Assembly (NCBI RefSeq): GCF_001548375.1
Contig: NZ_AP017295.1
Coordinates: 5,286,001-5,350,000 of the forward strand
DNA length: 64,000 nt
Direction of reading: 5' to 3'
Origin: Nostoc sp. NIES-3756
GTDB taxonomy: Bacteria; Cyanobacteriota; Cyanobacteriia; Cyanobacteriales; Nostocaceae
Numbering within the stretch: position 1 is the first letter of the stretch; every line of letters starts with the position of its first letter. The notes beneath the pieces were generated by a model that saw only the letters and a list, made by a program, of their open reading frames with translations, had not been told where the DNA came from and searched no databases. Position numbers and translations under genes: made by a program. Shown here piece after piece: positions 1 to 64,000 of this stretch.

Positions 1-310
1 ATAGTTCCCTCGGTGCTAAGGAAATTTCGTAAGTGCGATCACTACACTGATGAACATGATACCAATTTGTTTGGTGACATTCTTGGCACCAAAAAGCTTC
101 TAACCATTCTTCCTGTATAGGAACTACTGTTTGGTTCGCTATGAGTAGTGAGGCAGTCCGCCGACTCATGCCTTTTTGTTGTAATTGACTTGCTTGATCG
201 GCAAAGATTCTATGTTTTTGACTTACACTATCAAGGTAACAACCATGTACTGAACAGTAAATAGCTCGTCGTTTTGAACGTTTCCGATTTCGCTCACACC
301 TTCTCTGCAA
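1..310 (-). CDS. Partial conserved hypothetical protein with Cys/His zinc-ribbon-like motifs (cut by window edge)
   Basis: Reading the minus strand from a TTG at 310 gives an open frame of about 103 codons that runs off the window at base 1 without a stop. The TTG is preceded by AGGAGG (plus-strand 317-322) at 7 nt, the best ribosome binding site seen in this part of the window, which decides the start. The protein opens with a basic stretch (QRRCERNRKRSKRR) followed by CSVHGC, and later has CQECHQTNWYHVHQC, so two Cys/His clusters that could bind zinc. I do not recognise a named family; it looks like one of the conserved small cyanobacterial proteins without known function. Frame length, the strong ribosome site and the Cys/His pattern support a real gene; function unknown. 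Confidence 0.7.
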   Translation of the reverse strand, partial: MQRRCERNRKRSKRRAIYCSVHGCYLDSVSQKHRIFADQASQLQQKGMSRRTASLLIANQTVVPIQEEWLEAFWCQECHQTNWYHVHQCSDRTYEISLAPREL

Positions 311-644
311 TTTAGACCTCCTAATATAAATACAATACTTTAGCTAGGAAGGTATCTTTTGGAGGGACTGAGATCAACAAGACCATCGAAGCCCAACTCT
401 TAATTTACTAGTAAATTATTCTATTTTACCTATTAATTAATAGGTTTTATCTACTATGAGATTTAGTGCAAATTTTATAAAATCAGTAATTAGTAACCTC
501 CATTAGATAAAACTAAAAGTTTTATTTTGCAAACAGATTTTTTGTGTTTATTAACTAATTTTATACCACAAAATATAATAATTTTTATAAAATTTATTGA
601 TACTTTTGCGGCAAATTCAGTGAATTTTCTAAAATCTATTTATT
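311..644. other. AT-rich intergenic region, no gene seen
   Basis: This spacer lies between the start of the partial minus-strand gene and the stop of the glycosyltransferase gene, also on the minus strand. It carries the ribosome site of the former (317-322). The sequence is rich in A+T with no frame of useful length, so it probably holds the promoter of the partial gene. Confidence 0.5.
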
Positions 645-1994
645 TTACTTGATATGGCGTTGGGGTAAGTTTTCATGCTCATCGGCTAGAACCGCTTGGC
701 GCAAGACTTCAAAGTATTGTTCAGAGATTACTTTAGGTGTGAAGTGTGTTCGCAAATATTGCCGACCAGATTGACCCATTCTTTGTGCTAATTGTTGATC
801 CCGATTGAGTAGACGAATAAATTGAGCTAGTGCATGACTGTCTCCATTATCAATTGTACTGCCACAATTGGCCTCAGCAATTAATTGTCTTAGATACGAG
901 TAAGGAGAGCAAATAACAGCGATCGGTCTGCCAGCAGCAAAGGCTGAATAAAGCTTACTGGGGACAACTAAACTTTCGGTAATTGCATCAACGCTCACTA
1001 GAGACAAGTCACAGGCTGTTAGTGAATATGGTAGAACCTGTTTGTCTTGATAAGGTAAAAATGTAAAATTATTTATACCTAATCGTTCTACTTCTGCAAT
1101 TAATTCATCACGTTTTGCACCTCCTCCAATACAGACAAATTGGATAGGTTCATTTTGTAGTTCTTTGGCAGCTTCTAAAATAGTATCTATATCGTGACAT
1201 CGTCCCATGTTGCCAGAATATAGGACTGTAAATTTGTTGACTAAATTGTGCTTCCAGGCAAACCAGTTATCTTGTTTGGCAATTGGGACAATTAAGTCAG
1301 GGTTAGCCCAACTGTGAATTACAGATATTTTGTGAGCAATTTGTGGGCATTGCTCTAGCACTTGCTGTTTCATTCCAGGGCTGAGGACTACAATACTTTT
1401 AGCATTGAGCCAAACTAGCCTATTAATCGCTTGCCACAATCGCGCCAGCCAGCTACGTTTTGAGACTACTCCTAGTGCGATCGCAATATCAGGGTAGAGG
1501 TCATAGAGTATACAGACATAGGGTAACTTGAATAAGAGGTTAGCGATATATCCTACAAGAGGTAAAAATGGGGGTGCTGTAGTTACTAACAGTATATTGT
1601 TGCGATGCCAAGCCCTCGATACATACAGAACAGCACGTAGGGTATATAGAACTCCATTAATGGCTTTGCCTCGAATCCTACCTGGCCAAAGTTGTGCAGT
1701 GCGCGATCTTTGAATTTTAATTTTCTCAACATATTCAACCGTTGGAGCATTGTTAGAGCGAAACGCATATCCAGGTTGACTTGTAAAAACTTCAATACTT
1801 GTCCCTTTTTGTACTAACTGCTTTACTAGTTCTTCAATTAACTGCCCTGTAGCAGCGTAATCAGGGGGAAAAAATTGTGTTAGCACAGATAACTTGATCG
1901 ATTGATGAGATTGTAGAGAATGCTTATTCTGCGCTTTTGAGGTAGTAGAAATAGCAGGTAATAACTTTTGATTAATCCATGTATTCAAATTCAT
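645..1994 (-). CDS. Glycosyltransferase family 4 (WbuB/WcaI-like)
   Basis: A 449-residue GT-B glycosyltransferase that would move a sugar from a nucleotide donor to a lipid-linked or growing glycan on the cytoplasmic side of the membrane. The N-terminal Rossmann half starts near residue 34 (KLSVLTQFFPPDYAATGQ, the usual glycine/acceptor loop), followed by a hydrophobic segment (about 140-170) containing TTAPPFLPL. The C-terminal half has the donor-site pattern: FTVLYSGNMGRCHDIDTIL (about 254-272), FVCIGGGAKRDEL, and VVPSKLYSAFAAGRPI, where the E-x7-E region of GT4 enzymes would lie. The first 33 residues are a polar extension not typical of the family. It lies 1.3 kb from, and divergent to, the Wzc-like gene, so a role in exopolysaccharide is likely; the exact sugar cannot be told from sequence. 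Confidence 0.85.
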   Translation of the reverse strand: MNLNTWINQKLLPAISTTSKAQNKHSLQSHQSIKLSVLTQFFPPDYAATGQLIEELVKQLVQKGTSIEVFTSQPGYAFRSNNAPTVEYVEKIKIQRSRTAQLWPGRIRGKAINGVLYTLRAVLYVSRAWHRNNILLVTTAPPFLPLVGYIANLLFKLPYVCILYDLYPDIAIALGVVSKRSWLARLWQAINRLVWLNAKSIVVLSPGMKQQVLEQCPQIAHKISVIHSWANPDLIVPIAKQDNWFAWKHNLVNKFTVLYSGNMGRCHDIDTILEAAKELQNEPIQFVCIGGGAKRDELIAEVERLGINNFTFLPYQDKQVLPYSLTACDLSLVSVDAITESLVVPSKLYSAFAAGRPIAVICSPYSYLRQLIAEANCGSTIDNGDSHALAQFIRLLNRDQQLAQRMGQSGRQYLRTHFTPKVISEQYFEVLRQAVLADEHENLPQRHIK

Positions 1995-3256
1995 TGACTA
2001 TATATCCTACGACTCATTAACCTAAATTGATACCTCCACTGAAGAACAGAAGTCATTAAGACACGTGATTTTACTTTTTTTAATTCGCAGTACACGAACT
2101 GCTACGTGTAATGTGATTACTCAAAAGTTTTAGCTAATTTAAGCCTGACACGTTTCTATACCTGGGAACATAAAATCATTTTTAATGACTGCTAATCATT
2201 CTTAAATGTATTCTTCAGCAACTATCAATGATAACTACGTGTATAGTATCCTTATTTATTTAGCTACTACTAATTTAGTTTTTACTCATGTTTATCATTG
2301 GCTTACAAGTTATCTTTCATGTATTCAATAAAGCTAAAGTAAGATTTTATACATCTACGTATTTTTGCTTAATTTGTTGTCAAACTAACAATACCATGTT
2401 TCAATCTTGGCTATCACTCTTTACCAAAAATTCACTTTTATCAAAGTATACTTAAAAAAATCTTTACACTAAAATTTTGTAAATTTCAAGTAAATTCAAA
2501 AAATGAAAATATGATAATGCTTCTAATATTGATACAAATAATATTAAGATTACTGATTTTTCGTGTTTGGTCTTTTCAGGCTTAAATTAGGCTGGAACAT
2601 AGATAAATCAAATACATTAGGCATCTTAATCCCACATTTCGTCAAATAGGACTAAGTGTAGTTTTTCTATGTTTCTCAACAGATAAGTAAGATATATAAG
2701 TATTTGATAGCTTGTTGCAAAATCTTTTGCCAAATTAATTAACACTAGGTTAGATAATGCTAGTGGTGAATGCTAGAATAGTTCCGATAGAGTATTTTAT
2801 ACCTTAATGTAAACTTATACCTTAAATGCCTGAGACTCAAGCTTCCACTGAATATTAACAGTCTTAAGGTCAAAGTAATGTTTTCATAGATATATTCATC
2901 CAATTTATTTAAGGAATGTTAAGATTAATAATTAATAAAAATCTTAATAAAAATTATTGCCATACTTTAAATAGCACTCCCTCCTAACGATAAACAGCAT
3001 TCATAATGTATAAAATATAACTGATTTTTGTTTATATTTATTATTGTAGTTTATCAATAAAAATCTGTTTTTTGTAAGTTAAAAATTCTTCAATGATAAT
3101 ATAAGTTTTAAACTGCACTATCGTATTCAATTTGTTTGTTATTGACTAACACCTATATTAATCGTTAATAAATACTGAGGTTTTGACATCGAAAAGGTAT
3201 CAAGTAGAAGATACCAAACTATTAACACAAATTAAATATCAGCTATCAAACAAAAT
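1995..3256. other. Long AT-rich intergenic region between divergent polysaccharide genes
   Basis: About 1.26 kb without a supportable gene on either strand. The sequence is very A+T rich, with stops in all frames, and holds the divergent promoters for the glycosyltransferase (minus) and the Wzc-like gene (plus). No tRNA, no clear inverted repeat longer than about 8 bp and no recognisable transposon end were seen. An unannotated small RNA or a long 5-prime leader cannot be excluded. Confidence 0.5.
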
Positions 3257-5410
3257 ATGGATAATCAACATTACAAAATCTCAAATGTAGAGCAAAATGG
3301 AAAACCTGCTACGCCTTTACCTTCCAAACAGCCTGATACTTGGAATGAAGAGTCAGATAAGAGTTGGAATTATCAGGATTTTTTAAGTCTATTACAGCGC
3401 CGAGTAGTTGTTATTTTAGGTGTGACTACTACTGTGATGATAGCTATGGTCACAAATGTGGTACTAAATCCAAAGCAACCAGAATATGAAAGCAAATTTC
3501 AGATGTTGGTCGAGCCTGTTAATGACAGCACAAAAATAGCTGACCTAACTAAAGAAGATAATAAAACTCAATCTACGTTAGATTATGATAGTCAAATTTT
3601 AGTCTTGAAAAGCCCTAAACTTCTCAATGCTAGTGTTAAAAAGTTACAGACTGCTTACCCATATTTTAATTATGGTTTTTTAATCAACTCACTAAAGATT
3701 AATCGTTTGGGTGAGACTAAAATTATAGAAGTTAGCTACCGTGGCACTAATCCTAACTTAACAAAAGCTGTATTAGATGAAATCGCTCAAATTTACTTAA
3801 ATTATAGCCAGGAAGCTCGGCAAGCTAAACTCAGCCAAGGAATTGCATTTATTAATCAACAATTACCATCTTTACAAAATAGAGTTAATCAAATTCAAAA
3901 AGAGTTGCAAGATTTTCGAGAAAAGTACAGTTTTAATGATCCCGATTCTGGTACTGCATTAATTGTTAATAAATCTACTGAGTTATATAACAAGCAGCAA
4001 GAAATAAATTTACAGATAAAACAACTTCAAGACTATCTATCTTTATTAAAAGACAAAAAATATCAAGATATAGTTCTCACTAACGCACCATTATATCAGC
4101 AGTTAATGGCGCAACTGCAACAACTAGATGTACAAATTGCTGCATCATCGACTGTTCTACAGGATACTAATCCCCGAATCCAGACATTAAAAGAACAAAG
4201 AGAAAGCCTGTTACCATTATTACGCCAAGAGGCTGATAACTTTATTAAATCAAGAACTGAAGAAACCTTTAGGCAAATCAACAATTTATCAGCGCAAAAA
4301 CAAGAACTAGCAAAGCGTCAAGTATCTCTTGAGCAAGAGCGTAAAAACCTACCTAACTTAGCACAAAGGTATATTGTAATACAGAACCAGTTGCAATTAG
4401 CAACTGAGAGTTTAAACCGATTTTTATCTACTAGAGAAGTTTTACAAATTCAAATATCTCAAACAGAACAAAGCTGGCAATTAATTCAAGCCCCATATAC
4501 GCCAGAATACCCTATTGTTACTGCAGACCTCAAGGGCAACATTATTCAGATTTTGGGAATTAGTATAGTATTAGGGCTTGGTGCAGCTTTTCTTTTAGAA
4601 AAACTTGATAATACTTATCATAACGCCCGTAGTTTAAAAGAAAAAATAAAATTACCCCTATTAGGAGTTATTCCCTTTCAAAAAGAATTTCAAAACGTGC
4701 AAGCTCATGCTTCTATATTAGATGCCCATGATGTAGCTCAATTGAATACCTTGACAGACCTGAAATATAGTAAGGACTCTCAAGAATTTTTAGAAGCTTT
4801 ACGTGTGCTTTACACAAATATTCAGCTTCTTAATTCAGAGCGTCAGATTAACTCTATTACAATCACTTCAGCTATGTCAAATGATGGAAAGTCCACTATT
4901 GCTTTCCACTTAGCTTTAATAGCTGCAACTATGGGTCAAAAAGTACTACTTGTAGATGCTGATCTCCGTAAACCCAAGATCCACACTTTAGCCAATCTCC
5001 AAAATAAATGGGGCTTAAGCAATTTAGTTGTTACAAACTTACGAAATACAGAGGTGATTCAACAGTTACCTTCTATGAGTAAACTATCGGTAATTACTGC
5101 TGGGTATATACCTCCTGATCCTACAAAAGTGCTTTCATCAGAAAAAATGAAGCAGTTGATGATAGAATTGCATAATAACTTTGATTTAGTTATTTATGAT
5201 ACACCTCCTTTAGTAGGATTAGCTGATACCAGCCTGATAGCACCCTATACAGAAGGCATTTTAATGGTAGTCAAAATTGATCAGACACAAAGTTCTATGC
5301 TTGAGAAGGCCTTAGATGATGTCAAGATTTCTTCAATAAATGTTTTGGGTTTAGTTGCTAATGGAGAGAAAAACTATTTAGGTACTTATTATAAAAATAG
5401 CAACTACTAA
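3257..5410 (+). CDS. Polysaccharide copolymerase / BY-type tyrosine kinase (Wzc-like)
   Basis: A 717-residue inner-membrane protein controlling chain length and export of surface polysaccharide. The N-terminal Wzz domain begins near residue 35, with a first membrane segment at about 50-70 (VVVILGVTTTVMIAMV), then a long coiled-coil periplasmic region rich in Gln/Leu (about 180-400) and a second membrane segment near 430-455 (IIQILGISIVLGLGAAFLL). The cytoplasmic kinase domain has a Walker A variant SAMSNDGKST (about 538-547), Walker A-prime VLLVDADLRKPKIH (about 565) and Walker B VIYDTPPL. The tail carries a tyrosine cluster, with Tyr at 707, 711, 712 and 717, the usual autophosphorylation site. 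Full length for the fused actinobacterial/cyanobacterial type. Its stop lies 5 bp from the stop of the convergent oxygenase gene. Confidence 0.92.
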   Translation: MDNQHYKISNVEQNGKPATPLPSKQPDTWNEESDKSWNYQDFLSLLQRRVVVILGVTTTVMIAMVTNVVLNPKQPEYESKFQMLVEPVNDSTKIADLTKEDNKTQSTLDYDSQILVLKSPKLLNASVKKLQTAYPYFNYGFLINSLKINRLGETKIIEVSYRGTNPNLTKAVLDEIAQIYLNYSQEARQAKLSQGIAFINQQLPSLQNRVNQIQKELQDFREKYSFNDPDSGTALIVNKSTELYNKQQEINLQIKQLQDYLSLLKDKKYQDIVLTNAPLYQQLMAQLQQLDVQIAASSTVLQDTNPRIQTLKEQRESLLPLLRQEADNFIKSRTEETFRQINNLSAQKQELAKRQVSLEQERKNLPNLAQRYIVIQNQLQLATESLNRFLSTREVLQIQISQTEQSWQLIQAPYTPEYPIVTADLKGNIIQILGISIVLGLGAAFLLEKLDNTYHNARSLKEKIKLPLLGVIPFQKEFQNVQAHASILDAHDVAQLNTLTDLKYSKDSQEFLEALRVLYTNIQLLNSERQINSITITSAMSNDGKSTIAFHLALIAATMGQKVLLVDADLRKPKIHTLANLQNKWGLSNLVVTNLRNTEVIQQLPSMSKLSVITAGYIPPDPTKVLSSEKMKQLMIELHNNFDLVIYDTPPLVGLADTSLIAPYTEGILMVVKIDQTQSSMLEKALDDVKISSINVLGLVANGEKNYLGTYYKNSNY

Positions 5411-5415
5411 GTAGG

Positions 5416-6225
5416 CTATTTTTTGTAATAGTGAGGTTTTTTAATTCTGTGCTTGAATATTCTTCGTATAGTATTGCGTAAAATAGCGTCTCCTTGTAAA
5501 AATATGTCATTCAAATGCTGCTCAGGCCATCCTCGGAATGTAGTAACATGGTAATACTTTTCAGCTTCAAATGATTGTGGAGAGAAGTAGTAGTTCGATA
5601 CACAACATCGTCTACCGTGATAATTGATTTTGCTAACCGAGTGCCAAGAGTTTTTATTTGTAACCATTATCACTAGACGATTAAACTTACTGTGTATTGT
5701 TCTACAAGGTTTTTTTAACCCCTGATCCCACAATTCTAAATTACCACCATAGTTTTCTTGCCAATTGGGAGTTACATAGTAAAGTAAATTCAGCACTCTA
5801 TAATTTTTGATATCTTTATCGTGAGAATTATCAAGATGAGGGTTTAGAAAACAACCGTAATCCATTAAACTAAAGCCACCACCATAAAGATATTCATCTG
5901 GAAATAATAATTTAATTCCGGTTATTTCCGAAATAAGGGTTACTATTTTAGTATCTTGAAAGGCATAAATAATTTCTGACAAAATTGGATTGTAATTATC
6001 CATTTGCATACCTATATATTTACACTCTCGAATATCTTTTAATTTGATTAAATTATCTTTCTGAGGAAATGCTTCGTAAATTTCTTTTACATCATTTTCC
6101 AGGAGAAGATTATCAATATAACAACTTTTTATGCGATTTTCTTGAGAAAAATATTCTTTTAAAATATGTTTGTGTTTTTCAATTTGATTAAAAATTTGTT
6201 CAGCAAAGTATTGACGTGTTTTCAT
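5416..6225 (-). CDS. 2OG-Fe(II) oxygenase (prolyl 4-hydroxylase-like)
   Basis: A 269-residue soluble protein with the double-stranded beta-helix oxygenase pattern. The iron ligands are visible as H130-x-D132 (NPHLDNSH) and a distal H195 (NSWHSVSKI), with Arg205/206 about ten residues later as the likely 2-oxoglutarate carboxylate binder. The GGNLELWDQ segment before the distal His is typical of prolyl-hydroxylase-like enzymes. Family members hydroxylate amino acid side chains or sugars using 2-oxoglutarate and oxygen. Its setting, tail to tail with a Wzc-like gene and divergent from a methyltransferase, hints at decoration of a surface glycan or peptide, but the substrate is unknown. The C-terminus is strongly basic (RRIFKHRIKK). 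Confidence 0.82.
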   Translation of the reverse strand: MKTRQYFAEQIFNQIEKHKHILKEYFSQENRIKSCYIDNLLLENDVKEIYEAFPQKDNLIKLKDIRECKYIGMQMDNYNPILSEIIYAFQDTKIVTLISEITGIKLLFPDEYLYGGGFSLMDYGCFLNPHLDNSHDKDIKNYRVLNLLYYVTPNWQENYGGNLELWDQGLKKPCRTIHSKFNRLVIMVTNKNSWHSVSKINYHGRRCCVSNYYFSPQSFEAEKYYHVTTFRGWPEQHLNDIFLQGDAILRNTIRRIFKHRIKKPHYYKK

Positions 6226-6548
6226 TGTTTGATATTCGAGTATTTATATGTATGATTATTGAAGAGTAATTAACTTAGGAAATTTATTAAAAACTACTGA
6301 AGCCAAGAAGTAGCTTTATCAAAAATTAGAGGGAGTTGCTAGCAATGATTTTTAATGCCCAGTAACGTGCTTGATTAGAGACTGTGTTAATCTTTCAAAT
6401 TGGATAATTTGAGTTTATTTGTCTTAATTACGGTAGTTCTGTTTTTAAAACTCAATTACTATAGCGTAAGTGCTAATATAACTCAAGTTAGTATATTATT
6501 CATGAATTATTAACAAGAAATTAAGTTATATAATCATAATAGTCATAT
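6226..6548. other. Divergent promoter region
   Basis: A 323-bp A+T-rich spacer between the start codons of the oxygenase (minus) and the methyltransferase (plus). No further gene or strong repeat was found; both promoters should lie here. Confidence 0.5.
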
Positions 6549-7445
6549 ATGCTACATGAATTAACAGTAAAATTACCTTATTTTTTTGCAACTAATAACT
6601 GCTTAGACAGTTGGAATGAAGATATTTTTATTTGCAAAATAATCAACTTAACGCCAGCAATTGAGGCAAACAGTTATTACTTTGGACATTCAGAATGGAG
6701 CAAAAATTACTTTGAAGCCTGTCACAGAGATGAAAAATTTATAGAACTTTGGCAAGCCGTAATTGGTAGCTGGCAGGGTAAAGTAGTCGTAGATATTGGT
6801 TGTGGCCCTGGTAACCTGTATGGTTCCTTGAGAAAGTTTTGTGGTGAACCTGAGTTGCTTATTGGTGTAGATGTTTCTTTGGGTGCTTTAAAAATGGCAC
6901 AAAAGCTTAGTTACACATCCGTTTTAGCAGATGCTCACAATCTACCATTTATTTCTGAGTTTGCAGATATTGTCATGCTCAATGCCTGTTTACACCATTG
7001 TGATGATATGCCAAAAGTTTTGGCAGAAGCAGCTAGATTAGTCCGTCCTGGAGGAATTTTAATTACAGACCATGATCCTCAACAAACTGCTTATCAGCTA
7101 AAAGCTATGGGTTGGCTACTATGGCAATTACGATTACCAATTTATAGATTTATAAAACGTGGTGGACATTCTACTCCTGAAGAACAGTTTTGGAGTATAG
7201 CAAGTGAGGTACATCATAAACCAGGTCATGGCGTAACACCAAAAATGTTTCATGAGATATTAGAACCCTTAAAGTTTACAGTAAAGATTTATCCACATAA
7301 TCATAATGTGGGTGCAAAAGCATTACAAAAAGAATATGGACGTGCATTTTGGCAATATCGTTTAGCTCAGAGGTTATCAGGAATTGACCCCAATTTGCCA
7401 GAGTCTGCATTATCTTTAATGTGTGTAGCAACTCGACAATCTTAG
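6549..7445 (+). CDS. Class I SAM-dependent methyltransferase
   Basis: A 298-residue enzyme that would move a methyl group from S-adenosylmethionine. The Rossmann motif I is clear at 79-91 (VVVDIGCGPGNLY), followed by the acidic motif II residue in LIGVDVSLGALKMA, motif III SVLADAHNLPF, motif IV ADIVMLNACLHH, and a post-motif segment LVRPGGILITDHD. This arrangement matches Methyltransf_11/25 families that act on small molecules or lipids. The region before residue 45 is an extra helical cap and the C-terminal third is a substrate-binding part that I cannot assign. Its start is ATG preceded by an AT-rich stretch without a strong ribosome site. Near polysaccharide genes, but a shared role is only inference. 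Confidence 0.85.
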   Translation: MLHELTVKLPYFFATNNCLDSWNEDIFICKIINLTPAIEANSYYFGHSEWSKNYFEACHRDEKFIELWQAVIGSWQGKVVVDIGCGPGNLYGSLRKFCGEPELLIGVDVSLGALKMAQKLSYTSVLADAHNLPFISEFADIVMLNACLHHCDDMPKVLAEAARLVRPGGILITDHDPQQTAYQLKAMGWLLWQLRLPIYRFIKRGGHSTPEEQFWSIASEVHHKPGHGVTPKMFHEILEPLKFTVKIYPHNHNVGAKALQKEYGRAFWQYRLAQRLSGIDPNLPESALSLMCVATRQS

Positions 7446-7574
7446 AAAATATCATGATAGTTTTGGACACTGTTAACGGAGATTAAGTATTAACTTAATT
7501 CCTAATTAGCATATCTTTAATTTTTAAATGTTTAAGGTAGAATTAGTTTATTCTTCTCTCTTCGTTTATTTTAA

Positions 7575-7781
7575 CTAATTCCTTCTTAAAAACTTATTAG
7601 TACTGGCCAATACAACAATCAGTAGTAATGCCTGAATTTGCCAAGGTGCTAAAACTAGGCTTAAAACCAGACTCAACACAGTAAATATACTAGTCAGATA
7701 AGCTACTTCATCTTGACATTTTTTTGATATGTAACCAGTTGCTAAACCCGCAACCAGAGGAACCAAAAAAAACATAGGCAT
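7575..7781 (-). CDS. Small two-helix membrane protein, conserved hypothetical
   Basis: A 68-residue protein with two hydrophobic segments: 3-17 (MFFLVPLVAGLATGY) and about 27-62 (a long Leu/Val-rich stretch that may be two helices), and a basic tail KFLRRN. The start is backed by GGAAGG about 8 nt upstream on the minus strand. Length, clean hydrophobic pattern and ribosome site argue for a real gene rather than a shadow. Function unknown. Confidence 0.6.
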   Translation of the reverse strand: MPMFFLVPLVAGLATGYISKKCQDEVAYLTSIFTVLSLVLSLVLAPWQIQALLLIVVLASTNKFLRRN

Positions 7782-8020
7782 TTTTACTTACCTTCCAACC
7801 AAAAACGTAAAGTTTTACTAAAACGAAGTGACAGTTACTCTTTCTTTAATGGGTAATTTCTTATTTTAGCAAGTTGAGTAACAGTATCTTACTTAAAAAT
7901 ACAGTATTTTTCTCAATATTGCGTAATCTTTTGGTAAAGTAACTTAATACTTACTACTAATGCTAAAACAAAGATTTAGCATAGAACCTTTAGAAGTAAA
8001 TTTTTCACATTAGTTACTCG

Positions 8021-10180
8021 ATGCTAAACATTCCTCAACTACTGGCAACTGAACTAGAACTCAAACCCTTTCAGGTGCAAAATGCGCTGGAACTTTTGGC
8101 GGAGGGTGCGACTATTCCCTTTATTGCACGTTATCGCAAAGAGCGCACTGGTGAGATGAATGAGGTGCAGTTGCGGGATTTGGGTGATAAGTATAATTAC
8201 TTAACAGAATTAGAGGAAAGAAAAGCGGTAATTTTAAAAGCTATTACCGAACAGAATAAACTAACAGATGAATTAAAAGAAAAAATCATATCTTGTTTAC
8301 AAAAAACTGAACTTGAGGATTTATACTTACCCTACCGTCCCAAGCGGCGCACTCGCGCCACTATTGCGAGAGAAAAGGGATTACAACCTCTAGCAGATTT
8401 TATTAAATCGTTGAATGGGAAAAACAGTGTAACTGCTTCTTTACCAGATGAAGCCGCAAAGTATATTTCGGAAACACAGGGAGTTACAAGCGCAGAGGAA
8501 GCACTTAAAGGTGCGAGTGATATCTTAGCAGAAGAAGTGGCAGAGAAGGCAGATTTACGTGCCTATATTCGAGATTATCTGTTAGAAGATGGGGTTTTTG
8601 TCTCCCGCATTAAAGATGAGTATGCAGAAGGTACAACAAAATTTGAAATGTACCGCAACTATCAAGCTAAAGTGAAAAATATTGCCCCTCACAATTTATT
8701 AGCCTTGTGTCGGGGTGAGGCTGAAGGAATATTAAGCTTTGATATTGCTTTTGAAGAAGATTTGATATTGTCTTATCTAGAATCTCAGGAAATTAAAACA
8801 AAAGTCCGAGCAATTAGGAATTTTTATCAGGCGATGTTGAAGGATGCTTTTAACCGTTTGATGAAAAATTCCCTCATCGGTGAAGTTATTGCGGAGAAGA
8901 AAACCTACGCGGATATTGAATCTATTAAGACATTTGAAATAAACTTACGTGAGTTGCTGCTATCTGCACCAGCCGGGATGAAACCGACTATGGCAATTGA
9001 TCCAGGGTTTAGAAGTGGTTGTAAAGTGGCAATTATTGACCAAACTGGTAAATTTTTAGAATATCAAGCGGTATTTCCTCACCAAGCGGCGGAACAACGT
9101 ATAAAAGCAGGTCAAACTCTCAAGAATTTGATTGAGAAATACAAAGTTGAGTTGATTGCTATTGGTAATGGTACAGCCTCCCGCGAAACTGATGAGTTTG
9201 TGGCGCAGGTATTACAAGCACTAGACTGGAAACCTATTAAGGTAATGGTCAATGAGTCCGGCGCATCTATATATTCTGCTAGCAAAGTTGCACAAGAGGA
9301 GTTTCCTGATTTAGATGTGACGGTGCGGGGTGCAATTAGTATTGGTAGGCGTTTACAAGACCCCTTAGCGGAACTGGTGAAAATTGATCCTAAATCGATT
9401 GGTGTAGGACAATACCAACACGATGTTGATCAGAAGTTGCTGAAGAAGAAGTTAGATGAGACTGTAGAAAGTTGTGTTAACTACGTAGGTGTAGACTTAA
9501 ATACTGCTTCCAAAGAACTGTTAACTTTTATTTCCGGGATTACATCAGCCGTAGCTAACAATATTGTGGCTTACCGTAATCAGTATGGAGCCTTTAAAAA
9601 TCGCCGCCAACTGTTGAAGGTTCCTAAGCTGGGGCCGAAAGCTTTTGAACAGGCGGCTGGTTTTTTGCGTATTCGTGGCGGGGAGAACCCCTTGGATAAT
9701 ACAGCAGTGCATCCAGAAAGTTATGCAGTAGTGGAAGCGATCGCCTCTGACTTAAATGTAACCCTAAATCAGGTGACACAAATTGCCGAAAAGCTCAAAA
9801 AAACCAACTTGAAGAAATACGTCACCGATACAGTTGGGGAACCCACACTGCGCGACATTCTCAGCGAGTTAGAGAAACCAGGGAGAGACCCCCGTGCTGA
9901 ATTTAAGTACGCCACCTTTAAGGAAGGGATTAAAGAAATCACCGACTTACAAGAGGGGATGGAATTAGAGGGTATTATTACCAACGTCGCCAACTTTGGC
10001 GCATTCGTTGATATTGGCGTACATCAAGACGGTTTAGTACATATCTCTCAACTAGCTGATAGATTTGTTGATGACCCCAAGAAAATTGTCAAAGTAGGAC
10101 AAGTGGTGAAAGTGCGTGTGCTAGAAGTCAACGCCAAATTAAAGCGGATTAGTTTGTCAATGAAAGCCGTTAAACAGTAA
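8021..10180 (+). CDS. tex: Tex family RNA-binding transcription accessory protein
   Basis: A 719-residue Tex protein, a nucleic-acid-binding factor linked to RNA polymerase and transcript turnover. The order of domains fits the family: N-terminal helical Tex_N region with the hallmark FIARYRKERTGEMNEVQLRDL (about 34-55), a YqgF/RuvC-like domain beginning near AIDPGFRSGCKVAIID (about 327-342) with GNGTASRETDEFV, a helix-hairpin-helix part with DVGVDLNTAS-like VGVDLNTASKELL and ISGITSAVANNIVAYR, and a C-terminal S1 RNA-binding domain (about 645-716; GMELEGIITNVANFGAFVDIGVHQDGLVH). Length matches the family. It stands alone; neighbours give no operon context. Confidence 0.96.
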   Translation: MLNIPQLLATELELKPFQVQNALELLAEGATIPFIARYRKERTGEMNEVQLRDLGDKYNYLTELEERKAVILKAITEQNKLTDELKEKIISCLQKTELEDLYLPYRPKRRTRATIAREKGLQPLADFIKSLNGKNSVTASLPDEAAKYISETQGVTSAEEALKGASDILAEEVAEKADLRAYIRDYLLEDGVFVSRIKDEYAEGTTKFEMYRNYQAKVKNIAPHNLLALCRGEAEGILSFDIAFEEDLILSYLESQEIKTKVRAIRNFYQAMLKDAFNRLMKNSLIGEVIAEKKTYADIESIKTFEINLRELLLSAPAGMKPTMAIDPGFRSGCKVAIIDQTGKFLEYQAVFPHQAAEQRIKAGQTLKNLIEKYKVELIAIGNGTASRETDEFVAQVLQALDWKPIKVMVNESGASIYSASKVAQEEFPDLDVTVRGAISIGRRLQDPLAELVKIDPKSIGVGQYQHDVDQKLLKKKLDETVESCVNYVGVDLNTASKELLTFISGITSAVANNIVAYRNQYGAFKNRRQLLKVPKLGPKAFEQAAGFLRIRGGENPLDNTAVHPESYAVVEAIASDLNVTLNQVTQIAEKLKKTNLKKYVTDTVGEPTLRDILSELEKPGRDPRAEFKYATFKEGIKEITDLQEGMELEGIITNVANFGAFVDIGVHQDGLVHISQLADRFVDDPKKIVKVGQVVKVRVLEVNAKLKRISLSMKAVKQ

Positions 10181-10311
10181 ATTACAAATTACCTAAATAT
10201 TCCAGATGATAGACAAGCTATCTGTCTTGTAAGAGATGCTGTTATTTAGCCAAATATTCAAGATAGTAATAGCACATTCAAAAACTTTATCTCTGAATTT
10301 TAGGTAAGAAA

Positions 10312-10722
10312 ATGTTGGGAACATTTTTAACAGTTTTAGCTACAGCACTAAGCCTATTAATTGTGGACTTAGTAGTCCCTGGTGTCAATATTGCTAACTT
10401 TCCTGCTGCGATGATTGCTGCTGTTGTGGTTGGTTTCATCAATAGCTCATTTAGACCAGTTCTTTCGGCTCTGTCATTACCGCTTAACCTCGTAACTTTT
10501 GGAGCATTTTCTCTAATTGTTAACGGTTTGTGTTTCACATTAGCAGCAGCTTTGGTTCCTGGTTTTAGCGCTCACGGTCTTCTCGCTTTTATTTTAGGGC
10601 CAGTTGTTCTTTCTTTCGCTAGCACATTCATTAACAACTACTTTGTAGAAAAGAATCTTTTAAGCGGAAGCACCACAACTCAAGCTGAATTACCTTCTCA
10701 AGGTGAATTAACTTCTAGGTAA
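10312..10722 (+). CDS. Phage-holin-family (PF04020-like) four-helix membrane protein
   Basis: A 136-residue integral membrane protein with four hydrophobic segments (about 2-22, 27-45, 57-82 and 86-110) and a polar C-terminus. The NSSFRPVLSALSLPLNLVTFG stretch, split here by helices, is the recognisable core of the PF04020 family, common in bacteria as a chromosomal gene despite the holin name. The role is unknown. It is followed at 73 bp by a small membrane protein gene on the same strand and by a terminator at 11029, so the two probably share a transcript. Confidence 0.82.
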   Translation: MLGTFLTVLATALSLLIVDLVVPGVNIANFPAAMIAAVVVGFINSSFRPVLSALSLPLNLVTFGAFSLIVNGLCFTLAAALVPGFSAHGLLAFILGPVVLSFASTFINNYFVEKNLLSGSTTTQAELPSQGELTSR

Positions 10723-10795
10723 TTCCTGAGATGGAATTGGTAATCTGATTAATTCCAGACAATGTAAGTAAATTTTGAAAAGTAACAGAAATATC

Positions 10796-10987
10796 ATGAA
10801 ATTACTTCGTCTTTTTCTTGGTTTAGTCTTACCTCCATTAGGAGTTTTCTTAACAGTCGGTGTTGGCCCAACTTTGTTGATTAATATCTTATTAACAGTT
10901 TTAGGTTGGCTTCCCGGTAGTATCCATGCCGTTTGGGTGATTGCTAAACATGATGAACAATTCAACAGAGAGGGCGATATTTACTAA
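10796..10987 (+). CDS. YqaE/Pmp3 family small membrane protein
   Basis: A 63-residue Pmp3/YqaE protein with two membrane helices. The signature LGLVLPPLGVFLTVGVGPTL and the second helix LINILLTVLGWLPGSIHAVWVI match the family, members of which influence membrane potential and salt or cold tolerance. I chose the ATG at 10796 because the family starts just before the first helix; a TTG 21 bp upstream would add seven residues with no support. It sits directly after another small membrane protein gene, and an intrinsic terminator follows the stop. Confidence 0.87.
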   Translation: MKLLRLFLGLVLPPLGVFLTVGVGPTLLINILLTVLGWLPGSIHAVWVIAKHDEQFNREGDIY

Positions 10988-11028
10988 GTTTAGTTTAAAT
11001 GTTGATGTCACATCTTTGAATTGCTTAA

Positions 11029-11057
11029 ATGGGTAGGTTATCCCTACCTATTTTTTT
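11029..11057 (+). terminator. Rho-independent terminator after the YqaE gene
   Basis: A hairpin with arms ATGGGTAGG (11029-11037) and CCTACCTAT (11043-11051), one G-T wobble, is followed by a run of T to 11057. It lies about 40 bp after the YqaE stop and closes the two-gene membrane protein unit. Confidence 0.75.
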
Positions 11058-11190
11058 ACTTTTTGTCAAATGTCAATTGTTTTAATTTTTAGAACAATAC
11101 ACGCTAATAAACGGCGACATATACAGATTATAAGATTTATGTAGCGTTCCCTAACCTGCTGAGGTACTGAGTACATCGCCAATAAAATTG

Positions 11191-11245
11191 GTAAAACCTC
11201 TGCGTAACTTTGCGCTTTCCTCTGCATCTTTCTGCGTTTAAAAAC
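11191..11245 (-). repeat. Dispersed cyanobacterial repeat (AAACGCAGA...AGAGGTTTT type)
   Basis: Read on the minus strand this stretch contains AAACGCAGAAAGATGCAGAG, then GAAAGCGCAAAG and a terminal GAGGTTTTAC. A sister copy in the other orientation sits at 21581-21637. The two share the order AAACGCAGA / GAGGAAAGCGC / GGTTTT. Noncoding, in the 368-bp spacer after the YqaE terminator, which otherwise holds nothing recognisable. Confidence 0.6.
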
Positions 11246-11355
11246 ATTGATCTGTACTTCACTTAGCTGGGGATCACTATATTAGTGAATATTGCTACTA
11301 AATATCCCTAGATTAAGAAACCCAGGGATATTTTTAATTAAACTGCAATACTAAC

Positions 11356-12156
11356 TTATTTGCGAGTAACTGTTTTATCCTGTTCTGAATGTTCTTTATC
11401 TTTAAACAAATCAGCAGTCGCTAGCAATAACTCACGAAGGGTTTGCTTAATTTGGTGTTCTTTTCTAGCTAAGGATGTACCAGCTTCACTGAGTTTATTA
11501 TCTATTTGTGCGCTTTTTTGCTCAACTTGTGTAGCCAAGGCTTCGGCTTGTGGACGAGCTTGATCATACCAAGTTTTAGCTTCGTCTAGATAATTCTTGA
11601 CTTCTTCAGAACGTCCGCCGTAACGTGCTGCTAAATTAGCTCTGACAATCGATAATTGTGCTTGTAATTGGGCGTAACGTTTTTGCAATAATGAAACTTC
11701 ATCGCTATTTTTGATAGCATCGATGGCAGAATTAATGGCATTTTTAGTACTGGCAGTTTTTTCCTGACCAGTTTCGGCTATTTCCGCTAAAATTACATCA
11801 ACTTCTTGCTGAATTTTATCTTCTTCCCCATCAATTTGAGCTTGTAATCTTTGCAATTCTGACTGAGTTTTTACTATAGCTTCATGTCTTTTCGTATTCA
11901 CTCCTTCAATTGCACCTTCAATTGATGCTGTAACTTCCTCTTTAATTTCTGTGCCTTTATCTTGCAGATTTTCAATTACAGTAGAAACTGCATCTTTAAC
12001 AAGAGAACGAAGTTCAATAGAACCCTCTTTAAACTCAGAAGCTACTTGAGCAACTGCGGTTTTAACAATTTCTCGAATTTTCTCGCTTCTTAACTGTCCA
12101 GTTGCCTTTGCTTGTTGTAAATCTGCTTGAATTTGTTCTTTGATATTACTAGCCAT
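11356..12156 (-). CDS. Coiled-coil, apolipoprotein/LEA-like hypothetical protein
   Basis: A 266-residue, highly charged, almost wholly helical protein without membrane segments or Cys. Heptad-like stretches run through nearly the whole length (for instance IKEEVTASIEGAIEGV and LQRLQAQIDGEEDKIQQEVD), and Gly/Pro are scarce. Such amphipathic repeats resemble apolipoprotein-A or LEA-type proteins. I start at the ATG at 12156 (MASNIKEQ); a TTG six bases upstream is possible. Function cannot be named: stress protection or membrane binding are guesses from composition. It diverges from the cytochrome c6 gene. Confidence 0.68.
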   Translation of the reverse strand: MASNIKEQIQADLQQAKATGQLRSEKIREIVKTAVAQVASEFKEGSIELRSLVKDAVSTVIENLQDKGTEIKEEVTASIEGAIEGVNTKRHEAIVKTQSELQRLQAQIDGEEDKIQQEVDVILAEIAETGQEKTASTKNAINSAIDAIKNSDEVSLLQKRYAQLQAQLSIVRANLAARYGGRSEEVKNYLDEAKTWYDQARPQAEALATQVEQKSAQIDNKLSEAGTSLARKEHQIKQTLRELLLATADLFKDKEHSEQDKTVTRK

Positions 12157-12365
12157 TTTCAACTCTTGTGATTTAGATAATTTGGATAAAATTTTTGCTG
12201 ATAGTCTTCCATTTACATTATGATTAAATATTTAATAGGTGCGGTACTTCCTTGAGGCATAAAACTAATAAAGTCTAACTACAGGAAGTCATATATAAAC
12301 TGCTCTCCTCCTATGGGATGATAAGTATATATTTCAGAGATTTAACTTATAGCTGGAGAATATAA

Positions 12366-12701
12366 GTGCAGAAATTACTCAAATTAGTATTAGTAACTAT
12401 TCTATTTTTCATCAGTACCTTTACCTCACCTGCAAATGCAGCAGACACAGCCAATGGTGAACAACTTTTTAACGTTCACTGCGCTGGTTGTCATATCAAC
12501 GGTGGGAACATAGTCAGACGCGGTAAGAACTTGCAAAAGAAGGCGTTAAAAAAATATGCTATGGATTCGCTAGAAGCGGTTGAATCTATCATCACTAATG
12601 GTAAAAATAATATGTCCGCTTACAAAGACCGTCTCAGCGTACAGGAAATACAAGATGTTGCGGCTTATGTTCTAGAACAAGCAGAAAAAGGCTGGCGGTA
12701 G
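12366..12701 (+). CDS. Cytochrome c6-like, lumenal soluble c-type cytochrome
   Basis: A 111-residue precursor with a signal peptide (basic start MQKLLK, hydrophobic 7-20, cleavage likely after ANA at 25) that would be exported to the thylakoid lumen or periplasm. The haem site is C39-A-G-C42-H43 and the sixth ligand is likely Met83 in NGKNNMSAYKDRL, with the family tail IQDVAAYVLEQAEKGW. Cytochrome c6 carries electrons from the b6f complex to photosystem I or terminal oxidase. The insertion NGGNIVRRGKNL keeps the usual N-V/L core. It may be petJ or a c6B/c6C-type paralogue, so I leave the symbol blank. The start is GTG with GGAG nine bases upstream. An aldo/keto reductase gene follows at 28 bp. 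Confidence 0.88.
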   Translation: MQKLLKLVLVTILFFISTFTSPANAADTANGEQLFNVHCAGCHINGGNIVRRGKNLQKKALKKYAMDSLEAVESIITNGKNNMSAYKDRLSVQEIQDVAAYVLEQAEKGWR

Positions 12702-12729
12702 ATAATTCAAAATTAAGAATTAAGGAAAA

Positions 12730-13749
12730 ATGATATTACCAGTAGAAAGTCGGTTACAATTTACCCCTGATTTAAACATTTGCCGAATATTAAATGGAAT
12801 GTGGCAAGTATCTGGTGGACATGGCAGAATTAATCCTCAAGCTGCTATCCAAACTATGTTTCAATATGTGGATGCAGGCTTTACTACATGGGATTTAGCA
12901 GACCATTATGGCCCGGCGGAAGACTTTATTGGTGAGTTTCGTCGTCAGATAATTGCTAACCGTGGTGAAGCAGCATTAGCTAATATCCAAGCCTTCACAA
13001 AATGGGTTCCTCGTCCTGGGAAGATGACGAAAAAACTAGTCGAGGAAAATATAGATATATCCCGGCGCAGAATGGATGTAGAATCATTGGATTTGATGCA
13101 GTTCCACTGGTGGGAATATCAAGATAAAAATTATTTAGATGCCCTCAAATACATGGCAGAACTGCAAAGTGAAGGGAAAATTAAGCATTTGGCTTTAACT
13201 AATTTTGATACAGAACATCTGCAAATTATTACCGAAGCTGGAATTAAAATTGTTTCTAACCAAGTACAGTTTTCTCTAGTAGACCGCCGTCCCGAGGTAA
13301 GTATGGTGCAGTTTTGTCAACAACATGGCATCAAACTTTTCACCTATGGCACACTTTGCGGTGGTTTCTTATCAGAAAAATATCTTGGCAAGCCAGAACC
13401 ACGCAGCTTTGATTTAGGTACAGTTAGTTTGCGTAAGTACAAAAATATGATTGATGCTTGGGGCGGCTGGCGCTTGTTTCAAGAGTTACTATCAACCCTC
13501 AAGCAAATTGCTGATGAGCATGGAGTTAGCATTGCTAATGTAGCCACCCGTTATATTTTAGATAAACCGGCTGTGGGTGGTGTGATAGTTGGCGCAAGGT
13601 TGGGTTTATCAGAACATATTGAAGATAATGCGAAGATATTTAGTTTTAGTTTAGATGCAAAAGATAGCGTTCTCATCAACACCATCTCCAGCCAATCACG
13701 AGATTTATACCACTTAATCGGTGATTGTGGTGATGAATATCGTCGATGA
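12730..13749 (+). CDS. Aldo/keto reductase family protein
   Basis: A 339-residue TIM-barrel oxidoreductase that should use NADPH. The catalytic set is visible: D55 and Y60 in TTWDLADHYGPAED, Lys in the FTKWVPRPGKM segment and His in LDLMQFHWWEY; the nucleotide-binding end has VGGVIVGARLGLSEHI. It lies 28 bp after the cytochrome c6 gene on the same strand and may be cotranscribed. Natural substrate unknown. Nothing unusual in length or motifs. Confidence 0.88.
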   Translation: MILPVESRLQFTPDLNICRILNGMWQVSGGHGRINPQAAIQTMFQYVDAGFTTWDLADHYGPAEDFIGEFRRQIIANRGEAALANIQAFTKWVPRPGKMTKKLVEENIDISRRRMDVESLDLMQFHWWEYQDKNYLDALKYMAELQSEGKIKHLALTNFDTEHLQIITEAGIKIVSNQVQFSLVDRRPEVSMVQFCQQHGIKLFTYGTLCGGFLSEKYLGKPEPRSFDLGTVSLRKYKNMIDAWGGWRLFQELLSTLKQIADEHGVSIANVATRYILDKPAVGGVIVGARLGLSEHIEDNAKIFSFSLDAKDSVLINTISSQSRDLYHLIGDCGDEYRR

Positions 13750-14032
13750 TCACCATGACATAGTATCTCAAGAACAACACTAACTTAAAAAGGTGATTGA
13801 GTTATTAGTTCATAGTCATCAGTTATTTTCCTCATCTCCTCAGTTTATCCGGGTATGGGTGTTCAATCCCTTACCCCCTTTACCCAGTCTGAACAGACAA
13901 CCTTGGTGCGTAAGTCCTGGTTTTGTCTCTGTATCGTTAATTAATGTTGCTTAATTTAACTCAGTATATTTATTTACTGCCAAGTCCCAAATAGCAAAAT
14001 AGAATATAAAGAAACACAAAACAAGCAAACCT

Positions 14033-15184
14033 ATGTGGTCTTCAGAGGGCAAACCAGCTGATACCGGAGCAAATAGACAACAACTCAACTCAACTCTTAC
14101 TGAATTGCAAGAGTCTGAATTTGAGCAGATATTTCAATTAATTGACAGTCTCTTGCCTTTTGAGGTTTGCCTGTATCACCAAATTTTGCCTTTAAAATTA
14201 CAAGATAATCAGCTATGGCTGGGTATGGTGAATCCAGAAGATAGTGGCGCATTGGAATATGTAAACCACATTGTGTCATATCTCAAAGGCACAATGAATA
14301 CTCAAGACATTACAGATGAAATTCACCGTACTTTGCTTTCTAAATACCTCAGCCATAAAAACACATCAGACTTAGAAGCAAAATCAGCACACAAGCTAGA
14401 TACAGATGTACCTGGAGTAGAGAGTGTAAATACTGCATCTCAGTTACACAAATCTTCGGTAGTAGAAACAGAGGTTGTGGAAATCCCTCATCCACAAAGT
14501 AATTTCCAACCCACCAATAATGTTTTAGAAACTAGTGCAATACCAGAAGCCCCAATAGTTCTCTTGAGTGACTTGACTGTTTTACAAGTACAAACGCCAG
14601 AACTATTTAGCCCTATTGAAGCACTAATCAATTTACCGCCGAAAAAATTATTAGAAGAATTACTGGGGCGAGTTTTAGGTGGGGGAATTGGTCGTTTATA
14701 TTTGGAGAGACAACCGTATAGAGGCAGAATAATTTGGAGTGACAATGGGGTTTTGCAATCTATATTAGAAGACTTACCCCTATCTATTTTTCAAGGGGTG
14801 CTTAACGAATTGAAGCGTTTTGCAGCAATTCCTCTAGGTATAGTTGCAGAACCACAACAGATAGAAAAAGAATGCCAATACCAAGACAGCCGTTTGTTAT
14901 TACGCATACGTGTAATGCCAGGAACCAATGGTGAAGAGGCTACATTACAGGTACTGAGAGGCGCAGCCTTAAAATTTTATCAACAGCAACAGTTAGCTCA
15001 TCTCAGTCGAGATGTTATCGGTATTTCTCAACAACTTAGCTATAAATTGCACGAGTTACAGCAAAAATTACAATTGAATCCCCACCTTAAATCTGAGCAA
15101 TCAGAGGCTTTATTTACCCTCACTCGATTGGTTGAGAAATTAGACCATCAAGTCAAAATACTGACGGATAATAACGAGAAATAA
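14033..15184 (+). CDS. Hypothetical protein with MshEN-like (type II secretion GspE N-terminal) region
   Basis: A 383-residue cytoplasmic protein. Residues about 20-105 (FEQIFQLIDSLLPFEVC, LWLGMVNPEDSGALEYVN) resemble the MshEN domain found at the start of PilB/GspE ATPases, some of which bind c-di-GMP. There is no ATPase domain. A Ser/Thr/Pro-poor linker follows, then a domain at about 190-320 containing LPPKKLLEELLGRVLGGGIGRLYLERQ, which resembles the fixed-position repeat seen in cyanobacterial pilus-related proteins, and a C-terminal coiled coil rich in Gln. A role near type IV pili or motility is inference; I do not recognise a named gene. ATG chosen at 14033 with no strong ribosome site visible. 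Confidence 0.62.
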   Translation: MWSSEGKPADTGANRQQLNSTLTELQESEFEQIFQLIDSLLPFEVCLYHQILPLKLQDNQLWLGMVNPEDSGALEYVNHIVSYLKGTMNTQDITDEIHRTLLSKYLSHKNTSDLEAKSAHKLDTDVPGVESVNTASQLHKSSVVETEVVEIPHPQSNFQPTNNVLETSAIPEAPIVLLSDLTVLQVQTPELFSPIEALINLPPKKLLEELLGRVLGGGIGRLYLERQPYRGRIIWSDNGVLQSILEDLPLSIFQGVLNELKRFAAIPLGIVAEPQQIEKECQYQDSRLLLRIRVMPGTNGEEATLQVLRGAALKFYQQQQLAHLSRDVIGISQQLSYKLHELQQKLQLNPHLKSEQSEALFTLTRLVEKLDHQVKILTDNNEK

Positions 15185-15667
15185 TCAGTAAGTAAATCAT
15201 AACGTCGTCAGTAAAACCTCTGATTTCGATTTTTACCATAATTGTTATGTTGTAATGACAAGCCAAACCATGTTTTAGCAATTTATAGTTGAGAATATCA
15301 ACATTTATGAGAGGGATTAATCATGAAAAATATAAGAAAAATTTACATCAAGACTTAACGATTTTGCAAAGGCAAGATGTAATACATTATTTACTTAATC
15401 TAATGTATTTTACAAGTGAATAATAGTAGTCCTGTAGATTAATTATAAAATTTTTATGGCAAGAAAATTCTGAGTTTTTCTACCATTGTTAATTTTTTTC
15501 TATCCTCTAGCATATCTATGAATAAACGCTGAGACTTATAGTAAAAATAAGCAAATAACATCTGAAAATTCATAATTTTTTCTCAACTGACAGCCATATT
15601 TTGACTTAAAAATTTATAATAGACATTCTATTTTTCATCTAGCAAGTTCACTTTCAGTAGATAGTTC
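15185..15667. other. AT-rich intergenic region, no gene seen
   Basis: A 483-bp spacer upstream of the Crp-family gene. Only short frames; no strong inverted repeat. It presumably carries the promoter and leader of the regulator. Confidence 0.45.
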
Positions 15668-16351
15668 ATGCAAACTGAAATTTTTAGTAATATGTTTCCC
15701 TTATTGAGTACAGCCAGTCCACAAACCTTAGAATGGCTAATCAATGTCGCAATTGATCATGAATACCCCGCAGGTAGAGCAGTTTTAATGGAAGATGCCT
15801 GGGGTAACGCAGTTTATTTTGTTGTATCTGGATGGGTCAAAGTACGGCGTACTTCTGGGACTGATTCCGTCGCTTTGGCAATTTTAGGCAAGGGTGATTT
15901 TTTTGGGGAAATGGCAATTTTAGATGAATCTCCCCGTTCTACTGATGTCATTGCTCTTTCGCCTGTCAAATTACTCAGCGTTTCCAGAGAACGTTTTATT
16001 CAAATTCTTTTTAAAGACCCACAGTTACATCATCGGATGCTACAACTTATGGTGCGAAGAATACGGCAAATTAACCAACGTTTACAAATTCGTTCTTCAC
16101 CGCCTGCTGTTAAATTAGCGCATACCCTAGTTAGTTTGGGAGAAAGTTATGGTCATGAATCAAATATAGGTAAGGAAATTTTTAACATTCCTTTTAAGGA
16201 TTTAGCAGAAGTCACAGAAATTAGTGTTGAAGAAACTACTAAGATTATGGAAAAGTTAGATGATAAGGGATGGATTAAAATTGATGTACTCAATAATATT
16301 ATTTATCTCATCAACTTCAAGCAACTGTTAAACTTAGCAGGAAAAGTTTGA
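15668..16351 (+). CDS. Crp/Fnr family transcriptional regulator
   Basis: A 227-residue regulator. The cyclic-nucleotide-type beta barrel spans about 20-135, with GKGDFFGEMAILDESPRSTDVIA, in which the phosphate-binding-cassette glycine, Glu, Arg and Ser/Thr are kept in FGEMAILDESPRST. A dimer helix follows (LHHRMLQLMVRRIRQINQRL), then a winged helix (about 150-225; FKDLAEVTEISVEETTKIMEKLDDKGWI). The recognition helix is not the canonical R-E-T-V-S/T-R type of NtcA or Crp, so its DNA site cannot be guessed. It stands as a single gene between two long spacers. Confidence 0.88.
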   Translation: MQTEIFSNMFPLLSTASPQTLEWLINVAIDHEYPAGRAVLMEDAWGNAVYFVVSGWVKVRRTSGTDSVALAILGKGDFFGEMAILDESPRSTDVIALSPVKLLSVSRERFIQILFKDPQLHHRMLQLMVRRIRQINQRLQIRSSPPAVKLAHTLVSLGESYGHESNIGKEIFNIPFKDLAEVTEISVEETTKIMEKLDDKGWIKIDVLNNIIYLINFKQLLNLAGKV

Positions 16352-16477
16352 GCAAATTTTTCTTGAATTTATGTATTTCTCCAATTTTTAGCAACATATC
16401 AAATAAACATATAAGTAAAACGACTTGAAAAAAACAAACTATGTTAAGTAATGTAAGAAGAATAGGATTCAATTCGT

Positions 16478-16604
16478 AGTAAGGACTTTAGTCCTTTTCT
16501 GTTCTCTACGAGACGCTTACGCGAACGCGGAGCATCTGTCTACGACACGCTATGCGTTCGCGTAGCGTCCCGTAGGGAACGCAGAGAGAACTAAAGTTCT
16601 TACT
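16478..16604. repeat. Long palindromic dispersed repeat (MITE/REP-like)
   Basis: An imperfect palindrome of about 127 bp. Outer arms AGTAAGGACTTTAGT and ACTAAAGTTCTTACT pair, and inner arms GACGCTTACGCGAACGC and GCGTTCGCGTAGCGTC pair. The GCGTTCGCGTAGCGTC core recurs at 48890 and 51495 and in shortened form at 26965. It lies in the 782-bp spacer 16352-17133, which holds no gene; the end of that spacer (17040-17090) carries TAACTAT-type heptamers. Confidence 0.75.
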
Positions 16605-17039
16605 AAGAGCCTTTAGTTATTTAACCTGTTCTACTTATAAAATATCTTTTATATATTTTAAATTTGGTAGAGGTTGTTTTTTGTATGCTATTTTTAGTCT
16701 AAAATTAATATTAGTCTTGGCAGACTTTATATACTAATAATTACGAATAAGGTCTGAGGCTTGGAGGCTAAAAGCTAGTATTTAGACTCCAAATGCTGAA
16801 TTATTACAAAAATATTAAATTTTTAATATGCCTTAATTAGCGTTATCGTAACATTTAATTATGTTACGTTTATATAATAAATTATTTTTGTAAAATAGGT
16901 TTTTAATGATATGCAAGTCTGCTCCGCAAGAGTGAAACCCAGCAATAGCTAGCACTAGAGAGTTTTCTTTTAGTAGGCTGATTGGTACTGGCTGTATCTT
17001 TGTCAGTAGGGTAAGTGTACCTCAAAAAGCTGAGTCTGC

Positions 17040-17093
17040 ATTGGTTAACTATTGACTATTGACCAGTAACTATTAACTATTAACTATGTATGG
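17040..17093. repeat. Heptameric short tandem repeats (TTAACTA/TTGACTA type)
   Basis: A run of degenerate seven-base units (GTTAACT, ATTGACT, ATTGACC, ATTAACT, ATTAACT) 40 bp upstream of the M61 peptidase gene. Such short tandem repeats are characteristic of Nostocales genomes. Confidence 0.7.
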
Positions 17094-17133
17094 TATTGAC
17101 TTTTGACTGAGAACTTATCACTTTTAACTACAG

Positions 17134-18918
17134 ATGACTGAAGCGACAGCACCTCGTATCGATATTGGCGTTCAGGACACCGTGCCGACGATTAATTATT
17201 TGGTGGCAATGCCCCAACCAGAGACGCATCTATTTGAGGTGAGTTTGCAAATCGTAAACTATTCATTACCAATTCTTGACTTAAGAATGCCGGTGTGGAC
17301 ACCAGGATCATATTTGGTGCGCGAGTACGCCAAGAATTTACAAGATTTCACTGCTTTTGCAGGAGATAAAGTTCTACCTTGGCGTAAAATCAGTAAAAAC
17401 CACTGGCAAATCAATAAAGGTGATGTGTCAGAAGTTACGGTGCGCTACCGGATTTTTGCAAACGAACTATCGGTAAGAACCAATCATTTGGATGCTACCC
17501 ACGGTTACTTCAATGGGGCGGCATTGTTTTTTAGAATACCAGGATGGGAAAATTTACCAATCCGCGTTACTATTTTACCACCGCATCCTCAATGGCGGGT
17601 AACTACTCCCTTACCTACTATCAGTGAGCAATTCAATACTTTCTATGCTGCTGATTTTGATACTCTGGTAGACAGTCCTTTTGAGATTGGTGAACACCAG
17701 TTATATCACTTTGAGGTATTAGGAAAGCCTCATGAACTGGCAATCTGGGGACAAGGTAATTATCAAGTACAGCAGCTGATTAGAGATACTCAAAAAATTA
17801 TTCAAGTAGAAGCGCAAATGTTCGGTGGATTGCCTTATGAGCGATACGTCTTCTTGGTGCATCTATTTGCTCAAGCTTACGGAGGTTTGGAGCATAAAAA
17901 TTGCTGCTCTCTAATCTATCAGCGTTTTGGATTCCGCTCTCAAGATAAATACGAACGTTTTATCCAGTTAGTAGCACACGAGTTCTTCCACTTGTGGAAT
18001 GTCAAGCGCATCCGTCCCCAAGCCTTGGAAGTGTTTAACTACGATCAGGAAAATTACACACCTTCTTTATGGTTCTGTGAGGGAACTACTAGTTATTACG
18101 ATTTACTGATTCCTTTACGAGCAGGCATTTATGATGCCAAGACTTACTTAAACTATTGGAGTAAGGAAATAACTAGGTTACTAACCACACCGGGGCGGAA
18201 AGTCCAACCACTGTCTGAATCAAGTTTTGATGCTTGGATTAAACTTTATCGCCCAGATACCAATACAGGCAATTCCCAAGTCTCCTACTACTTGAAAGGA
18301 GAGATGGTTTCTTTGTTGCTAGATTTACTGATTAGAGCGCGGTATCGCAATCAGCGTTCTTTGGATGATGTGATGCGGCAAATGTGGCAAAAGTTCGGTC
18401 AAGCTGAAATTGGTTACACTCCAGAACAGTTACAGGCGGTAATTGAATCGGTAGCTGGTGTTGATTTGACAGATTTCTTTGCACGCTATATCGACGGTAC
18501 AGAAGAATTGCCATTTAATCAGTACTTAGAACCTTTTGGGTTGCAGTTGGTCACAGAGAGAGAAGAAGAACCTTATCTCGGGATCAAGATAAATACGGAA
18601 AATGGCCGGGAGATAATTAAATTTGTCGAAGCTGGCTCACCGGCACAACTGGCAGGAATTGATGCAGGTGATGAATTGCTAGCGATCGCCGGCATTAAAA
18701 TCACAGCCCATCAATTGAGCGATCGCCTCAAAGATTATCAAGCAAATGATACTATTCAGGTAACAGTTTTCCACCAAGATGAACTACGTACCTATTCCGT
18801 AACTCTCGATTCACCACGACCCACAAAATATCAGCTATTACCAGTAAAAAATCCTGATGCTACGCAGCAAGAAAACTTTGCCGGCTGGTTAGGTGCTTCT
18901 ATACCTAGTGTTGGTTAA
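17134..18918 (+). CDS. M61 family metallopeptidase with C-terminal PDZ domain
   Basis: A 594-residue zinc peptidase of the glycyl-aminopeptidase family. The N-terminal beta domain (about 17-200) is followed by the catalytic domain with H282-E-F-F-H286 (VAHEFFHLWNVKRIRP) and third ligand Glu316 in WFCEGTTSYYD. A PDZ domain at about 480-560 contains YLGIKI and the substrate loop, with AGSPAQLAGIDAGDELLAI typical of the fold. No signal peptide is seen, so it is probably cytoplasmic. Length and motif order fit bacterial M61 enzymes, which remove N-terminal small residues. No operon partner. Confidence 0.93.
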   Translation: MTEATAPRIDIGVQDTVPTINYLVAMPQPETHLFEVSLQIVNYSLPILDLRMPVWTPGSYLVREYAKNLQDFTAFAGDKVLPWRKISKNHWQINKGDVSEVTVRYRIFANELSVRTNHLDATHGYFNGAALFFRIPGWENLPIRVTILPPHPQWRVTTPLPTISEQFNTFYAADFDTLVDSPFEIGEHQLYHFEVLGKPHELAIWGQGNYQVQQLIRDTQKIIQVEAQMFGGLPYERYVFLVHLFAQAYGGLEHKNCCSLIYQRFGFRSQDKYERFIQLVAHEFFHLWNVKRIRPQALEVFNYDQENYTPSLWFCEGTTSYYDLLIPLRAGIYDAKTYLNYWSKEITRLLTTPGRKVQPLSESSFDAWIKLYRPDTNTGNSQVSYYLKGEMVSLLLDLLIRARYRNQRSLDDVMRQMWQKFGQAEIGYTPEQLQAVIESVAGVDLTDFFARYIDGTEELPFNQYLEPFGLQLVTEREEEPYLGIKINTENGREIIKFVEAGSPAQLAGIDAGDELLAIAGIKITAHQLSDRLKDYQANDTIQVTVFHQDELRTYSVTLDSPRPTKYQLLPVKNPDATQQENFAGWLGASIPSVG

Positions 18919-19143
18919 TAACAATAGCAAAATTCCTATTTTGTGTTCCCTGTGATTCACATTCAGGTGCGGAAAATAACAACATACATAGATGGGGGAG
19001 ATTAGTCAAGTTATACGCGATTATTCCCCCCTATATGCTTATAGGAGTTAGGAACAGAGGAGACATGGGAGACAAAGGGGAAATTGTTCCTCAGCACTCA
19101 TAACGCGCTAAACGCGCCGCTACCGCGCTTCAGCACTGATAAC

Positions 19144-19929
19144 TTACCCCAGACGGGCTAATACATATTCACGAGTACGAGAATCAGTAGGACTGTTAAA
19201 CATTTTCTTAGTCAGACCAAATTCAACTAACCGACTAATGCGATTTTCATTACCCTGTAAGAAAGCTGTAAAATCTGATATACGAGCAACTTGAGACAAG
19301 TTGTGGCTAACTATCACCATTGTTAATTCAGAACGAAGACGTAAACTTTGAATTAAGCTTTCTACCTTCATACTGGCTATGGGATCAAGACCAAAACAAG
19401 GTTCATCCATCAACAGAACTTTTGGTTTCACAGCTAAAGCACGCGCAATACATAGACGCTGTTGCTGACCACCAGAAAGGTCTAACGCTGACTTATATAT
19501 TTTATGTTTGACTTCATCCCAAATATCAGCTTCTTTTAAGGCAGATTCAACAATTTCATCTATCTCTACTTTTGGTCGCCAACCAACAATTTTCACTCCA
19601 TAGGCCACGTTATCATAAACACTCATGGGGAAAAGATTGGGTTTGGGATGTACCATACTCACTTGTCGGCGTAGCCGATTCAAGTTAACCCGACGCTCAT
19701 AGATATTTTGATTATAAAATTCTACTCTGCCCTCAACTCGCACTTCTGCTTCTAGTTCATTCATCCGATTGAGGCACTTAATAAAAGTAGATTTTCCACA
19801 ACCACTAGGGCCAATAATTGCAGTCACCTTATTCTCATATATGTCCATTGACACCTCTTCTAAGATTTTCTGGGTGTCATAGTAAAAGCTGAGATTTTTG
19901 ACTCTGATGGCTGGAATTAGTTTATTCAT
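19144..19929 (-). CDS. pstB: Phosphate ABC transporter ATP-binding protein, second PstB paralogue with altered Q-loop
   Basis: A 261-residue ATPase of the phosphate importer family. Walker [10 protein letters not shown] (about 40-48), signature [15 protein letters not shown], Walker [10 protein letters not shown] and switch His in VIVSHN are all present. Two features differ from the neighbouring copy. The Q-loop reads MVHPKPN at 92-98, where PstB normally has VFQ-K/R-PN, so the Gln that senses the gamma-phosphate/Mg and couples to the permease is replaced by Pro95. The D-loop reads CFGLDP instead of CSALDP. It is the last gene of the pst cluster, separated from the first PstB by 786 bp. It may be a regulatory or low-activity subunit; full activity cannot be assumed. 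Confidence 0.85.
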   Translation of the reverse strand: MNKLIPAIRVKNLSFYYDTQKILEEVSMDIYENKVTAIIGPSGCGKSTFIKCLNRMNELEAEVRVEGRVEFYNQNIYERRVNLNRLRRQVSMVHPKPNLFPMSVYDNVAYGVKIVGWRPKVEIDEIVESALKEADIWDEVKHKIYKSALDLSGGQQQRLCIARALAVKPKVLLMDEPCFGLDPIASMKVESLIQSLRLRSELTMVIVSHNLSQVARISDFTAFLQGNENRISRLVEFGLTKKMFNSPTDSRTREYVLARLG

Positions 19930-20715
19930 GCTTAAAAATGTTTACCAAAAATATTGACTTGACAAATTAGTAAAAATCAGTGCTGCTGTTTCACGGTTTG
20001 TGAAGCCAATATTGAATAATCATGGTTCCAAATCAGGAAGACCAGGAAGTATTCATTTATAGCTAAATAGCAGTATTTTTTAGCCAAATTTTTGTATCAA
20101 AATGGTTTTCCTTTAAAAATAAATGTGGTAAGATATTAACCAGTTAAAATCAAGCAGTTTTGGTAAATCAATAATTTATTACTTACTTGTGAGTCTAATT
20201 TAAGGTAGTATCTGGCTCATAGCCTTAAATTAATTGACTTTCGTATTTTGATAAGCAACATACTATTTATTAGCTTTAGCGCTAATAAACATAGTCTGTT
20301 TTCTGAACAACTTTGGTCATTTTTGTCCGAAAACTTGATATATTTACTGTAGAACTGCATCAATAACATACTACTTATGTAGTATTTAAAACACACCTAT
20401 ATCTTAATTTTACACAATATATAGTAACCGCTATTTCATAGACTGTAGGAAAAATATTGTTTAAAATTCCTAATTTTTATTGAGAACTGAGCGAAGACTA
20501 TGATAGCCCTCGCATACAGGAATTTTACCTAAGAAGTTAATATATCAGTATCAAAAGAATGTAATCAATTGATAACTGCTTAGACACAATTAAAATGACA
20601 TCTGCTATCTGCTTATTTCTTACCTGATGAAGAATTAATTAAAAATTGGGATAGGTTGTCTTGGTGTAAACGGTCAAATAAGATATGAATCCAGCCTTTT
20701 AATCCAAACTTGGTA
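19930..20715. other. 786-bp gap between two pstB genes
   Basis: An A+T-rich spacer inside the pst cluster. No gene, no second Pho-box-like triple repeat and no strong hairpin were found. The length suggests that the distal pstB has its own promoter rather than depending on read-through. Confidence 0.45.
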
Positions 20716-21498
20716 TTAGCCAAACCGCCCAGAAACATAATCACGGGTGCGGGGGTCGATGGGGTTGCTAAAAATTTGAGTAGTTGCGCCAAATTCAACC
20801 ATTTGGCCAATACGACTTTCATCAGTGCTGAAAAAAGCCGTGAAATCAGAGACACGAGTTGCTTGCTGCATATTATGAGTAACGATCGCGATCGTTAATT
20901 CTGAGCGTAAACTATGGATCAGTTCTTCTACCTTCATTGTGGCGATGGGATCAAGCGCAGAACAAGGCTCATCCATTAACAAAACTTTTGGCTTAATTGC
21001 TAAAGCACGCGCAATACATAGCCTCTGTTGTTGTCCTCCAGACAGCCCTAAAGCTGATTTATTAAGTTTATCTTTAACTTCTTGCCACAGAGCCGCACCT
21101 TTAAGAGCTGATTCAACAATCTCATCTAAATCTGATTGCGGTACTCTAGCAGATATTCTCACACCATAAGCAACATTTTCATAAATGCTCATGGGAAAGG
21201 GATTTGGTCTTTGAAAAACCATGCCAATTTGGCGGCGTAGTCTGTTGATATTGATCCGTGGGTCATAAATATTTTGCCCAAAAAAATCGACACTTCCCTC
21301 TACTTTGACAGGGCCTTCTAATTCACTAATACGATTGAGGGTTTTAATAAATGTCGATTTACCACAACCACTAGGGCCAATAATTGCAGTTACATGATTT
21401 TGGTAGATGTCCATTGAAATTCCTTCAATGGCTTTTGATGTGTTGTAATAAAAGCTGAGGTTTTTAACTTTAATCGCAGGAATGAATTGTTGATTCAT
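20716..21498 (-). CDS. pstB: Phosphate ABC transporter ATP-binding protein
   Basis: A 260-residue PstB with canonical motifs: Walker [10 protein letters not shown] (41-49), Q-loop [14 protein letters not shown] (Gln96), signature [16 protein letters not shown], Walker [15 protein letters not shown] and switch His in [10 protein letters not shown]. It energises the PstC-PstA phosphate permease at the cytoplasmic membrane. It lies 179 bp downstream of pstA on the same strand; the spacer contains a dispersed repeat. Length and motifs are standard for the family. Confidence 0.95.
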
Positions 21499-21580
21499 GA
21501 TGATTGTTTAGGTCGGTGCAAGTAATTGATGGTATGTGTGAAAGAGTGTATTATTTATGCTGTGGATTTTGTCAGTTAAG

Positions 21581-21637
21581 GTTTTTAAACGCAGAGGGAC
21601 GCTGAGGAAAGCGCGGAGCAGCGCAAAGGTTTTTTAA
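21581..21637 (+). repeat. Dispersed cyanobacterial repeat between pstA and pstB
   Basis: The plus strand reads TTTTTAAACGCAGAGGGACG, then GCTGAGGAAAGCGCGGAG and GCGCAAAGGTTTTT. It matches the element at 11191-11245 in its blocks AAACGCAGA, GAGGAAAGCGC and AGGTTTT, in opposite orientation. Confidence 0.6.
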
Positions 21638-21677
21638 ATTTGTTAATGAGGTACTTAGGAAGTTCTCTAATTTGCTG

Positions 21678-22559
21678 TTATTTAATTTTTTTCTTGCGAG
21701 TAAATAAACGCGAAATTAAACTAACACTCAACACTAAACCGAGTAATACTATGGAAGTTGTCCAAACTAATTGATTTCTTGCGGGATCGGGGTCATTGTA
21801 GAGGTTATAAATTAAGACTGGTAAGGAAGCTGTTGGGCCAGATAATCCGCCTGACCAGTCTAGGCTAAACAAAGCTGTAAAGATTAGCGGTGCTGTTTCA
21901 CCAGCCGCACGAGCTACAGCAAGTAAAATACCTGTAGTAATCGAGGGTAGAGCAGCAGTCACAACTACACGAAAAGTAGTTTGAAAGCGTGTTCCACCCA
22001 AAGCTGCTGAGGCGAGGCGTTGGTCTATAGGAATAAGCTTTAGTGCTTCTTCTGTAGTGAGGGCGATGATTGGTAACATAATTGTGGCTAGGGCAAATCC
22101 ACCTGCGATCGCACTAAATTGTTTAGTAGCTAAAACTATCAAACCATAGGCAAATATCCCCACCACAATTGAAGGAACACCAGTCAAAATACTAACAATA
22201 AAACGCACGAAACGAGCGATGGGGCTAGTTTGACCAAATTCTGCTAAAAATATACCAGTAAATAAACCTACAGGAATACTTAACACAGAACCAATAGCTA
22301 CAACTGTAATAGTTCCTAAAATGGCGTTGCCAAAGCCATTATCAATTACTGCGTTGACAAACATTTGTGGTTTTAAACCAACAATTCCTCGGCTAATAAT
22401 TTCCCAAATAATTGAGAATAATGGAATTATGGCTAAAGCAGAGAACGCAAAGGCAAGAGCATTCATTAAATAAGTAAATATAAGCCTTCTGGGTGGTAGA
22501 GGACTTATTAATTCTGAGGCTATAGCTTTATCGATTTCTGATGATTGATAATTACTCAT
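21678..22559 (-). CDS. pstA: Phosphate ABC transporter permease PstA
   Basis: A 293-residue inner-membrane permease with about six hydrophobic helices (first at 28-55). The EAA coupling loop for the ATPase is visible as LRLIPIDQRLASAALGGTRFQTTF (read as KLIPIDQRLASAALGGTRF, about 180-200). With PstC it forms the phosphate channel. It follows pstC by 59 bp, which holds a short run of heptamer repeats. The start is the ATG MSNYQSSEID. Confidence 0.94.
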   Translation of the reverse strand: MSNYQSSEIDKAIASELISPLPPRRLIFTYLMNALAFAFSALAIIPLFSIIWEIISRGIVGLKPQMFVNAVIDNGFGNAILGTITVVAIGSVLSIPVGLFTGIFLAEFGQTSPIARFVRFIVSILTGVPSIVVGIFAYGLIVLATKQFSAIAGGFALATIMLPIIALTTEEALKLIPIDQRLASAALGGTRFQTTFRVVVTAALPSITTGILLAVARAAGETAPLIFTALFSLDWSGGLSGPTASLPVLIYNLYNDPDPARNQLVWTTSIVLLGLVLSVSLISRLFTRKKKIK

Positions 22560-22618
22560 ATTGAGAAAATAGAAGTGGGAAGTAGGAGAAAATTTAACTG
22601 TTGACTATTGACTAATAA

Positions 22619-23593
22619 CTATCTATTTCTTCTCCCAACCCACTGAACTAATAACCTAGCAACAATGTTTACACCTAGAGTGACGGCAAATAATATTAAG
22701 CCTAGATAACATAAAGCACCAATATGTAATCCTGGTTGTGCTTCGGCAAATTCATTAGCTAAGACAGCAGGAATTGTATAAGCCGGGTCTAGTAAGGAAA
22801 GACTGATTTGTGCTGAGTTACCAATTACCATTGTCACAGCCATTGTTTCGCCTAAAGCCCTTCCTAAAGCCAGCATGGCTGCACTGACAATTCCTGAAAA
22901 TCCGGCTGGTAATAATACTCTAAATATTGTTTCCCAGCGAGTACCACCCAACGCCATAGAAGCACTGCGTAATTCTTTAGGTATTGCTAACAATACATCA
23001 CGAGTAATGGCTGCCATTGTCGGCAAAATCATAATGGCCAGAATAATTCCCGCAGTTAGCATATTTGTACCTACGGGAAATTCGGAATTAAATAATGGTA
23101 TCCATTTAAAATTACTTGCTAACCACTGTTGAGGAGGTTCCAAAACTGGAATAAAAATAAATATTCCCCACAAGCCAATAATGACGCTGGGGATAGCAGC
23201 AATTAATTCAACTATAAATGCTAATGTTGTTTGGATTGACGGGGGTAGAAATTTTTCGCTAGTTACTAAGGCAACTGCTATACTCACAGGCACAGTTAGG
23301 ATAATGGCGATCGCACTACTTACCAAAGTTCCATATATATAAGGTAATGCGCCAAAAATCTCATTAGCTGTATCCCAATCATTTCCCCAAATAAAACCAA
23401 TCCCAAACTTAGCAATAGCTGGTCTAGCTTCGAGGAATATAATCCAACTCATCAAGAATAATACAGCTACTGCGATCGCTGCAAAGGTATAGACTAGCCA
23501 TGTAAAACCCCTGTCTAACCAAAAATTCGTGCCATCGTTATCTGTTAATCCCAGATTTTCATTATCAAAATCGGCAGGCAATAAATTTGTCAT
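22619..23593 (-). CDS. pstC: Phosphate ABC transporter permease PstC
   Basis: A 324-residue inner-membrane permease with a polar N-terminus and about six helices, first at 32-52. Family marks include GIGFIWGNDWD near 80, ELIAAIPSVIIGLWGIFIF and the EAA-type loop AIPKELRSASMALGGTRW. Partner of PstA. A perfect 8-bp hairpin lies between pstS and this gene, so pstS is probably made in excess over pstC as is usual for binding proteins. Confidence 0.95.
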   Translation of the reverse strand: MTNLLPADFDNENLGLTDNDGTNFWLDRGFTWLVYTFAAIAVAVLFLMSWIIFLEARPAIAKFGIGFIWGNDWDTANEIFGALPYIYGTLVSSAIAIILTVPVSIAVALVTSEKFLPPSIQTTLAFIVELIAAIPSVIIGLWGIFIFIPVLEPPQQWLASNFKWIPLFNSEFPVGTNMLTAGIILAIMILPTMAAITRDVLLAIPKELRSASMALGGTRWETIFRVLLPAGFSGIVSAAMLALGRALGETMAVTMVIGNSAQISLSLLDPAYTIPAVLANEFAEAQPGLHIGALCYLGLILFAVTLGVNIVARLLVQWVGRRNR

Positions 23594-23638
23594 GTAAATT
23601 TCAAATACTACATTATTAAGAATATTTATATTCTTAAA

Positions 23639-23659
23639 GGGTGGACTACCTGTCCACCC
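23639..23659 (-). terminator. Intercistronic hairpin between pstS and pstC
   Basis: Arms GGGTGGAC (23639-23646) and GTCCACCC (23652-23659) pair perfectly around a five-base loop. There is no long T run on the minus strand, so it is more likely a partial terminator or a 3-prime stabiliser of pstS mRNA than a full stop. Confidence 0.6.
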
Positions 23660-23690
23660 AATTTAAAGAAGTAAAAGTCAGAACCTTAAA

Positions 23691-24734
23691 CTATGGTTTG
23701 ACGTTGCCATTAACTGTTTGCATTACACGATTAGCCACAGAAGCAGGGATTCTAGTGTAATTGAGGTCATCATTATATTGTTGACCGTCTGTTAAAACCC
23801 AGTTAATCCATCGTTTAACAGCTTGAGATTTAGCAGCATCTGCATACTGTCTGTAAACCATCATCCAGGTGAGTCCGACAATAGGATAACCTTGGTTGGG
23901 ATCACCTACAAATACACGGTAATTATCTGGGAAACTTACAGTTGATAACGCAGCATTAGCAGATTGGAGAGAAGGAGCGACATATTCTCCTTTTTTATTT
24001 TGGATTTGTGCTGATCTCAGGTTATTTTTGGCAGCGTAAGCATATTCAACATAACCAATAGACCCAGGAGTACGAGCTACTAAAGCCGCTACACCAGGGT
24101 TTCCTTTACCTTTAAGGACGTTTGGTAAAGTCCATTTGGGTGCAGTGTTCGCGCCAATTCTGCCTTTGAAGTATGGGCTAATAGCACTCAAGTGGTTGGT
24201 GAAAATAAATGTAGTACCACTACTATCAGCACGGACAGCAAATCTAATTGGTTGGCTTGGTAGGTTTACACCAGGGTTATCAGCCTTAATTTTGGCATCG
24301 TTCCAATTAGTAATTTGACCAGAAAAAATAGCTGGTAATGTAGTACGGGATAGGCGGAGATTATTGACACCAGGAACATTATAAACAACAGAAACTGCAC
24401 CACCAGATGTAGGTACAAGAATTACACCATTCTTGACTTTAGCTATTTCTGCATCTGTCATTGCAGCATCACTACCACCAAAGTCAACAGTCCCGGCAAT
24501 TGTTTGGCGAATACCACCACCACTACCAATTCCTTGATAGTTAATTTTTAGTTCTGGATGTTTCTTTTTAACTTCACGCGCATACCGTTCATAAAGTGGA
24601 GCGGGAAATGTTGCTCCTGCCCCGTTAAGAGTTTGGGCTTGCGCGATCGCTGTAAAAAGAGGACTAATGGCAACAGCAGATGTTACCACAGCAGCAGTAA
24701 ATACACGCTGTAAAGCGGTGGCAGAGAAGTTCAT
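23691..24734 (-). CDS. pstS: Periplasmic phosphate-binding protein PstS
   Basis: A 347-residue exported protein that captures phosphate in the periplasm for PstCAB. The signal peptide spans about 1-33 (hydrophobic VVTSAVAISPLFTAIA, cleavage near AQA). The mature part opens with LNGAGATFPAPLYERY, the phosphate-binding signature, and has GIGSGGGIRQTIAGTVDFGGSDA and RADSSGTTFIFTNHL as the other anion-binding loops. First gene of the pst operon, with a three-repeat Pho box about 75 bp upstream of the start, so it should be induced by the SphS-SphR system under phosphate limitation. Confidence 0.96.
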   Translation of the reverse strand: MNFSATALQRVFTAAVVTSAVAISPLFTAIAQAQTLNGAGATFPAPLYERYAREVKKKHPELKINYQGIGSGGGIRQTIAGTVDFGGSDAAMTDAEIAKVKNGVILVPTSGGAVSVVYNVPGVNNLRLSRTTLPAIFSGQITNWNDAKIKADNPGVNLPSQPIRFAVRADSSGTTFIFTNHLSAISPYFKGRIGANTAPKWTLPNVLKGKGNPGVAALVARTPGSIGYVEYAYAAKNNLRSAQIQNKKGEYVAPSLQSANAALSTVSFPDNYRVFVGDPNQGYPIVGLTWMMVYRQYADAAKSQAVKRWINWVLTDGQQYNDDLNYTRIPASVANRVMQTVNGNVKP

Positions 24735-24808
24735 ATTACCTCGTAATTTAAGGATTACTTGCAGCTTTTATCACAGCATGATCATGTTACTTTTATCACA
24801 CTTTATTT

Positions 24809-24838
24809 AAGTTAAAAAAAGGTTAATTAGAGGTTAAT
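24809..24838 (-). promoter_or_regulatory. Pho box (SphR/PhoB-type operator) upstream of pstS
   Basis: On the minus strand three 8-bp repeats ATTAACCT, ATTAACCT and TTTAACTT are spaced by exactly 3 bp, giving an 11-bp period. This matches the cyanobacterial Pho-box pattern of three PyTTAAPyPy-type repeats with 3-bp spacers. It lies about 75 bp upstream of the pstS start codon, the right place for activation. Confidence 0.88.
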
Positions 24839-24957
24839 ATATATTTAAAATATTTAATTTTCTTACTATTATTTTTCAATAAACTTTTCAATAAAAATCT
24901 ATAAAGTAACCATTATTAAATCTCAATTCCTACTAATAAAGTCAAGAATAAGTGATT

Positions 24958-25038
24958 TTAAATAAGTACAATAAATAAACCTAGCAGGGGCAAAATCAGC
25001 AGTGCGCCTGCCAGGAAGGCACGGTATATTCTCGCCAT
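24958..25038 (-). CDS. Possible 26-residue single-helix membrane peptide
   Basis: On the minus strand an ATG at 25038 opens a 26-codon frame: a short basic start (MARIYR) followed by an uninterrupted hydrophobic helix ending LLGLFIVLI and a TAA. Base composition is visibly more G+C rich than the flanks and the charge pattern follows the positive-inside rule. There is no clear ribosome site and I do not match it to any small photosystem or b6f subunit that I know. It lies between the Pho box and the UbiD gene. A weak call. Confidence 0.25.
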   Translation of the reverse strand: MARIYRAFLAGALLILPLLGLFIVLI

Positions 25039-25144
25039 GTTTGATCGGGGTAGTGCTTATTTATAAGAAATAATGCCTACGTAATTACAATAGCCGAGTT
25101 GGTATTCACAAAGGGTTAAGGAAACTCAGTTATCTGGTTAATAT

Positions 25145-25200
25145 CAAGTTAAAGTTAGTCATTAGTCATTGGTCATTAGTCCATAGTCCATAGTCAAAAT
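25145..25200. repeat. Heptameric short tandem repeats (GTCATTA type)
   Basis: Degenerate 7-base units AGTCATT, AGTCATT, GGTCATT, AGTCCAT, AGTCCAT, AGTC in the spacer upstream of the UbiD-family gene. Confidence 0.7.
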
Positions 25201-25312
25201 TATTCCTTGTCTACCTTGTCTACCTCATCTCCCTCATCCCCCATACATAAAGACAGCCAATGGCTAATAATATAAGAGGGCGCTTCACACTTCTTAAATA
25301 TTTAGTTTGATT

Positions 25313-26821
25313 ATGGCCAGAGATTTACGGGGATTTATCAAGATTTTGGAAGAAAGAGGGCAATTGCGGCGGATTTCTGCTTTGGTTGACCCAGATTTGG
25401 AAATTGCTGAGATTTCTAACCGGATGCTGCAACAAGGCGGGCCGGGTTTGTTATTTGAAAATGTTAAAGGTTCTTCTTTCCCCGTGGCTGTTAATTTGAT
25501 GGGAACGGTGGAGAGGATATGTTGGGCGATGAATATGCAGCAACCTCAAGAGTTGGAGACTCTGGGTAAAAAGCTGAGTATGCTGCAACAACCAAAACCA
25601 CCAAAGAAAATTTCTCAGGCGATAGATTTTGGTAAAGTGTTGTTCGATGTCATCAAAGCGAAACCAGGGCGGGACTTTTTTCCAGCTTGTCAGCAGGTGG
25701 TGATTCAAGGTGATGACTTGGATCTCAATAAGTTACCTTTGATTCGTCCTTACCCTGGTGATGCTGGCAAAATTATCACGCTAGGACTGGTAATTACTAA
25801 AGATTGTGAAACGGGTACGCCAAATGTGGGTGTATATCGCTTACAACTGCAATCCAAGAATACGATGACGGTTCATTGGTTATCGGTGCGGGGTGGGGCG
25901 AGACATTTACGTAAAGCGGCTGAACGTGGTCAAAAATTAGAAGTGGCGATCGCACTTGGTGTAGATCCTTTAATTATCATGGCAGCAGCTACACCCATTC
26001 CTGTAGATTTATCAGAGTGGTTATTTGCTGGGCTGTATGGTGGTTCGGGTGTGCAGTTAGCTAAGTGTAAAACTGTAGATTTAGAAGTACCCGCAGATTC
26101 CGAGTTTGTTTTAGAAGGGACAATTACTCCAGGGGAAATTTTACCTGATGGCCCCTTTGGCGACCACATGGGTTATTACGGGGGCGTGGAAGATTCACCC
26201 TTGATTCGTTTCCATTGTATGACACACCGCCAAGACCCGGTTTATTTGACCACATTTAGCGGTCGTCCACCCAAAGAAGAAGCAATGATGGCGATCGCAC
26301 TTAACCGGATTTATACCCCAATTCTGCGGCAACAAGTCTCAGAAATTGTCGATTTCTTCTTACCAATGGAAGCCCTCAGTTACAAAGCGGCGATTATATC
26401 CATTGATAAAGCTTATCCCGGACAAGCAAGACGGGCAGCTTTGGCGTTTTGGAGTGCCTTACCCCAATTCACATACACCAAATTTGTCATCGTCGTTGAT
26501 AAAGACATTAACATCCGTGACCCGCGCCAAGTAGTATGGGCAATTAGTTCTAAAGTTGACCCCACAAGAGATGTATTCATTCTGCCAAACACGCCATTTG
26601 ATACCTTAGATTTTGCTAGTGAAAAAATCGGCTTGGGTGGGCGTATGGGAATTGATGCTACTACCAAGATTCCCCCAGAAACAGACCATGAATGGGGTGC
26701 GCCTTTAGAGTCTGATGCAGATGTCTCCGCAATGGTAGAAAGACGATGGGCGGAATATGGTTTAGCTGATTTGCAATTAGGGGAAGTTGACCCTAATTTG
26801 TTTGGTTACGATATGAGATAG
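25313..26821 (+). CDS. UbiD family decarboxylase
   Basis: A 502-residue member of the UbiD family, which uses prenylated FMN for reversible decarboxylation of aromatic or unsaturated acids. Visible hallmarks are LPLIRPYPGDAGKIIT, GTPNVGVYRLQL, the cofactor segment WLSVRGGARHLRKA, the catalytic acidic region EFVLEGTITPGE ... GPFGDHMGYYGG and the C-terminal GLGGRMGIDATTKIP. In cyanobacteria the family member is usually discussed as part of plastoquinone or ubiquinone-like quinone synthesis, but the substrate is not provable here. I start at ATG 25313 (MARDLRGF); a TTG six bases earlier would only add two residues. Confidence 0.92.
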   Translation: MARDLRGFIKILEERGQLRRISALVDPDLEIAEISNRMLQQGGPGLLFENVKGSSFPVAVNLMGTVERICWAMNMQQPQELETLGKKLSMLQQPKPPKKISQAIDFGKVLFDVIKAKPGRDFFPACQQVVIQGDDLDLNKLPLIRPYPGDAGKIITLGLVITKDCETGTPNVGVYRLQLQSKNTMTVHWLSVRGGARHLRKAAERGQKLEVAIALGVDPLIIMAAATPIPVDLSEWLFAGLYGGSGVQLAKCKTVDLEVPADSEFVLEGTITPGEILPDGPFGDHMGYYGGVEDSPLIRFHCMTHRQDPVYLTTFSGRPPKEEAMMAIALNRIYTPILRQQVSEIVDFFLPMEALSYKAAIISIDKAYPGQARRAALAFWSALPQFTYTKFVIVVDKDINIRDPRQVVWAISSKVDPTRDVFILPNTPFDTLDFASEKIGLGGRMGIDATTKIPPETDHEWGAPLESDADVSAMVERRWAEYGLADLQLGEVDPNLFGYDMR

Positions 26822-26834
26822 GTAATGGGTAATG

Positions 26835-26880
26835 GGTAATAGGTAATTGTTTTGTCCTAATACCCCTATTACCTATTACC
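26835..26880. terminator. Perfect 13-bp palindrome between convergent genes
   Basis: Arms GGTAATAGGTAAT (26835-26847) and ATTACCTATTACC (26868-26880) pair perfectly around a 20-base loop. It lies just after the UbiD stop and faces the end of the NHLM exporter gene, so it may end transcription from both sides, although long T runs are missing. It is built from TAATGGG-type heptamers. Confidence 0.5.
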
Positions 26881-26952
26881 AACCATTGCTATGTGATAAG
26901 TATTTAAGCGTAAATAACATAATACTGAAAAAAACTTTTGGAGTACATATTA

Positions 26953-27060
26953 ATTACGAATTACGTTAGCGTAGCGGGGCGTAGCCCATTACGAATTACG
27001 AATTACGTTAGCGTAGCGGGGCGTAGCCCATTACGAATTACGAATTACGAATTACGAATT
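26953..27060. repeat. Tandem 42-bp repeat plus TACGAAT heptamers abutting the exporter stop codon
   Basis: A 42-bp unit with TTACGTTAGCGTAGCGGGGC and GTAGCCCATTACGAA occurs twice in tandem (second copy starts 42 bp after the first), then runs into four TACGAAT-type heptamers. 42 is a multiple of seven, so the large unit probably grew from the heptamer array. The TAA stop of the minus-strand exporter gene (27059-27061) is inside the array. Confidence 0.8.
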
Positions 27061-29932
27061 ACGCCATTTGTCGAGCCATCAACTGAGTAAATAAACCCTC
27101 AACGGCAACAAGTTCATCAAAACTACCTTGCTGGACAATCCGCCCCGATTGGAGTACATAAATACGGTGAGCATTGCGGATTGTACTGAGACGATGGGCG
27201 ATCGCTATTCGCGTAACTTGTAATTTTTCTAAATTCTGGCTGACTATCGCTTGAGTTTTATTATCTAAGGCACTGGTAGCTTCATCAAACAGGAGAATTT
27301 TTGGTTTTAAAGCCAAAGCACGGGCAATTAGCAACCTCTGTCTTTGTCCGGCAGAAATATTATTACCACCTTCGCTAATGACTGTGAACATTTGCATAGG
27401 CATAGCAGCAATATCATCAGCCAGTCCAGCTTGGCGTGCTGCGTCCCAAGCCTCATCTAAGGTGATTTGTGTACCGCAGGCAATATTCTCAAAAATTGAT
27501 GTAGAAATTAATTGCCCATTTTGTAAGACTACACCCAACTGGCGGCGGACTGCATCCACATCTAATCCCGCTAAGTCTTGATTATCGTAGTAGATTTTCC
27601 CAGCGCTGGGTGTTTCAAATCCTAGTAACAAGCGCAACAAAGTCGATTTACCACTTCCAGAAGGGCCGACAATAGCAATAAATTCTCCAGGCTGGGCAGA
27701 TATATTCACATCATCCAACGTTAACTGCCCATCTTGACGATAACTAAAATTGACATGGGCGATCGCAATCTTACCCTTAATCTGTCCTGGATCGCTTTTA
27801 GCTGCATCAACTTCGGGAATTGTGGCGAGGATTGGTTGGGTGCGTTTCCATTGGGGGATAATTGGCAATACTTCGGTGACTGTGTTACTCAAGTCTGTTG
27901 TACCTTTGAGGAAGTTACTTAAAGCTGCGTTAAAGGCTAAGTATGTTCCTAAAGATAGGGCAATTTCTCCAGAACCCTGTGCTGGTTGCATCAGTCCGGC
28001 GGTGAACCAGAAAATTAAGCCAGAAGTGATGTTGGGCATGACTGTATTAAAAATAGCTACAGTGTCCTCAATTTGTTGAGTGCTGAGTTCCAGCTTAATT
28101 TGCCGGTTGTAGTTTTGAATCCAAGAGGCAAAAGCTCGTTCTTGCGCGCCTGCAATATGCAGTTTAGAAATGCCGTTAATTATTTGTACTGTTTGTCCTA
28201 AGATATTGCCCTGTAATTCCAGCAGTCGGGGAACTTTACGTAGTAAAATTAAACTAGAGACAGTAGTGACACAAAGTATAACTACAGTAACAGCAACGGC
28301 GACCAAGGCTAATTTTGAGTTGTAGTAAAACAACTGTCCTAAATAAAATAGAGCAAATAAACTACTAATTAAATTAATTAGAGTTCTGCCACCCAGTTGA
28401 CGGCGGATATTACTAATTGAGGAAACGCGGGACTGAAGATCCCCAATTGTGTACTCACGGAAAAAGGACAAGGGTAAATTTAACAACCTATCCCACACGG
28501 CTGCTTGAGTGGCATCGTCTCCAGCAGTCTCAATCCGCAGCGTTGCAAAACCTTGGGCGAGGAGAAATAAACCTGTACCAATGCTGGCAATGAGTAAGCC
28601 AAAACCGATTTGTAGTAATAATATTTTGTTGCTATCAGGGATGGCATTATCAACAATCATACCTGTGCAGTAGGCTGTGAGCATTCCCAGAAATGTCACG
28701 CCGATGCCAGTACCAATAATTACGCCTAAATCCCTAGCACGACCTTTCAGGGCAAATAGAAATAAGTCCCAAGCTTTGAGGGCATGATTGGGCAAAGAGC
28801 GATAAAGTGTATAAGCAATTGGAGTGATTGTGGCCGCAATGCGCCGCGTTACTGGTACACGAGTTTGTTCAACAGGGTCAAGAAGTTGGTAACTATCGGG
28901 TGAAAGGGGTAAGAGGGCAACTGGTGTATCCTGTTCGGTATAGGCGACTAAAGGGCCACCATCTTTGTGCCACCATTTATCCGTTAGCCTGACTCGGCGT
29001 ATACGTATGCGTGAGGCTCTAGCGATCGCTTCTAATGGTTCTACAAAACGCTGATAGGCTTGTGGGTTCACAGGAGGGCGGATGTTTATCCCCAAAACTC
29101 TACCCACTGCACCAGCAGCAGTTAATAAAGGTGTATCTTCAACACCAAAGTCCTGTACTTGGGGATTTAAGGTAGAGGCTAATTCCCGTAAGGCTTTGTC
29201 TGTGGCTTGGTAATTATGGCGCTGGCGATCGCGTAATCGCACTACCTCTGCCTGGGCTGCTTGTTGGTCTAAAATATCAATACATCTGAGCAATTGAGTG
29301 TGCAGTTGTGATAATCCAGCCAGTAGAGTATCTACATTACTTAAATCCTGAGTCTGATAAACCGTGAGTTCTACATCAGCCGTAGATTCTAGCCATATAG
29401 ACTCACTCAAAGGAAAAATACCTGTGACTGGTAATTCTGGCATTCCTAAAAAGTGAGTAGTTGCTGTTTGCAGTTCTACCCAACACACCCCGGTTTGAGG
29501 CTGGCAATTCTCACCAGCATTAAGGCTAATCTTATCTTTGCCTGCTAATACCCTATCAATTTTGGGCGTAGGTACTTGAGCCAAAATAGTACCCAGTTGC
29601 ATCACCCAATTTTCCATCCAGGTTATTGCCCTAATATCTGCATTAGCTATTAATTGAGTAAAACATTCCCAATCTACTTGCAGTAATTTTGTTTCCCCAA
29701 TTGGGACTGCTAAAATTTGCCGATGCTGACCAGATAAGGGTAACGTGCCAAAAAATGCGCCCTCTGGTTGAACGCTGCCCAGATAACGGCGAGTTCCTTC
29801 TATAATCCCATTTTTCACCGTCACGGCAAATAAAGCGATCGCTCCAGACTGAACTACCCACAGTTTTTTCGGTTCATTCAGTAACATCGGCTCATTGCCG
29901 TTAACTAAATATATTTGACCGTATATAGCCAT
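27059..29932 (-). CDS. NHLM-type bacteriocin export ABC transporter, permease/ATPase with N-terminal non-peptidase domain
   Basis: A 957-residue export ABC protein, last gene of the lanthipeptide cluster. Residues about 1-150 look like a degenerate cyclic-nucleotide-binding-type beta domain (PKKLWVVQSGAIALFAV), then a helical linker, then a membrane domain with about six helices (400-660) and an ATPase (about 720-950). Walker A GPSGSGKST, Q-loop VVLQNGQLISTSIFENI, signature ISAGQRQRLLIARAL and Walker B KILLFDEATSALD are intact. There is no C39 peptidase. This layout is that of the second ABC protein in NHLM (nitrile hydratase/Nif11 leader microcin) systems. It lies 117 bp after the peptidase-type ABC gene. 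Its job beside the first exporter, as heteromeric partner or separate pump, is not clear. Confidence 0.9.
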   Translation of the reverse strand: MAIYGQIYLVNGNEPMLLNEPKKLWVVQSGAIALFAVTVKNGIIEGTRRYLGSVQPEGAFFGTLPLSGQHRQILAVPIGETKLLQVDWECFTQLIANADIRAITWMENWVMQLGTILAQVPTPKIDRVLAGKDKISLNAGENCQPQTGVCWVELQTATTHFLGMPELPVTGIFPLSESIWLESTADVELTVYQTQDLSNVDTLLAGLSQLHTQLLRCIDILDQQAAQAEVVRLRDRQRHNYQATDKALRELASTLNPQVQDFGVEDTPLLTAAGAVGRVLGINIRPPVNPQAYQRFVEPLEAIARASRIRIRRVRLTDKWWHKDGGPLVAYTEQDTPVALLPLSPDSYQLLDPVEQTRVPVTRRIAATITPIAYTLYRSLPNHALKAWDLFLFALKGRARDLGVIIGTGIGVTFLGMLTAYCTGMIVDNAIPDSNKILLLQIGFGLLIASIGTGLFLLAQGFATLRIETAGDDATQAAVWDRLLNLPLSFFREYTIGDLQSRVSSISNIRRQLGGRTLINLISSLFALFYLGQLFYYNSKLALVAVAVTVVILCVTTVSSLILLRKVPRLLELQGNILGQTVQIINGISKLHIAGAQERAFASWIQNYNRQIKLELSTQQIEDTVAIFNTVMPNITSGLIFWFTAGLMQPAQGSGEIALSLGTYLAFNAALSNFLKGTTDLSNTVTEVLPIIPQWKRTQPILATIPEVDAAKSDPGQIKGKIAIAHVNFSYRQDGQLTLDDVNISAQPGEFIAIVGPSGSGKSTLLRLLLGFETPSAGKIYYDNQDLAGLDVDAVRRQLGVVLQNGQLISTSIFENIACGTQITLDEAWDAARQAGLADDIAAMPMQMFTVISEGGNNISAGQRQRLLIARALALKPKILLFDEATSALDNKTQAIVSQNLEKLQVTRIAIAHRLSTIRNAHRIYVLQSGRIVQQGSFDELVAVEGLFTQLMARQMA

Positions 29933-30049
29933 ATAAGTACGTATAATTTTATGAGGCAGAAGGGCAAAAGGCAGAGGATATTAATCAATGACCAATGACC
30001 CTAAACAACCAACTTTATTTTTTTTATCAGTCATTTACTAAAAATTTAT

Positions 30050-32269
30050 TCACACAACGTCGCCTTCGGTACGAAGTAGTTGTGAATACACTCCTTCTTG
30101 ATGCCACAATTCTTGATGTCTACCGCGTTGTACTACTTCGCCTCGTTGCAAAACGATAATTTCATCACAATCGCGGATTGTACTTAAGCGATGAGCAACA
30201 ATAATGCAGGTACATCCTCGCCGCCTCAGATTCTCATCGATGATTTTTTCTGTTTCCGCATCCAAGGCGCTGGTAGCTTCATCGAGAATGAGGATGGAGG
30301 GGTTATTTACCAAAGCACGGGCAATTTCTAACCTCTGGCGTTGACCGTGACTTAAATTAGCCGCACCTTCGGCGAGTGTAGCATCATAACCACCGGGGAG
30401 GGAGAGAATTACATCTGCGATCGCTGCATCTTCGCAGGCTGCAATCAAGTTTCTTTCGGGAATTGTGCCATCCCACAGAGTTAAATTATCCCTCACAGTC
30501 CCGCCAAATAATTGGATATCTTGTTCCACCATCCCCACAGAGTTAATAATTAACTCATGGTTAACTTCGCTTCTGGCTTGACCATCAAAATAAATCTCCC
30601 CCTCCCAAGGTTGATAAACTCCGGCAATCAATTTAGCAATGGTAGACTTACCAGAACCACTACCCCCCACTAAAGCAACGCGCTGTCCGGGTTTAATTGA
30701 GAGGTGAAAATTTTCAATCACAGGCGGGTCGGTGGGACTGTAGCCAAAGGTGAGATTATGTAATTCGACGTAACCCTGTAATTTAGGTACAGCAGAGGCT
30801 ATATCTTGGGTGATTTCTTTCTTAGCTAGTTGTGGGTCGATGGGGTTGTTGAGAACATCATCTAAGCGGATGAGATTTCCTTCTAATTCTTGCAACGTAC
30901 CACCGAAATTGAGTAGGTTGTTGATTGGCTGTTGGAAACCCTGCATCAAACCTTGGAAAGCTACCAACATCCCAATGCTGAGATGTCCATCCATCACCCG
31001 AAAACCGCCGACGACTAACAACAGCATCAGCGAAAGACCGGATAATAATTTAGGTAATACCAGAAAGGTTTGATTAGTCACGCCTAATTCCTGTTGGGAA
31101 TTTAAGGCTTTGGTATAGTAACCAGACCAACGACCAAAGAAATCAGATTCTAAACCAGAAGCTTTAAGAGTTTCTATATTTTGTAGACCAGCAATAGATG
31201 CACCAGCCGCTTTACCATATTGTTGAATTAAGCGTTGGTTAGCATCTACACGCTGCCGGGAGATTTTTTGTAATGTAAAAATATTAATAGTAGCGAAGGC
31301 GACGACGATCGCAGTCAATAACCAATCATACTGCACCATGACTATGGCATAAAAAATTACCATCATGGCATCGATTAAGGTCGTCGCCAACTGTCCAGAA
31401 AGTACCTGCGCAACTTGATCATTAAGGTTGATTCGATTACTTATTTCTCCGGCGAAACGCTGGGAGTAAAAGCTTACAGGTAGGCGGAGAATATGCCAGA
31501 GGAAACGACTTGACATAGTAACAGCCAGCTTAATTTTCAGGCGGCGCAGATAACGTAAGCGTAGCAGCGTCAGCCATCCTTGAACTACAGTAGTGATGGC
31601 GATCGCTAGCAGTAGAGGACGTAACCAGTGCTGCCGCTCTTGAATTAAAATATCATCGACAAAGATTTGGCTAAATACAGGTATTATCAAACCGATAATT
31701 GTCAGAAAAAACCCGGCAATTATGGCATAAACCAAAGCACCCAGCGACCCTTGCAGGCGATTCCATAGAGAAGAGATAATGCTGGGTTTATTTCCCCCTT
31801 TGACAAAATCGGGGCCTGGTGACATCACCAAAACCACCCCGGTATATGCTTGGTCAAATTCTTGGATAGAAATAGTACGCGGCCCGGAGGTGGGGTCATT
31901 TATATATACCTGAGAACCAGAAAAGCCTTCAACAACTACAAAGTGATTGAAGTTCCAAAACACAATATAGGGGGGAGGAAGCTTTTGTAGTTCTTCTAAA
32001 TCTCTCCTGTAGCCTGTAGCTTGCAAGCCATAATTTTTGGCAGCTTTTACCATGTAGGAAGCCTTGCTACCATTGCGAGAAACGCCACACTCCCGACGCA
32101 GTTCTGGCAATGGTACATACTGACCGTAATAACTAAGAATAATGCCAACAGCCGCAGCGCCGCATTCCACAGCTTCCATTTGCAACAGCGTTGGTGTCTT
32201 GACGCGCTTACCTCGGACTGAAAATAATTTTTGCAGATATGTAACTAATGGAAATTTAGTAAATGCCAC
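30050..32269 (-). CDS. NHLM-type bacteriocin export ABC transporter with C39 leader peptidase
   Basis: A 739-residue bifunctional exporter that should cut leader peptides after Gly-Gly and pump the product out. The C39 domain (about 24-145) keeps C36 in MEAVECGAAA, H109 in NFNHFVVVEGF and D125 in INDPTSG. Six membrane helices occupy about 170-460, and the ATPase has GGSGSGKST, signature ANLSHGQRQRLEIARAL and Walker B ILILDEATSALD. Its start overlaps the end of the HlyD-type gene by 14 bp, so the two are translationally coupled. The double-glycine sites of the two Nif11-type precursors upstream are its obvious substrates. Confidence 0.95.
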   Translation of the reverse strand: MAFTKFPLVTYLQKLFSVRGKRVKTPTLLQMEAVECGAAAVGIILSYYGQYVPLPELRRECGVSRNGSKASYMVKAAKNYGLQATGYRRDLEELQKLPPPYIVFWNFNHFVVVEGFSGSQVYINDPTSGPRTISIQEFDQAYTGVVLVMSPGPDFVKGGNKPSIISSLWNRLQGSLGALVYAIIAGFFLTIIGLIIPVFSQIFVDDILIQERQHWLRPLLLAIAITTVVQGWLTLLRLRYLRRLKIKLAVTMSSRFLWHILRLPVSFYSQRFAGEISNRINLNDQVAQVLSGQLATTLIDAMMVIFYAIVMVQYDWLLTAIVVAFATINIFTLQKISRQRVDANQRLIQQYGKAAGASIAGLQNIETLKASGLESDFFGRWSGYYTKALNSQQELGVTNQTFLVLPKLLSGLSLMLLLVVGGFRVMDGHLSIGMLVAFQGLMQGFQQPINNLLNFGGTLQELEGNLIRLDDVLNNPIDPQLAKKEITQDIASAVPKLQGYVELHNLTFGYSPTDPPVIENFHLSIKPGQRVALVGGSGSGKSTIAKLIAGVYQPWEGEIYFDGQARSEVNHELIINSVGMVEQDIQLFGGTVRDNLTLWDGTIPERNLIAACEDAAIADVILSLPGGYDATLAEGAANLSHGQRQRLEIARALVNNPSILILDEATSALDAETEKIIDENLRRRGCTCIIVAHRLSTIRDCDEIIVLQRGEVVQRGRHQELWHQEGVYSQLLRTEGDVV

Positions 32270-33872
32270 TGACAGACCTCAAAATTGGTAAAACAAAGGT
32301 AATAGGCGCTCGTTCTTCGACAGTTATACGTACCACTGTGGTAGTTCCAGAGGAAATTTTTAGTTGCGGCCCGGTTGAAGAAGACCACTTATAGCCACTG
32401 GCAGTTTTAGGGTTTAATTCTAGATTTGCCAATACCTGCATGACACCATCTTGCTTATTGGATACTAATCCTTCAGCTAATTGCGGATTACCTACTTCTT
32501 TGGCTACAGCTTCTTTAGTAATCGGGAATGAGGAAACATTTGCCACATTGCCGACGATACCGCCAAAGCGTTCCCGTTTCACGGTTTGGGGTGTAATTTG
32601 TACCTGCATTCCTGGCTGAATTTTCTTACCATCGGCGATCGCAAAATAACTGATACCTACCAACTTGCTATTAGGATTTTCTGCATCTATACTGGCTAAA
32701 CGAGTTCCCGCAGAGATAACTTCACCAGGATTAACAGTAATTTCTAAAATTCTGCCAGAGAATTGACTGATAATTTGGCTATTTTTTTGCACCTCTAATT
32801 CTAATTGAGCAATATTCCTTTTAACTTCTTGAATTTCCTTAGTGCGTTGGGTTGCTTCTTGTAAATTTTGTTTAGCAGTATTGGCTTCTTGACTATCTAA
32901 AGTTTTTAAATCAGCTTGTAATTTGGCGATTTGATTTAAGTTATCTAGATAAGATTGCTCTGTGTTAGTTTCATCAACTTCTAGCTTTTGCAACTGGGAA
33001 CGAACACTAGCAATTTCATTCAAGTGATTAATATATCTTTCTTGACTCTCATTTTCTTTAACTTCTAATTCTTTTAACTGAGTTTCTAATTGAGCTATAT
33101 CCTCTACCTTTCGTAAATATTCATTCTGAGCCTGCACAAATGTATCATCAGAAATAACTTTCTGTTCCAAGAGCGATCGCCGACTTTCAACTCTTTGATT
33201 TAGTAGAGGTAATTGTGCTTTTGCTGCCTGAATACGTTGCTGAAAACTTTGACTTTGTTGGCGTAATGATTCACGATTTGTTTTCTGCAAAATAGGAACT
33301 AAAGCTTCTAACTCTTTTAGTCTTTGTTGCAGTTGTAGACGTTGTTTGTTAATTGATTCTTTGCTTTTAGCTCTTAAAACTGGAGTTAGAGTTTGCAATT
33401 CCCGAATTTGTTGTTGAGCGTTTTGCCGTTGTTGTTCAATCGTTCTTTGTTGTTGAATATCTTCGTGACCTTGTAAAGAACTTACGGCTTGGTCTTGTGC
33501 TTGTAAAGTTGCTAATTTAAGCTTTTCCTGTTGCAATTGTTTTTGTATTTTTGATTGGTCAAGAACTGCTAATACATCACCTTTTTTAACCTTGTCACCT
33601 ACCTTAAAGTTTAGTTGCACTAATTGCCCAGAACTATCTGATTGTACTGCAATCACTTTGCTAGGATAAACCAGTACACCTTGACCTTCAATAGTGATAG
33701 GGATACGTCCAAAAACACTCCACATTAAAGCAGATGATACTAACAAACCCAAAGATGTGAGAGGCAGCCAACTCCGGGGGCTAACAACTTGTATTAGTTG
33801 GTCTAATCTTTCCGGCGAGGACAATCGCTCCAGAGATTCTTTTCTAAAAATATTACGCTTTTGAGCTAACAT
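32256..33872 (-). CDS. HlyD family secretion adaptor of NHLM system
   Basis: A 538-residue membrane fusion protein linking the ABC exporters to the cell envelope. A single membrane helix sits at about 37-55 (SWLPLTSLGLLVSSALMWSV), followed by the first biotinyl/lipoyl half (VIAVQSDSSGQLVQLNFKVGDKVKKGDVLAVLD, split about 80-112), a long coiled coil of Gln-rich heptads (about 112-385), and the second half with GRILEITVNPGEVISAGTRLASI. The C-terminal beta domain is typical for NHLM secretion proteins. It overlaps the next exporter gene by 14 bp. Confidence 0.93.
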   Translation of the reverse strand: MLAQKRNIFRKESLERLSSPERLDQLIQVVSPRSWLPLTSLGLLVSSALMWSVFGRIPITIEGQGVLVYPSKVIAVQSDSSGQLVQLNFKVGDKVKKGDVLAVLDQSKIQKQLQQEKLKLATLQAQDQAVSSLQGHEDIQQQRTIEQQRQNAQQQIRELQTLTPVLRAKSKESINKQRLQLQQRLKELEALVPILQKTNRESLRQQSQSFQQRIQAAKAQLPLLNQRVESRRSLLEQKVISDDTFVQAQNEYLRKVEDIAQLETQLKELEVKENESQERYINHLNEIASVRSQLQKLEVDETNTEQSYLDNLNQIAKLQADLKTLDSQEANTAKQNLQEATQRTKEIQEVKRNIAQLELEVQKNSQIISQFSGRILEITVNPGEVISAGTRLASIDAENPNSKLVGISYFAIADGKKIQPGMQVQITPQTVKRERFGGIVGNVANVSSFPITKEAVAKEVGNPQLAEGLVSNKQDGVMQVLANLELNPKTASGYKWSSSTGPQLKISSGTTTVVRITVEERAPITFVLPILRSVSGIY

Positions 33873-33981
33873 TGATACTTAAGTTAAATACTGCTAAATA
33901 AAACTAATTTGTACATATATATATTGAAAATAAGAGTAGGAATAAAAACTTTTACATATCCCCACTCTCTCCAATACTTAA

Positions 33982-34860
33982 TTAAATCAACTTTAAAGTT
34001 CCCCGGCTTTCTTCAACTGCATTCAAGTAAGGCAACCAATGATTTTTTACAAATGATACCATCGACTGATGAAAAGATGGTACAGTCCAAATTGCATTAG
34101 GAATATTTGCTTTAATTTGTCGTTCACAAGCTTCCGCATAGAGGATAATAATCCGCCCCATCTTTTGTAAATCTTCTCTGACAAAACTACAGGTGTAGCG
34201 AATCGTATGTGGGGCAATGCGATGATTAATTAACCACCCTACTACCTGTCCTTGATAACGTAATCCTATACTATTTAAAGGTTCCAAATTGTCTTCATAT
34301 TTAAAGGGAACTAAATCTTCAGGAATCCAAGGTTGAGTTTGCTGCTGTTGTTGAATTATTTGCCGTTCTTCTGGGGTAATTTCTTCCCAAGGAAAAATAC
34401 TATATGAACTAGGAAGACGACTGTACCTCCTAATCCAATTTGCCTCGATGATTCTCTTTGCTTCCCCTTTGCAAACCAATGTGCGAGTTTCTGGCGGTGT
34501 CCAGTTGCATTTTTCTATAACACGTTCTAAAGCCACAGTCGTTGGTTTACCTGTGGTGTAATTTAGCTGAAGTATTTTACAACCTCTATCCTGTAACTCT
34601 GCTTGTATGCGAGTCAGTAAAGCAGTACCAATTCCCTTATTCCGTTCTTCTATAGCTACAAATATGGAAAAGATGACGACGATACGATCTTGAACCATTT
34701 GTGCCAGCACTAAACCAACAGGTTGCTGATTGTTTGTAGCGCCAATTGCCACAATAGTATTGTCTGTATCTAGAATGTGGAGTAAATATTTATAACTTGG
34801 AAAAGTCATCCATTCATATGCAGATGCGGTCGAGTTATCAAGGATGTTTAATTCGTACAT
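33982..34860 (-). CDS. Two-domain GNAT N-acyltransferase of the lanthipeptide cluster
   Basis: A 292-residue GNAT protein. The acyl-CoA loop is clear in the N-terminal half: EERNKGIGTALLTRI, with R73-x-x-G76-x-G78/A80, followed by the beta-5 strand and VALERVIEKCNW. The C-terminal half (about 180-290) looks like a second, degenerate GNAT fold with no clear loop. GNAT enzymes of Nif11/nitrile-hydratase-leader RiPP clusters are known to attach fatty acyl groups to lysine-type side chains (selidamide/nostolysamide work), which makes lipidation of the product a reasonable inference. The core has a single Lys, at its first position. Start ATG at 34860 has a good GAGGT ribosome site. It lies 61 bp after the hydroxylase gene. 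Confidence 0.82.
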   Translation of the reverse strand: MYELNILDNSTASAYEWMTFPSYKYLLHILDTDNTIVAIGATNNQQPVGLVLAQMVQDRIVVIFSIFVAIEERNKGIGTALLTRIQAELQDRGCKILQLNYTTGKPTTVALERVIEKCNWTPPETRTLVCKGEAKRIIEANWIRRYSRLPSSYSIFPWEEITPEERQIIQQQQQTQPWIPEDLVPFKYEDNLEPLNSIGLRYQGQVVGWLINHRIAPHTIRYTCSFVREDLQKMGRIIILYAEACERQIKANIPNAIWTVPSFHQSMVSFVKNHWLPYLNAVEESRGTLKLI

Positions 34861-34921
34861 TTGTTACCTCTTACCATGAGTTTAAAATATATAGGAATTG
34901 GCAAAATGAATTAAGTTGTAT

Positions 34922-35455
34922 TTACACATTGATTACTTGTGGTATATCTGCTATTTGCAGAATATTTGAATAATGAGATTTTTTGAAGTCAATTAGTAGT
35001 ATGATTCTTGAACTATTGCTGCGGTTCCAAGCTTCATGCTCAACCGTATCATCGAAGATAAAACATTTACCCTCTTGCCAACTTTTAGTTTGATTTCCTA
35101 CCCTAATGGCACAATTATTAGGAATAATTAAACCTAAATGACAACGCAATACAGCCGATGTATAGCCTTCATGGGGCAAAATATGGGTTCCTGGAGCTAA
35201 ACAAGAAAAACCAGCCGTAGTTAATCCAGAAATAGACTCTACTAACTTAGTGGTTTCTGGACACAAACGGCAGTTATCTTCTAACTTTTTGCCAAAAGCA
35301 TATAAACCGAACACATCCCAGCCTTGATTGTAAAGAAACTTTTCTGTCCAGGGAATAAACTTACCTTGTTGTAAATTAGTTAGTTCTTCTCTAATCAATA
35401 ACCAGTTTGATTCTAAAATTTCTGGAAATGGAAAGTTTCTATTCTCGTAAAACAT
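34922..35455 (-). CDS. Aspartyl/asparaginyl beta-hydroxylase family protein of the lanthipeptide cluster
   Basis: A 177-residue 2-oxoglutarate oxygenase of the AspH family (PF05118-like). The family core is plain: GTHILPHEGYTS (His95), LRCHLGLIIP (His106), W-x2-G in SWQEGKCFIFDD, and EHEAWN (His140) followed by Arg150. By analogy with AspH, His106 and His140 bind iron and Arg150 holds the co-substrate. Such enzymes put a hydroxyl on the beta carbon of Asp or Asn. The peptide core encoded just upstream has exactly one Asp and no Asn, so that Asp is the natural candidate target. A hydroxylated Asp exists in cinnamycin, made by an unrelated-in-context oxygenase. Start ATG at 35455 lacks a strong ribosome site. 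Confidence 0.85.
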   Translation of the reverse strand: MFYENRNFPFPEILESNWLLIREELTNLQQGKFIPWTEKFLYNQGWDVFGLYAFGKKLEDNCRLCPETTKLVESISGLTTAGFSCLAPGTHILPHEGYTSAVLRCHLGLIIPNNCAIRVGNQTKSWQEGKCFIFDDTVEHEAWNRSNSSRIILLIDFKKSHYSNILQIADIPQVINV

Positions 35456-35618
35456 ATATTTTTGTAGATTAGTAGATAATGAAGATATATCTGCACAAAA
35501 TATGCAAAAACTATTTGTATGAGAGTTCAGTTCTCAATGGAACTATTACCTTATTCAATGAGGAACAGCCAAGAGAATAAATCCCTTGGCAATGTCTAAT
35601 CTCATTTAGAGGTTATTC

Positions 35619-35758
35619 ATAAAGTAAAAATAAAATTGCTGTAGGGTGTGTTAGGCGCACATTTTGGATATGATGTCTCACTAAAAAAATGACTTAAGCG
35701 CCTAACGCACCGTATTATTGCTAACGCCTTAACACACCCTACTTAAGATTTACTTTAT
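35619..35758. repeat. 140-bp palindromic element between precursor and tailoring genes
   Basis: Terminal arms ATAAAGTAAA (35619-35628) and TTTACTTTAT (35749-35758) are perfect inverted repeats. Inside are GTAGGGTGTGTTA (35641-35653) against TAACACACCCTAC (35730-35742), and GTTAGGCGC (35650-35658) against GCGCCTAAC (35698-35706). No coding capacity. The structure is that of a MITE-like element, and its RNA could form a very stable stem in the transcript between the precursor genes and the hydroxylase gene. Confidence 0.75.
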
Positions 35759-35778
35759 AAGTAGTCTCTTAGCAAACA

Positions 35779-35821
35779 TTAAAAGTTGAAAGTTCAACAA
35801 AATTTCTACTCCAACTTTTAA
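35779..35821 (-). terminator. Hairpin 3-prime of precursor 1
   Basis: Arms TTAAAAGTTG (35779-35788) and CAACTTTTAA (35812-35821) are perfectly complementary and lie 18 bp after the stop of the first precursor gene on the minus strand. Only a weak T stretch follows, so partial termination or mRNA end protection is more likely than a full stop. Confidence 0.5.
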
Positions 35822-35838
35822 CTGTTGCTAGTTAGTTA

Positions 35839-36150
35839 CTAACAAGCGCTACCCCAGCAGCTACTAACGAACACACAGAAAGTAAACCTAGTGTCAGAAG
35901 GACACTCACGACGCTTACCGCCAGCTACAGCTTCCAAATCAGCTTCGCTTAATTCAGCATTGGCACGAGAACGTTGTTGGCTGATGAAAGTATTTACATC
36001 TTCGGTAGTGAAAGAGTAACCATTTTCTTCACCTAGACGTACTGCTGTTTTTGCAAAGCTTTCTGGGCTATCAGCCGCACCCAGTTGTGCTTGCAATTCT
36101 TGGCTATTTTGAATCAAGGTGTAAAAGTTTTGCAGATTTGAGTTGTTCAT
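35839..36150 (-). CDS. Nif11-type leader lanthipeptide precursor, copy 1
   Basis: A 103-residue precursor peptide. Residues 1-52 form a Nif11-like leader (NLQNFYTLIQNSQELQAQLG, then GEENGYSFTTEDV), followed by an acidic stretch ELSEADLEAVA and the double glycine G77-G78. The 25-residue core, K79-C103, opens with KRREC and holds Cys at core positions 5, 14, 20 and 25, Ser/Thr at 7, 9, 12, 18, 19 and 23, a single Asp at 8 and a Trp at 21. That content fits up to four (methyl)lanthionine rings made by the LanM of this cluster. It differs from copy 2 only at residue 34 (Lys here, Glu there). Its ribosome site is poor (AAAAATAT), unlike copy 2. Confidence 0.95.
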   Translation of the reverse strand: MNNSNLQNFYTLIQNSQELQAQLGAADSPESFAKTAVRLGEENGYSFTTEDVNTFISQQRSRANAELSEADLEAVAGGKRRECPSDTRFTFCVFVSSCWGSAC

Positions 36151-36187
36151 GGTACTATATTTTTAGTGATGATTTGAGTCTGATCAA

Positions 36188-36255
36188 GAGCATAGAAAAC
36201 AAGGATGTAGTCGAGTTATTCCTTGTTGTTGGGATTTCCAAAATATCTATGCTCT
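36188..36255 (-). promoter_or_regulatory. Nested hairpin in the leader of precursor 1
   Basis: Outer arms AGAGCATAGA (36188-36197) and TCTATGCTCT (36246-36255), inner arms AACAAGGA (36198-36205) and TCCTTGTT (36220-36227), enclosing the 14-base loop TGTAGTCGAGTTAT. The same loop, on different stem bases, lies upstream of precursor 2 (36655-36703). It lies between the two precursor genes, 38 bp before the start of copy 1. Confidence 0.65.
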
Positions 36256-36307
36256 AAGCTTTTAACTGATACTAATTAGTCGATTAATTCTTTGTTCAAG
36301 GCAGCGA

Positions 36308-36619
36308 TTAGCAAGCGCTACCCCAACAGCTACTAACAAACACACAGAAAGTAAACCTAGTGTCAGAAGGACACTCACGACGCTTACCACCAGCTACAGC
36401 TTCCAAATCAGCTTCGCTTAATTCAGCATTAGCGCGAGAACGTTGCTGGCTGATGAAAGTATTCACATCTTCGGTGGTGAAAGAGTAACCATTTTCTTCA
36501 CCTAAACGCACTGCTGTTTCTGCGAAGCTTTCTGGGCTATCAGCCGCACCCAGTTGTGCTTGCAATTCTTGGCTATTTTGAATCAAGGTGTAGAAGTTTT
36601 GTAGATTTGAGTTGTTCAT
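36308..36619 (-). CDS. Nif11-type leader lanthipeptide precursor, copy 2
   Basis: A 103-residue precursor with the same Nif11-type leader, Gly77-Gly78 and identical 25-residue core as copy 1; the only difference is Glu34 in place of Lys34. At DNA level several synonymous changes separate the copies, so the duplication is not brand new and the core has been kept by selection or gene conversion. The start is preceded by AAAGGA seven bases upstream, a good ribosome site. This copy is the first gene after a promoter-like site (36718-36746) and an intrinsic terminator of the upstream unit, so it heads the precursor-tailoring-export transcript. Confidence 0.95.
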   Translation of the reverse strand: MNNSNLQNFYTLIQNSQELQAQLGAADSPESFAETAVRLGEENGYSFTTEDVNTFISQQRSRANAELSEADLEAVAGGKRRECPSDTRFTFCVFVSSCWGSAC

Positions 36620-36654
36620 GATACTATCCTTTGTGATGATTTGAGTTTTTCGAG

Positions 36655-36703
36655 AGCATAGAGAGTGAAGATGTAGTCGAGTTATTCTTTGCTCTCTTTT
36701 GCT
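36655..36703 (-). promoter_or_regulatory. Leader hairpin upstream of precursor 2
   Basis: Arms AGCA...AGAGAGTGAAGA and TCTTTGCTCTCT...TGCT pair with a small internal loop around the same 14-base loop TGTAGTCGAGTTAT found upstream of precursor 1. Stem bases differ from the other copy while pairing is mostly kept, which suggests a conserved RNA structure or a dyad bound by a protein. It would lie in the 5-prime leader. Confidence 0.55.
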
Positions 36704-36717
36704 TTCCGAATAATCTT

Positions 36718-36746
36718 ATAATATTCAATTTTTTTGGTAGTCACAA
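36718..36746 (-). promoter_or_regulatory. Candidate sigma-70-type promoter of the precursor unit
   Basis: On the minus strand TTGTGA (36746-36741) and TATTAT (36723-36718) are separated by exactly 17 bp. Transcription would begin near 36710, giving a leader of about 90 nt that contains the hairpin at 36655-36703. Position just after the terminator at 36841 supports it. Confidence 0.45.
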
Positions 36747-36840
36747 TCACATATTTTTAGCTAACAAATCCCCATTTTTTAGGTTCAAAGAAAAATATAT
36801 TTTTTGATTATTTTCAATCTTAATAATGCTAATTTTAAAC

Positions 36841-36877
36841 AAAAAAAGGCAACAAATCTGTTTCCAGATTTGTGCCT
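36841..36877 (-). terminator. Strong intrinsic terminator after the 349-aa gene
   Basis: Minus-strand stem with arms AGGCACAAATCTG and CAGATTTGTTGCCT (one bulged base) around a GAAA loop, followed by seven T. It lies 40 bp after the stop of the 349-residue gene and separates the regulator/LanM unit from the precursor unit. Confidence 0.82.
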
Positions 36878-36916
36878 AGATATCATGGGGTATGTAGTTT
36901 AAATATGGCTAGATTA

Positions 36917-37966
36917 TTAGTTATTCAATAAAGGTAAAAGCTGTTTCGGAAAATCTTGCCGAAGAGCCGCATCATTCACAATTTCTTGCTTCAATAGGTG
37001 AGCGTTAGGAGAATGTAGTTCCTCACATATTCCTATTAAATCAATTGCAGTACAGTACCAAAGTATTGGTGTTTTGCCGCGTCCGGCTGCTAAAAATTGA
37101 GAAATCATTTCTATTGCAATGCTAAGATGGCTATTGAATAAAGCCTGCTTCATGCGTAACCAGCCATAAGCTGAGGGATACATCTCTAAATCATGATCAA
37201 ATTTTAAGTTGATGTGATTAACAATTATTTGCCATAGTTCTTGTCCTTCCTGGCGGTTTCTCCCAGCGAAGATTAGAGCAATTTCATTAACTATTAAACT
37301 AAAGGTAAGAGAAATAACTTCTGGTGGTAAATTGCTTAAAAGATTTGTATCCCATGTTACTGGAAAGGGTAAACTTATTGGTTTACCTTGCAAATAAGAT
37401 AGCAGTTGACTACCTAATTCAATAGCACTCTTAAATCTTTGACCCCTCGCTTCAGAACGGACTAAATTTTGTACAAGATGAAGACGGTGTGCAAACAAGA
37501 CTTTATAACCATATTCTGTTTCTAAAACCGCATCTATAATGATGGCTTCTGTCATGTGTAACCAAGCTTGAGCAGAGTCTCCACGGCGATAATCAAGGTA
37601 AGCTTCTGCTGCTGCTTGGAAAGATTGATATAACAAGTTAACTTCAGAAGATACTTGATTAATATCCCAGTTACTGCGGACTTTCTCCATTAACTGTTCA
37701 GCCTTGGCAATGTCACCTTGACGAGCGGTATTTAAAGCTTGCGATCGCTCTTGATTAATCCGGTTTAGTAATAATTTTTCTCTAACTGATAAGCGTTTAT
37801 CAATTAAACTGAATAACTCATAACTAATTAGTTGGTTAATTTTCTGGCTATCTTGATCTGGCGTAGTTTCATTGGATTTTAACTGACCTAGTTTATAATT
37901 AGCTAAAGCATCATCAAGTATTTGCTGATATAAGCCTAATTTGTTACTATTTTTAACAGTAATCAT
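36917..37966 (-). CDS. Unrecognised helical (TPR-like) protein of the lanthipeptide cluster
   Basis: A 349-residue, mostly alpha-helical soluble protein without membrane segments or signal peptide. Pairs of helices such as ALNTARQGDIAKAEQLMEKV and QSFQAAAEAYLDYRRGDSAQ, split by short turns, have the look of TPR-like repeats. No catalytic motif is visible. I start at the ATG at 37966; a TTG 21 bp upstream is possible. It sits between the 195-residue gene and the terminator that closes the LanM unit, so it is cotranscribed with lanM. A scaffold, immunity or regulatory role are all open; I do not recognise the family. Confidence 0.6.
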   Translation of the reverse strand: MITVKNSNKLGLYQQILDDALANYKLGQLKSNETTPDQDSQKINQLISYELFSLIDKRLSVREKLLLNRINQERSQALNTARQGDIAKAEQLMEKVRSNWDINQVSSEVNLLYQSFQAAAEAYLDYRRGDSAQAWLHMTEAIIIDAVLETEYGYKVLFAHRLHLVQNLVRSEARGQRFKSAIELGSQLLSYLQGKPISLPFPVTWDTNLLSNLPPEVISLTFSLIVNEIALIFAGRNRQEGQELWQIIVNHINLKFDHDLEMYPSAYGWLRMKQALFNSHLSIAIEMISQFLAAGRGKTPILWYCTAIDLIGICEELHSPNAHLLKQEIVNDAALRQDFPKQLLPLLNN

Positions 37967-38184
37967 AATATTGGTATGAGAATGCAAGTATAGTTGTTAA
38001 TTTTCAAACTGATCAGGATGGTTTTAGTATCGCCTAAATTGATCAGTTATAACAATTCCATATTTTTCGCTCTCAAGTCACCAATTTTTGGATAAGCTGG
38101 CTTATCTAAACCAACTAAAAATAAAAATATACTATGAAGCTATAAATCACTAATGATAGGTTAGGTTAATCAACTTATATCAAC

Positions 38185-38772
38185 CTACTGATGCTTAAAA
38201 GAATTTTGTTTAACTAACCAAGCCTCTAATGAGCTTCTACACTTTTGAGCAGCCCTTGCTTTTGTTTTGTCATCAATTGCTTCTGCTGGAAACAGATTCA
38301 CTATTTTAGTTGTGAGAATAAACTTTTTTCCCCGTTTCACTACGATAGGAATAGATGTATCATGAACTTCCCAAATATTTAAAGGTCGAGACTGACGTAG
38401 GGTAGATTCGTTCCATTCCATAAGTTGGGAGTTGGGGAGTAGCTGAAGGTCTTGGTAAGAGCGATTAACCTTAACAGCAATCTCCTTGAAATTAGACATC
38501 TCCGCTTCTAACTGGCTAGCCAAAGTGTTGATTTTGTTTGCTAAAATCTCCAATTCTTCAATGCCTTGGGTAACTGTTTCTTGTAATATCTCTTGTTGTT
38601 GCTGCTGTTTATGGGCTAACAACTCTTGTCCATATTTTTCCAATTCAGTCACCTCTGATTCTAATTGAGCGATCGCCTCATCAATGCAAACAGTTTTGGG
38701 TTGGGTAAGGAGTTTGTATTTAAAAGATTTAATGGCTGTGCTGGCAAGAAGCGTCAAGCTGGAATAGACCAT
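38185..38772 (-). CDS. Unrecognised coiled-coil protein of the lanthipeptide cluster
   Basis: A 195-residue protein with a strong coiled coil at about 30-110 (IAQLESEVTELEKYGQELL, a QQQQQEILQE run and LANKINTLASQLEAEMSN). The C-terminal 80 residues are a compact basic domain containing WEVHDTSIPIVVKRGKKFIL. No membrane segment after the chosen start. The frame can be read up to a TTG at 38859, but the extra 29 residues have no ribosome site, so I use the ATG at 38772. It lies between lanM and the 349-residue gene. Function unknown; coiled coil suggests a partner protein. Confidence 0.55.
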   Translation of the reverse strand: MVYSSLTLLASTAIKSFKYKLLTQPKTVCIDEAIAQLESEVTELEKYGQELLAHKQQQQQEILQETVTQGIEELEILANKINTLASQLEAEMSNFKEIAVKVNRSYQDLQLLPNSQLMEWNESTLRQSRPLNIWEVHDTSIPIVVKRGKKFILTTKIVNLFPAEAIDDKTKARAAQKCRSSLEAWLVKQNSFKHQ

Positions 38773-38911
38773 ATTTATTTCTACAGAAATTTCATCAAAG
38801 CGTGTGAGCAATAGCGACACCCATATCTTGAAACAAAAAACAAACTCCCAGTTCCCCAATTTTGCGAAATTTTAGCCTCTGTTTAGCATTAAAGGCAAGC
38901 GAACTCTGAAT

Positions 38912-41900
38912 CTATTGCCACAGCAACACGGAAGGTAAAACTTCTGGGTAAGCTAATCGCAGTAGTTGATAACCAATCCCGGCTGCACCTTGGAAGAAAC
39001 AAGGATGAAAAATTGAAGGTGGTAAGTTACCAAAATATTGATAGTTCCCTATTTGCTTTGCTTGCTGTACTGACATACTTGCTAGTTCTAAGGCGTGTTG
39101 ATACCACTGGGGATGAGAAAGTTTCTGCGCGGCTACTAATAAAATCTCACTACGGCCGAAATTACCACAGCAGATTTGATCTATGTTTTGCAAACCTGTC
39201 TTGTGGGTAGTCTGCAAAGCAACTTCGATATCAGCCAAAACTTGCTCTGAATGTTCAATTGATAAACCCCCCAATCGTCCTAAAGCAATACCAGGAGCGC
39301 CATGACACCAAGTAGACCAAAAAACAGGTGCGGCGGTTGGGTCATTGATGGGAAGAATTTCTTGCCAGTTTCCTGGATTGGGGAAGAAGAAACTATTTTC
39401 GTATGCGATCGCCTGATGTGCGGCTTCTAAATAGGTGCGATCGCCAGTTACACTATAGAGGCGCAACAGTGCATAGGCAATGCCAGCCGCACCATGAGAG
39501 TAACCAGTTAAAGGTTTTTTAGACGTATTTTTTAATACGTAAGCAGCATGGCAATATTTGAGTAAATGCTGACCACATTCTCTGGCTCGTTGCAAAGTTT
39601 CTGCATCTGGTTTAACTTCATACAAAGCCAACAGTCCTAAAATTGCGCCAGCCGCACCACCTACAATATCAAATTTGCTATCTTGAGCGATCGCTGTGGG
39701 TGTAATAAGGTTTACAGTTCGCTGTGCATCTTCTAGAAGTTGCGGTAATTCCAAAAACTGACCAATTTTTACTAGAGAATAAATGATGGAAGGTAATCCC
39801 GTAGCACCACCGATACCCATCTTCTCAACTTCGGTGTGACCTGCTTGGATAGATTTTTGTAATAATTGGATACTCCTCAAAGCTAAATCACCGAATTGGG
39901 TATTGCCAGTACAACGAGCGAAAGCAGCGAGAAACAAAGCGATGCCACAATTACCATCGTATAAACTGTTACTTAAAGGCTGAAGCTGATAGCGCTCTGT
40001 AGCGAGGTCAAAATTAAGACCAATCCAACTAAGACTACCATCATTACCTGCGATCGCACGTTTAGCGATTTCACGAGCAATATTTTCGGCTTCCTGCTCC
40101 AATTGTGCTGATGTCAATACAGATACATCTTCTGTAATATCTCTAGCATCAATCGTTTCAGCCTGCATATTTTTGGCAACTCTAGCATAGAAAGCTAACT
40201 GAATTATCCCTACTTGCACAGCCAAATCTGCTTCGCTGAGTCTCTGCAATCGAGTAAGAACATCGTCGTAGCTAGGTTGTTGAAAATACCCAATCAGCTT
40301 TTGTCCTTCATTTAAAGTTAAAGTATCACTACCCGTGACAGCGTTAAAGTAAGGAACATCCAGTAGTTCTACCGCCCTCAACTCTGCACCCAAAACCTGC
40401 CATGCTAAAGGCTTTGTTTTGGGAAATAGAAAAGCTCTACTGAGAAAGTCAACTTCTATACTCCAATCCCGTCCATCGCTTAAGAATTGTGGAGATAACG
40501 CATTACCCAATATTCTGCCGTAAATTCTCGTAGGACGGAAAATAAATCTTACCTGCTGTGAGCGAAAAGCAGACAAAATACTCTCAGGTTTCAAAAGCAC
40601 TTCTCTATATCTCACAAAGAAGCGATACATTTGCTCAAAACCACTGACCAAATAATCTATATAATCGTTCGGTGATAGCGGCATTCCATTCAACATAGGA
40701 ATATTTTTTTGCAAAGGTCGGTTCATCTTCTCAAACCCTTGCTGCATATCATCCGTATTGATAAACTTCCACACAGGTATAGGGATAGGTGTTGGTTGGC
40801 TTTCAACACTGCCTAAACCGCTCAGATCAAAAGCCACAGACTTATCAGCGCTAAAATCCCACATCGGTAACATTCCTGTGGTCAAGACTGAATCAGAGAG
40901 TTGTTCATTGGCTACAGAAGTTGCTGTTTGTTCTAGTAAATCTTCCATTGCTTTGGCTTGGTGGTGCATGACTGTTTCCATATCAATCAAAACCAAATGT
41001 TCACCACAAGCGATTAAATTTTCATAATGACAATCACTAGCACTTAATAAATATAGTAGGCACAGTAACATACCTGCTCTTATATAAAAACGCTGTGCGG
41101 CTGCTTCATCTTTGCATGGTTGTTGTTCTACATATTCCACCCAACCATAGTTATGACGGCTTAATATTTTCAGGATTTTAAAGTCTAATTGAGGTGTTTC
41201 TAATCCTTGAGATTTTGTTAGCTCAAAATTTTGATTACACCACTCTAAAAATTGACAGTATGTGACTTCTAAATCTAAATTTTTTGGCTTATATATAAGT
41301 TTTAACCCAGAGGCAAAAGTTAAGGAGATGACTGAACGGTTCTGATTGTGCAAATCAGATAATCCAGATTGAATCTCAATAACTTTTCCAAGTTCGTAGT
41401 CATCATCTTGGGAAAATAACTGTTTTATATCATACAAATCTGCATTTAATCTTTCTAAAAATTGTGCTGTTGCTTCAACCCAAAAGTCTATTGTAGTGGC
41501 GATGAATCTACTCAATACAGGATATTTTTTAAACAACCCCAACAATCCATCAGCTAGCAATTTATTAACAAAATTATTGTATTGTTCTTTGCTATCAACT
41601 GATTGATTCTTTTTAATAATGAGACTTAGTAAATTTTTACCTAAAGGACGAGAGTGAGAAAATTCATAATCTAGGGAATTGGCAGAAATATTAACTAATC
41701 TTTGCAGCAACGATTGCTCTAATTTAAGGTAAGCAGATTCTGTAATTAAACTTAGTGGTAACGTATCTGAAGATAATAAGTTACAACCTAAACGCCGGAG
41801 CAGTTTCTGCCTAGCTACAAAACATAAAGGCAGTAATACATCTTCAAAAGGATAGGGTTGATTTGGGTCTATCGGCTTAGAATATATATTTTTCCAGCTA

Positions 41901-42232
41901 AATCCTGAAACTGTTTTGATGATTTCATTGAGAGTATTTGCCCATTCTGGCAAAGGTTGATGATTAAATATGGACTGTGTTCCTAATACATGATTGACAC
42001 ATTCAATATTCCATCCTTCCCACTCTATACGTTTTTGAAATTGTTCCCAATTACCTTGAGCCATAACTTTACACCACCGAGCTAGGCGTGTATTTAATTC
42101 TTCTACATTCAGTTGAGTATTTGCATCTGGGAGATAATCGTTATTTAAGTGTTCAAATAAGAATGTGGCTTTACCTACAATTTCTTCAATATCAGAGTGA
42201 TTGATTGTTGTCTGAGATGGAATAGCAATCAT
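38912..42232 (-). CDS. Class II lanthipeptide synthetase LanM, three-Cys zinc site
   Basis: A 1106-residue bifunctional enzyme that phosphorylates and eliminates Ser/Thr and then adds Cys thiols to make lanthionine rings. The N-terminal dehydratase (about 150-640) keeps kinase-like marks: SGLKLIYKPKNLDLEV with the ATP-site Lys, SASDCHYENLIA near 400 and LVLIDMETVMHH near 415. The C-terminal LanC-like cyclase (about 740-1100) has a zinc site of C976 (WCHGAPGIALG), C1021 and C1022 (QICCGNFGR). The CCG in place of the usual CHG is the mark of the ProcM-type group, which handles varied substrates. The enzyme is expected to modify the core of both precursors. An AraC-type regulator lies 178 bp upstream on the same strand. 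Confidence 0.96.
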   Translation of the reverse strand: MIAIPSQTTINHSDIEEIVGKATFLFEHLNNDYLPDANTQLNVEELNTRLARWCKVMAQGNWEQFQKRIEWEGWNIECVNHVLGTQSIFNHQPLPEWANTLNEIIKTVSGFSWKNIYSKPIDPNQPYPFEDVLLPLCFVARQKLLRRLGCNLLSSDTLPLSLITESAYLKLEQSLLQRLVNISANSLDYEFSHSRPLGKNLLSLIIKKNQSVDSKEQYNNFVNKLLADGLLGLFKKYPVLSRFIATTIDFWVEATAQFLERLNADLYDIKQLFSQDDDYELGKVIEIQSGLSDLHNQNRSVISLTFASGLKLIYKPKNLDLEVTYCQFLEWCNQNFELTKSQGLETPQLDFKILKILSRHNYGWVEYVEQQPCKDEAAAQRFYIRAGMLLCLLYLLSASDCHYENLIACGEHLVLIDMETVMHHQAKAMEDLLEQTATSVANEQLSDSVLTTGMLPMWDFSADKSVAFDLSGLGSVESQPTPIPIPVWKFINTDDMQQGFEKMNRPLQKNIPMLNGMPLSPNDYIDYLVSGFEQMYRFFVRYREVLLKPESILSAFRSQQVRFIFRPTRIYGRILGNALSPQFLSDGRDWSIEVDFLSRAFLFPKTKPLAWQVLGAELRAVELLDVPYFNAVTGSDTLTLNEGQKLIGYFQQPSYDDVLTRLQRLSEADLAVQVGIIQLAFYARVAKNMQAETIDARDITEDVSVLTSAQLEQEAENIAREIAKRAIAGNDGSLSWIGLNFDLATERYQLQPLSNSLYDGNCGIALFLAAFARCTGNTQFGDLALRSIQLLQKSIQAGHTEVEKMGIGGATGLPSIIYSLVKIGQFLELPQLLEDAQRTVNLITPTAIAQDSKFDIVGGAAGAILGLLALYEVKPDAETLQRARECGQHLLKYCHAAYVLKNTSKKPLTGYSHGAAGIAYALLRLYSVTGDRTYLEAAHQAIAYENSFFFPNPGNWQEILPINDPTAAPVFWSTWCHGAPGIALGRLGGLSIEHSEQVLADIEVALQTTHKTGLQNIDQICCGNFGRSEILLVAAQKLSHPQWYQHALELASMSVQQAKQIGNYQYFGNLPPSIFHPCFFQGAAGIGYQLLRLAYPEVLPSVLLWQ

Positions 42233-42410
42233 GAACTAAATTCTCCAGTATGCCTAATTAATGTGATGGAATTAATCGAATTTATTGTCAAAAGCTCAAC
42301 ATCTAATTTTGAAGATGTACTAGTGAACTTTTAAGATATGAGTAAAGAAGCCGATAATTATTAGTCTCTTGTAAAAGCCTCTTTTTATGTTTCTGTGCGA
42401 ACCACAAAAA

Positions 42411-43349
42411 CTATTTGTAAAAATTCATCTCTCCAACAATTTTATGCAAAAAATTCTGTGGTGCTTGAATTTCCTGATGCTGTTCTTTTCTCCATGCTTG
42501 AGGAGTGGTTTTATGATACTGGCGGAATTGGCGGAAAAAATGTCCTTCGTACTGATAGCCTACAGCTTCGGCAATATGAGTTATGGAATGGTTTGTTTCT
42601 AATAGTAAGTTGCGTGCTGCCTGCATCCGCCTTTCAACAATCCAATGATTTACAGGTTTACCTGTACAACGTCGTACTAAATCAGTGAGATAGGCTGATG
42701 AGTATCCAACGAACTGAGCTACATCACATAAGGTAATCGATTGATGATAGTTTGCCTCAATAAACTCAAAAACAGCCCTCAATTGAGCATGGCTAGAAAC
42801 TCGCAGTTTGGTATCTGCAATACTCATTGCTTCAGTACAGAGTGGTATTGTGACTGATTGCTGTTCCGTATTTCTAGACTCAAAAGCTAGATTTTGTATG
42901 GAATGGTTGAGGTTGTTATTAGTCTTATCTGACTGGGGTTGGCAAATATTTCGCAACAGAATACAGCAACACTCGGCATTTTTATACCCCATATAAGTGA
43001 TGTTGATTTCCAGTAAACACTTCTGACCTTTCTGAGTTTGATATGAACCTTCAAAATATAAAGAGCCTTGTTGTTGAAGTTGTATCCAATACTTTGACCA
43101 AACTTCTATCAAACTTTCTAAGTTTAAGTCTTGTAGAGTCATGGAAAGTAATTGCTGAGGAGACTGCTCTAAAAATCTGCACGCAGCATCATTTGCATAA
43201 AGTATCTGTTTATCTGCCCTTACCCATATAACTGGATATGCCGCACCTCCAGGTAAGAGCTTGCTTATATGGAGCTTGTCTTGTGATTGCCAGTTTATTG
43301 GGGTATTATCTTGTTCTAGGGTACATTGGGTTGAAAACTTATTAATCAT
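42411..43349 (-). CDS. AraC family regulator with N-terminal PAS domain
   Basis: A 312-residue transcription factor. A PAS-like sensor at about 30-135 (YPVIWVRADKQILYANDAACRFL, PQQLLSMTLQDL) precedes a linker and a C-terminal pair of helix-turn-helix motifs at about 205-300 (ESITLCDVAQFVGYSSAYLTDLVRR is close to the first; ITHIAEAVGYQYEGHFFRQFRQYHKTTP is the family-signature second, each given here in part). It is the first gene of the lanthipeptide region and points the same way as lanM, so it is probably the local activator; the PAS domain may read redox state or a small ligand. Such PAS-AraC genes often sit beside cyanobacterial RiPP and secretion genes. Confidence 0.85.
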   Translation of the reverse strand: MINKFSTQCTLEQDNTPINWQSQDKLHISKLLPGGAAYPVIWVRADKQILYANDAACRFLEQSPQQLLSMTLQDLNLESLIEVWSKYWIQLQQQGSLYFEGSYQTQKGQKCLLEINITYMGYKNAECCCILLRNICQPQSDKTNNNLNHSIQNLAFESRNTEQQSVTIPLCTEAMSIADTKLRVSSHAQLRAVFEFIEANYHQSITLCDVAQFVGYSSAYLTDLVRRCTGKPVNHWIVERRMQAARNLLLETNHSITHIAEAVGYQYEGHFFRQFRQYHKTTPQAWRKEQHQEIQAPQNFLHKIVGEMNFYK

Positions 43350-43803
43350 AATTAGATATGAGTTAACACCATAAAGTTAAGAAGCTTAACTTGTTGCCTA
43401 CGTATGTGTTAACTAACAGCTTGAATTGTAATTATTACGCGAAGGTAGAATTTTCCTTAACAGAACTTTACAGTTTAATTGTAGATTCCCTGACTTTTAT
43501 TCATGATGACTTAAGTATAAAGAAGAAAAATCAAGGGTTTGAGCAAGAGTATTAAGAGTAAGTTGATGAAACGATGATGGTTTTATTAATTTTAGAGCCA
43601 GTAAGTCTGACAGCTTCATCAATATTAAGTAAAACTACGTAATAAGTTGAAATAATTTTATAACTTGCTTTAATTCTAGTTTTTCATAGGTTATGCTGTT
43701 GCACATTCCTAGTCATACATAGATTTTCTAGCTAGAAAATCTATGTATAAGTAAATACTTACATTATTTAGGGATTTGAATGAAGATGATTTAATTTCAT
43801 CCT
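43350..43803. other. Intergenic region upstream of the lanthipeptide regulator
   Basis: A 454-bp A+T-rich spacer. One short palindrome is present: CATAGATTTTCTAG near 43718 with TAGAAAATCTATG, separated by only a few bases. No gene seen. Promoter of the PAS-AraC gene should lie at its left end. Confidence 0.4.
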
Positions 43804-44062
43804 ATGTCAATAATGCCCGAGCTTATCAGGAGCAAGGTTTATGACACGTCAATTGTGGGGAGAAGAACATCCTGGTGTTGCTATCTATAAGTCTCAACAA
43901 CCAGACATTTTTTTACCATTCCCAATGTCTGTATAGCGAAGCTGAGACTTTGTACATTCAAGCGATATTTTAGAGCGAAAATTAGGGACAGATCATCCTC
44001 ATACTGCTAGTGTGCGTCACAACCTAGCAGATTTGCACTATGCTGTGAAATCACAACAGTAA
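43804..44062 (+). pseudogene. Remnant of a TPR (kinesin-light-chain type) repeat gene
   Basis: Pieces of TPR_12-type repeats can be read in shifting frames on the plus strand: SYVNNARAYQEQG then a stop; EEHPGVAIYKSQQP; YSEAETLYIQAIF then a stop; and, one frame over, ILERKLGTDHPHTASVRHNLADLH ending at TAA 44062. The order matches the family pattern G-x-x-HP-x-VA...NLA-x-LY, but stops and a frameshift after the Gln-Ala-Ile point make it non-functional. A decayed piece of a larger TPR protein. Confidence 0.7.
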
Positions 44063-44317
44063 CATTCAAGTGTCAATACTATTTGCAAAGGTTTTTTCGG
44101 AAAGGCAAGGAGGGAGAGGTTCGGCAAGCTCACTTTTTAATCTGGAGTTATAGCGATCGCTTTTCATCCATACTATATAATTTATACAACAAATATTATA
44201 TTAAACTATGTAAAAATACTAACTAAAAAGCTCAGTATTATCTAATAAGTCTAACACTTATTATGAGATGAATGAGGCTAAAACCTTCTTAGTTACTCTC
44301 CCTGCTAACCTATTATT

Positions 44318-44599
44318 CTACTTGTTTGAATCTTCGGAATTATCATCGTTCTGAAATGGGTTATCACCAATTTGCAGTTGCTTTTTCGTGCGTTTTAACT
44401 GTTTCCACAAGGCTTTAATTTGCTCATAAGCATCTTCAGGTGATAATTTACCATTAGTCTCTAAGTTGCAAATATAATTTATTTTTTGCGCAAACTCTTG
44501 TAAATTTGCATTAAAGACCAAGTTTTCCGGCTTTACTTGTCCATAGTAACGACCACGAGGATAGAGGAAATCTTCTTTATTCATGGTTTTTTTCTCCAT
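44318..44599 (-). CDS. Small conserved cyanobacterial protein (DUF7219-like)
   Basis: A 93-residue soluble protein starting MEKKTMNKEDFLYPRGRYYGQVKPENLVFNANL (shown as landmarks DFLYPRGRYYG and LVFNANLQEFA), then a helical region LSPEDAYEQIKALWKQLKRTKKQL and an acidic tail. I recall this opening from a widespread small cyanobacterial family listed as DUF7219, sometimes mislabelled as isopropylmalate synthase. The first ATG has AAGGAG nine bases upstream; an inner ATG at residue 6 also has GGAG. It stands alone in a gene-poor stretch. Function unknown. Confidence 0.75.
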   Translation of the reverse strand: MEKKTMNKEDFLYPRGRYYGQVKPENLVFNANLQEFAQKINYICNLETNGKLSPEDAYEQIKALWKQLKRTKKQLQIGDNPFQNDDNSEDSNK

Positions 44600-45377
44600 A
44601 TTATTCGACTCCTTCTTATTTAATAGCTGAAGCTAGATTACTAGCAGCCTGTGCAACTATGATTTGTGATACACACCTTGCTACTACTAGCTACCGCCTC
44701 ATCATTGATTTAATCGAAACCAAATGTATTTGATTATTTAAAAATGTTTATTAAATATATGTATCCTCCAATACATCTTCAAAGTACTGGGCAACATCTT
44801 TGTTGATGTTTTATAAGATTAACTTTCTCAAGCCAGAGTCAAACAAAGTTTATTTATTCAACCACTTTGACGACCAGAATGGTGGATAAATGTACTATTT
44901 TGACATTGAAAAGTAGTATTTACACTGAAAATGCTTCTGAAATAAGCATTTTCTACAAGACTGCTTGCCAAAGCTAAAAAGTAAATTAGTTAATTTCCCT
45001 CCTGTAAGGTAACTAATCCGCTCAATCTTTAATTTTAGAATATATAAACTTACAGGTAATTTTCAATTTCATCAACTAAAGTATTAATATATACTTTTTG
45101 CCAATAAACTATTTAATTAGTTACAAAAATTATTTTTATTTTTATATATTTTAATACTTATGTAAAAAGCTACATGACAGATATGAGATTACCGTAATTA
45201 TCAGTGGTAGTCTTCTACTAAAAGAGAGAGCTAATTTAGCGTTTAATAACCTCTAAAAAAGTTAAGAGAGCAGCTTTTTGTGGGATATACACCAAATGTG
45301 ATGTATATTCTGATTTTGCCAATCCAAAATAGGTACTGACACAAGCGAATAGCTAATAGTGAATAACTAAAGATAAA
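44600..45377. other. Gene-poor AT-rich region
   Basis: About 780 bp between the small conserved protein and purC. No supportable frame, tRNA or strong inverted repeat. It must include the promoters of both flanking genes, which point away from each other. Confidence 0.5.
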
Positions 45378-45431
45378 ATGGTGAAGCCCGAAAGGGTAAA
45401 AGTTGCCCATTGCTCAAACGTTACCTCCACC

Positions 45432-46169
45432 ATGTCTGTGCATTCCAAGCTATACGAAGGCAAAGCGAAAATTCTCTACGCTACTGATGACCCAGAAATC
45501 TTACTGGCTGATTTTAAAGATGATGCTACTGCCTTTAACGCACAAAAGCGCGGTAGTATCCTTGGTAAAGGGAAAATAAACTGTAGTATTTCTAGCCAGC
45601 TATTTCAGCAGCTAGAAGCATCAGGAATAAAAACTCATTATATTGATAGCCCTAGTCCCAATCAAATGCGGGTGAAAGCAGTCAAGATTTTACCCTTAGA
45701 GGTAGTAATCCGTAATATTGCGGCTGGTAGTTTATCTCAGCAAACAGGTATAGAACTAGGTACAGTCTTAAAACAGCCTCTAGTAGAGTTTTATTATAAA
45801 AACGATCAACTAGGAGATCCACTACTAACACGCGATCGCCTGTTGTTAATGGAACTAGCCACACCGGAACAAGTAGATGCAATTACTCATCTAGCATTGC
45901 AAATTAACGAGTTCCTCAAGGACTTCTGGCAGCGTTGTGGTATTACCCTAGTAGACTTCAAACTAGAATTTGGTTTAGATTCACAACAACAATTGCTTTT
46001 AGCTGATGAAATTAGCCCTGATACCTGCCGTTTGTGGAACACAACAGAAACAGACCCCAATCGTCGAGTCATGGATAAAGACCGTTTCCGGCGGGACTTG
46101 GGAAATGTAGAAGATGCTTACCAGGAGGTTTTACAAAGAGTACTACAAGTAGTAGAAATTAAAAGTTAA
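45432..46169 (+). CDS. purC: Phosphoribosylaminoimidazole-succinocarboxamide synthase
   Basis: The SAICAR synthase of purine synthesis, joining CAIR and aspartate with ATP. The 245-residue form from ATG 45432 begins KLYEGKAKILYATDDPEILLADFKD (landmark YEGKAK), which is where the family starts; an upstream ATG at 45378 would add 18 unusual residues. Other family marks: FNAQKRGSILGKGKINCSIS, LPLEVVIRNIAAGS, and LADEISPDTCRLWN followed by DKDRFRRDLG. Standard length. It precedes the Omp85 gene on the same strand, separated by heptamer repeats. Confidence 0.95.
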   Translation: MSVHSKLYEGKAKILYATDDPEILLADFKDDATAFNAQKRGSILGKGKINCSISSQLFQQLEASGIKTHYIDSPSPNQMRVKAVKILPLEVVIRNIAAGSLSQQTGIELGTVLKQPLVEFYYKNDQLGDPLLTRDRLLLMELATPEQVDAITHLALQINEFLKDFWQRCGITLVDFKLEFGLDSQQQLLLADEISPDTCRLWNTTETDPNRRVMDKDRFRRDLGNVEDAYQEVLQRVLQVVEIKS

Positions 46170-46213
46170 ATTAATGACAATCTAGTGAGTGGAATGAGGG
46201 AGCAGGGGAGAAT

Positions 46214-46268
46214 AACTGTTGACTAATGACTAATGACTAATGACTATGGACTATGGACTAATGACTAA
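46214..46268. repeat. Heptameric short tandem repeats (TGACTAA type)
   Basis: About seven units of TGACTAA, TGACTAT and GGACTAT in the spacer between purC and the Omp85 gene. Typical Nostocales short tandem repeat array. Confidence 0.85.
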
Positions 46269-46325
46269 AACGGCAATTGCCCAGTAATGGTGTGTGTGTG
46301 GATGTGAAGAGGAAGAAAGGAATTA

Positions 46326-48821
46326 ATGAAGATGCGTTTATCTCCCGTATTTGTGGCAGCTGTAGCAATTACAGCTCCTTTGACCAGTTCTTTAAATGCT
46401 AATGCTCAAACTCCTAGCAGTTTAGAACAAACATTAGAGTCGCTCCCAGCAGCAACAACTCAGCCGCTAGAACAAAATGTCTCACAATCTCAGTCCGATT
46501 CAACAACAGTTCATGCACTGATAGATGTTCCATCCCCATCTGTGGAATTTTCCTCAGAAAAATCAATAAAGTCAGCAGCAGCATCAACCAAAGAGATAAT
46601 CGTACCGACATTAGAAGTCTCAACAGCGACAACCCTGACCGTGGAACAGCCTGCTGTGAGTAAATCGCCTGTGGAAGTTAGGACAAAATTAGCTGAGACT
46701 TTAAATAATAATACTCAGACAGCCACAGTTAAGGAGAAGCGATCGCCATCACCACAGAAAAAAGAAAGCCTCTCTACCATTCCTAATCCCCAAACTGTAG
46801 TCAGATCAACAGCACAACAACTCGTACAAGCGCCAGCACAGCAACCTAGTACCCAGCCAGAAGTAACTCCTCCAACAACAGAACAACAAACACCAACCCC
46901 AACCCCTGAAACTACCCCAGGAAACCAAAACTTCAACACTCCAAACACCACTCCACAGGAAAGTAATGAACCCCGTGTATTGGTGTCAGAAGTTTTAACT
47001 AGACCCCAATCAGGTGAACTCACACCCGAGTTAGAAACCCAAGTTTATAACGTCATTCGTACCCAAGCTGGACGGACAACCACCCGTACCCAGTTACAAG
47101 AAGATATCAATGCCATATTTGGCACTGGCTTTTTCTCCAACGTCCAAGCAGTACCAGAAGATACACCTTTGGGGGTGAGAGTCAGCTTTATTGTTCAACC
47201 CAACCCTGTATTAACCAAAGTCCAAATTCAAGCTAACCCAGGTAGTAACGTTCCATCTGTACTACCCCAAGCAACTGCTGATGAAATCTTCGGTAAACAA
47301 TACGGCACAATCCTTAATTTACGTGATTTACAAGAAGGTATTAAGCAATTAACAAAACGCTATCAAGATCAAGGTTACGTCCTCGCTAACGTAGTTGGTG
47401 CGCCGCAAGTTTCCGAAAATGGAGTTGTCACCCTACAAGTAGCAGAAGGGGTGGTAGAAAATATTAACGTCCGCTTCCGCAACAAAGAAGGACAGGATGT
47501 CAACGAAAAGGGAGAACCAATTCGGGGACGGACGCAGGAATATATCGTCACGCGAGAATTGGAATTAAAGCCAGGACAAGTATTCAACCGCAACACTGTG
47601 CAGAAAGACTTACAAAGAGTATTTGGTACAGGATTGTTTGAAGATGTTAACGTTTCCCTTGACCCAGGTACAGACCCCACTAAGGTGAATGTAGTTGTTA
47701 ACGTTGTGGAACGGAGTAGCGGTTCCATTGCGGCTGGTGCTGGTATCAGTTCTGCCAGTGGCTTGTTTGGTACAGTCAGCTATCAACAACAGAACCTTAA
47801 CGGGAGAAACCAAAAGCTAGGTGCAGAAGTCCAGTTGGGTCAAAATGAACTATTTCTGTTCGACCTGCGCTTTACCGACCCTTGGATAGCCGGCGATCCT
47901 TACCGTACTTCTTATACAGCCAATATTTTCCGCCGCAGTTCCATTTCCTTAATTTTTGACGGAGACGACGAAGACCTCAGAACCTTTGACCCCAATAATC
48001 CTAACGACACAGGCAGACAAGATCGTCCCCGTGTAACTCGTTTAGGTGGCGGTGTTACCTTCACCCGTCCTCTTTCACCTAATCCCTTTGAAAGAGCAGA
48101 ATGGACAGCTTCAGCAGGTTTTCAGTATCAGCGAGTAACTACCCGTGATGCTGACGGTAGATTACGAAAAGAGGGCGCTGTATTTGATGATAATGGCAAC
48201 CGCATCAGTGAACTGGTTCCCCTCACTTTCTCTGGTACAGGGGAAGATGATTTATTGCTGTTACAATTGGGAGCGCAACGCGATCGCCGCAATAATCCTT
48301 TACAACCTACTAGTGGTTCTTTCTTACGTTTCGGTATAGACCAATCAGTACCAGTAGGTTCAGGTAGTATTTTCTTAACTAGACTCCGGGGTAGCTATAG
48401 TCAATATCTTCCCGTGAATTTCACTAATTTTACTAAAGGCCCGGAAACCTTAGCTTTTAACATTCAAGGTGGTACAGTCTTTGGAGATTTACCTCCTTAT
48501 GAAGCTTTTAGCCTTGGTGGTAGTAACTCTGTACGGGGTTATGAAGAAGGTGCTTTAGGTAGCGGACGTAGCTATGTCCAAGCATCTCTGGAATATCGTT
48601 TCCCTGTCTTTTCTGTAGTCAGTGGTGCGTTGTTTGTGGATGTCGGTACTGACTTAGGAACCGGAAATAAAGTAGCTGAAGTTCTGAATAAAGACGGTAC
48701 TGGCTATGGCTATGGTCTGGGTGTGCGAGTACAATCACCATTGGGGCCGATTCGTATTGACTACGGTATCAATGATGATGGTGATAGCCGAATTAACTTC
48801 GGTATTGGCGAAAGGTTTTAA
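46326..48821 (+). CDS. Omp85/BamA-family outer membrane assembly protein
   Basis: An 831-residue outer membrane protein that inserts beta-barrel proteins. It has a signal peptide (about 1-27, cleavage after NANA), a low-complexity Thr/Pro/Gln linker (about 28-215) and POTRA domains from about 218 to 460 (VLVSEVLTRPQSGELT; VYNVIRTQAGRTTTRTQL; TKRYQDQGYVLANVV; VFGTGLFEDVNVSL). The C-terminal barrel from about 470 has SFSLGGSNSVRGY-type GGSNSVRGYEEGALGSGR, the family hallmark loop, and ends INFGIGERF with terminal Phe. It precedes lpxC-fabZ-lpxA-lpxB, the usual cyanobacterial outer-membrane block. Confidence 0.94.
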   Translation: MKMRLSPVFVAAVAITAPLTSSLNANAQTPSSLEQTLESLPAATTQPLEQNVSQSQSDSTTVHALIDVPSPSVEFSSEKSIKSAAASTKEIIVPTLEVSTATTLTVEQPAVSKSPVEVRTKLAETLNNNTQTATVKEKRSPSPQKKESLSTIPNPQTVVRSTAQQLVQAPAQQPSTQPEVTPPTTEQQTPTPTPETTPGNQNFNTPNTTPQESNEPRVLVSEVLTRPQSGELTPELETQVYNVIRTQAGRTTTRTQLQEDINAIFGTGFFSNVQAVPEDTPLGVRVSFIVQPNPVLTKVQIQANPGSNVPSVLPQATADEIFGKQYGTILNLRDLQEGIKQLTKRYQDQGYVLANVVGAPQVSENGVVTLQVAEGVVENINVRFRNKEGQDVNEKGEPIRGRTQEYIVTRELELKPGQVFNRNTVQKDLQRVFGTGLFEDVNVSLDPGTDPTKVNVVVNVVERSSGSIAAGAGISSASGLFGTVSYQQQNLNGRNQKLGAEVQLGQNELFLFDLRFTDPWIAGDPYRTSYTANIFRRSSISLIFDGDDEDLRTFDPNNPNDTGRQDRPRVTRLGGGVTFTRPLSPNPFERAEWTASAGFQYQRVTTRDADGRLRKEGAVFDDNGNRISELVPLTFSGTGEDDLLLLQLGAQRDRRNNPLQPTSGSFLRFGIDQSVPVGSGSIFLTRLRGSYSQYLPVNFTNFTKGPETLAFNIQGGTVFGDLPPYEAFSLGGSNSVRGYEEGALGSGRSYVQASLEYRFPVFSVVSGALFVDVGTDLGTGNKVAEVLNKDGTGYGYGLGVRVQSPLGPIRIDYGINDDGDSRINFGIGERF

Positions 48822-48959
48822 GGTGGTTATTAGTCCACAATCCATAGTGAGATAGTGCGTTCCTGTCGCCTTGCGTCGGAAAGCAACTATCGCTCGCGTA
48901 GCGTATCCGAAGGATTCACCCGTAAGGGTCAACAGTCAACACCAGGGTCTTTACCAGAG

Positions 48960-49826
48960 ATGAATGACAAAGGTATGAAACAGCACACTCTAGCGGGAGC
49001 GATCGCTCTTACAGGAGTTGGGCTACATAGTGGTGTAAATACCAGAGTACGGATATTACCTGCTGAATCTGGTAGTGGTCGTTACTTTGTGCGGGTAGAT
49101 TTGCCTGATGCACCCATAATTCCGGCTCAAGTGGCTGCTGTGCATCAGACTGTCCTTTCCACCCAGTTAGGGAAGGATGAAGTCAGCGTACGTACAGTCG
49201 AACATTTATTAGCAGCCTTGGCGGGGATGGGTGTAGATAACGCCCGTATCGAAATAGATGGCCCAGAAGTACCACTTTTAGATGGTTCAGCCAAGGAATG
49301 GGTAAGTAGTATTGCGGAAGTTGGTTTAGCACCCCAAGCAGTTACAGATAACTCAGTACCCTTAGATATCTCCGCACCAATTTGGATTTATCAAGACGAT
49401 GCTTTTGTTGCTGCTATCCCAGCATCAGAAACCCGCTTTAGCTACGGTATTGATTTTGAATTACCCGCCATTGGTAATCAATGGCACAGTTGGTTACTAA
49501 CTACCGAGCAGAACCAAGCGGTGGAAAGCTTTGCCCAAGAAATTGCTCCTGCACGGACTTTCGGTTTATTACATCAAATCGAATATTTACAGAAATCTGG
49601 GTTAATTAAAGGTGGTAGTTTGGATAATGCGCTGGTTTGTGGCCCTGATGGTTGGTTAAATCCACCATTAAGATTTGCAAATGAGCCAGTACGTCATAAA
49701 ATTTTGGATTTAGTAGGGGATTTGAGTTTGTTGGGGTATTTTCCCCGCGCTCATTTCTTAGCTTATAAAGCCAGCCATAATTTACACATTCAACTGGCAC
49801 AAAAAATTCTAGCTGTAACTAATTAA
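48960..49826 (+). CDS. lpxC: UDP-3-O-acyl-N-acetylglucosamine deacetylase
   Basis: LpxC, the zinc deacetylase that commits to lipid A synthesis; 288 residues from the ATG at 48960. Motifs: [17 protein letters not shown] near the start, [33 protein letters not shown] (zinc His in EHLLAA), and the C-terminal [16 protein letters not shown] with the second His. The frame is open upstream to a GTG at 48855, but those 35 codons come from a dispersed repeat ([12 protein letters not shown]) and are not expected in the protein. fabZ follows at 45 bp. Confidence 0.94.
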
Positions 49827-49871
49827 ATCCCCCCTACCCCAGTCAACCCCAGATTATCAACCACACTGCTA

Positions 49872-50387
49872 ATGTCAATTCTCTCTGAAGTAAAAGCACC
49901 CACATCTACTGAACAACCTCCAACTCATGAGGAGGTAATACCACTGGAACCTAAAAAGACTTTTACATCTGAAGAAATTCAGCAATTACTCCCTCACCGT
50001 TACCCATTCTTGCTAGTAGACAAAATTATTGACTACACACCAGGAAAGAGCGCGGTAGGTATTAAGAACGTCACCATTAACGAGCCACAATTTACAGGAC
50101 ATTTCCCAGGTAGACCACTGATGCCTGGAGTGTTAATTGTTGAAGCAATGGCACAGGTTGGTGGTATCGTGATTAGACAACTACCTGACTTGAATGGTGG
50201 TTTATTTGTATTTGCTGGTATTGATAAAGTCCGTTTTCGCCGCCAAGTAGTACCGGGAGACCAACTGGTAATGACGGTGGAACTGTTATGGATTAAACAG
50301 CGTCGTTTCAGCAAAATGCAGGCTCGTGCTGAAGTTGACGGACAACTAGCAGCAGAAGGCGAATTAATGTTTTCGCTGATCAACTGA
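49872..50387 (+). CDS. fabZ: (3R)-hydroxyacyl-ACP dehydratase
   Basis: A 171-residue hot-dog-fold dehydratase of fatty acid and lipid A supply. The core has [17 protein letters not shown] and [23 protein letters not shown], with the catalytic His in GHFPG and Glu in VEAMAQ. A 40-residue polar N-terminal extension precedes the fold. Second gene of the lpxC-fabZ-lpxA-lpxB set. Confidence 0.95.
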
Positions 50388-50407
50388 TAATTTAGCTTAC
50401 GTGGTAC

Positions 50408-50428
50408 AGGTACTGCCGTGAAGTACCT
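50408..50428 (+). terminator. Hairpin after fabZ
   Basis: Arms AGGTACT (50408-50414) and AGTACCT (50422-50428) with a seven-base loop, then TT. It lies 20 bp after the fabZ stop, in the 247-bp spacer before lpxA. A weak terminator or an intercistronic RNA end. Confidence 0.4.
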
Positions 50429-50634
50429 TTACTCAATCCTGAAACAGGATAGCAGTAAAGAAAAATCGCCACAATAGCATCTTATAATTTCTTGATTTTC
50501 GTCGCTCACACACTCAACTTGCTTGCCCGACATATCGGTCACTGAAAACTCACATACTCAGCAACGCCAGGAGCTGAAACTTTGACAACCAAAGCAAGGC
50601 ACTGGCTCCTCAAGACAGTTCTGGAGATTCACCC

Positions 50635-51450
50635 TTGAAGACGCTTATTCACCCAACTGCTGTAATTCATCCAAACTCGGAACTGCACCCAACAGTGCAA
50701 GTCGGTGCTTATGCTGTGATTGGAGCGCATGTCAAAGTCGGCCCGGAAACAATTATTGGCGCTCATGCAGTGCTAGAAGGGCCTTGTGAGATTGGGGCGC
50801 GAAATCAGATTTTTACAGGTGCAGCTATTGGCATGGAACCCCAGGATCTCAAATTTGTAGGAGAACCAACTTGGGTCAAAATCGGTGACAATAACTTGAT
50901 TCGTGAGTATGTCACTATTAATCGTGCTACCGGAGCCGGACAAGCCACAATTATTGGTAACAATAATTTGTTAATGGCTTATGTCCATGTAGCTCATAAC
51001 TGTGTAATTGAAGACTCCGTAATTATAGCCAACTCTGTAGCCTTAGCGGGTCATGTTCACATAGAATCATCTGCTAGACTAAGCGGAGTTTTGGGTGTCC
51101 ATCAATTTGTACATATTGGTAGACAAGCAATGGTAGGCGGGATGGCACGCATTGACCGTGATGTTCCCCCATATATGCTAGTAGAAGGCAACCCAGGCAG
51201 AATTAGAACCCTGAACCTTGTGGGACTTAAACGCTCTGGTATGGAAGCCAGCGATTTACAACTCCTCAAAAAAGCCTTCCGCATTTTGTACCGTTCTAAC
51301 CTCACCTTCAAAGAAGCGTTAGAACAACTCGAATCTTTAGGAGACATTGAACACCTACAACACCTACGCCGCTTTTTACTACTGTCGCAAATGCCAGGAA
51401 GACGCGGCTTGATTCCCCCTAAGAGTAAACCAGGCGGGAGTGATGAGTAG
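50635..51450 (+). CDS. lpxA: UDP-N-acetylglucosamine acyltransferase
   Basis: A 271-residue LpxA, first enzyme of lipid A synthesis. Left-handed beta-helix hexapeptides run from about 5 to 195 (IHPTAVIHPNSELHPTVQVGAYAVIGA in part; YVHVAHNCVIEDSVIIANSVALAGHVHI with the catalytic His in VAHNC), followed by a helical C-terminal domain (GLKRSGMEASDLQLLKKAFRILYRSNL). The start is TTG at 50635 with GGAG nine bases upstream; no ATG is available. Its stop TAG lies within the start region of lpxB, so the two are coupled. Confidence 0.94.
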   Translation: MKTLIHPTAVIHPNSELHPTVQVGAYAVIGAHVKVGPETIIGAHAVLEGPCEIGARNQIFTGAAIGMEPQDLKFVGEPTWVKIGDNNLIREYVTINRATGAGQATIIGNNNLLMAYVHVAHNCVIEDSVIIANSVALAGHVHIESSARLSGVLGVHQFVHIGRQAMVGGMARIDRDVPPYMLVEGNPGRIRTLNLVGLKRSGMEASDLQLLKKAFRILYRSNLTFKEALEQLESLGDIEHLQHLRRFLLLSQMPGRRGLIPPKSKPGGSDE

Positions 51451-52762
51451 GAGGCAAGAAGAGATGGGAGAGATGGAGGAGATGTGGTTCTCCTGCGGAG
51501 ACGCTACGCGAACGACTGCGCTCACCAACCGGGAGATGAGGGAGAATTTTTCAACCCCTATTCCCCACTCCCCACTCCCTACTCCCATCAGAATATTTAT
51601 CAGCACTGGTGAAGTCTCTGGTGATTTGCAAGGGTCGCTGTTAATTGCGGCCTTGAAGCGTCAAGCTGCGGCTGTGGGTTTAGAGTTAGATATTGTGGCC
51701 TTGGGTGGCGACAAGATGGCAGAGGCGGGAGCGAAAATTTTAGGCAATACTAGTGGCATTGGTTCAATGGGGATTTTGGAATCTCTGCCTTACGTTTTGC
51801 CTACTTTAATAGTACAGCGTCGAGCGATCGCCTATCTAAAACAGTATCCCCCAGATTTAGTAGTATTAATCGACTACATGGGGCCAAATATCGGTATTGG
51901 TACGTATATGCACAGGCATTTACCAAATGTGCCTGTAGCTTATTACATAGCACCCCAGGAGTGGGTATGGTCGATGAGTTTGCGTAATACCTCTCGCATT
52001 GTCGGTTTTACAGATAAACTACTGGCAATTTTTCCTGAAGAAGCACGTTATTTTCGTGACAACGGTGCTAACGTTAGCTGGGTAGGTCATCCCTTAGTTG
52101 ACCGGATGCAGGACGTTCCTAGTAAAGAAGAAGCAAGGGCTAAGTTAGGAATTACACCTGAACACAAAGCGATCGCTCTTTTGCCTGCTTCCCGTCGGCA
52201 AGAGTTAAAATATCTTCTGCCAGCGATTTTTCAAGCTGCTCAAAATATTCAAACTCAGATACCAGAGGCTCATTTTTGGATTCCTCTATCTTTGGAGGTT
52301 TACAGGCAACCAATTGAGGAAGCCATCAAGGCTTATGGTTTAAAGGCGACAGTTGTTTCAGGGCAACAGAAGGAAATTTTTGCCGCAGCTGACCTTGCCA
52401 TTACCAAATCCGGCACAGTTAATCTAGAACTAGCACTATTAAACGTGCCGCAAGTTGTAGTTTACCGCTTGAACTCGGTTACAGTTTGGATTGCCAGAAA
52501 AATTCTTAAAGGTTCTATCCCCTTCGCTTCACCAACTAATTTAGTGGTGATGAAGCCAATTGTGCCAGAGCTATTGCAAGAAGAAGCAACGCCAGAGAAT
52601 ATTACTCAAGAGGCAATAGAATTATTACTTAATCCTGAACGGCGATCACAAACTCTAGCAGATTATCACGAAATGCGCCAGTGTTTGGGAGAATTAGGAG
52701 TGTGTGATCGGGCAGCTCAAGAAATTTTGCAAATGTTGGAAAAGAGGAGTAATGACTGTTAA
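51443..52762 (+). CDS. lpxB: Lipid-A-disaccharide synthase with repeat-derived N-terminal extension
   Basis: LpxB, the glycosyltransferase that joins two acylated glucosamine units. The family sequence begins at IRIFISTGEVSGDLQGSLLI (about residue 51), and runs through VVLIDYMGPNIGIG, YIAPQEWVWS, VGHPLVDRM, LLPASRRQELKYLLPA and LAITKSGTVNLELALLNVPQVVVYR. Before that lie about 50 residues that no LpxB needs, encoded by a dispersed palindrome (GAGACGCTACGCGAACGAC near 51498) and a purine/pyrimidine-rich run CCACTCCCCACTCCCTACTC. The ATG at 51443 overlaps the lpxA stop and has GGGAG just upstream; another ATG lies at residue 32 (MRENFS). The normal start Met is replaced by Ile. Confidence 0.92.
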   Translation: MSRRQEEMGEMEEMWFSCGDATRTTALTNREMRENFSTPIPHSPLPTPIRIFISTGEVSGDLQGSLLIAALKRQAAAVGLELDIVALGGDKMAEAGAKILGNTSGIGSMGILESLPYVLPTLIVQRRAIAYLKQYPPDLVVLIDYMGPNIGIGTYMHRHLPNVPVAYYIAPQEWVWSMSLRNTSRIVGFTDKLLAIFPEEARYFRDNGANVSWVGHPLVDRMQDVPSKEEARAKLGITPEHKAIALLPASRRQELKYLLPAIFQAAQNIQTQIPEAHFWIPLSLEVYRQPIEEAIKAYGLKATVVSGQQKEIFAAADLAITKSGTVNLELALLNVPQVVVYRLNSVTVWIARKILKGSIPFASPTNLVVMKPIVPELLQEEATPENITQEAIELLLNPERRSQTLADYHEMRQCLGELGVCDRAAQEILQMLEKRSNDC

Positions 52763-52785
52763 CTGTTGACTGGGCTGACAACTAA

Positions 52786-53361
52786 CTAATAACAAGATAA
52801 ACTCAAACTAAATCCTGGTAATATATTTTCACCAGGTAATTCTGTTGGCAAATTTCGCACTTCCACTTCTTGGCTTTGACGATAAATTTCTACTTGTTGC
52901 TGTTGAGGATTAATTAACCATCCTAGTTGCACTCCAGCATCTAAATATTCCAACATTTTCTGGCGCAACTTTTCTAAATTATCTGTTGCTGACCTTAATT
53001 CAATCAAAAAATCCGGTGCAATAGGGGGAAATCTCCGTCTTTGTTCAGCAGTGAGTGCTTCCCAACGTTCCCGACGAATCCACGCTGCATCAGGGGAACG
53101 GTCTGCTCCATTTGGTAGTTTAAATATAGTAGAAGAACTAAAAGTATAACCAAGTTCCGTTTGACGGTTCCAAAATACTAAATCAGCGATGAGGTCTGTC
53201 TCTCGATTTCCACTTTCACCACCAACTGGGGACATAATAATCAATTCACCTGTAGCAGTGCGTTCAAATTTTAATTCACTGTTATTTTGACATAGTTGAT
53301 AGAACTGTTCGTCTGTGAGATGAACTGTGTCTAGGTTTAATGTCAAGGGACTAGTAACCAT
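52786..53361 (-). CDS. Uma2 family (DUF820) putative endonuclease
   Basis: A 191-residue PD-(D/E)xK-like protein. The core reads EFKFERTATGELIIMSPVGGESG (seen as FERTATGELIIMSP), then NGADRSPDAAWI and PPIAPDFLIELRSATDNLEKLRQKMLEYLDAGVQLGWLI, giving the Asp, Glu and Lys-type acidic site of the Uma2 group. These genes are very numerous in cyanobacteria, often near mobile DNA, and their natural role is not settled. It is convergent with lpxB and divergent from the DNA methyltransferase. Confidence 0.87.
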   Translation of the reverse strand: MVTSPLTLNLDTVHLTDEQFYQLCQNNSELKFERTATGELIIMSPVGGESGNRETDLIADLVFWNRQTELGYTFSSSTIFKLPNGADRSPDAAWIRRERWEALTAEQRRRFPPIAPDFLIELRSATDNLEKLRQKMLEYLDAGVQLGWLINPQQQQVEIYRQSQEVEVRNLPTELPGENILPGFSLSLSCY

Positions 53362-53608
53362 AAAGATAGTTGGGATAGTGCCGACAATACTATGCTAGTT
53401 TTTGTTTGAGCAGATTATGAAGATGTTTTACAAGAATAAATTCTAAGTAGTTAATGTTACATAATATACTAAATTTTAGTGAATAGTAATTTAAACACTT
53501 CCATAACTTATAAATTACCACCTGAATCAAAAATAAATCAAAGGTCAATAAATAGTATTGTTTGAGAATTGGGAATTTTGAGTTAAAGGTTTTAAATCCA
53601 AAATTGGT

Positions 53609-54898
53609 ATGATTCGCACCCAGCACTTAAAACTCAAACCTTTGCAGCAAAGACCCATCGCTGTAGATTTGTTTGCGGGTGCGGGTGGAATGACGCTGGG
53701 GTTTGAACAAGCTGGCTTTGATGTTTTAGCGGCGGTAGAGATTGATCCAATTCACTGTGCAGTTCACGAGTATAACTTTCCTTTCTGCTCCGTTTTGTGT
53801 AAGAGTGTAGAGAATACAACAGGAAAAGAAATCCGCGATCGCTCAAATATTGGTAACAGTGAAATTGATGTTGTAATTTGCGGTAGTCCCTGTCAAGGTT
53901 TTTCCTTGATGGGAAAACGGATTTTTGATGACCCTCGTAATTCCTTAGTATTTCATTTTCATCGGTTAGTACTAGAATTACAACCGAAATTTTTCGTCAT
54001 GGAAAATGTGCGGGGAATTACTATTGGCGAACATAAACAAATCCTTAAAGCATTGATTCACGAGTTTAAAATTAAAGGCTATCAAGTAGAAGAAGATTAT
54101 CAAATTCTCAATGCTGCTTATTATGGAGTACCGCAAGCGAGGGAAAGATTATTTCTCATTGGTGCTAGGGAAGATATGAAGTTACCAAAATATCCCCAAC
54201 CAATAACTAAGCCTGCAAATTACCATAAATTGAAAGCAAAACATTTGTCTCACCTTCCAGTTTGCCCTACTGTTTGGGAAGCAATTGGAGATTTACCAGA
54301 GGTGGAACAATACTCAGATTTATTAACAAAAGATTGGACAATGGCCGATTATGGCAAACCAAGTAATTACGCTGCAATACTCCGCAACATTAAAACTGTA
54401 GCAGATGACTATTCATATGATCGCCTATTTGATTCCCGCTTTCTTTCCTCCAGTCTGAGAACCAAACATTCACAATTAACCATCGAACGCTTCGCAGCTA
54501 CAGTTCCAGGTGAAAGAGAACCCATTAGCCGTTTTCATAAATTACATCCGGCTGGTGTATGCAATACTTTAAGAGCAGGAACAGATAAATATAAAGGTTC
54601 GTTTACCTCTCCCAGACCAATTCATCCATATACACCAAGATGTATTACAGTCAGAGAAGCAGCAAGATTGCATTCTTACCCAGACTGGTTTAGATTTCAC
54701 ATCACTAAATGGCATGGCTTCCGCCAAGTCGGTAACTCTGTACCTCCATTATTAGCCAAAGCTGTCGCAGCAGAAATTATCCGCAGACTGAATATATCAC
54801 CAACCAAACCCAATATTAGCTACGAATTGGGAACAGAAAAGCTACTACAACTCAACATCTCCCAAGCTGCACAAAAATATGAATGTGTTGACTGCTAA
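53609..54898 (+). CDS. C5 cytosine DNA methyltransferase, apparently orphan
   Basis: A 429-residue 5-methylcytosine enzyme. Motif I DLFAGAGGMTLGFEQAGF (20-37), motif IV GSPCQGFSLMG with catalytic Cys95, motif VI ENVRG, motif VIII QARERLFLIGA, and motif X QVGNSVPPLLAKAVA are all present, and the target-recognition region lies at about 215-340. No restriction enzyme gene is beside it, so it may be a solitary methylase. Orphan C5 methylases of Nostoc/Anabaena include one that acts on CGATCG, the core of the HIP1 site abundant here; whether this is that enzyme is not provable from sequence alone. Confidence 0.93.
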   Translation: MIRTQHLKLKPLQQRPIAVDLFAGAGGMTLGFEQAGFDVLAAVEIDPIHCAVHEYNFPFCSVLCKSVENTTGKEIRDRSNIGNSEIDVVICGSPCQGFSLMGKRIFDDPRNSLVFHFHRLVLELQPKFFVMENVRGITIGEHKQILKALIHEFKIKGYQVEEDYQILNAAYYGVPQARERLFLIGAREDMKLPKYPQPITKPANYHKLKAKHLSHLPVCPTVWEAIGDLPEVEQYSDLLTKDWTMADYGKPSNYAAILRNIKTVADDYSYDRLFDSRFLSSSLRTKHSQLTIERFAATVPGEREPISRFHKLHPAGVCNTLRAGTDKYKGSFTSPRPIHPYTPRCITVREAARLHSYPDWFRFHITKWHGFRQVGNSVPPLLAKAVAAEIIRRLNISPTKPNISYELGTEKLLQLNISQAAQKYECVDC

Positions 54899-54910
54899 CT
54901 AAACTTTTTA

Positions 54911-54942
54911 ATTACGAATTACTAATTACGAATTACGAATTA
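54911..54942. repeat. TACGAAT heptamers between convergent genes
   Basis: About four degenerate units (ATTACGA, ATTACTA, ATTACGA, ATTACGA) between the methyltransferase stop and the stop of the aldo/keto reductase, which directly abuts the array at 54943. Confidence 0.8.
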
Positions 54943-55950
54943 TTAAGTCCAACTCCGAAAAAATGTACCATCTTCCCAAATACTAGCAGTACGTTGGGCG
55001 ATCGCAGCTAATTCTTTCTCACCTAGAGGCTGAAAAGCACGGGCTACTTTTACATTATTTTCCAATTGCTCAACAGTTTCCGCCGCAATTACACAACAAT
55101 GAACACCGGGCTGAGACAAAGTATATCCCATTGCTTGTTCCATCCCTGTCAACCCATTTGGCTTAAACAACCTTCCATAAGCTGGGACTTTCATGGCAAT
55201 GACACCAACATTTTTAGCTTGCGCTACTGGTAAAACCACAGGAATGAAAGGACGCGGGTGGTATCTGTCGGCAGCATTAACTGGTATAAGTGTTGTATGG
55301 AAAGGATATCGGCGTAAACTTTCAACAATTACTTCTGGATCACGATGTCCAGTAATACCTGTAAATCTCACTAATTTTTGGGCAATGGCTTCTTCCAAAG
55401 CTTTAATTGCACCAGAGGGACTAAATAAAGTATCGAGTTCTTCGGCAAAAGAAACGTGATGTAATTGCCATAAATCAAGATAATCTGTATTGAGACGTTT
55501 TAGCGATCGCTCTAATTCTCTCCATGCACCATCTTTATCTCGTTGGTCAGTCTTACTCGCTAAGAATATCTTTGCACGATGGGGTGGTAAAACTTTGCCT
55601 AAATAATCTTCACTCGGCCCATAACTTGCAGCCGTATCAAAGTAGCAAATACCGAGTTCCAAAGCTTTGTGAATAATTGTTTCAGCATCAGCCTGTTTTC
55701 CTTCCCAAGATAAGGGAGTTTGTCCTGCGCCTCCCAACCCAAAAATAGGCACATTAACATCTGTGCGTCCTAAGATGCGTTCTGGCATCGTTACAGTTGG
55801 TGCAGTAGTATTACTAGCAGCATTACGTTGTAAAGCCGTCGTTACCATAATACCTCCAGTGACAGCAGCACTAGTCATGAGAAAGTTTCGCCGTGTCTGT
55901 TTTGCTGTCATATTTTGGGGCAAATCGCTATTCTGCTTGTATGGTAACAA
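54943..55950 (-). CDS. Tat-exported aldo/keto reductase
   Basis: A 335-residue aldo/keto reductase. A twin-arginine signal is clear: TRRNFLMTSAAVTGGIMV at 18-35, so the protein should be folded in the cytoplasm and exported to the periplasm or lumen. The barrel follows, with the catalytic Asp and Tyr in CYFDTAASYGPSEDYLG, Lys in FLASKTDQR and His in LWQLHHVSF. The likely start is either 55950 or the ATG at 55911 (MTAKQTRRNF). Substrate unknown. An exported NADPH-dependent enzyme is unusual in itself. Confidence 0.88.
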   Translation of the reverse strand: MLPYKQNSDLPQNMTAKQTRRNFLMTSAAVTGGIMVTTALQRNAASNTTAPTVTMPERILGRTDVNVPIFGLGGAGQTPLSWEGKQADAETIIHKALELGICYFDTAASYGPSEDYLGKVLPPHRAKIFLASKTDQRDKDGAWRELERSLKRLNTDYLDLWQLHHVSFAEELDTLFSPSGAIKALEEAIAQKLVRFTGITGHRDPEVIVESLRRYPFHTTLIPVNAADRYHPRPFIPVVLPVAQAKNVGVIAMKVPAYGRLFKPNGLTGMEQAMGYTLSQPGVHCCVIAAETVEQLENNVKVARAFQPLGEKELAAIAQRTASIWEDGTFFRSWT

Positions 55951-55985
55951 GAATGCGTTAATGTATCTTACTGTTAAGTATCGTT

Positions 55986-57128
55986 TTATTTAGAACGTTT
56001 CTTACTTTCTTGTGCGTAGCCTAAGCTTTTCTTGTACTCAGTAATTTGTTGCTGGGCTACTTCATAATTAGGACTAGAAGGTGGTACTGTTTTCATGAGT
56101 GCGATCGCAGCTTGCCATTGATTTATAGCTTTTTTCCATTCTTTGTAAGACTTTGCTGTTTTTGTTAAATTGCCTGCATTGAGTGCTTTATTCAGCCCTT
56201 TTTGAAAGATTCCCGTATCAGGTTTAATAGTTGGAGATAAATTCGGTGAAGATATATAAAGACTTAAATTGTTCTTCATTTCCGGAAATTTGGTATAAAA
56301 ATATATTCCTGATCCAACTATAAGCAATGAGTTTAATATTAACTTTCCTATCTTAAATCCTTGGTGTTTTGATTTATATTTTTGGTTAATTACTGCAACT
56401 TTAGGTTGTGGCTTACTTCTTTTTTTAATTGGCTTTGTTTCTACCTCATCCTGGACATCAAATTCAACCTCTGAGCTATAATTATTCTGCATGTTATCTT
56501 TAGTCTTAAATATTTTCTTTAATTGATAACTCAAAACTTTTCTAATTAAATGTTCAAATTGATAAAGATAACCAGCAGTGAAAAACCAAATAATAAACCA
56601 AGGTTTAATAAAAAAATCTCCGGTACTAATGCTGCCAAGAATTAACTTAATTGCACGTTCAGTAAAACGCCCAGTACATACATTTAATAATTCTGCATTT
56701 TCAGTAACTTTACAATCTAAGAAAGCTAATTCTGAGAAAATAGATATTATAATACTGAAAGATAAAATTAATACAAAAATAGTATATAAAGCTTCCCAAA
56801 AACTGATAAAACTAGGCATAAGCTTAGATAGATAACCTTTGGATTTACGCTTATGCCACATATACCAAACAAAATGGTAGATAAAAGCTAAAACCGTTGC
56901 TGGTAATATTAGTCCAACTAAAATAGAAAATAATAGTAGTAAAGGACTACTTTCCACAACAGATATAATTATGCCTGTTAAACCAAATACTATTAAGTGT
57001 GTACTTGGTAAAGCTATTGGCACTAAAATTAATGCCCTAAACCAAGAAGTGGGATATGGAAACCATGCAGGCCAAGAAAATTCTTTTAGGTTATGCTTGA
57101 CCTGTTCTAAAAAAATTGGCTTTTTCAT
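55986..57128 (-). CDS. Multi-helix membrane protein, conserved hypothetical
   Basis: A 380-residue protein with about five membrane segments in the first 200 residues (for example LILVPIALPSTHLIVFGLTG near 35-55, 65-90, 115-140 and 175-195), a basic cytoplasmic linker (PIKKRSKPQPK), another single helix near 285 and a C-terminal helical domain with KWKKAINQWQAAIALMKTVP. The latter resembles the helical tail found at the end of many cyanobacterial envelope proteins. I do not recognise a named family. It lies 35 bp after the Tat-type reductase start region on the same strand as that gene. Confidence 0.6.
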   Translation of the reverse strand: MKKPIFLEQVKHNLKEFSWPAWFPYPTSWFRALILVPIALPSTHLIVFGLTGIIISVVESSPLLLLFSILVGLILPATVLAFIYHFVWYMWHKRKSKGYLSKLMPSFISFWEALYTIFVLILSFSIIISIFSELAFLDCKVTENAELLNVCTGRFTERAIKLILGSISTGDFFIKPWFIIWFFTAGYLYQFEHLIRKVLSYQLKKIFKTKDNMQNNYSSEVEFDVQDEVETKPIKKRSKPQPKVAVINQKYKSKHQGFKIGKLILNSLLIVGSGIYFYTKFPEMKNNLSLYISSPNLSPTIKPDTGIFQKGLNKALNAGNLTKTAKSYKEWKKAINQWQAAIALMKTVPPSSPNYEVAQQQITEYKKSLGYAQESKKRSK

Positions 57129-57348
57129 AATCCTTACTAAAGCCTCAGAGAATTTTTCAGCCCTATAATTACTTATTAATATTAAATTAGCAATATTAAA
57201 TTATTAAAAAATGTATTTAAACATATAGATGATAAATTTTTATGTAGAGCAAAAGCATTTGACAACAATTTTGTAATATTATATCTAGTGAAAATGATTA
57301 TATACTTTTTGCTAGAGTTATCTTGATAAAAGTCTGAAATTACAGTTA

Positions 57349-57846
57349 CTAGCATTCTTTTGAAATTACAGATATACCATTACTTACACTGACTTTTTTA
57401 ATTAAATAATCTTTACAAGATGACAAAATATCATTTGTCATTCGTTCAGCAATATTTTCAAAATTATGAGTTGTTAAACCGCATTCATTATTACCATTTA
57501 AGATGATAGAAACAGTAAAAGTATGAGGTTCTTCTACCGCTTCTCTTATATCTAGCCTAAATTCGTCAGTCCAAGCTGGTAGTTCCTCACCTAGTTGCTG
57601 ACCGTATACTTTCACCCTCTCAATAGCTGTAGTACCTAAACTAGTAATTCCTTTCTGAACAAATTCAACTAAGGCTTGTTGATTAGGAACTTTGGCAGAC
57701 TCTAACATTACTTGCAAGCAAGCATCTTTCAAAATAACTTTTGCCGAGATACCCTTGGGTTTTAAGTGACGGTTCATCAAAAATGCGATCGCCTGAGTAT
57801 TTCCCTGTTTAGCAAGTTTTACCAGTTTTGCCTGTGTCATACGCAA
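57349..57846 (-). CDS. Conserved cyanobacterial hypothetical protein
   Basis: A 165-residue soluble protein. The first 90 residues (KLAKQGNTQAIAFLMNRHLKP, ILKDACLQVMLESAKVPNQQ, AIERVKVYGQQLGEELPAW) form a domain I recall as recurring in many cyanobacterial proteins, where it is often fused to membrane or kinase parts; no function is known. The remainder has two Cys near the C-terminus. The start may be the ATG at 57840 (MTQAKL). Confidence 0.65.
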   Translation of the reverse strand: MRMTQAKLVKLAKQGNTQAIAFLMNRHLKPKGISAKVILKDACLQVMLESAKVPNQQALVEFVQKGITSLGTTAIERVKVYGQQLGEELPAWTDEFRLDIREAVEEPHTFTVSIILNGNNECGLTTHNFENIAERMTNDILSSCKDYLIKKVSVSNGISVISKEC

Positions 57847-57998
57847 TCAAGCCCAAAATTAGGCAATAAATCCTCTATGCTTAGGATTCCCCTTTGACTG
57901 GCACAAACAACATTAGTTGAAAAATTTAAAAATCTTTTCTATATCTAAGTAAATTTATTGAAATTGCTAAAATTAGTATTTATACGCAATCTTTAAGT

Positions 57999-58664
57999 AT
58001 GAAGATTTATCAACCTCATCCTTGGCCTTTGACAGTAGAGGAAGCCATAGTCATTCAAGAAGAATTACGGGGTCAGGTAATCACAGAAGATCAATTTAAA
58101 CAACCTGTAGAGTACGTAGCTGGTGTTGATATGGGTTTTGAAGCCGACGGTACAATTAGCCGTGCAGCAGTTGCAGTGCTAAGTTTTCCCGATTTGCAAG
58201 TTATCGAAACCAACCTAGCATACCGCCCCACATCATTCCCTTACATTCCTGGTTTTCTGTCATTCCGAGAAATACCAGCCGTACTCGATGCCTTAGAAAA
58301 AATTAAACCCACACCAGATATTATTTTGTGCGACGGTCAAGGAATAGCTCACCCCAGAAGATTAGGTATAGCCAGCCACTTAGGCGTACTGCTCAATATA
58401 CCAACAATTGGTGTAGCTAAATCCTTACTAATTGGTAAACATGAAGAACTACCAGATACTAGAGGTAGTTGGCAACCATTAATCCATAAAGGCGAAACCA
58501 TTGGTGCTGTGTTACGAACTCGTATAGGAGTAAAGCCTGTATATGTGTCTCCAGGCCATAAAGTCAGTTTATCAACCGCTATTGACTACGTATTGCGTTG
58601 CACACCAAAGTATCGCTTACCAGAAACCACGCGCGTAGCCGATAAACTTGCATCCAATCGATAA
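57999..58664 (+). CDS. nfi: Endonuclease V
   Basis: A 221-residue deoxyinosine-specific repair nuclease. Family marks: YVAGVDMGFEADGTISRAAVAVL with the catalytic Asp, YIPGFLSFREIPAVL, DIILCDGQGIAHPRRLGIASHLGVLLNIPTIGVAKS in order, and VYVSPGHKVSLSTAI near the end. All acidic metal ligands appear to be present. Normal length for the family. Single gene. Confidence 0.95.
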   Translation: MKIYQPHPWPLTVEEAIVIQEELRGQVITEDQFKQPVEYVAGVDMGFEADGTISRAAVAVLSFPDLQVIETNLAYRPTSFPYIPGFLSFREIPAVLDALEKIKPTPDIILCDGQGIAHPRRLGIASHLGVLLNIPTIGVAKSLLIGKHEELPDTRGSWQPLIHKGETIGAVLRTRIGVKPVYVSPGHKVSLSTAIDYVLRCTPKYRLPETTRVADKLASNR

Positions 58665-58722
58665 AATAATAGTACACTTGACACCCTTATAAGTAGGTAG
58701 ACACAATTATTCGGAAGACGCA

Positions 58723-58780
58723 TTTCGACTAGGCTAAATGCTCGCTAAGCTTATTCCCTGAGGGTTGAGCGCAGTCGAAA
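58723..58780. repeat. Dispersed TTTCGACT/AGTCGAAA inverted repeat
   Basis: Arms TTTCGACT (58723-58730) and AGTCGAAA (58773-58780) frame GAGGGTTGAGCGC. The motif GTTGAGCGCAGTCGAAA is a common scattered repeat in Nostocales. It lies in the 317-bp spacer 58665-58981, which otherwise holds only the promoter of the FHA gene. Confidence 0.6.
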
Positions 58781-58981
58781 CCCGGCGATCTCAAGTTAGG
58801 TTTAATTTAGTCCTTCTACTTATATTATTAATGACTAATAAAAACCACACGGCACTTGTACTAACCTACTAAAAATTTGTTGAAGTTTTTTCTCAACACT
58901 TGCCTGATACTCCTTACTCATGTTAGGAATCGCACAGAAGGAAGTTGAAGTAACCAAATAAGAGTTACCTAAATTAAAACA

Positions 58982-59569
58982 ATGAACGCACTAACTCTAC
59001 AGTGGCAAGATTCTGGACAGAATAAAACTCAGCAAATTTACGAACAACAGCCCAGTAAAAATCCTGGTACTGTCCGCATTGGTCGAGATCCTCTCCGGTG
59101 CGACATTGTTTTAACCAATCCGACTGTATCAGGTCTACACGTAGAAATATTTTTTAATCCTCAACAGCAAAGTTTTCATATCAGAAATTTGCGATCGCAA
59201 AACCCCCCCCTCATAGATGGACAGCAACTTATCCAAGGAGAAAAACCTTTAAATCAAGGCAGTGTTATCCAATTAGGGCAAGCTAAACTCCAAGTCACTA
59301 CTGTCACGATCAACACTATTCCCGCCACAATTCTAGCCCCACCACAACCACAGATAGCTAGACCTCAATCGGTTACACCCCCTCTACGCCAACAACCAAC
59401 ACCACCACCGATACATCATCATCATCCAATTACACCACCACAAGGAATATATGGTTTAGAGTGTCCCAAATGCCATCGCGTATCCTCCCTAGAAAATCTG
59501 CAAGTAGGTTGCCCTTGGTGTGGCACATCTCTAGCAGCAGCAGTCAGCGTACTCGTAGCACCAAATTGA
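58982..59569 (+). CDS. FHA domain protein with C-terminal zinc ribbon
   Basis: A 195-residue protein. An FHA phosphothreonine-reading domain occupies about 28-110: RIGRD at 33-37, Ser50 and His53 in TVSGLHVEIF, and IRNL-type loop. A Pro/Gln-rich linker with a run of His (HHHHP) follows, then a zinc ribbon with Cys161, 164, 177 and 180 (CPKCHRV ... CPWCGTS). It lies 34 bp before a second FHA gene on the same strand. It probably reads Ser/Thr kinase phosphorylation; partner unknown. Confidence 0.85.
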   Translation: MNALTLQWQDSGQNKTQQIYEQQPSKNPGTVRIGRDPLRCDIVLTNPTVSGLHVEIFFNPQQQSFHIRNLRSQNPPLIDGQQLIQGEKPLNQGSVIQLGQAKLQVTTVTINTIPATILAPPQPQIARPQSVTPPLRQQPTPPPIHHHHPITPPQGIYGLECPKCHRVSSLENLQVGCPWCGTSLAAAVSVLVAPN

Positions 59570-59603
59570 ATAACTGTTGGCTAATGATATGGACTAATGA
59601 CCA

Positions 59604-61562
59604 ATGACTAACCTAGAAATACAATTAAGTTGGGAAGATCCAACAACAGGAGAACGACGAGAACCAAAGTTGAATCTGCCTATAGCCTTTGGTCGAGAAT
59701 TTGCGCGTTTACCTGCGGAACTAGAAGGACAACGTGTTTCTCGATTGTTACTTAATAGTAATGAAGTTTCTCGTTACCACGCCCTGATTGTATGGGAAAA
59801 CAACCAACTGATAGTAATTGATCAAGGTAGCGTTAACGGTCTATTCATCAATGGTCAACAACAAAAGCGTGGTGTTCTCGTTCATGGAGATACATTACAA
59901 ATAGGGCCATACATAATGATGGTGGCTTTGATTTTTAATGCCACTACACCAGTCACAAATCCGCCTTCTTTAATTCAATTTAATCCCCATACCAATCTTC
60001 CTGACCCCAACCTACCTCCAGCACCACCTATTACCCCCTTGGGAAGTAATTTTCCCCCGCCAGCATTTCAAGTAGAACAGGTTTCTGTACAAGCACTTCA
60101 TGCTACAAGGCTACCTGTGGATGAATGTGATTATTTAGCTATTGGAGGAGGATTAGGTAGCTTTATATGGACAGATTTATTGCGAATTAGCGGTGTTCGT
60201 GCTGAGAAAATAATATCTTTAGGACTAGAAGCAGAACCTTATGCGCGTTACAAACGCCTTTGCCTAAACTCTCAAATACCTTTACATGAAAGATTACGCT
60301 CAAACTCTGACTCTTGCCCTGATAATATCTGGGGTTGGCCGAGTTATGCTTGGCGCGAAGCTTGGCGGGATTTCACAAAAGGCAAACTAAACACGGCATT
60401 ACAATATTTATGGCAGGTATTCGCTGAACCAACCTTTGCCGAAACTTATACTCCCCGTGCAGCCAACGTTTTCGATTCCATTGACCGAGAAGCCAAACGT
60501 ATCGGCTGGGAGCAAATTTATCGCTATGGGCGAGTTAGAGCAATTCGGAAAACAGATGATGGTAGATACTGTGTAGCCTATTCTCGCGGACAAGGCAATC
60601 ATGCTTTTGTTGTCAGTCGTTATCTACATTTAGCTACAGGCTATCCAGCAATTCAGTTTCTCCCAGACTTACAAGCTTATAGAGAAAAATATCAAGACTT
60701 TAAATCTGTCGTGAATGCTTACGAAGCACACGATCATGTATATGAACAATTAGAACGCCAAGGCGGTACAGTTTTGATTCGCGGACGGGGAATTGTAGCT
60801 TCACGTATAGTCCAGCGAATTTATGAAGCAAGGCGAAGAAATTCTAACATTACAGTTTTACATTTGATGCGATCGCCTAAACCTCAAGGCAACAAATTTG
60901 AAAAAGCCACACGTATAGTCAAAAACCATTACGAATTTCAACCATTTAACTGGCCCAAAGCCTGTTGGAGTGGTGAACTCCGCGTCATGTTAGAACAAGC
61001 TACCCCAGAAGAACGCAAGCGCTTATTAACAGACTGGGGTGGTACAACCACTGCTGACCGCCAGGACTGGCAACGTATTACAGAAGAAGGATTAAGAGAA
61101 GGCTGGTATCAAATCACCTTTGGCGAAGTTTTGGGAGTGGAGAGAGATCCACAAAATCGCACCATCACCCAAATACAAGAAAAAGGCTTCGGACAAATGA
61201 AACTCACAGCCGATTTCATTGTTGATGCCACTGGGTTAGATGCCAAAGTGCAAGCCAGCCCTTTATTAGAAGACTTGGTTAAACAATACAACTTACCCTT
61301 AAACTACCTGGGTCGCTTAACCGTCGCCAATAACTTTGAAATCCTAGAAATGCGCAATGGTAAAGGACAAATGTATGTAGCCGGGGCTATTACTCTTGGT
61401 GGGCCATACGCAGCCGTTGATAGCTTTTTAGGTTTACAGTACGCGTCCCTAGCGGCAGTTGATGGACTTGCCTCAGCCCATGCACTTGGTGTCAAGCGAT
61501 TAAATGCTATTAGTTCCTTTGGCCAATGGTTAAAGTGGGTACTCAACCAGTCACCATCATGA
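59604..61562 (+). CDS. FHA domain fused to FAD/NAD(P)-type oxidoreductase
   Basis: A 652-residue protein with an unusual order. An FHA domain lies at about 22-110: AFGREFARLP, NEVSRYHALIVW and GSVNGLFING. A Pro-rich linker (115-160) leads to a flavoprotein domain starting CDYLAIGGGLGSFIWTD (G181-G187, dinucleotide-binding fold) and continuing with GGTVLIRGRGIVASRIVQRIYEARRR (seen as VLIRGRGIVASRIV), a second nucleotide fold, and DFIVDATGLDAK. This arrangement resembles NAD(P)-binding/L-lysine-N6-monooxygenase-like flavoproteins. The start ATG lies within a heptamer repeat (AATGACTAA). Substrate unknown; phospho-controlled redox activity is inference. Confidence 0.85.
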   Translation: MTNLEIQLSWEDPTTGERREPKLNLPIAFGREFARLPAELEGQRVSRLLLNSNEVSRYHALIVWENNQLIVIDQGSVNGLFINGQQQKRGVLVHGDTLQIGPYIMMVALIFNATTPVTNPPSLIQFNPHTNLPDPNLPPAPPITPLGSNFPPPAFQVEQVSVQALHATRLPVDECDYLAIGGGLGSFIWTDLLRISGVRAEKIISLGLEAEPYARYKRLCLNSQIPLHERLRSNSDSCPDNIWGWPSYAWREAWRDFTKGKLNTALQYLWQVFAEPTFAETYTPRAANVFDSIDREAKRIGWEQIYRYGRVRAIRKTDDGRYCVAYSRGQGNHAFVVSRYLHLATGYPAIQFLPDLQAYREKYQDFKSVVNAYEAHDHVYEQLERQGGTVLIRGRGIVASRIVQRIYEARRRNSNITVLHLMRSPKPQGNKFEKATRIVKNHYEFQPFNWPKACWSGELRVMLEQATPEERKRLLTDWGGTTTADRQDWQRITEEGLREGWYQITFGEVLGVERDPQNRTITQIQEKGFGQMKLTADFIVDATGLDAKVQASPLLEDLVKQYNLPLNYLGRLTVANNFEILEMRNGKGQMYVAGAITLGGPYAAVDSFLGLQYASLAAVDGLASAHALGVKRLNAISSFGQWLKWVLNQSPS

Positions 61563-61686
61563 TCACAAAAAAATGTGTTCTCGAGCAGTCTATACCAATA
61601 GACTCTACTCCATAGTCTTTAAACCCTTGCTGTAGAACCATTTGAAGAGAAGAAAAAATAATTTCCCAAAATTTTTGCCAAAACAG

Positions 61687-61715
61687 TTGACACACTCTTG
61701 CTGGTTAGATATATT
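61687..61715 (+). promoter_or_regulatory. rRNA operon promoter
   Basis: Consensus TTGACA (61687-61692) and TATATT (61710-61715) are separated by exactly 17 bp, about 170 bp upstream of the 16S gene. Transcription should start near 61722. Confidence 0.85.
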
Positions 61716-61766
61716 GGATAAGTGCCTGAGAGGCGGACGCGGAAAAGCGACGCTTCCAAGGGAACC

Positions 61767-61778
61767 GAACCTTGAAAA
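61767..61778 (+). promoter_or_regulatory. Leader boxA antitermination element
   Basis: GAACCTTGAAAA in the 16S leader matches the boxA of the 16S-23S spacer at 63804, so both parts of the operon carry the antitermination signal. Confidence 0.7.
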
Positions 61779-61882
61779 TATTATAGTTTGAAAGCTAGTA
61801 TACAACAATAGCCTGCGTCAAGAAAATAAGAAACACCGGGCTGAGGTGTAAAACCAGCCGATGAGCTAAAAACAAATTCTAC

Positions 61883-63371
<1,489 letters not shown>

Positions 63372-63489
63372 AGGGAGACCTACCCAACTCAATTACCGAA
63401 AGCAAACAGTAAATAGGTAACGAGATGGTCTACTCTAGGTCGGTCGTAGATATTGTTGAAGCTTTCAAACTATGATTTGGTTCGATTAT

Positions 63490-63563
<74 letters not shown>

Positions 63564-63576
63564 CCTGAAAGTAATG

Positions 63577-63639
63577 AGTAATTGCTAATTCGTAATTCGT
63601 AATTAACTACGAATTAAGAATTAAGAATTACGAATTATA
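63577..63639. repeat. Heptamer repeats between the spacer tRNAs
   Basis: Degenerate TTCGTAA and AATTACG units in both orientations between tRNA-Ile and tRNA-Ala. A second, shorter array lies at 63910-63945 before 23S. Confidence 0.8.
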
Positions 63640-63643
63640 ATCT

Positions 63644-63716
63644 GGGGGTTTAGCTCAGTTGGTAGAGCGCCTGCTTTGCAAGCAGGATGTCAGCGGTTCG
63701 AGTCCGCTAACCTCCA
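63644..63716 (+). tRNA. tRNA-Ala (TGC anticodon) in the rRNA spacer
   Basis: A 73-nt cloverleaf: acceptor GGGGGTT/AACCTCC with discriminator A, D arm AGCTCAGTTGGTAGAGCG, anticodon loop with TTTGCAA (anticodon TGC) and T arm GGTTCGAGTCC. CCA is not encoded. Confidence 0.97.
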
Positions 63717-63753
63717 CCTGTAGCGTCAAGCTAGCAAAAATTATAGGAAAAGT

Positions 63754-63788
63754 CAGCAACTAATAGAGTGATACTTGTTAGACTGCTG
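63754..63788 (+). promoter_or_regulatory. boxB-type hairpin of the rRNA spacer
   Basis: Arms CAGCA and TGCTG close a stem of about 35 bases typical of the boxB helix in cyanobacterial 16S-23S spacers. Confidence 0.65.
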
Positions 63789-63803
63789 GGTGAGACCTAG
63801 CCA

Positions 63804-63823
63804 GAACCTTGAAAACTGCATAG
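63804..63823 (+). promoter_or_regulatory. Spacer boxA antitermination element
   Basis: GAACCTTGAAAACTGCATAG is the standard cyanobacterial boxA, placed between boxB and 23S. Confidence 0.85.
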
Positions 63824-63949
63824 AAACGCGATTTATAAGCAGGCAGACACAGACATCCAATGGATAGAATGTGAATGCAGGTGAAACACCAATGAAAGCA
63901 GATAGTTAGTAATTACGAATCATGAATTACGAATTACGAATTATCAAGT

Positions 63950-64000
63950 GGTCAAGCTAATAAGGGCTAATGGTGGATACCTAGGCACACAGAGGCGAAG
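63950..64000 (+). rRNA. rrl: 23S ribosomal RNA, 5-prime end only (cut by window edge)
   Basis: GGTCAAGCTAATAAGGGCTA followed by ATGGTGGATACCTAGGCAC is the start of cyanobacterial 23S rRNA. The gene runs past the window end. Confidence 0.93.

What the first reader, a model, noticed from the sequence alone, without database searches (positions are those of the whole stretch)
27059..43349. Complete Nif11-leader class II lanthipeptide cluster with an unusual tailoring set
All parts of a RiPP pathway lie together on the minus strand: PAS-AraC regulator, LanM, two unknown proteins, twin precursors, an AspH-type hydroxylase, a GNAT acyltransferase, HlyD adaptor, C39 ABC exporter and a second NHLM ABC exporter. 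The individual families are known; the combination of LanM + AspH-type beta-hydroxylase + GNAT around one conserved core is one that I cannot match to a described product. Inference: a lipidated, Asp-hydroxylated, multi-ring lanthipeptide.
Basis: partly seen in the sequence, partly recalled or inferred. Interest (0 to 1): 0.85.

Follow-up and report, generated by a model that had tools for sequence, protein, structure and literature searches.

The report
Lipid-tagged ring peptide gene cluster
A cyanobacterial gene cluster for a ribosomally made, ring-bearing peptide of the nostolysamide family carries an extra enzyme that had been read as an aspartate hydroxylase but more likely puts a hydroxyl group on the fatty acid attached to the peptide.

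Summary
In detail: a complete Nif11-leader class II lanthipeptide cluster (27059-43349, minus strand) with twin precursors, LanM, PF05118 hydroxylase, GNAT and two NHLM exporters. That it matches no described product is wrong: the 78-aa leader, the 25-aa core with K1, C5, T9, T12, C14, S18, C20, S23, C25, the three-Cys LanM and the GNAT fit nostolysamide (NpuA, PMC13060382). The extra gene is the hydroxylase. 'Asp-hydroxylated' is not supported: 2 of 4 nostolysamide-type genomes with an intact hydroxylase have cores without Asp or Asn; a relative with only a remnant of the enzyme keeps Asp8; two human AspH residues that contact the substrate Asp are replaced. In 388 genomes, 7 of 21 short-clade hydroxylase loci lie by the GNAT and 7 of the other 14 by NRPS genes, several of hassallidin type; hassallidin carries an alpha,beta-dihydroxy acyl chain. 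Best reading: a nostolysamide variant whose Lys1-linked fatty acid is 2-hydroxylated. Against it: no fatty-acyl-AMP ligase near the gene in seven genomes. No chemistry was tested.

The parts
42411..43349 (-). PAS-AraC family regulator
   Evidence: HTH_18 74.9 bits, PAS 26.4 bits; homologues upstream of LanM in L002 (471 bits), L005, L016, L125
38912..42232 (-). LanM, class II lanthipeptide synthetase; C976, C1021, C1022 at the Zn site (three Cys, as in the ProcM clade)
   Evidence: TIGR03897 1000.9 bits, cut-off 304; Cys positions; three-Cys rule from PMC13060382
38185..38859 (-). U224, no Pfam/NCBIfam match; also in the clusters L002 and L005; alone at the same site in genome G527
36917..37987 (-). 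U356, unnamed family; predicted all-helical; recurs near LanM genes
   Evidence: no library match; search, maps, model
36308..36619 (-). precursor 1: 78-aa Nif11 leader ending VAGG + 25-aa core KRRECPSDTRFTFCVFVSSCWGSAC
35839..36150 (-). precursor 2: same core, leader differs by one residue
34922..35455 (-). PF05118 hydroxylase (Fe(II)/2OG); proposed fatty-acyl 2-hydroxylase
   Evidence: PF05118 178 bits; OlsC model 136.8 and LpxO model 99 bits, both far below cut-off; residues; model pLDDT 88.7
33982..34860 (-). GNAT acyltransferase of the NpuN type (292 aa; P-loop R73..G76.G78; D182, H264 by my count)
   Evidence: NpuN description PMC13060382
32256..33872 (-). HlyD-type adaptor (NHLM_micro_HlyD)
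   Evidence: 428.6 bits
30050..32269 (-). C39 peptidase-ABC exporter (expected to cut after Gly-Gly and export)
   Evidence: 1181 bits; Peptidase_C39 124 bits
27059..29932 (-). second NHLM ABC exporter
   Evidence: 983 bits; weak cNMP-like N-terminal stretch, 18.6 bits, below cut-off

Best explanation
A nostolysamide-family (selidamide-type) lanthipeptide pathway with one added step. LanM dehydrates and cyclises the core; by analogy with nostolysamide C the rings are C5-T9, T12-C25, C14-S18, C20-S23. The GNAT puts a fatty acyl group on the side chain of Lys1, the only Lys of the core. The PF05118 enzyme hydroxylates the fatty acyl group (most likely C2), before or after its transfer to Lys1, not Asp8. 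The C39 domain removes the leader at GG and the NHLM exporters release the product. Shown: genes, core layout, LanM metal-site residues, hydroxylase catalytic residues, linkage of hydroxylase to GNAT. Inferred: ring pattern, Lys1 acylation, acyl hydroxylation.
For: Core/leader layout as in NpuA. The two NCBIfam models that match the hydroxylase are acyl hydroxylases, OlsC 136.8 and LpxO 99 bits, though below cut-off. Fe and 2OG residues are kept (H95, H140, D136, S84, H106, R150), while human AspH's contacts to the substrate Asp carboxylate (Q627, K666) and to the substrate backbone (R686) are V48, G82, V102 in the window; all other GNAT-linked short copies agree except I48 in L127 (mapping mine). 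A Phyllobacterium protein over the OlsC cut-off (530 of 450) has T, M, V there. Of 4 nostolysamide-type genomes with an intact hydroxylase, 2 have cores without D/N; of 5 without one, 4 have D/N cores. Nostoc FACHB-152 shows only residues 132-177 of the enzyme but keeps Asp8. L125 (G450) lacks Lys1, GNAT and hydroxylase together, yet keeps an Asp. In 388 genomes 7 of 21 short-clade loci lie by the GNAT and 7 of the other 14 by NRPS genes; one has the letters of a protein named for hassallidin biosynthesis. Hassallidin A has an alpha,beta-dihydroxy acyl chain (passage, PMC10300848), and the gene lies next to a 3-oxoacyl-ACP reductase in Aulosira and in 4 of the 14 loci.
Against: Both acyl-hydroxylase models are far below cut-off, and human AspH aligns at 115.5 bits. 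R104, the equivalent of AspH R688, also tied to the Asp side chain, is kept. No FAAL-like gene lies near the short-clade gene in 7 genomes (none in four; in three only on other contigs or more than 170 kb away). 7 of the 14 non-GNAT loci show no partner that I recognised. In phaeornamide a 2OG enzyme hydroxylates the acylated ornithine itself (PMC9505594). Balticidins, hassallidin relatives, carry beta-hydroxy-Tyr, so the NRPS-side enzyme may have an amino-acid target. F11, W21 and G22 are shared by all four hydroxylase-positive cores, so another residue is not excluded. Acylation changed nostolysamide activity little.
Confidence: 0.53

Rival explanations
1. The hydroxylase acts on the Lys1 side chain (hydroxylysine), which the GNAT then acylates, as PhaI makes hydroxyornithine before acylation in phaeornamide.
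For: Same gene pairing (2OG hydroxylase + GNAT) in a described selidamide (PMC9505594 passages); K1 is the window core's only Lys; L125 lacks K1, GNAT and hydroxylase together.
Against: L007 has an intact hydroxylase but Gln1, and L013 has Arg1, with no PF12640 (peptide-arginase-type) gene found in either genome; both do have other Lys. The short clade also sits in hassallidin-type NRPS clusters, where the passage read names no hydroxylysine.
Confidence: 0.22
2. The hydroxylase makes beta-hydroxy-Asp at core position 8.
For: Pfam family name PF05118; human AspH domain aligns at 115.5 bits; Asp8 present in the window; AspH R688 equivalent kept.
Against: Two of four intact-hydroxylase nostolysamide-type genomes have no Asp/Asn in the core; an Asp is kept where the enzyme is a remnant (L002) or absent (L125); substrate-Asp contacts Q627 and K666 replaced.
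Confidence: 0.12
3. The hydroxylase acts on another core residue (e.g. F11, W21, Arg, Pro6) or is not active on this product.
For: PF05118 substrates are varied (recalled: proline hydroxylases); F11, W21 and G22 are shared by all four hydroxylase-positive cores; the gene is not found in 4 of 9 related clusters and is a remnant in a fifth, so it is dispensable.
Against: The same residues are kept in most of the cores without the enzyme, so they do not track it; the linkage to the GNAT would be unexplained; active-site residues are intact.
Confidence: 0.13

Closest known systems
Nostolysamides (npu cluster, Nostoc punctiforme PCC 73102; PMC13060382)
   Same: 78-aa Nif11 leader, GG site, 25-aa core with the ring-forming residues at the same positions, ProcM-clade LanM with three Cys, NpuN-type GNAT, C39 exporter. 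9 of the 12 core positions named in the text are the same (K1, C5, T9, T12, C14, S18, C20, S23, C25).
   Different: Core positions 3, 4, 24 (R, E, A instead of K, S, K); twin precursors with one core; a PF05118 hydroxylase, of which word searches of the main text found no mention (figures and supplement not held); U356 and U224, not seen in the parts read.
Selidamides phaeornamide and kamptornamide (passages of PMC9505594 and PMC12703449)
   Same: GNAT that acylates a side-chain amine; phaeornamide also has a LanM and a 2OG hydroxylase.
   Different: Phaeornamide has a NHLP precursor; both products are acylated on ornithine; no PF12640 gene found in the window's genome (that peptide arginases fall in PF12640 is recalled).
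Hassallidin-type NRPS clusters (Aulosira laxa NIES-50 plasmid, L153 and relatives)
   Same: Close relative of the hydroxylase (64.4% identity over 163 aa); lipopeptide product.
   Different: Non-ribosomal peptide; no NpuN-like GNAT or Nif11 precursor scored in L152-L155, L157, L158, L163.
OlsC / LpxO acyl hydroxylases
   Same: The only two NCBIfam models that match the hydroxylase; an OlsC also lacks AspH's Q627, K666 and R686.
   Different: 136.8 against cut-off 450 and 99 against 500 bits; longer proteins.

Membership tests
class II lanthipeptide | LanM with dehydratase and LanC-like domains | tested here: met
   TIGR03897 1000.9 bits (cut-off 304); DUF4135 437, LANC_like 221 bits
nostolysamide family | 78-aa Nif11 leader with GG site and core with C5, T9, T12, C14, S18, C20, S23, C25 | tested here: met
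   against the text of PMC13060382
nostolysamide family | ProcM-clade LanM, three Cys at the Zn site | tested here: met
   C976, C1021, C1022; rule; no LanM tree was built
nostolysamide family | NpuN-type GNAT in the cluster | tested here: inconclusive
   292 aa, GNAT domain, P-loop, D182 and H264 as described for NpuN; NpuN's own sequence was not compared
selidamide | fatty acyl on a Lys or (hydroxy)Orn side chain | not testable with these tools
   needs mass spectrometry; K1 is the only Lys of the core
proteusin | nitrile-hydratase-like leader | tested here: not met
   leader matches the Nif11 models, no NHLP model
Asp/Asn beta-hydroxylase (AspH) | Fe and 2OG binding residues | tested here: met
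   H95, H140, D136, S84, H106, R150
Asp/Asn beta-hydroxylase (AspH) | residues that bind the substrate Asp carboxylate (Q627, K666 in human AspH) | tested here: not met
   V48, G82; R688, also tied to the Asp side chain, is kept as R104
Asp/Asn beta-hydroxylase (AspH) | an Asp or Asn in the substrate | tested here: inconclusive
   present in the window core (D8), absent from the cores of 2 of 4 hydroxylase-positive nostolysamide-type genomes
OlsC / LpxO | score over the NCBIfam cut-off | tested here: not met
   136.8 of 450, 99 of 500 bits
works like an acyl 2-hydroxylase | hydroxylation at C2 of an acyl chain | not testable with these tools
   inferred from linkage to the GNAT and to hassallidin-type NRPS genes

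The most novel reading that the evidence does not exclude
A small PF05118 clade is a transferable lipid-tailoring module: the same fatty-acyl alpha-hydroxylase is plugged into ribosomal (GNAT, nostolysamide-type) and non-ribosomal (hassallidin-type) lipopeptide pathways, so this cluster makes a lanthipeptide carrying a 2-hydroxy fatty amide on Lys1, a RiPP modification that none of the listings of my paper searches showed.
Probability: 0.48. Interest if true: 0.68.

Novelty: new variant of a known kind. Interest (0 to 1): 0.46.

Why it matters
It places the cluster in a named family with a proposed ring pattern, a known acyl site and a working E. coli expression system (PMC13060382), so the one new gene can be tested directly. 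If the hydroxylase acts on the lipid, 'aspartyl/asparaginyl beta-hydroxylase' labels in cyanobacterial lipopeptide clusters are misleading, and RiPP and NRPS lipopeptides share a lipid-hydroxylating part. The nostolysamide authors could not say what the acyl group is for and suggest that activity may depend on its precise nature; this gene would set that nature in the clusters that carry it.

Tried and rejected
Asp8 hydroxylation: rejected as best reading. Proteusin: leader is Nif11. Peptide arginase in this pathway: PF12640 not found in the window's genome nor in 7 of the 8 other nostolysamide-type genomes; found only in G340. FAAL near the short-clade hydroxylase: not found in 7 genomes, which weakens the lipid argument; the seven NRPS proteins scanned gave C, A and PCP domains, three also methyltransferase and thioesterase. 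A second LanM or NpuN-like GNAT in the genome: none. Literature: ten searches listed no paper on a PF05118 enzyme in a lanthipeptide pathway, but searches showed only 8 of 48, 12 of 105 and 12 of 1,776 papers, and the primary selidamide and hassallidin papers were not held: a weak negative. Fold comparison could not be run.

Full report
What is there. The stretch 27059-43349 holds eleven intact genes on the minus strand, in transcription order: PAS-AraC regulator, LanM, U224, U356, two precursors, PF05118 hydroxylase, GNAT, HlyD, C39-ABC exporter, second NHLM exporter. The window lies in a 7.0-Mb genome; the neighbours look like PstS and UbiD on one side and PurC on the other (translations; names recalled). 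The two precursor genes are 95% identical over 300 nt with one core. The genome has one LanM and one NpuN-like GNAT and two PF05118 genes.

What family it belongs to. The nostolysamide preprint (PMC13060382; abstract, discussion section and passages read) describes NpuA with a 78-residue Nif11 leader and a 25-residue core, most likely rings C5-T9, T12-C25, C14-S18 and C20-S23, a ProcM-clade LanM with three Cys at zinc, and a tandem GNAT that acylates Lys1. The window has a 78-residue Nif11 leader, a 25-residue core with those ring residues at the same positions, C976/C1021/C1022 in LanM, and a 292-residue GNAT with the P-loop motif and D182/H264 by my count, near the D182/H265 that the preprint discusses. 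NpuN and NpuA were not compared letter by letter, as their sequences were not in the text. The product should be a tetracyclic nostolysamide analogue acylated on Lys1, its only Lys. The published activity (membrane-directed, antibacterial and antifungal) is the natural expectation, not tested here.

Relatives. A profile of seven precursors (A2) gives full-length matches above 100 bits in 6 of 388 order genomes and 5 of 217 family genomes, 9 different genomes; the next best scores are 74.6 and 71.1 bits. Gene maps: GNAT in 8 of 9 loci; intact hydroxylase in 4 (window, L004, L007, L013); a remnant in L002; none found in L005, L016, L125 and L126 (L126 is a 9.7-kb contig). Of the 29 named GNAT loci, eight carry a hydroxylase above 200 bits (L004, L007, L010, L011, L012, L013, L014, L023); weaker matches lie in L002 (50), L020 (82) and L028 (181). 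Of the 20 regions (L124 is the same place as L002, L125 has no GNAT), one more does (L127). The gap to the GNAT is under 1.6 kb in all of these but L010, where it is 5.8 kb.

What the hydroxylase probably does not do. The cores beside an intact hydroxylase are KRRECPSDTRFTFCVFVSSCWGSAC (window), KARGFTVCILSKDCWGSVC (L004, which has a second precursor), QASGFTVCVATKKCWGSIC (L007) and RAKGFTFCVTKSKCWGSVC (L013); the last two have no Asp or Asn. Four of the five cores without an intact hydroxylase do. In Nostoc sp. FACHB-152 (L002), whose core keeps Asp8, the only clear match to the enzyme is to residues 132-177. Three precursors of Aliinostoc sp. HNIBRCY26 (P0243, P0245, P0247), whose genome also holds close GNAT and hydroxylase relatives, have D8, D5 and none; they are linked only by the same listed contig length and were not counted. 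In human AspH the Fe ligands are H679 and H725, D721 holds a water, and S668, H690 and R735 hold 2OG (PMC13168262 passages); Q627 and K666 bind the substrate Asp carboxylate and R686 the backbone next to it (PMC6817910 passages). By my mapping on the alignment the window keeps the first six and has V48, G82 and V102 for the last three. The other GNAT-linked short copies agree except I48 in L127; L127's second copy has T, H, I, and the longer homologue of L028 T, F, V. A Phyllobacterium protein over the OlsC cut-off (530 of 450 bits) has T, M, V. R104, equivalent to AspH R688, which that paper also ties to the Asp side chain, is kept in every row, so the loss of Asp contacts is not total.

What it probably does. 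A profile of the hydroxylase (A3) matches in 94 of 388 genomes at E <= 1e-30; 21 loci in 21 genomes stand out at 222-334 bits, the rest score 191 or less and mostly lie in longer frames. Seven of the 21 are GNAT loci (G000, G107, G120, G243, G267, G347, G362). The 14 others were fetched: seven lie beside NRPS genes, seven show no partner that I recognised, one of them on 3.3 kb. One NRPS-side copy (G265) holds a stop. Five NRPS neighbours match the NRPS beside the hydroxylase of Aulosira laxa NIES-50 at 60-70% identity over more than 3000 residues, a sixth at 72% over 1550, the seventh only at 35% over 1451. A review says that NIES-50 has a plasmid-borne hassallidin cluster and that hassallidin A bears an alpha,beta-dihydroxytetradecanoic acid (PMC10300848 passages); a source names P0225 'involved in Hassallidin biosynthesis' (organism cut off after 'Pla'; Planktothrix is my reading), and its letters are those of the L153 copy. 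A 3-oxoacyl-ACP reductase lies next to the hydroxylase in Aulosira and in four of the 14 loci. Among six fetched loci of longer homologues, L166 has FAAL-like proteins on both sides (428-448 bits to fatty-acid-AMP ligase models, below their cut-offs) and L167 looks the same by motif. The common factor is an acyl chain, so 2-hydroxylation of the chain is the economical reading. Against it: no FAAL-like gene near the short-clade gene in seven NRPS-side genomes; acyl-hydroxylase models below cut-off; beta-hydroxy-Tyr in balticidins; phaeornamide, where a 2OG enzyme paired with a GNAT acts on the acylated residue (PMC9505594 passages); and residues F11, W21 and G22, shared by all four hydroxylase-positive cores.

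The acyl site. In L125 (G450) the core starts RSCP, without Lys1, and the locus has neither GNAT nor hydroxylase, though LanM and exporters are there; the rest of that genome was not searched for them. In L126 (G340) the core has Arg1 and no Lys, and this is the only one of nine genomes with a PF12640 gene, on another contig that carries NHLM exporter genes and may be the other half of the cluster; that PF12640 holds the peptide arginases is recalled. Both fit a GNAT that needs a side-chain amine near the start of the core. L007 (Gln1) and L013 (Arg1, no PF12640 gene found) do not fit simply.

History. In the near relative G527 the same chromosomal site lacks the cluster but keeps U224 and its surroundings (733 bp, 90%) between PurC and UbiD; four other same-genus genomes show no U224 within the 16 kb fetched beside PurC. 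This looks like loss around a leftover gene, though U224 as an older resident is not excluded.

Tree. Exchange between contexts is possible and not proved.

Verdict. Real, complete, and a new variant of nostolysamide. The interest rests on one untested enzyme step.

Noticed in passing
window 36917-37987; L208-L216: U356 is an unnamed family found in 11 of 388 genomes, predicted all-helical (pLDDT 79.6, four-sequence alignment). LanM matches lie in 4 of the 9 other loci fetched (L208, L209, L210, L215) and NHLM-type exporter matches in L210, L211, L214 and L216: a candidate RiPP-associated family.
   Followed up: partly
L222 4847-5579 (genome G527): Site of the cluster in a near relative: cluster absent, U224 left at 90% DNA identity between PurC and UbiD.
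   Followed up: partly
L126 and L221 (genome G340): Nostolysamide-type core with Arg1 and no Lys, in the only one of nine genomes with a PF12640 gene, which lies by NHLM exporter genes on another contig.
   Followed up: partly
L218 20001-20576 (Aulosira laxa NIES-50 plasmid): The hydroxylase of this hassallidin-type cluster has Tyr at the place of the first Fe-binding His.
   Followed up: no
L166, L167 (genomes G190, G273): A longer PF05118 hydroxylase (279 bits to the OlsC model in L166) lies between two FAAL-like genes (model matches in L166; motif only in L167).
   Followed up: no
window about 35606-35771: Short element with inverted ends between precursor 2 and the hydroxylase; similar pieces in Nostoc plasmids and 49 bp at the empty site of G527: looks like a MITE.
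   Followed up: no
one search list, e.g. G104, G121, G136; hits H42-H44: NpuN-like GNAT matches inside frames of about 700 aa; three plasmid matches are annotated TIGR03032 family protein.
   Followed up: no
L004: MAG labelled Tatlockia (Legionellaceae) carries this cyanobacterial-type cluster; the same coordinates appear in G243, placed in the window's order, so the label is probably wrong.
   Followed up: partly
L020 (Prochloron didemni P4): NpuN-like GNAT with a Lys-rich Nif11-type precursor, U356 and a weak hydroxylase match in a tunicate symbiont.
   Followed up: no
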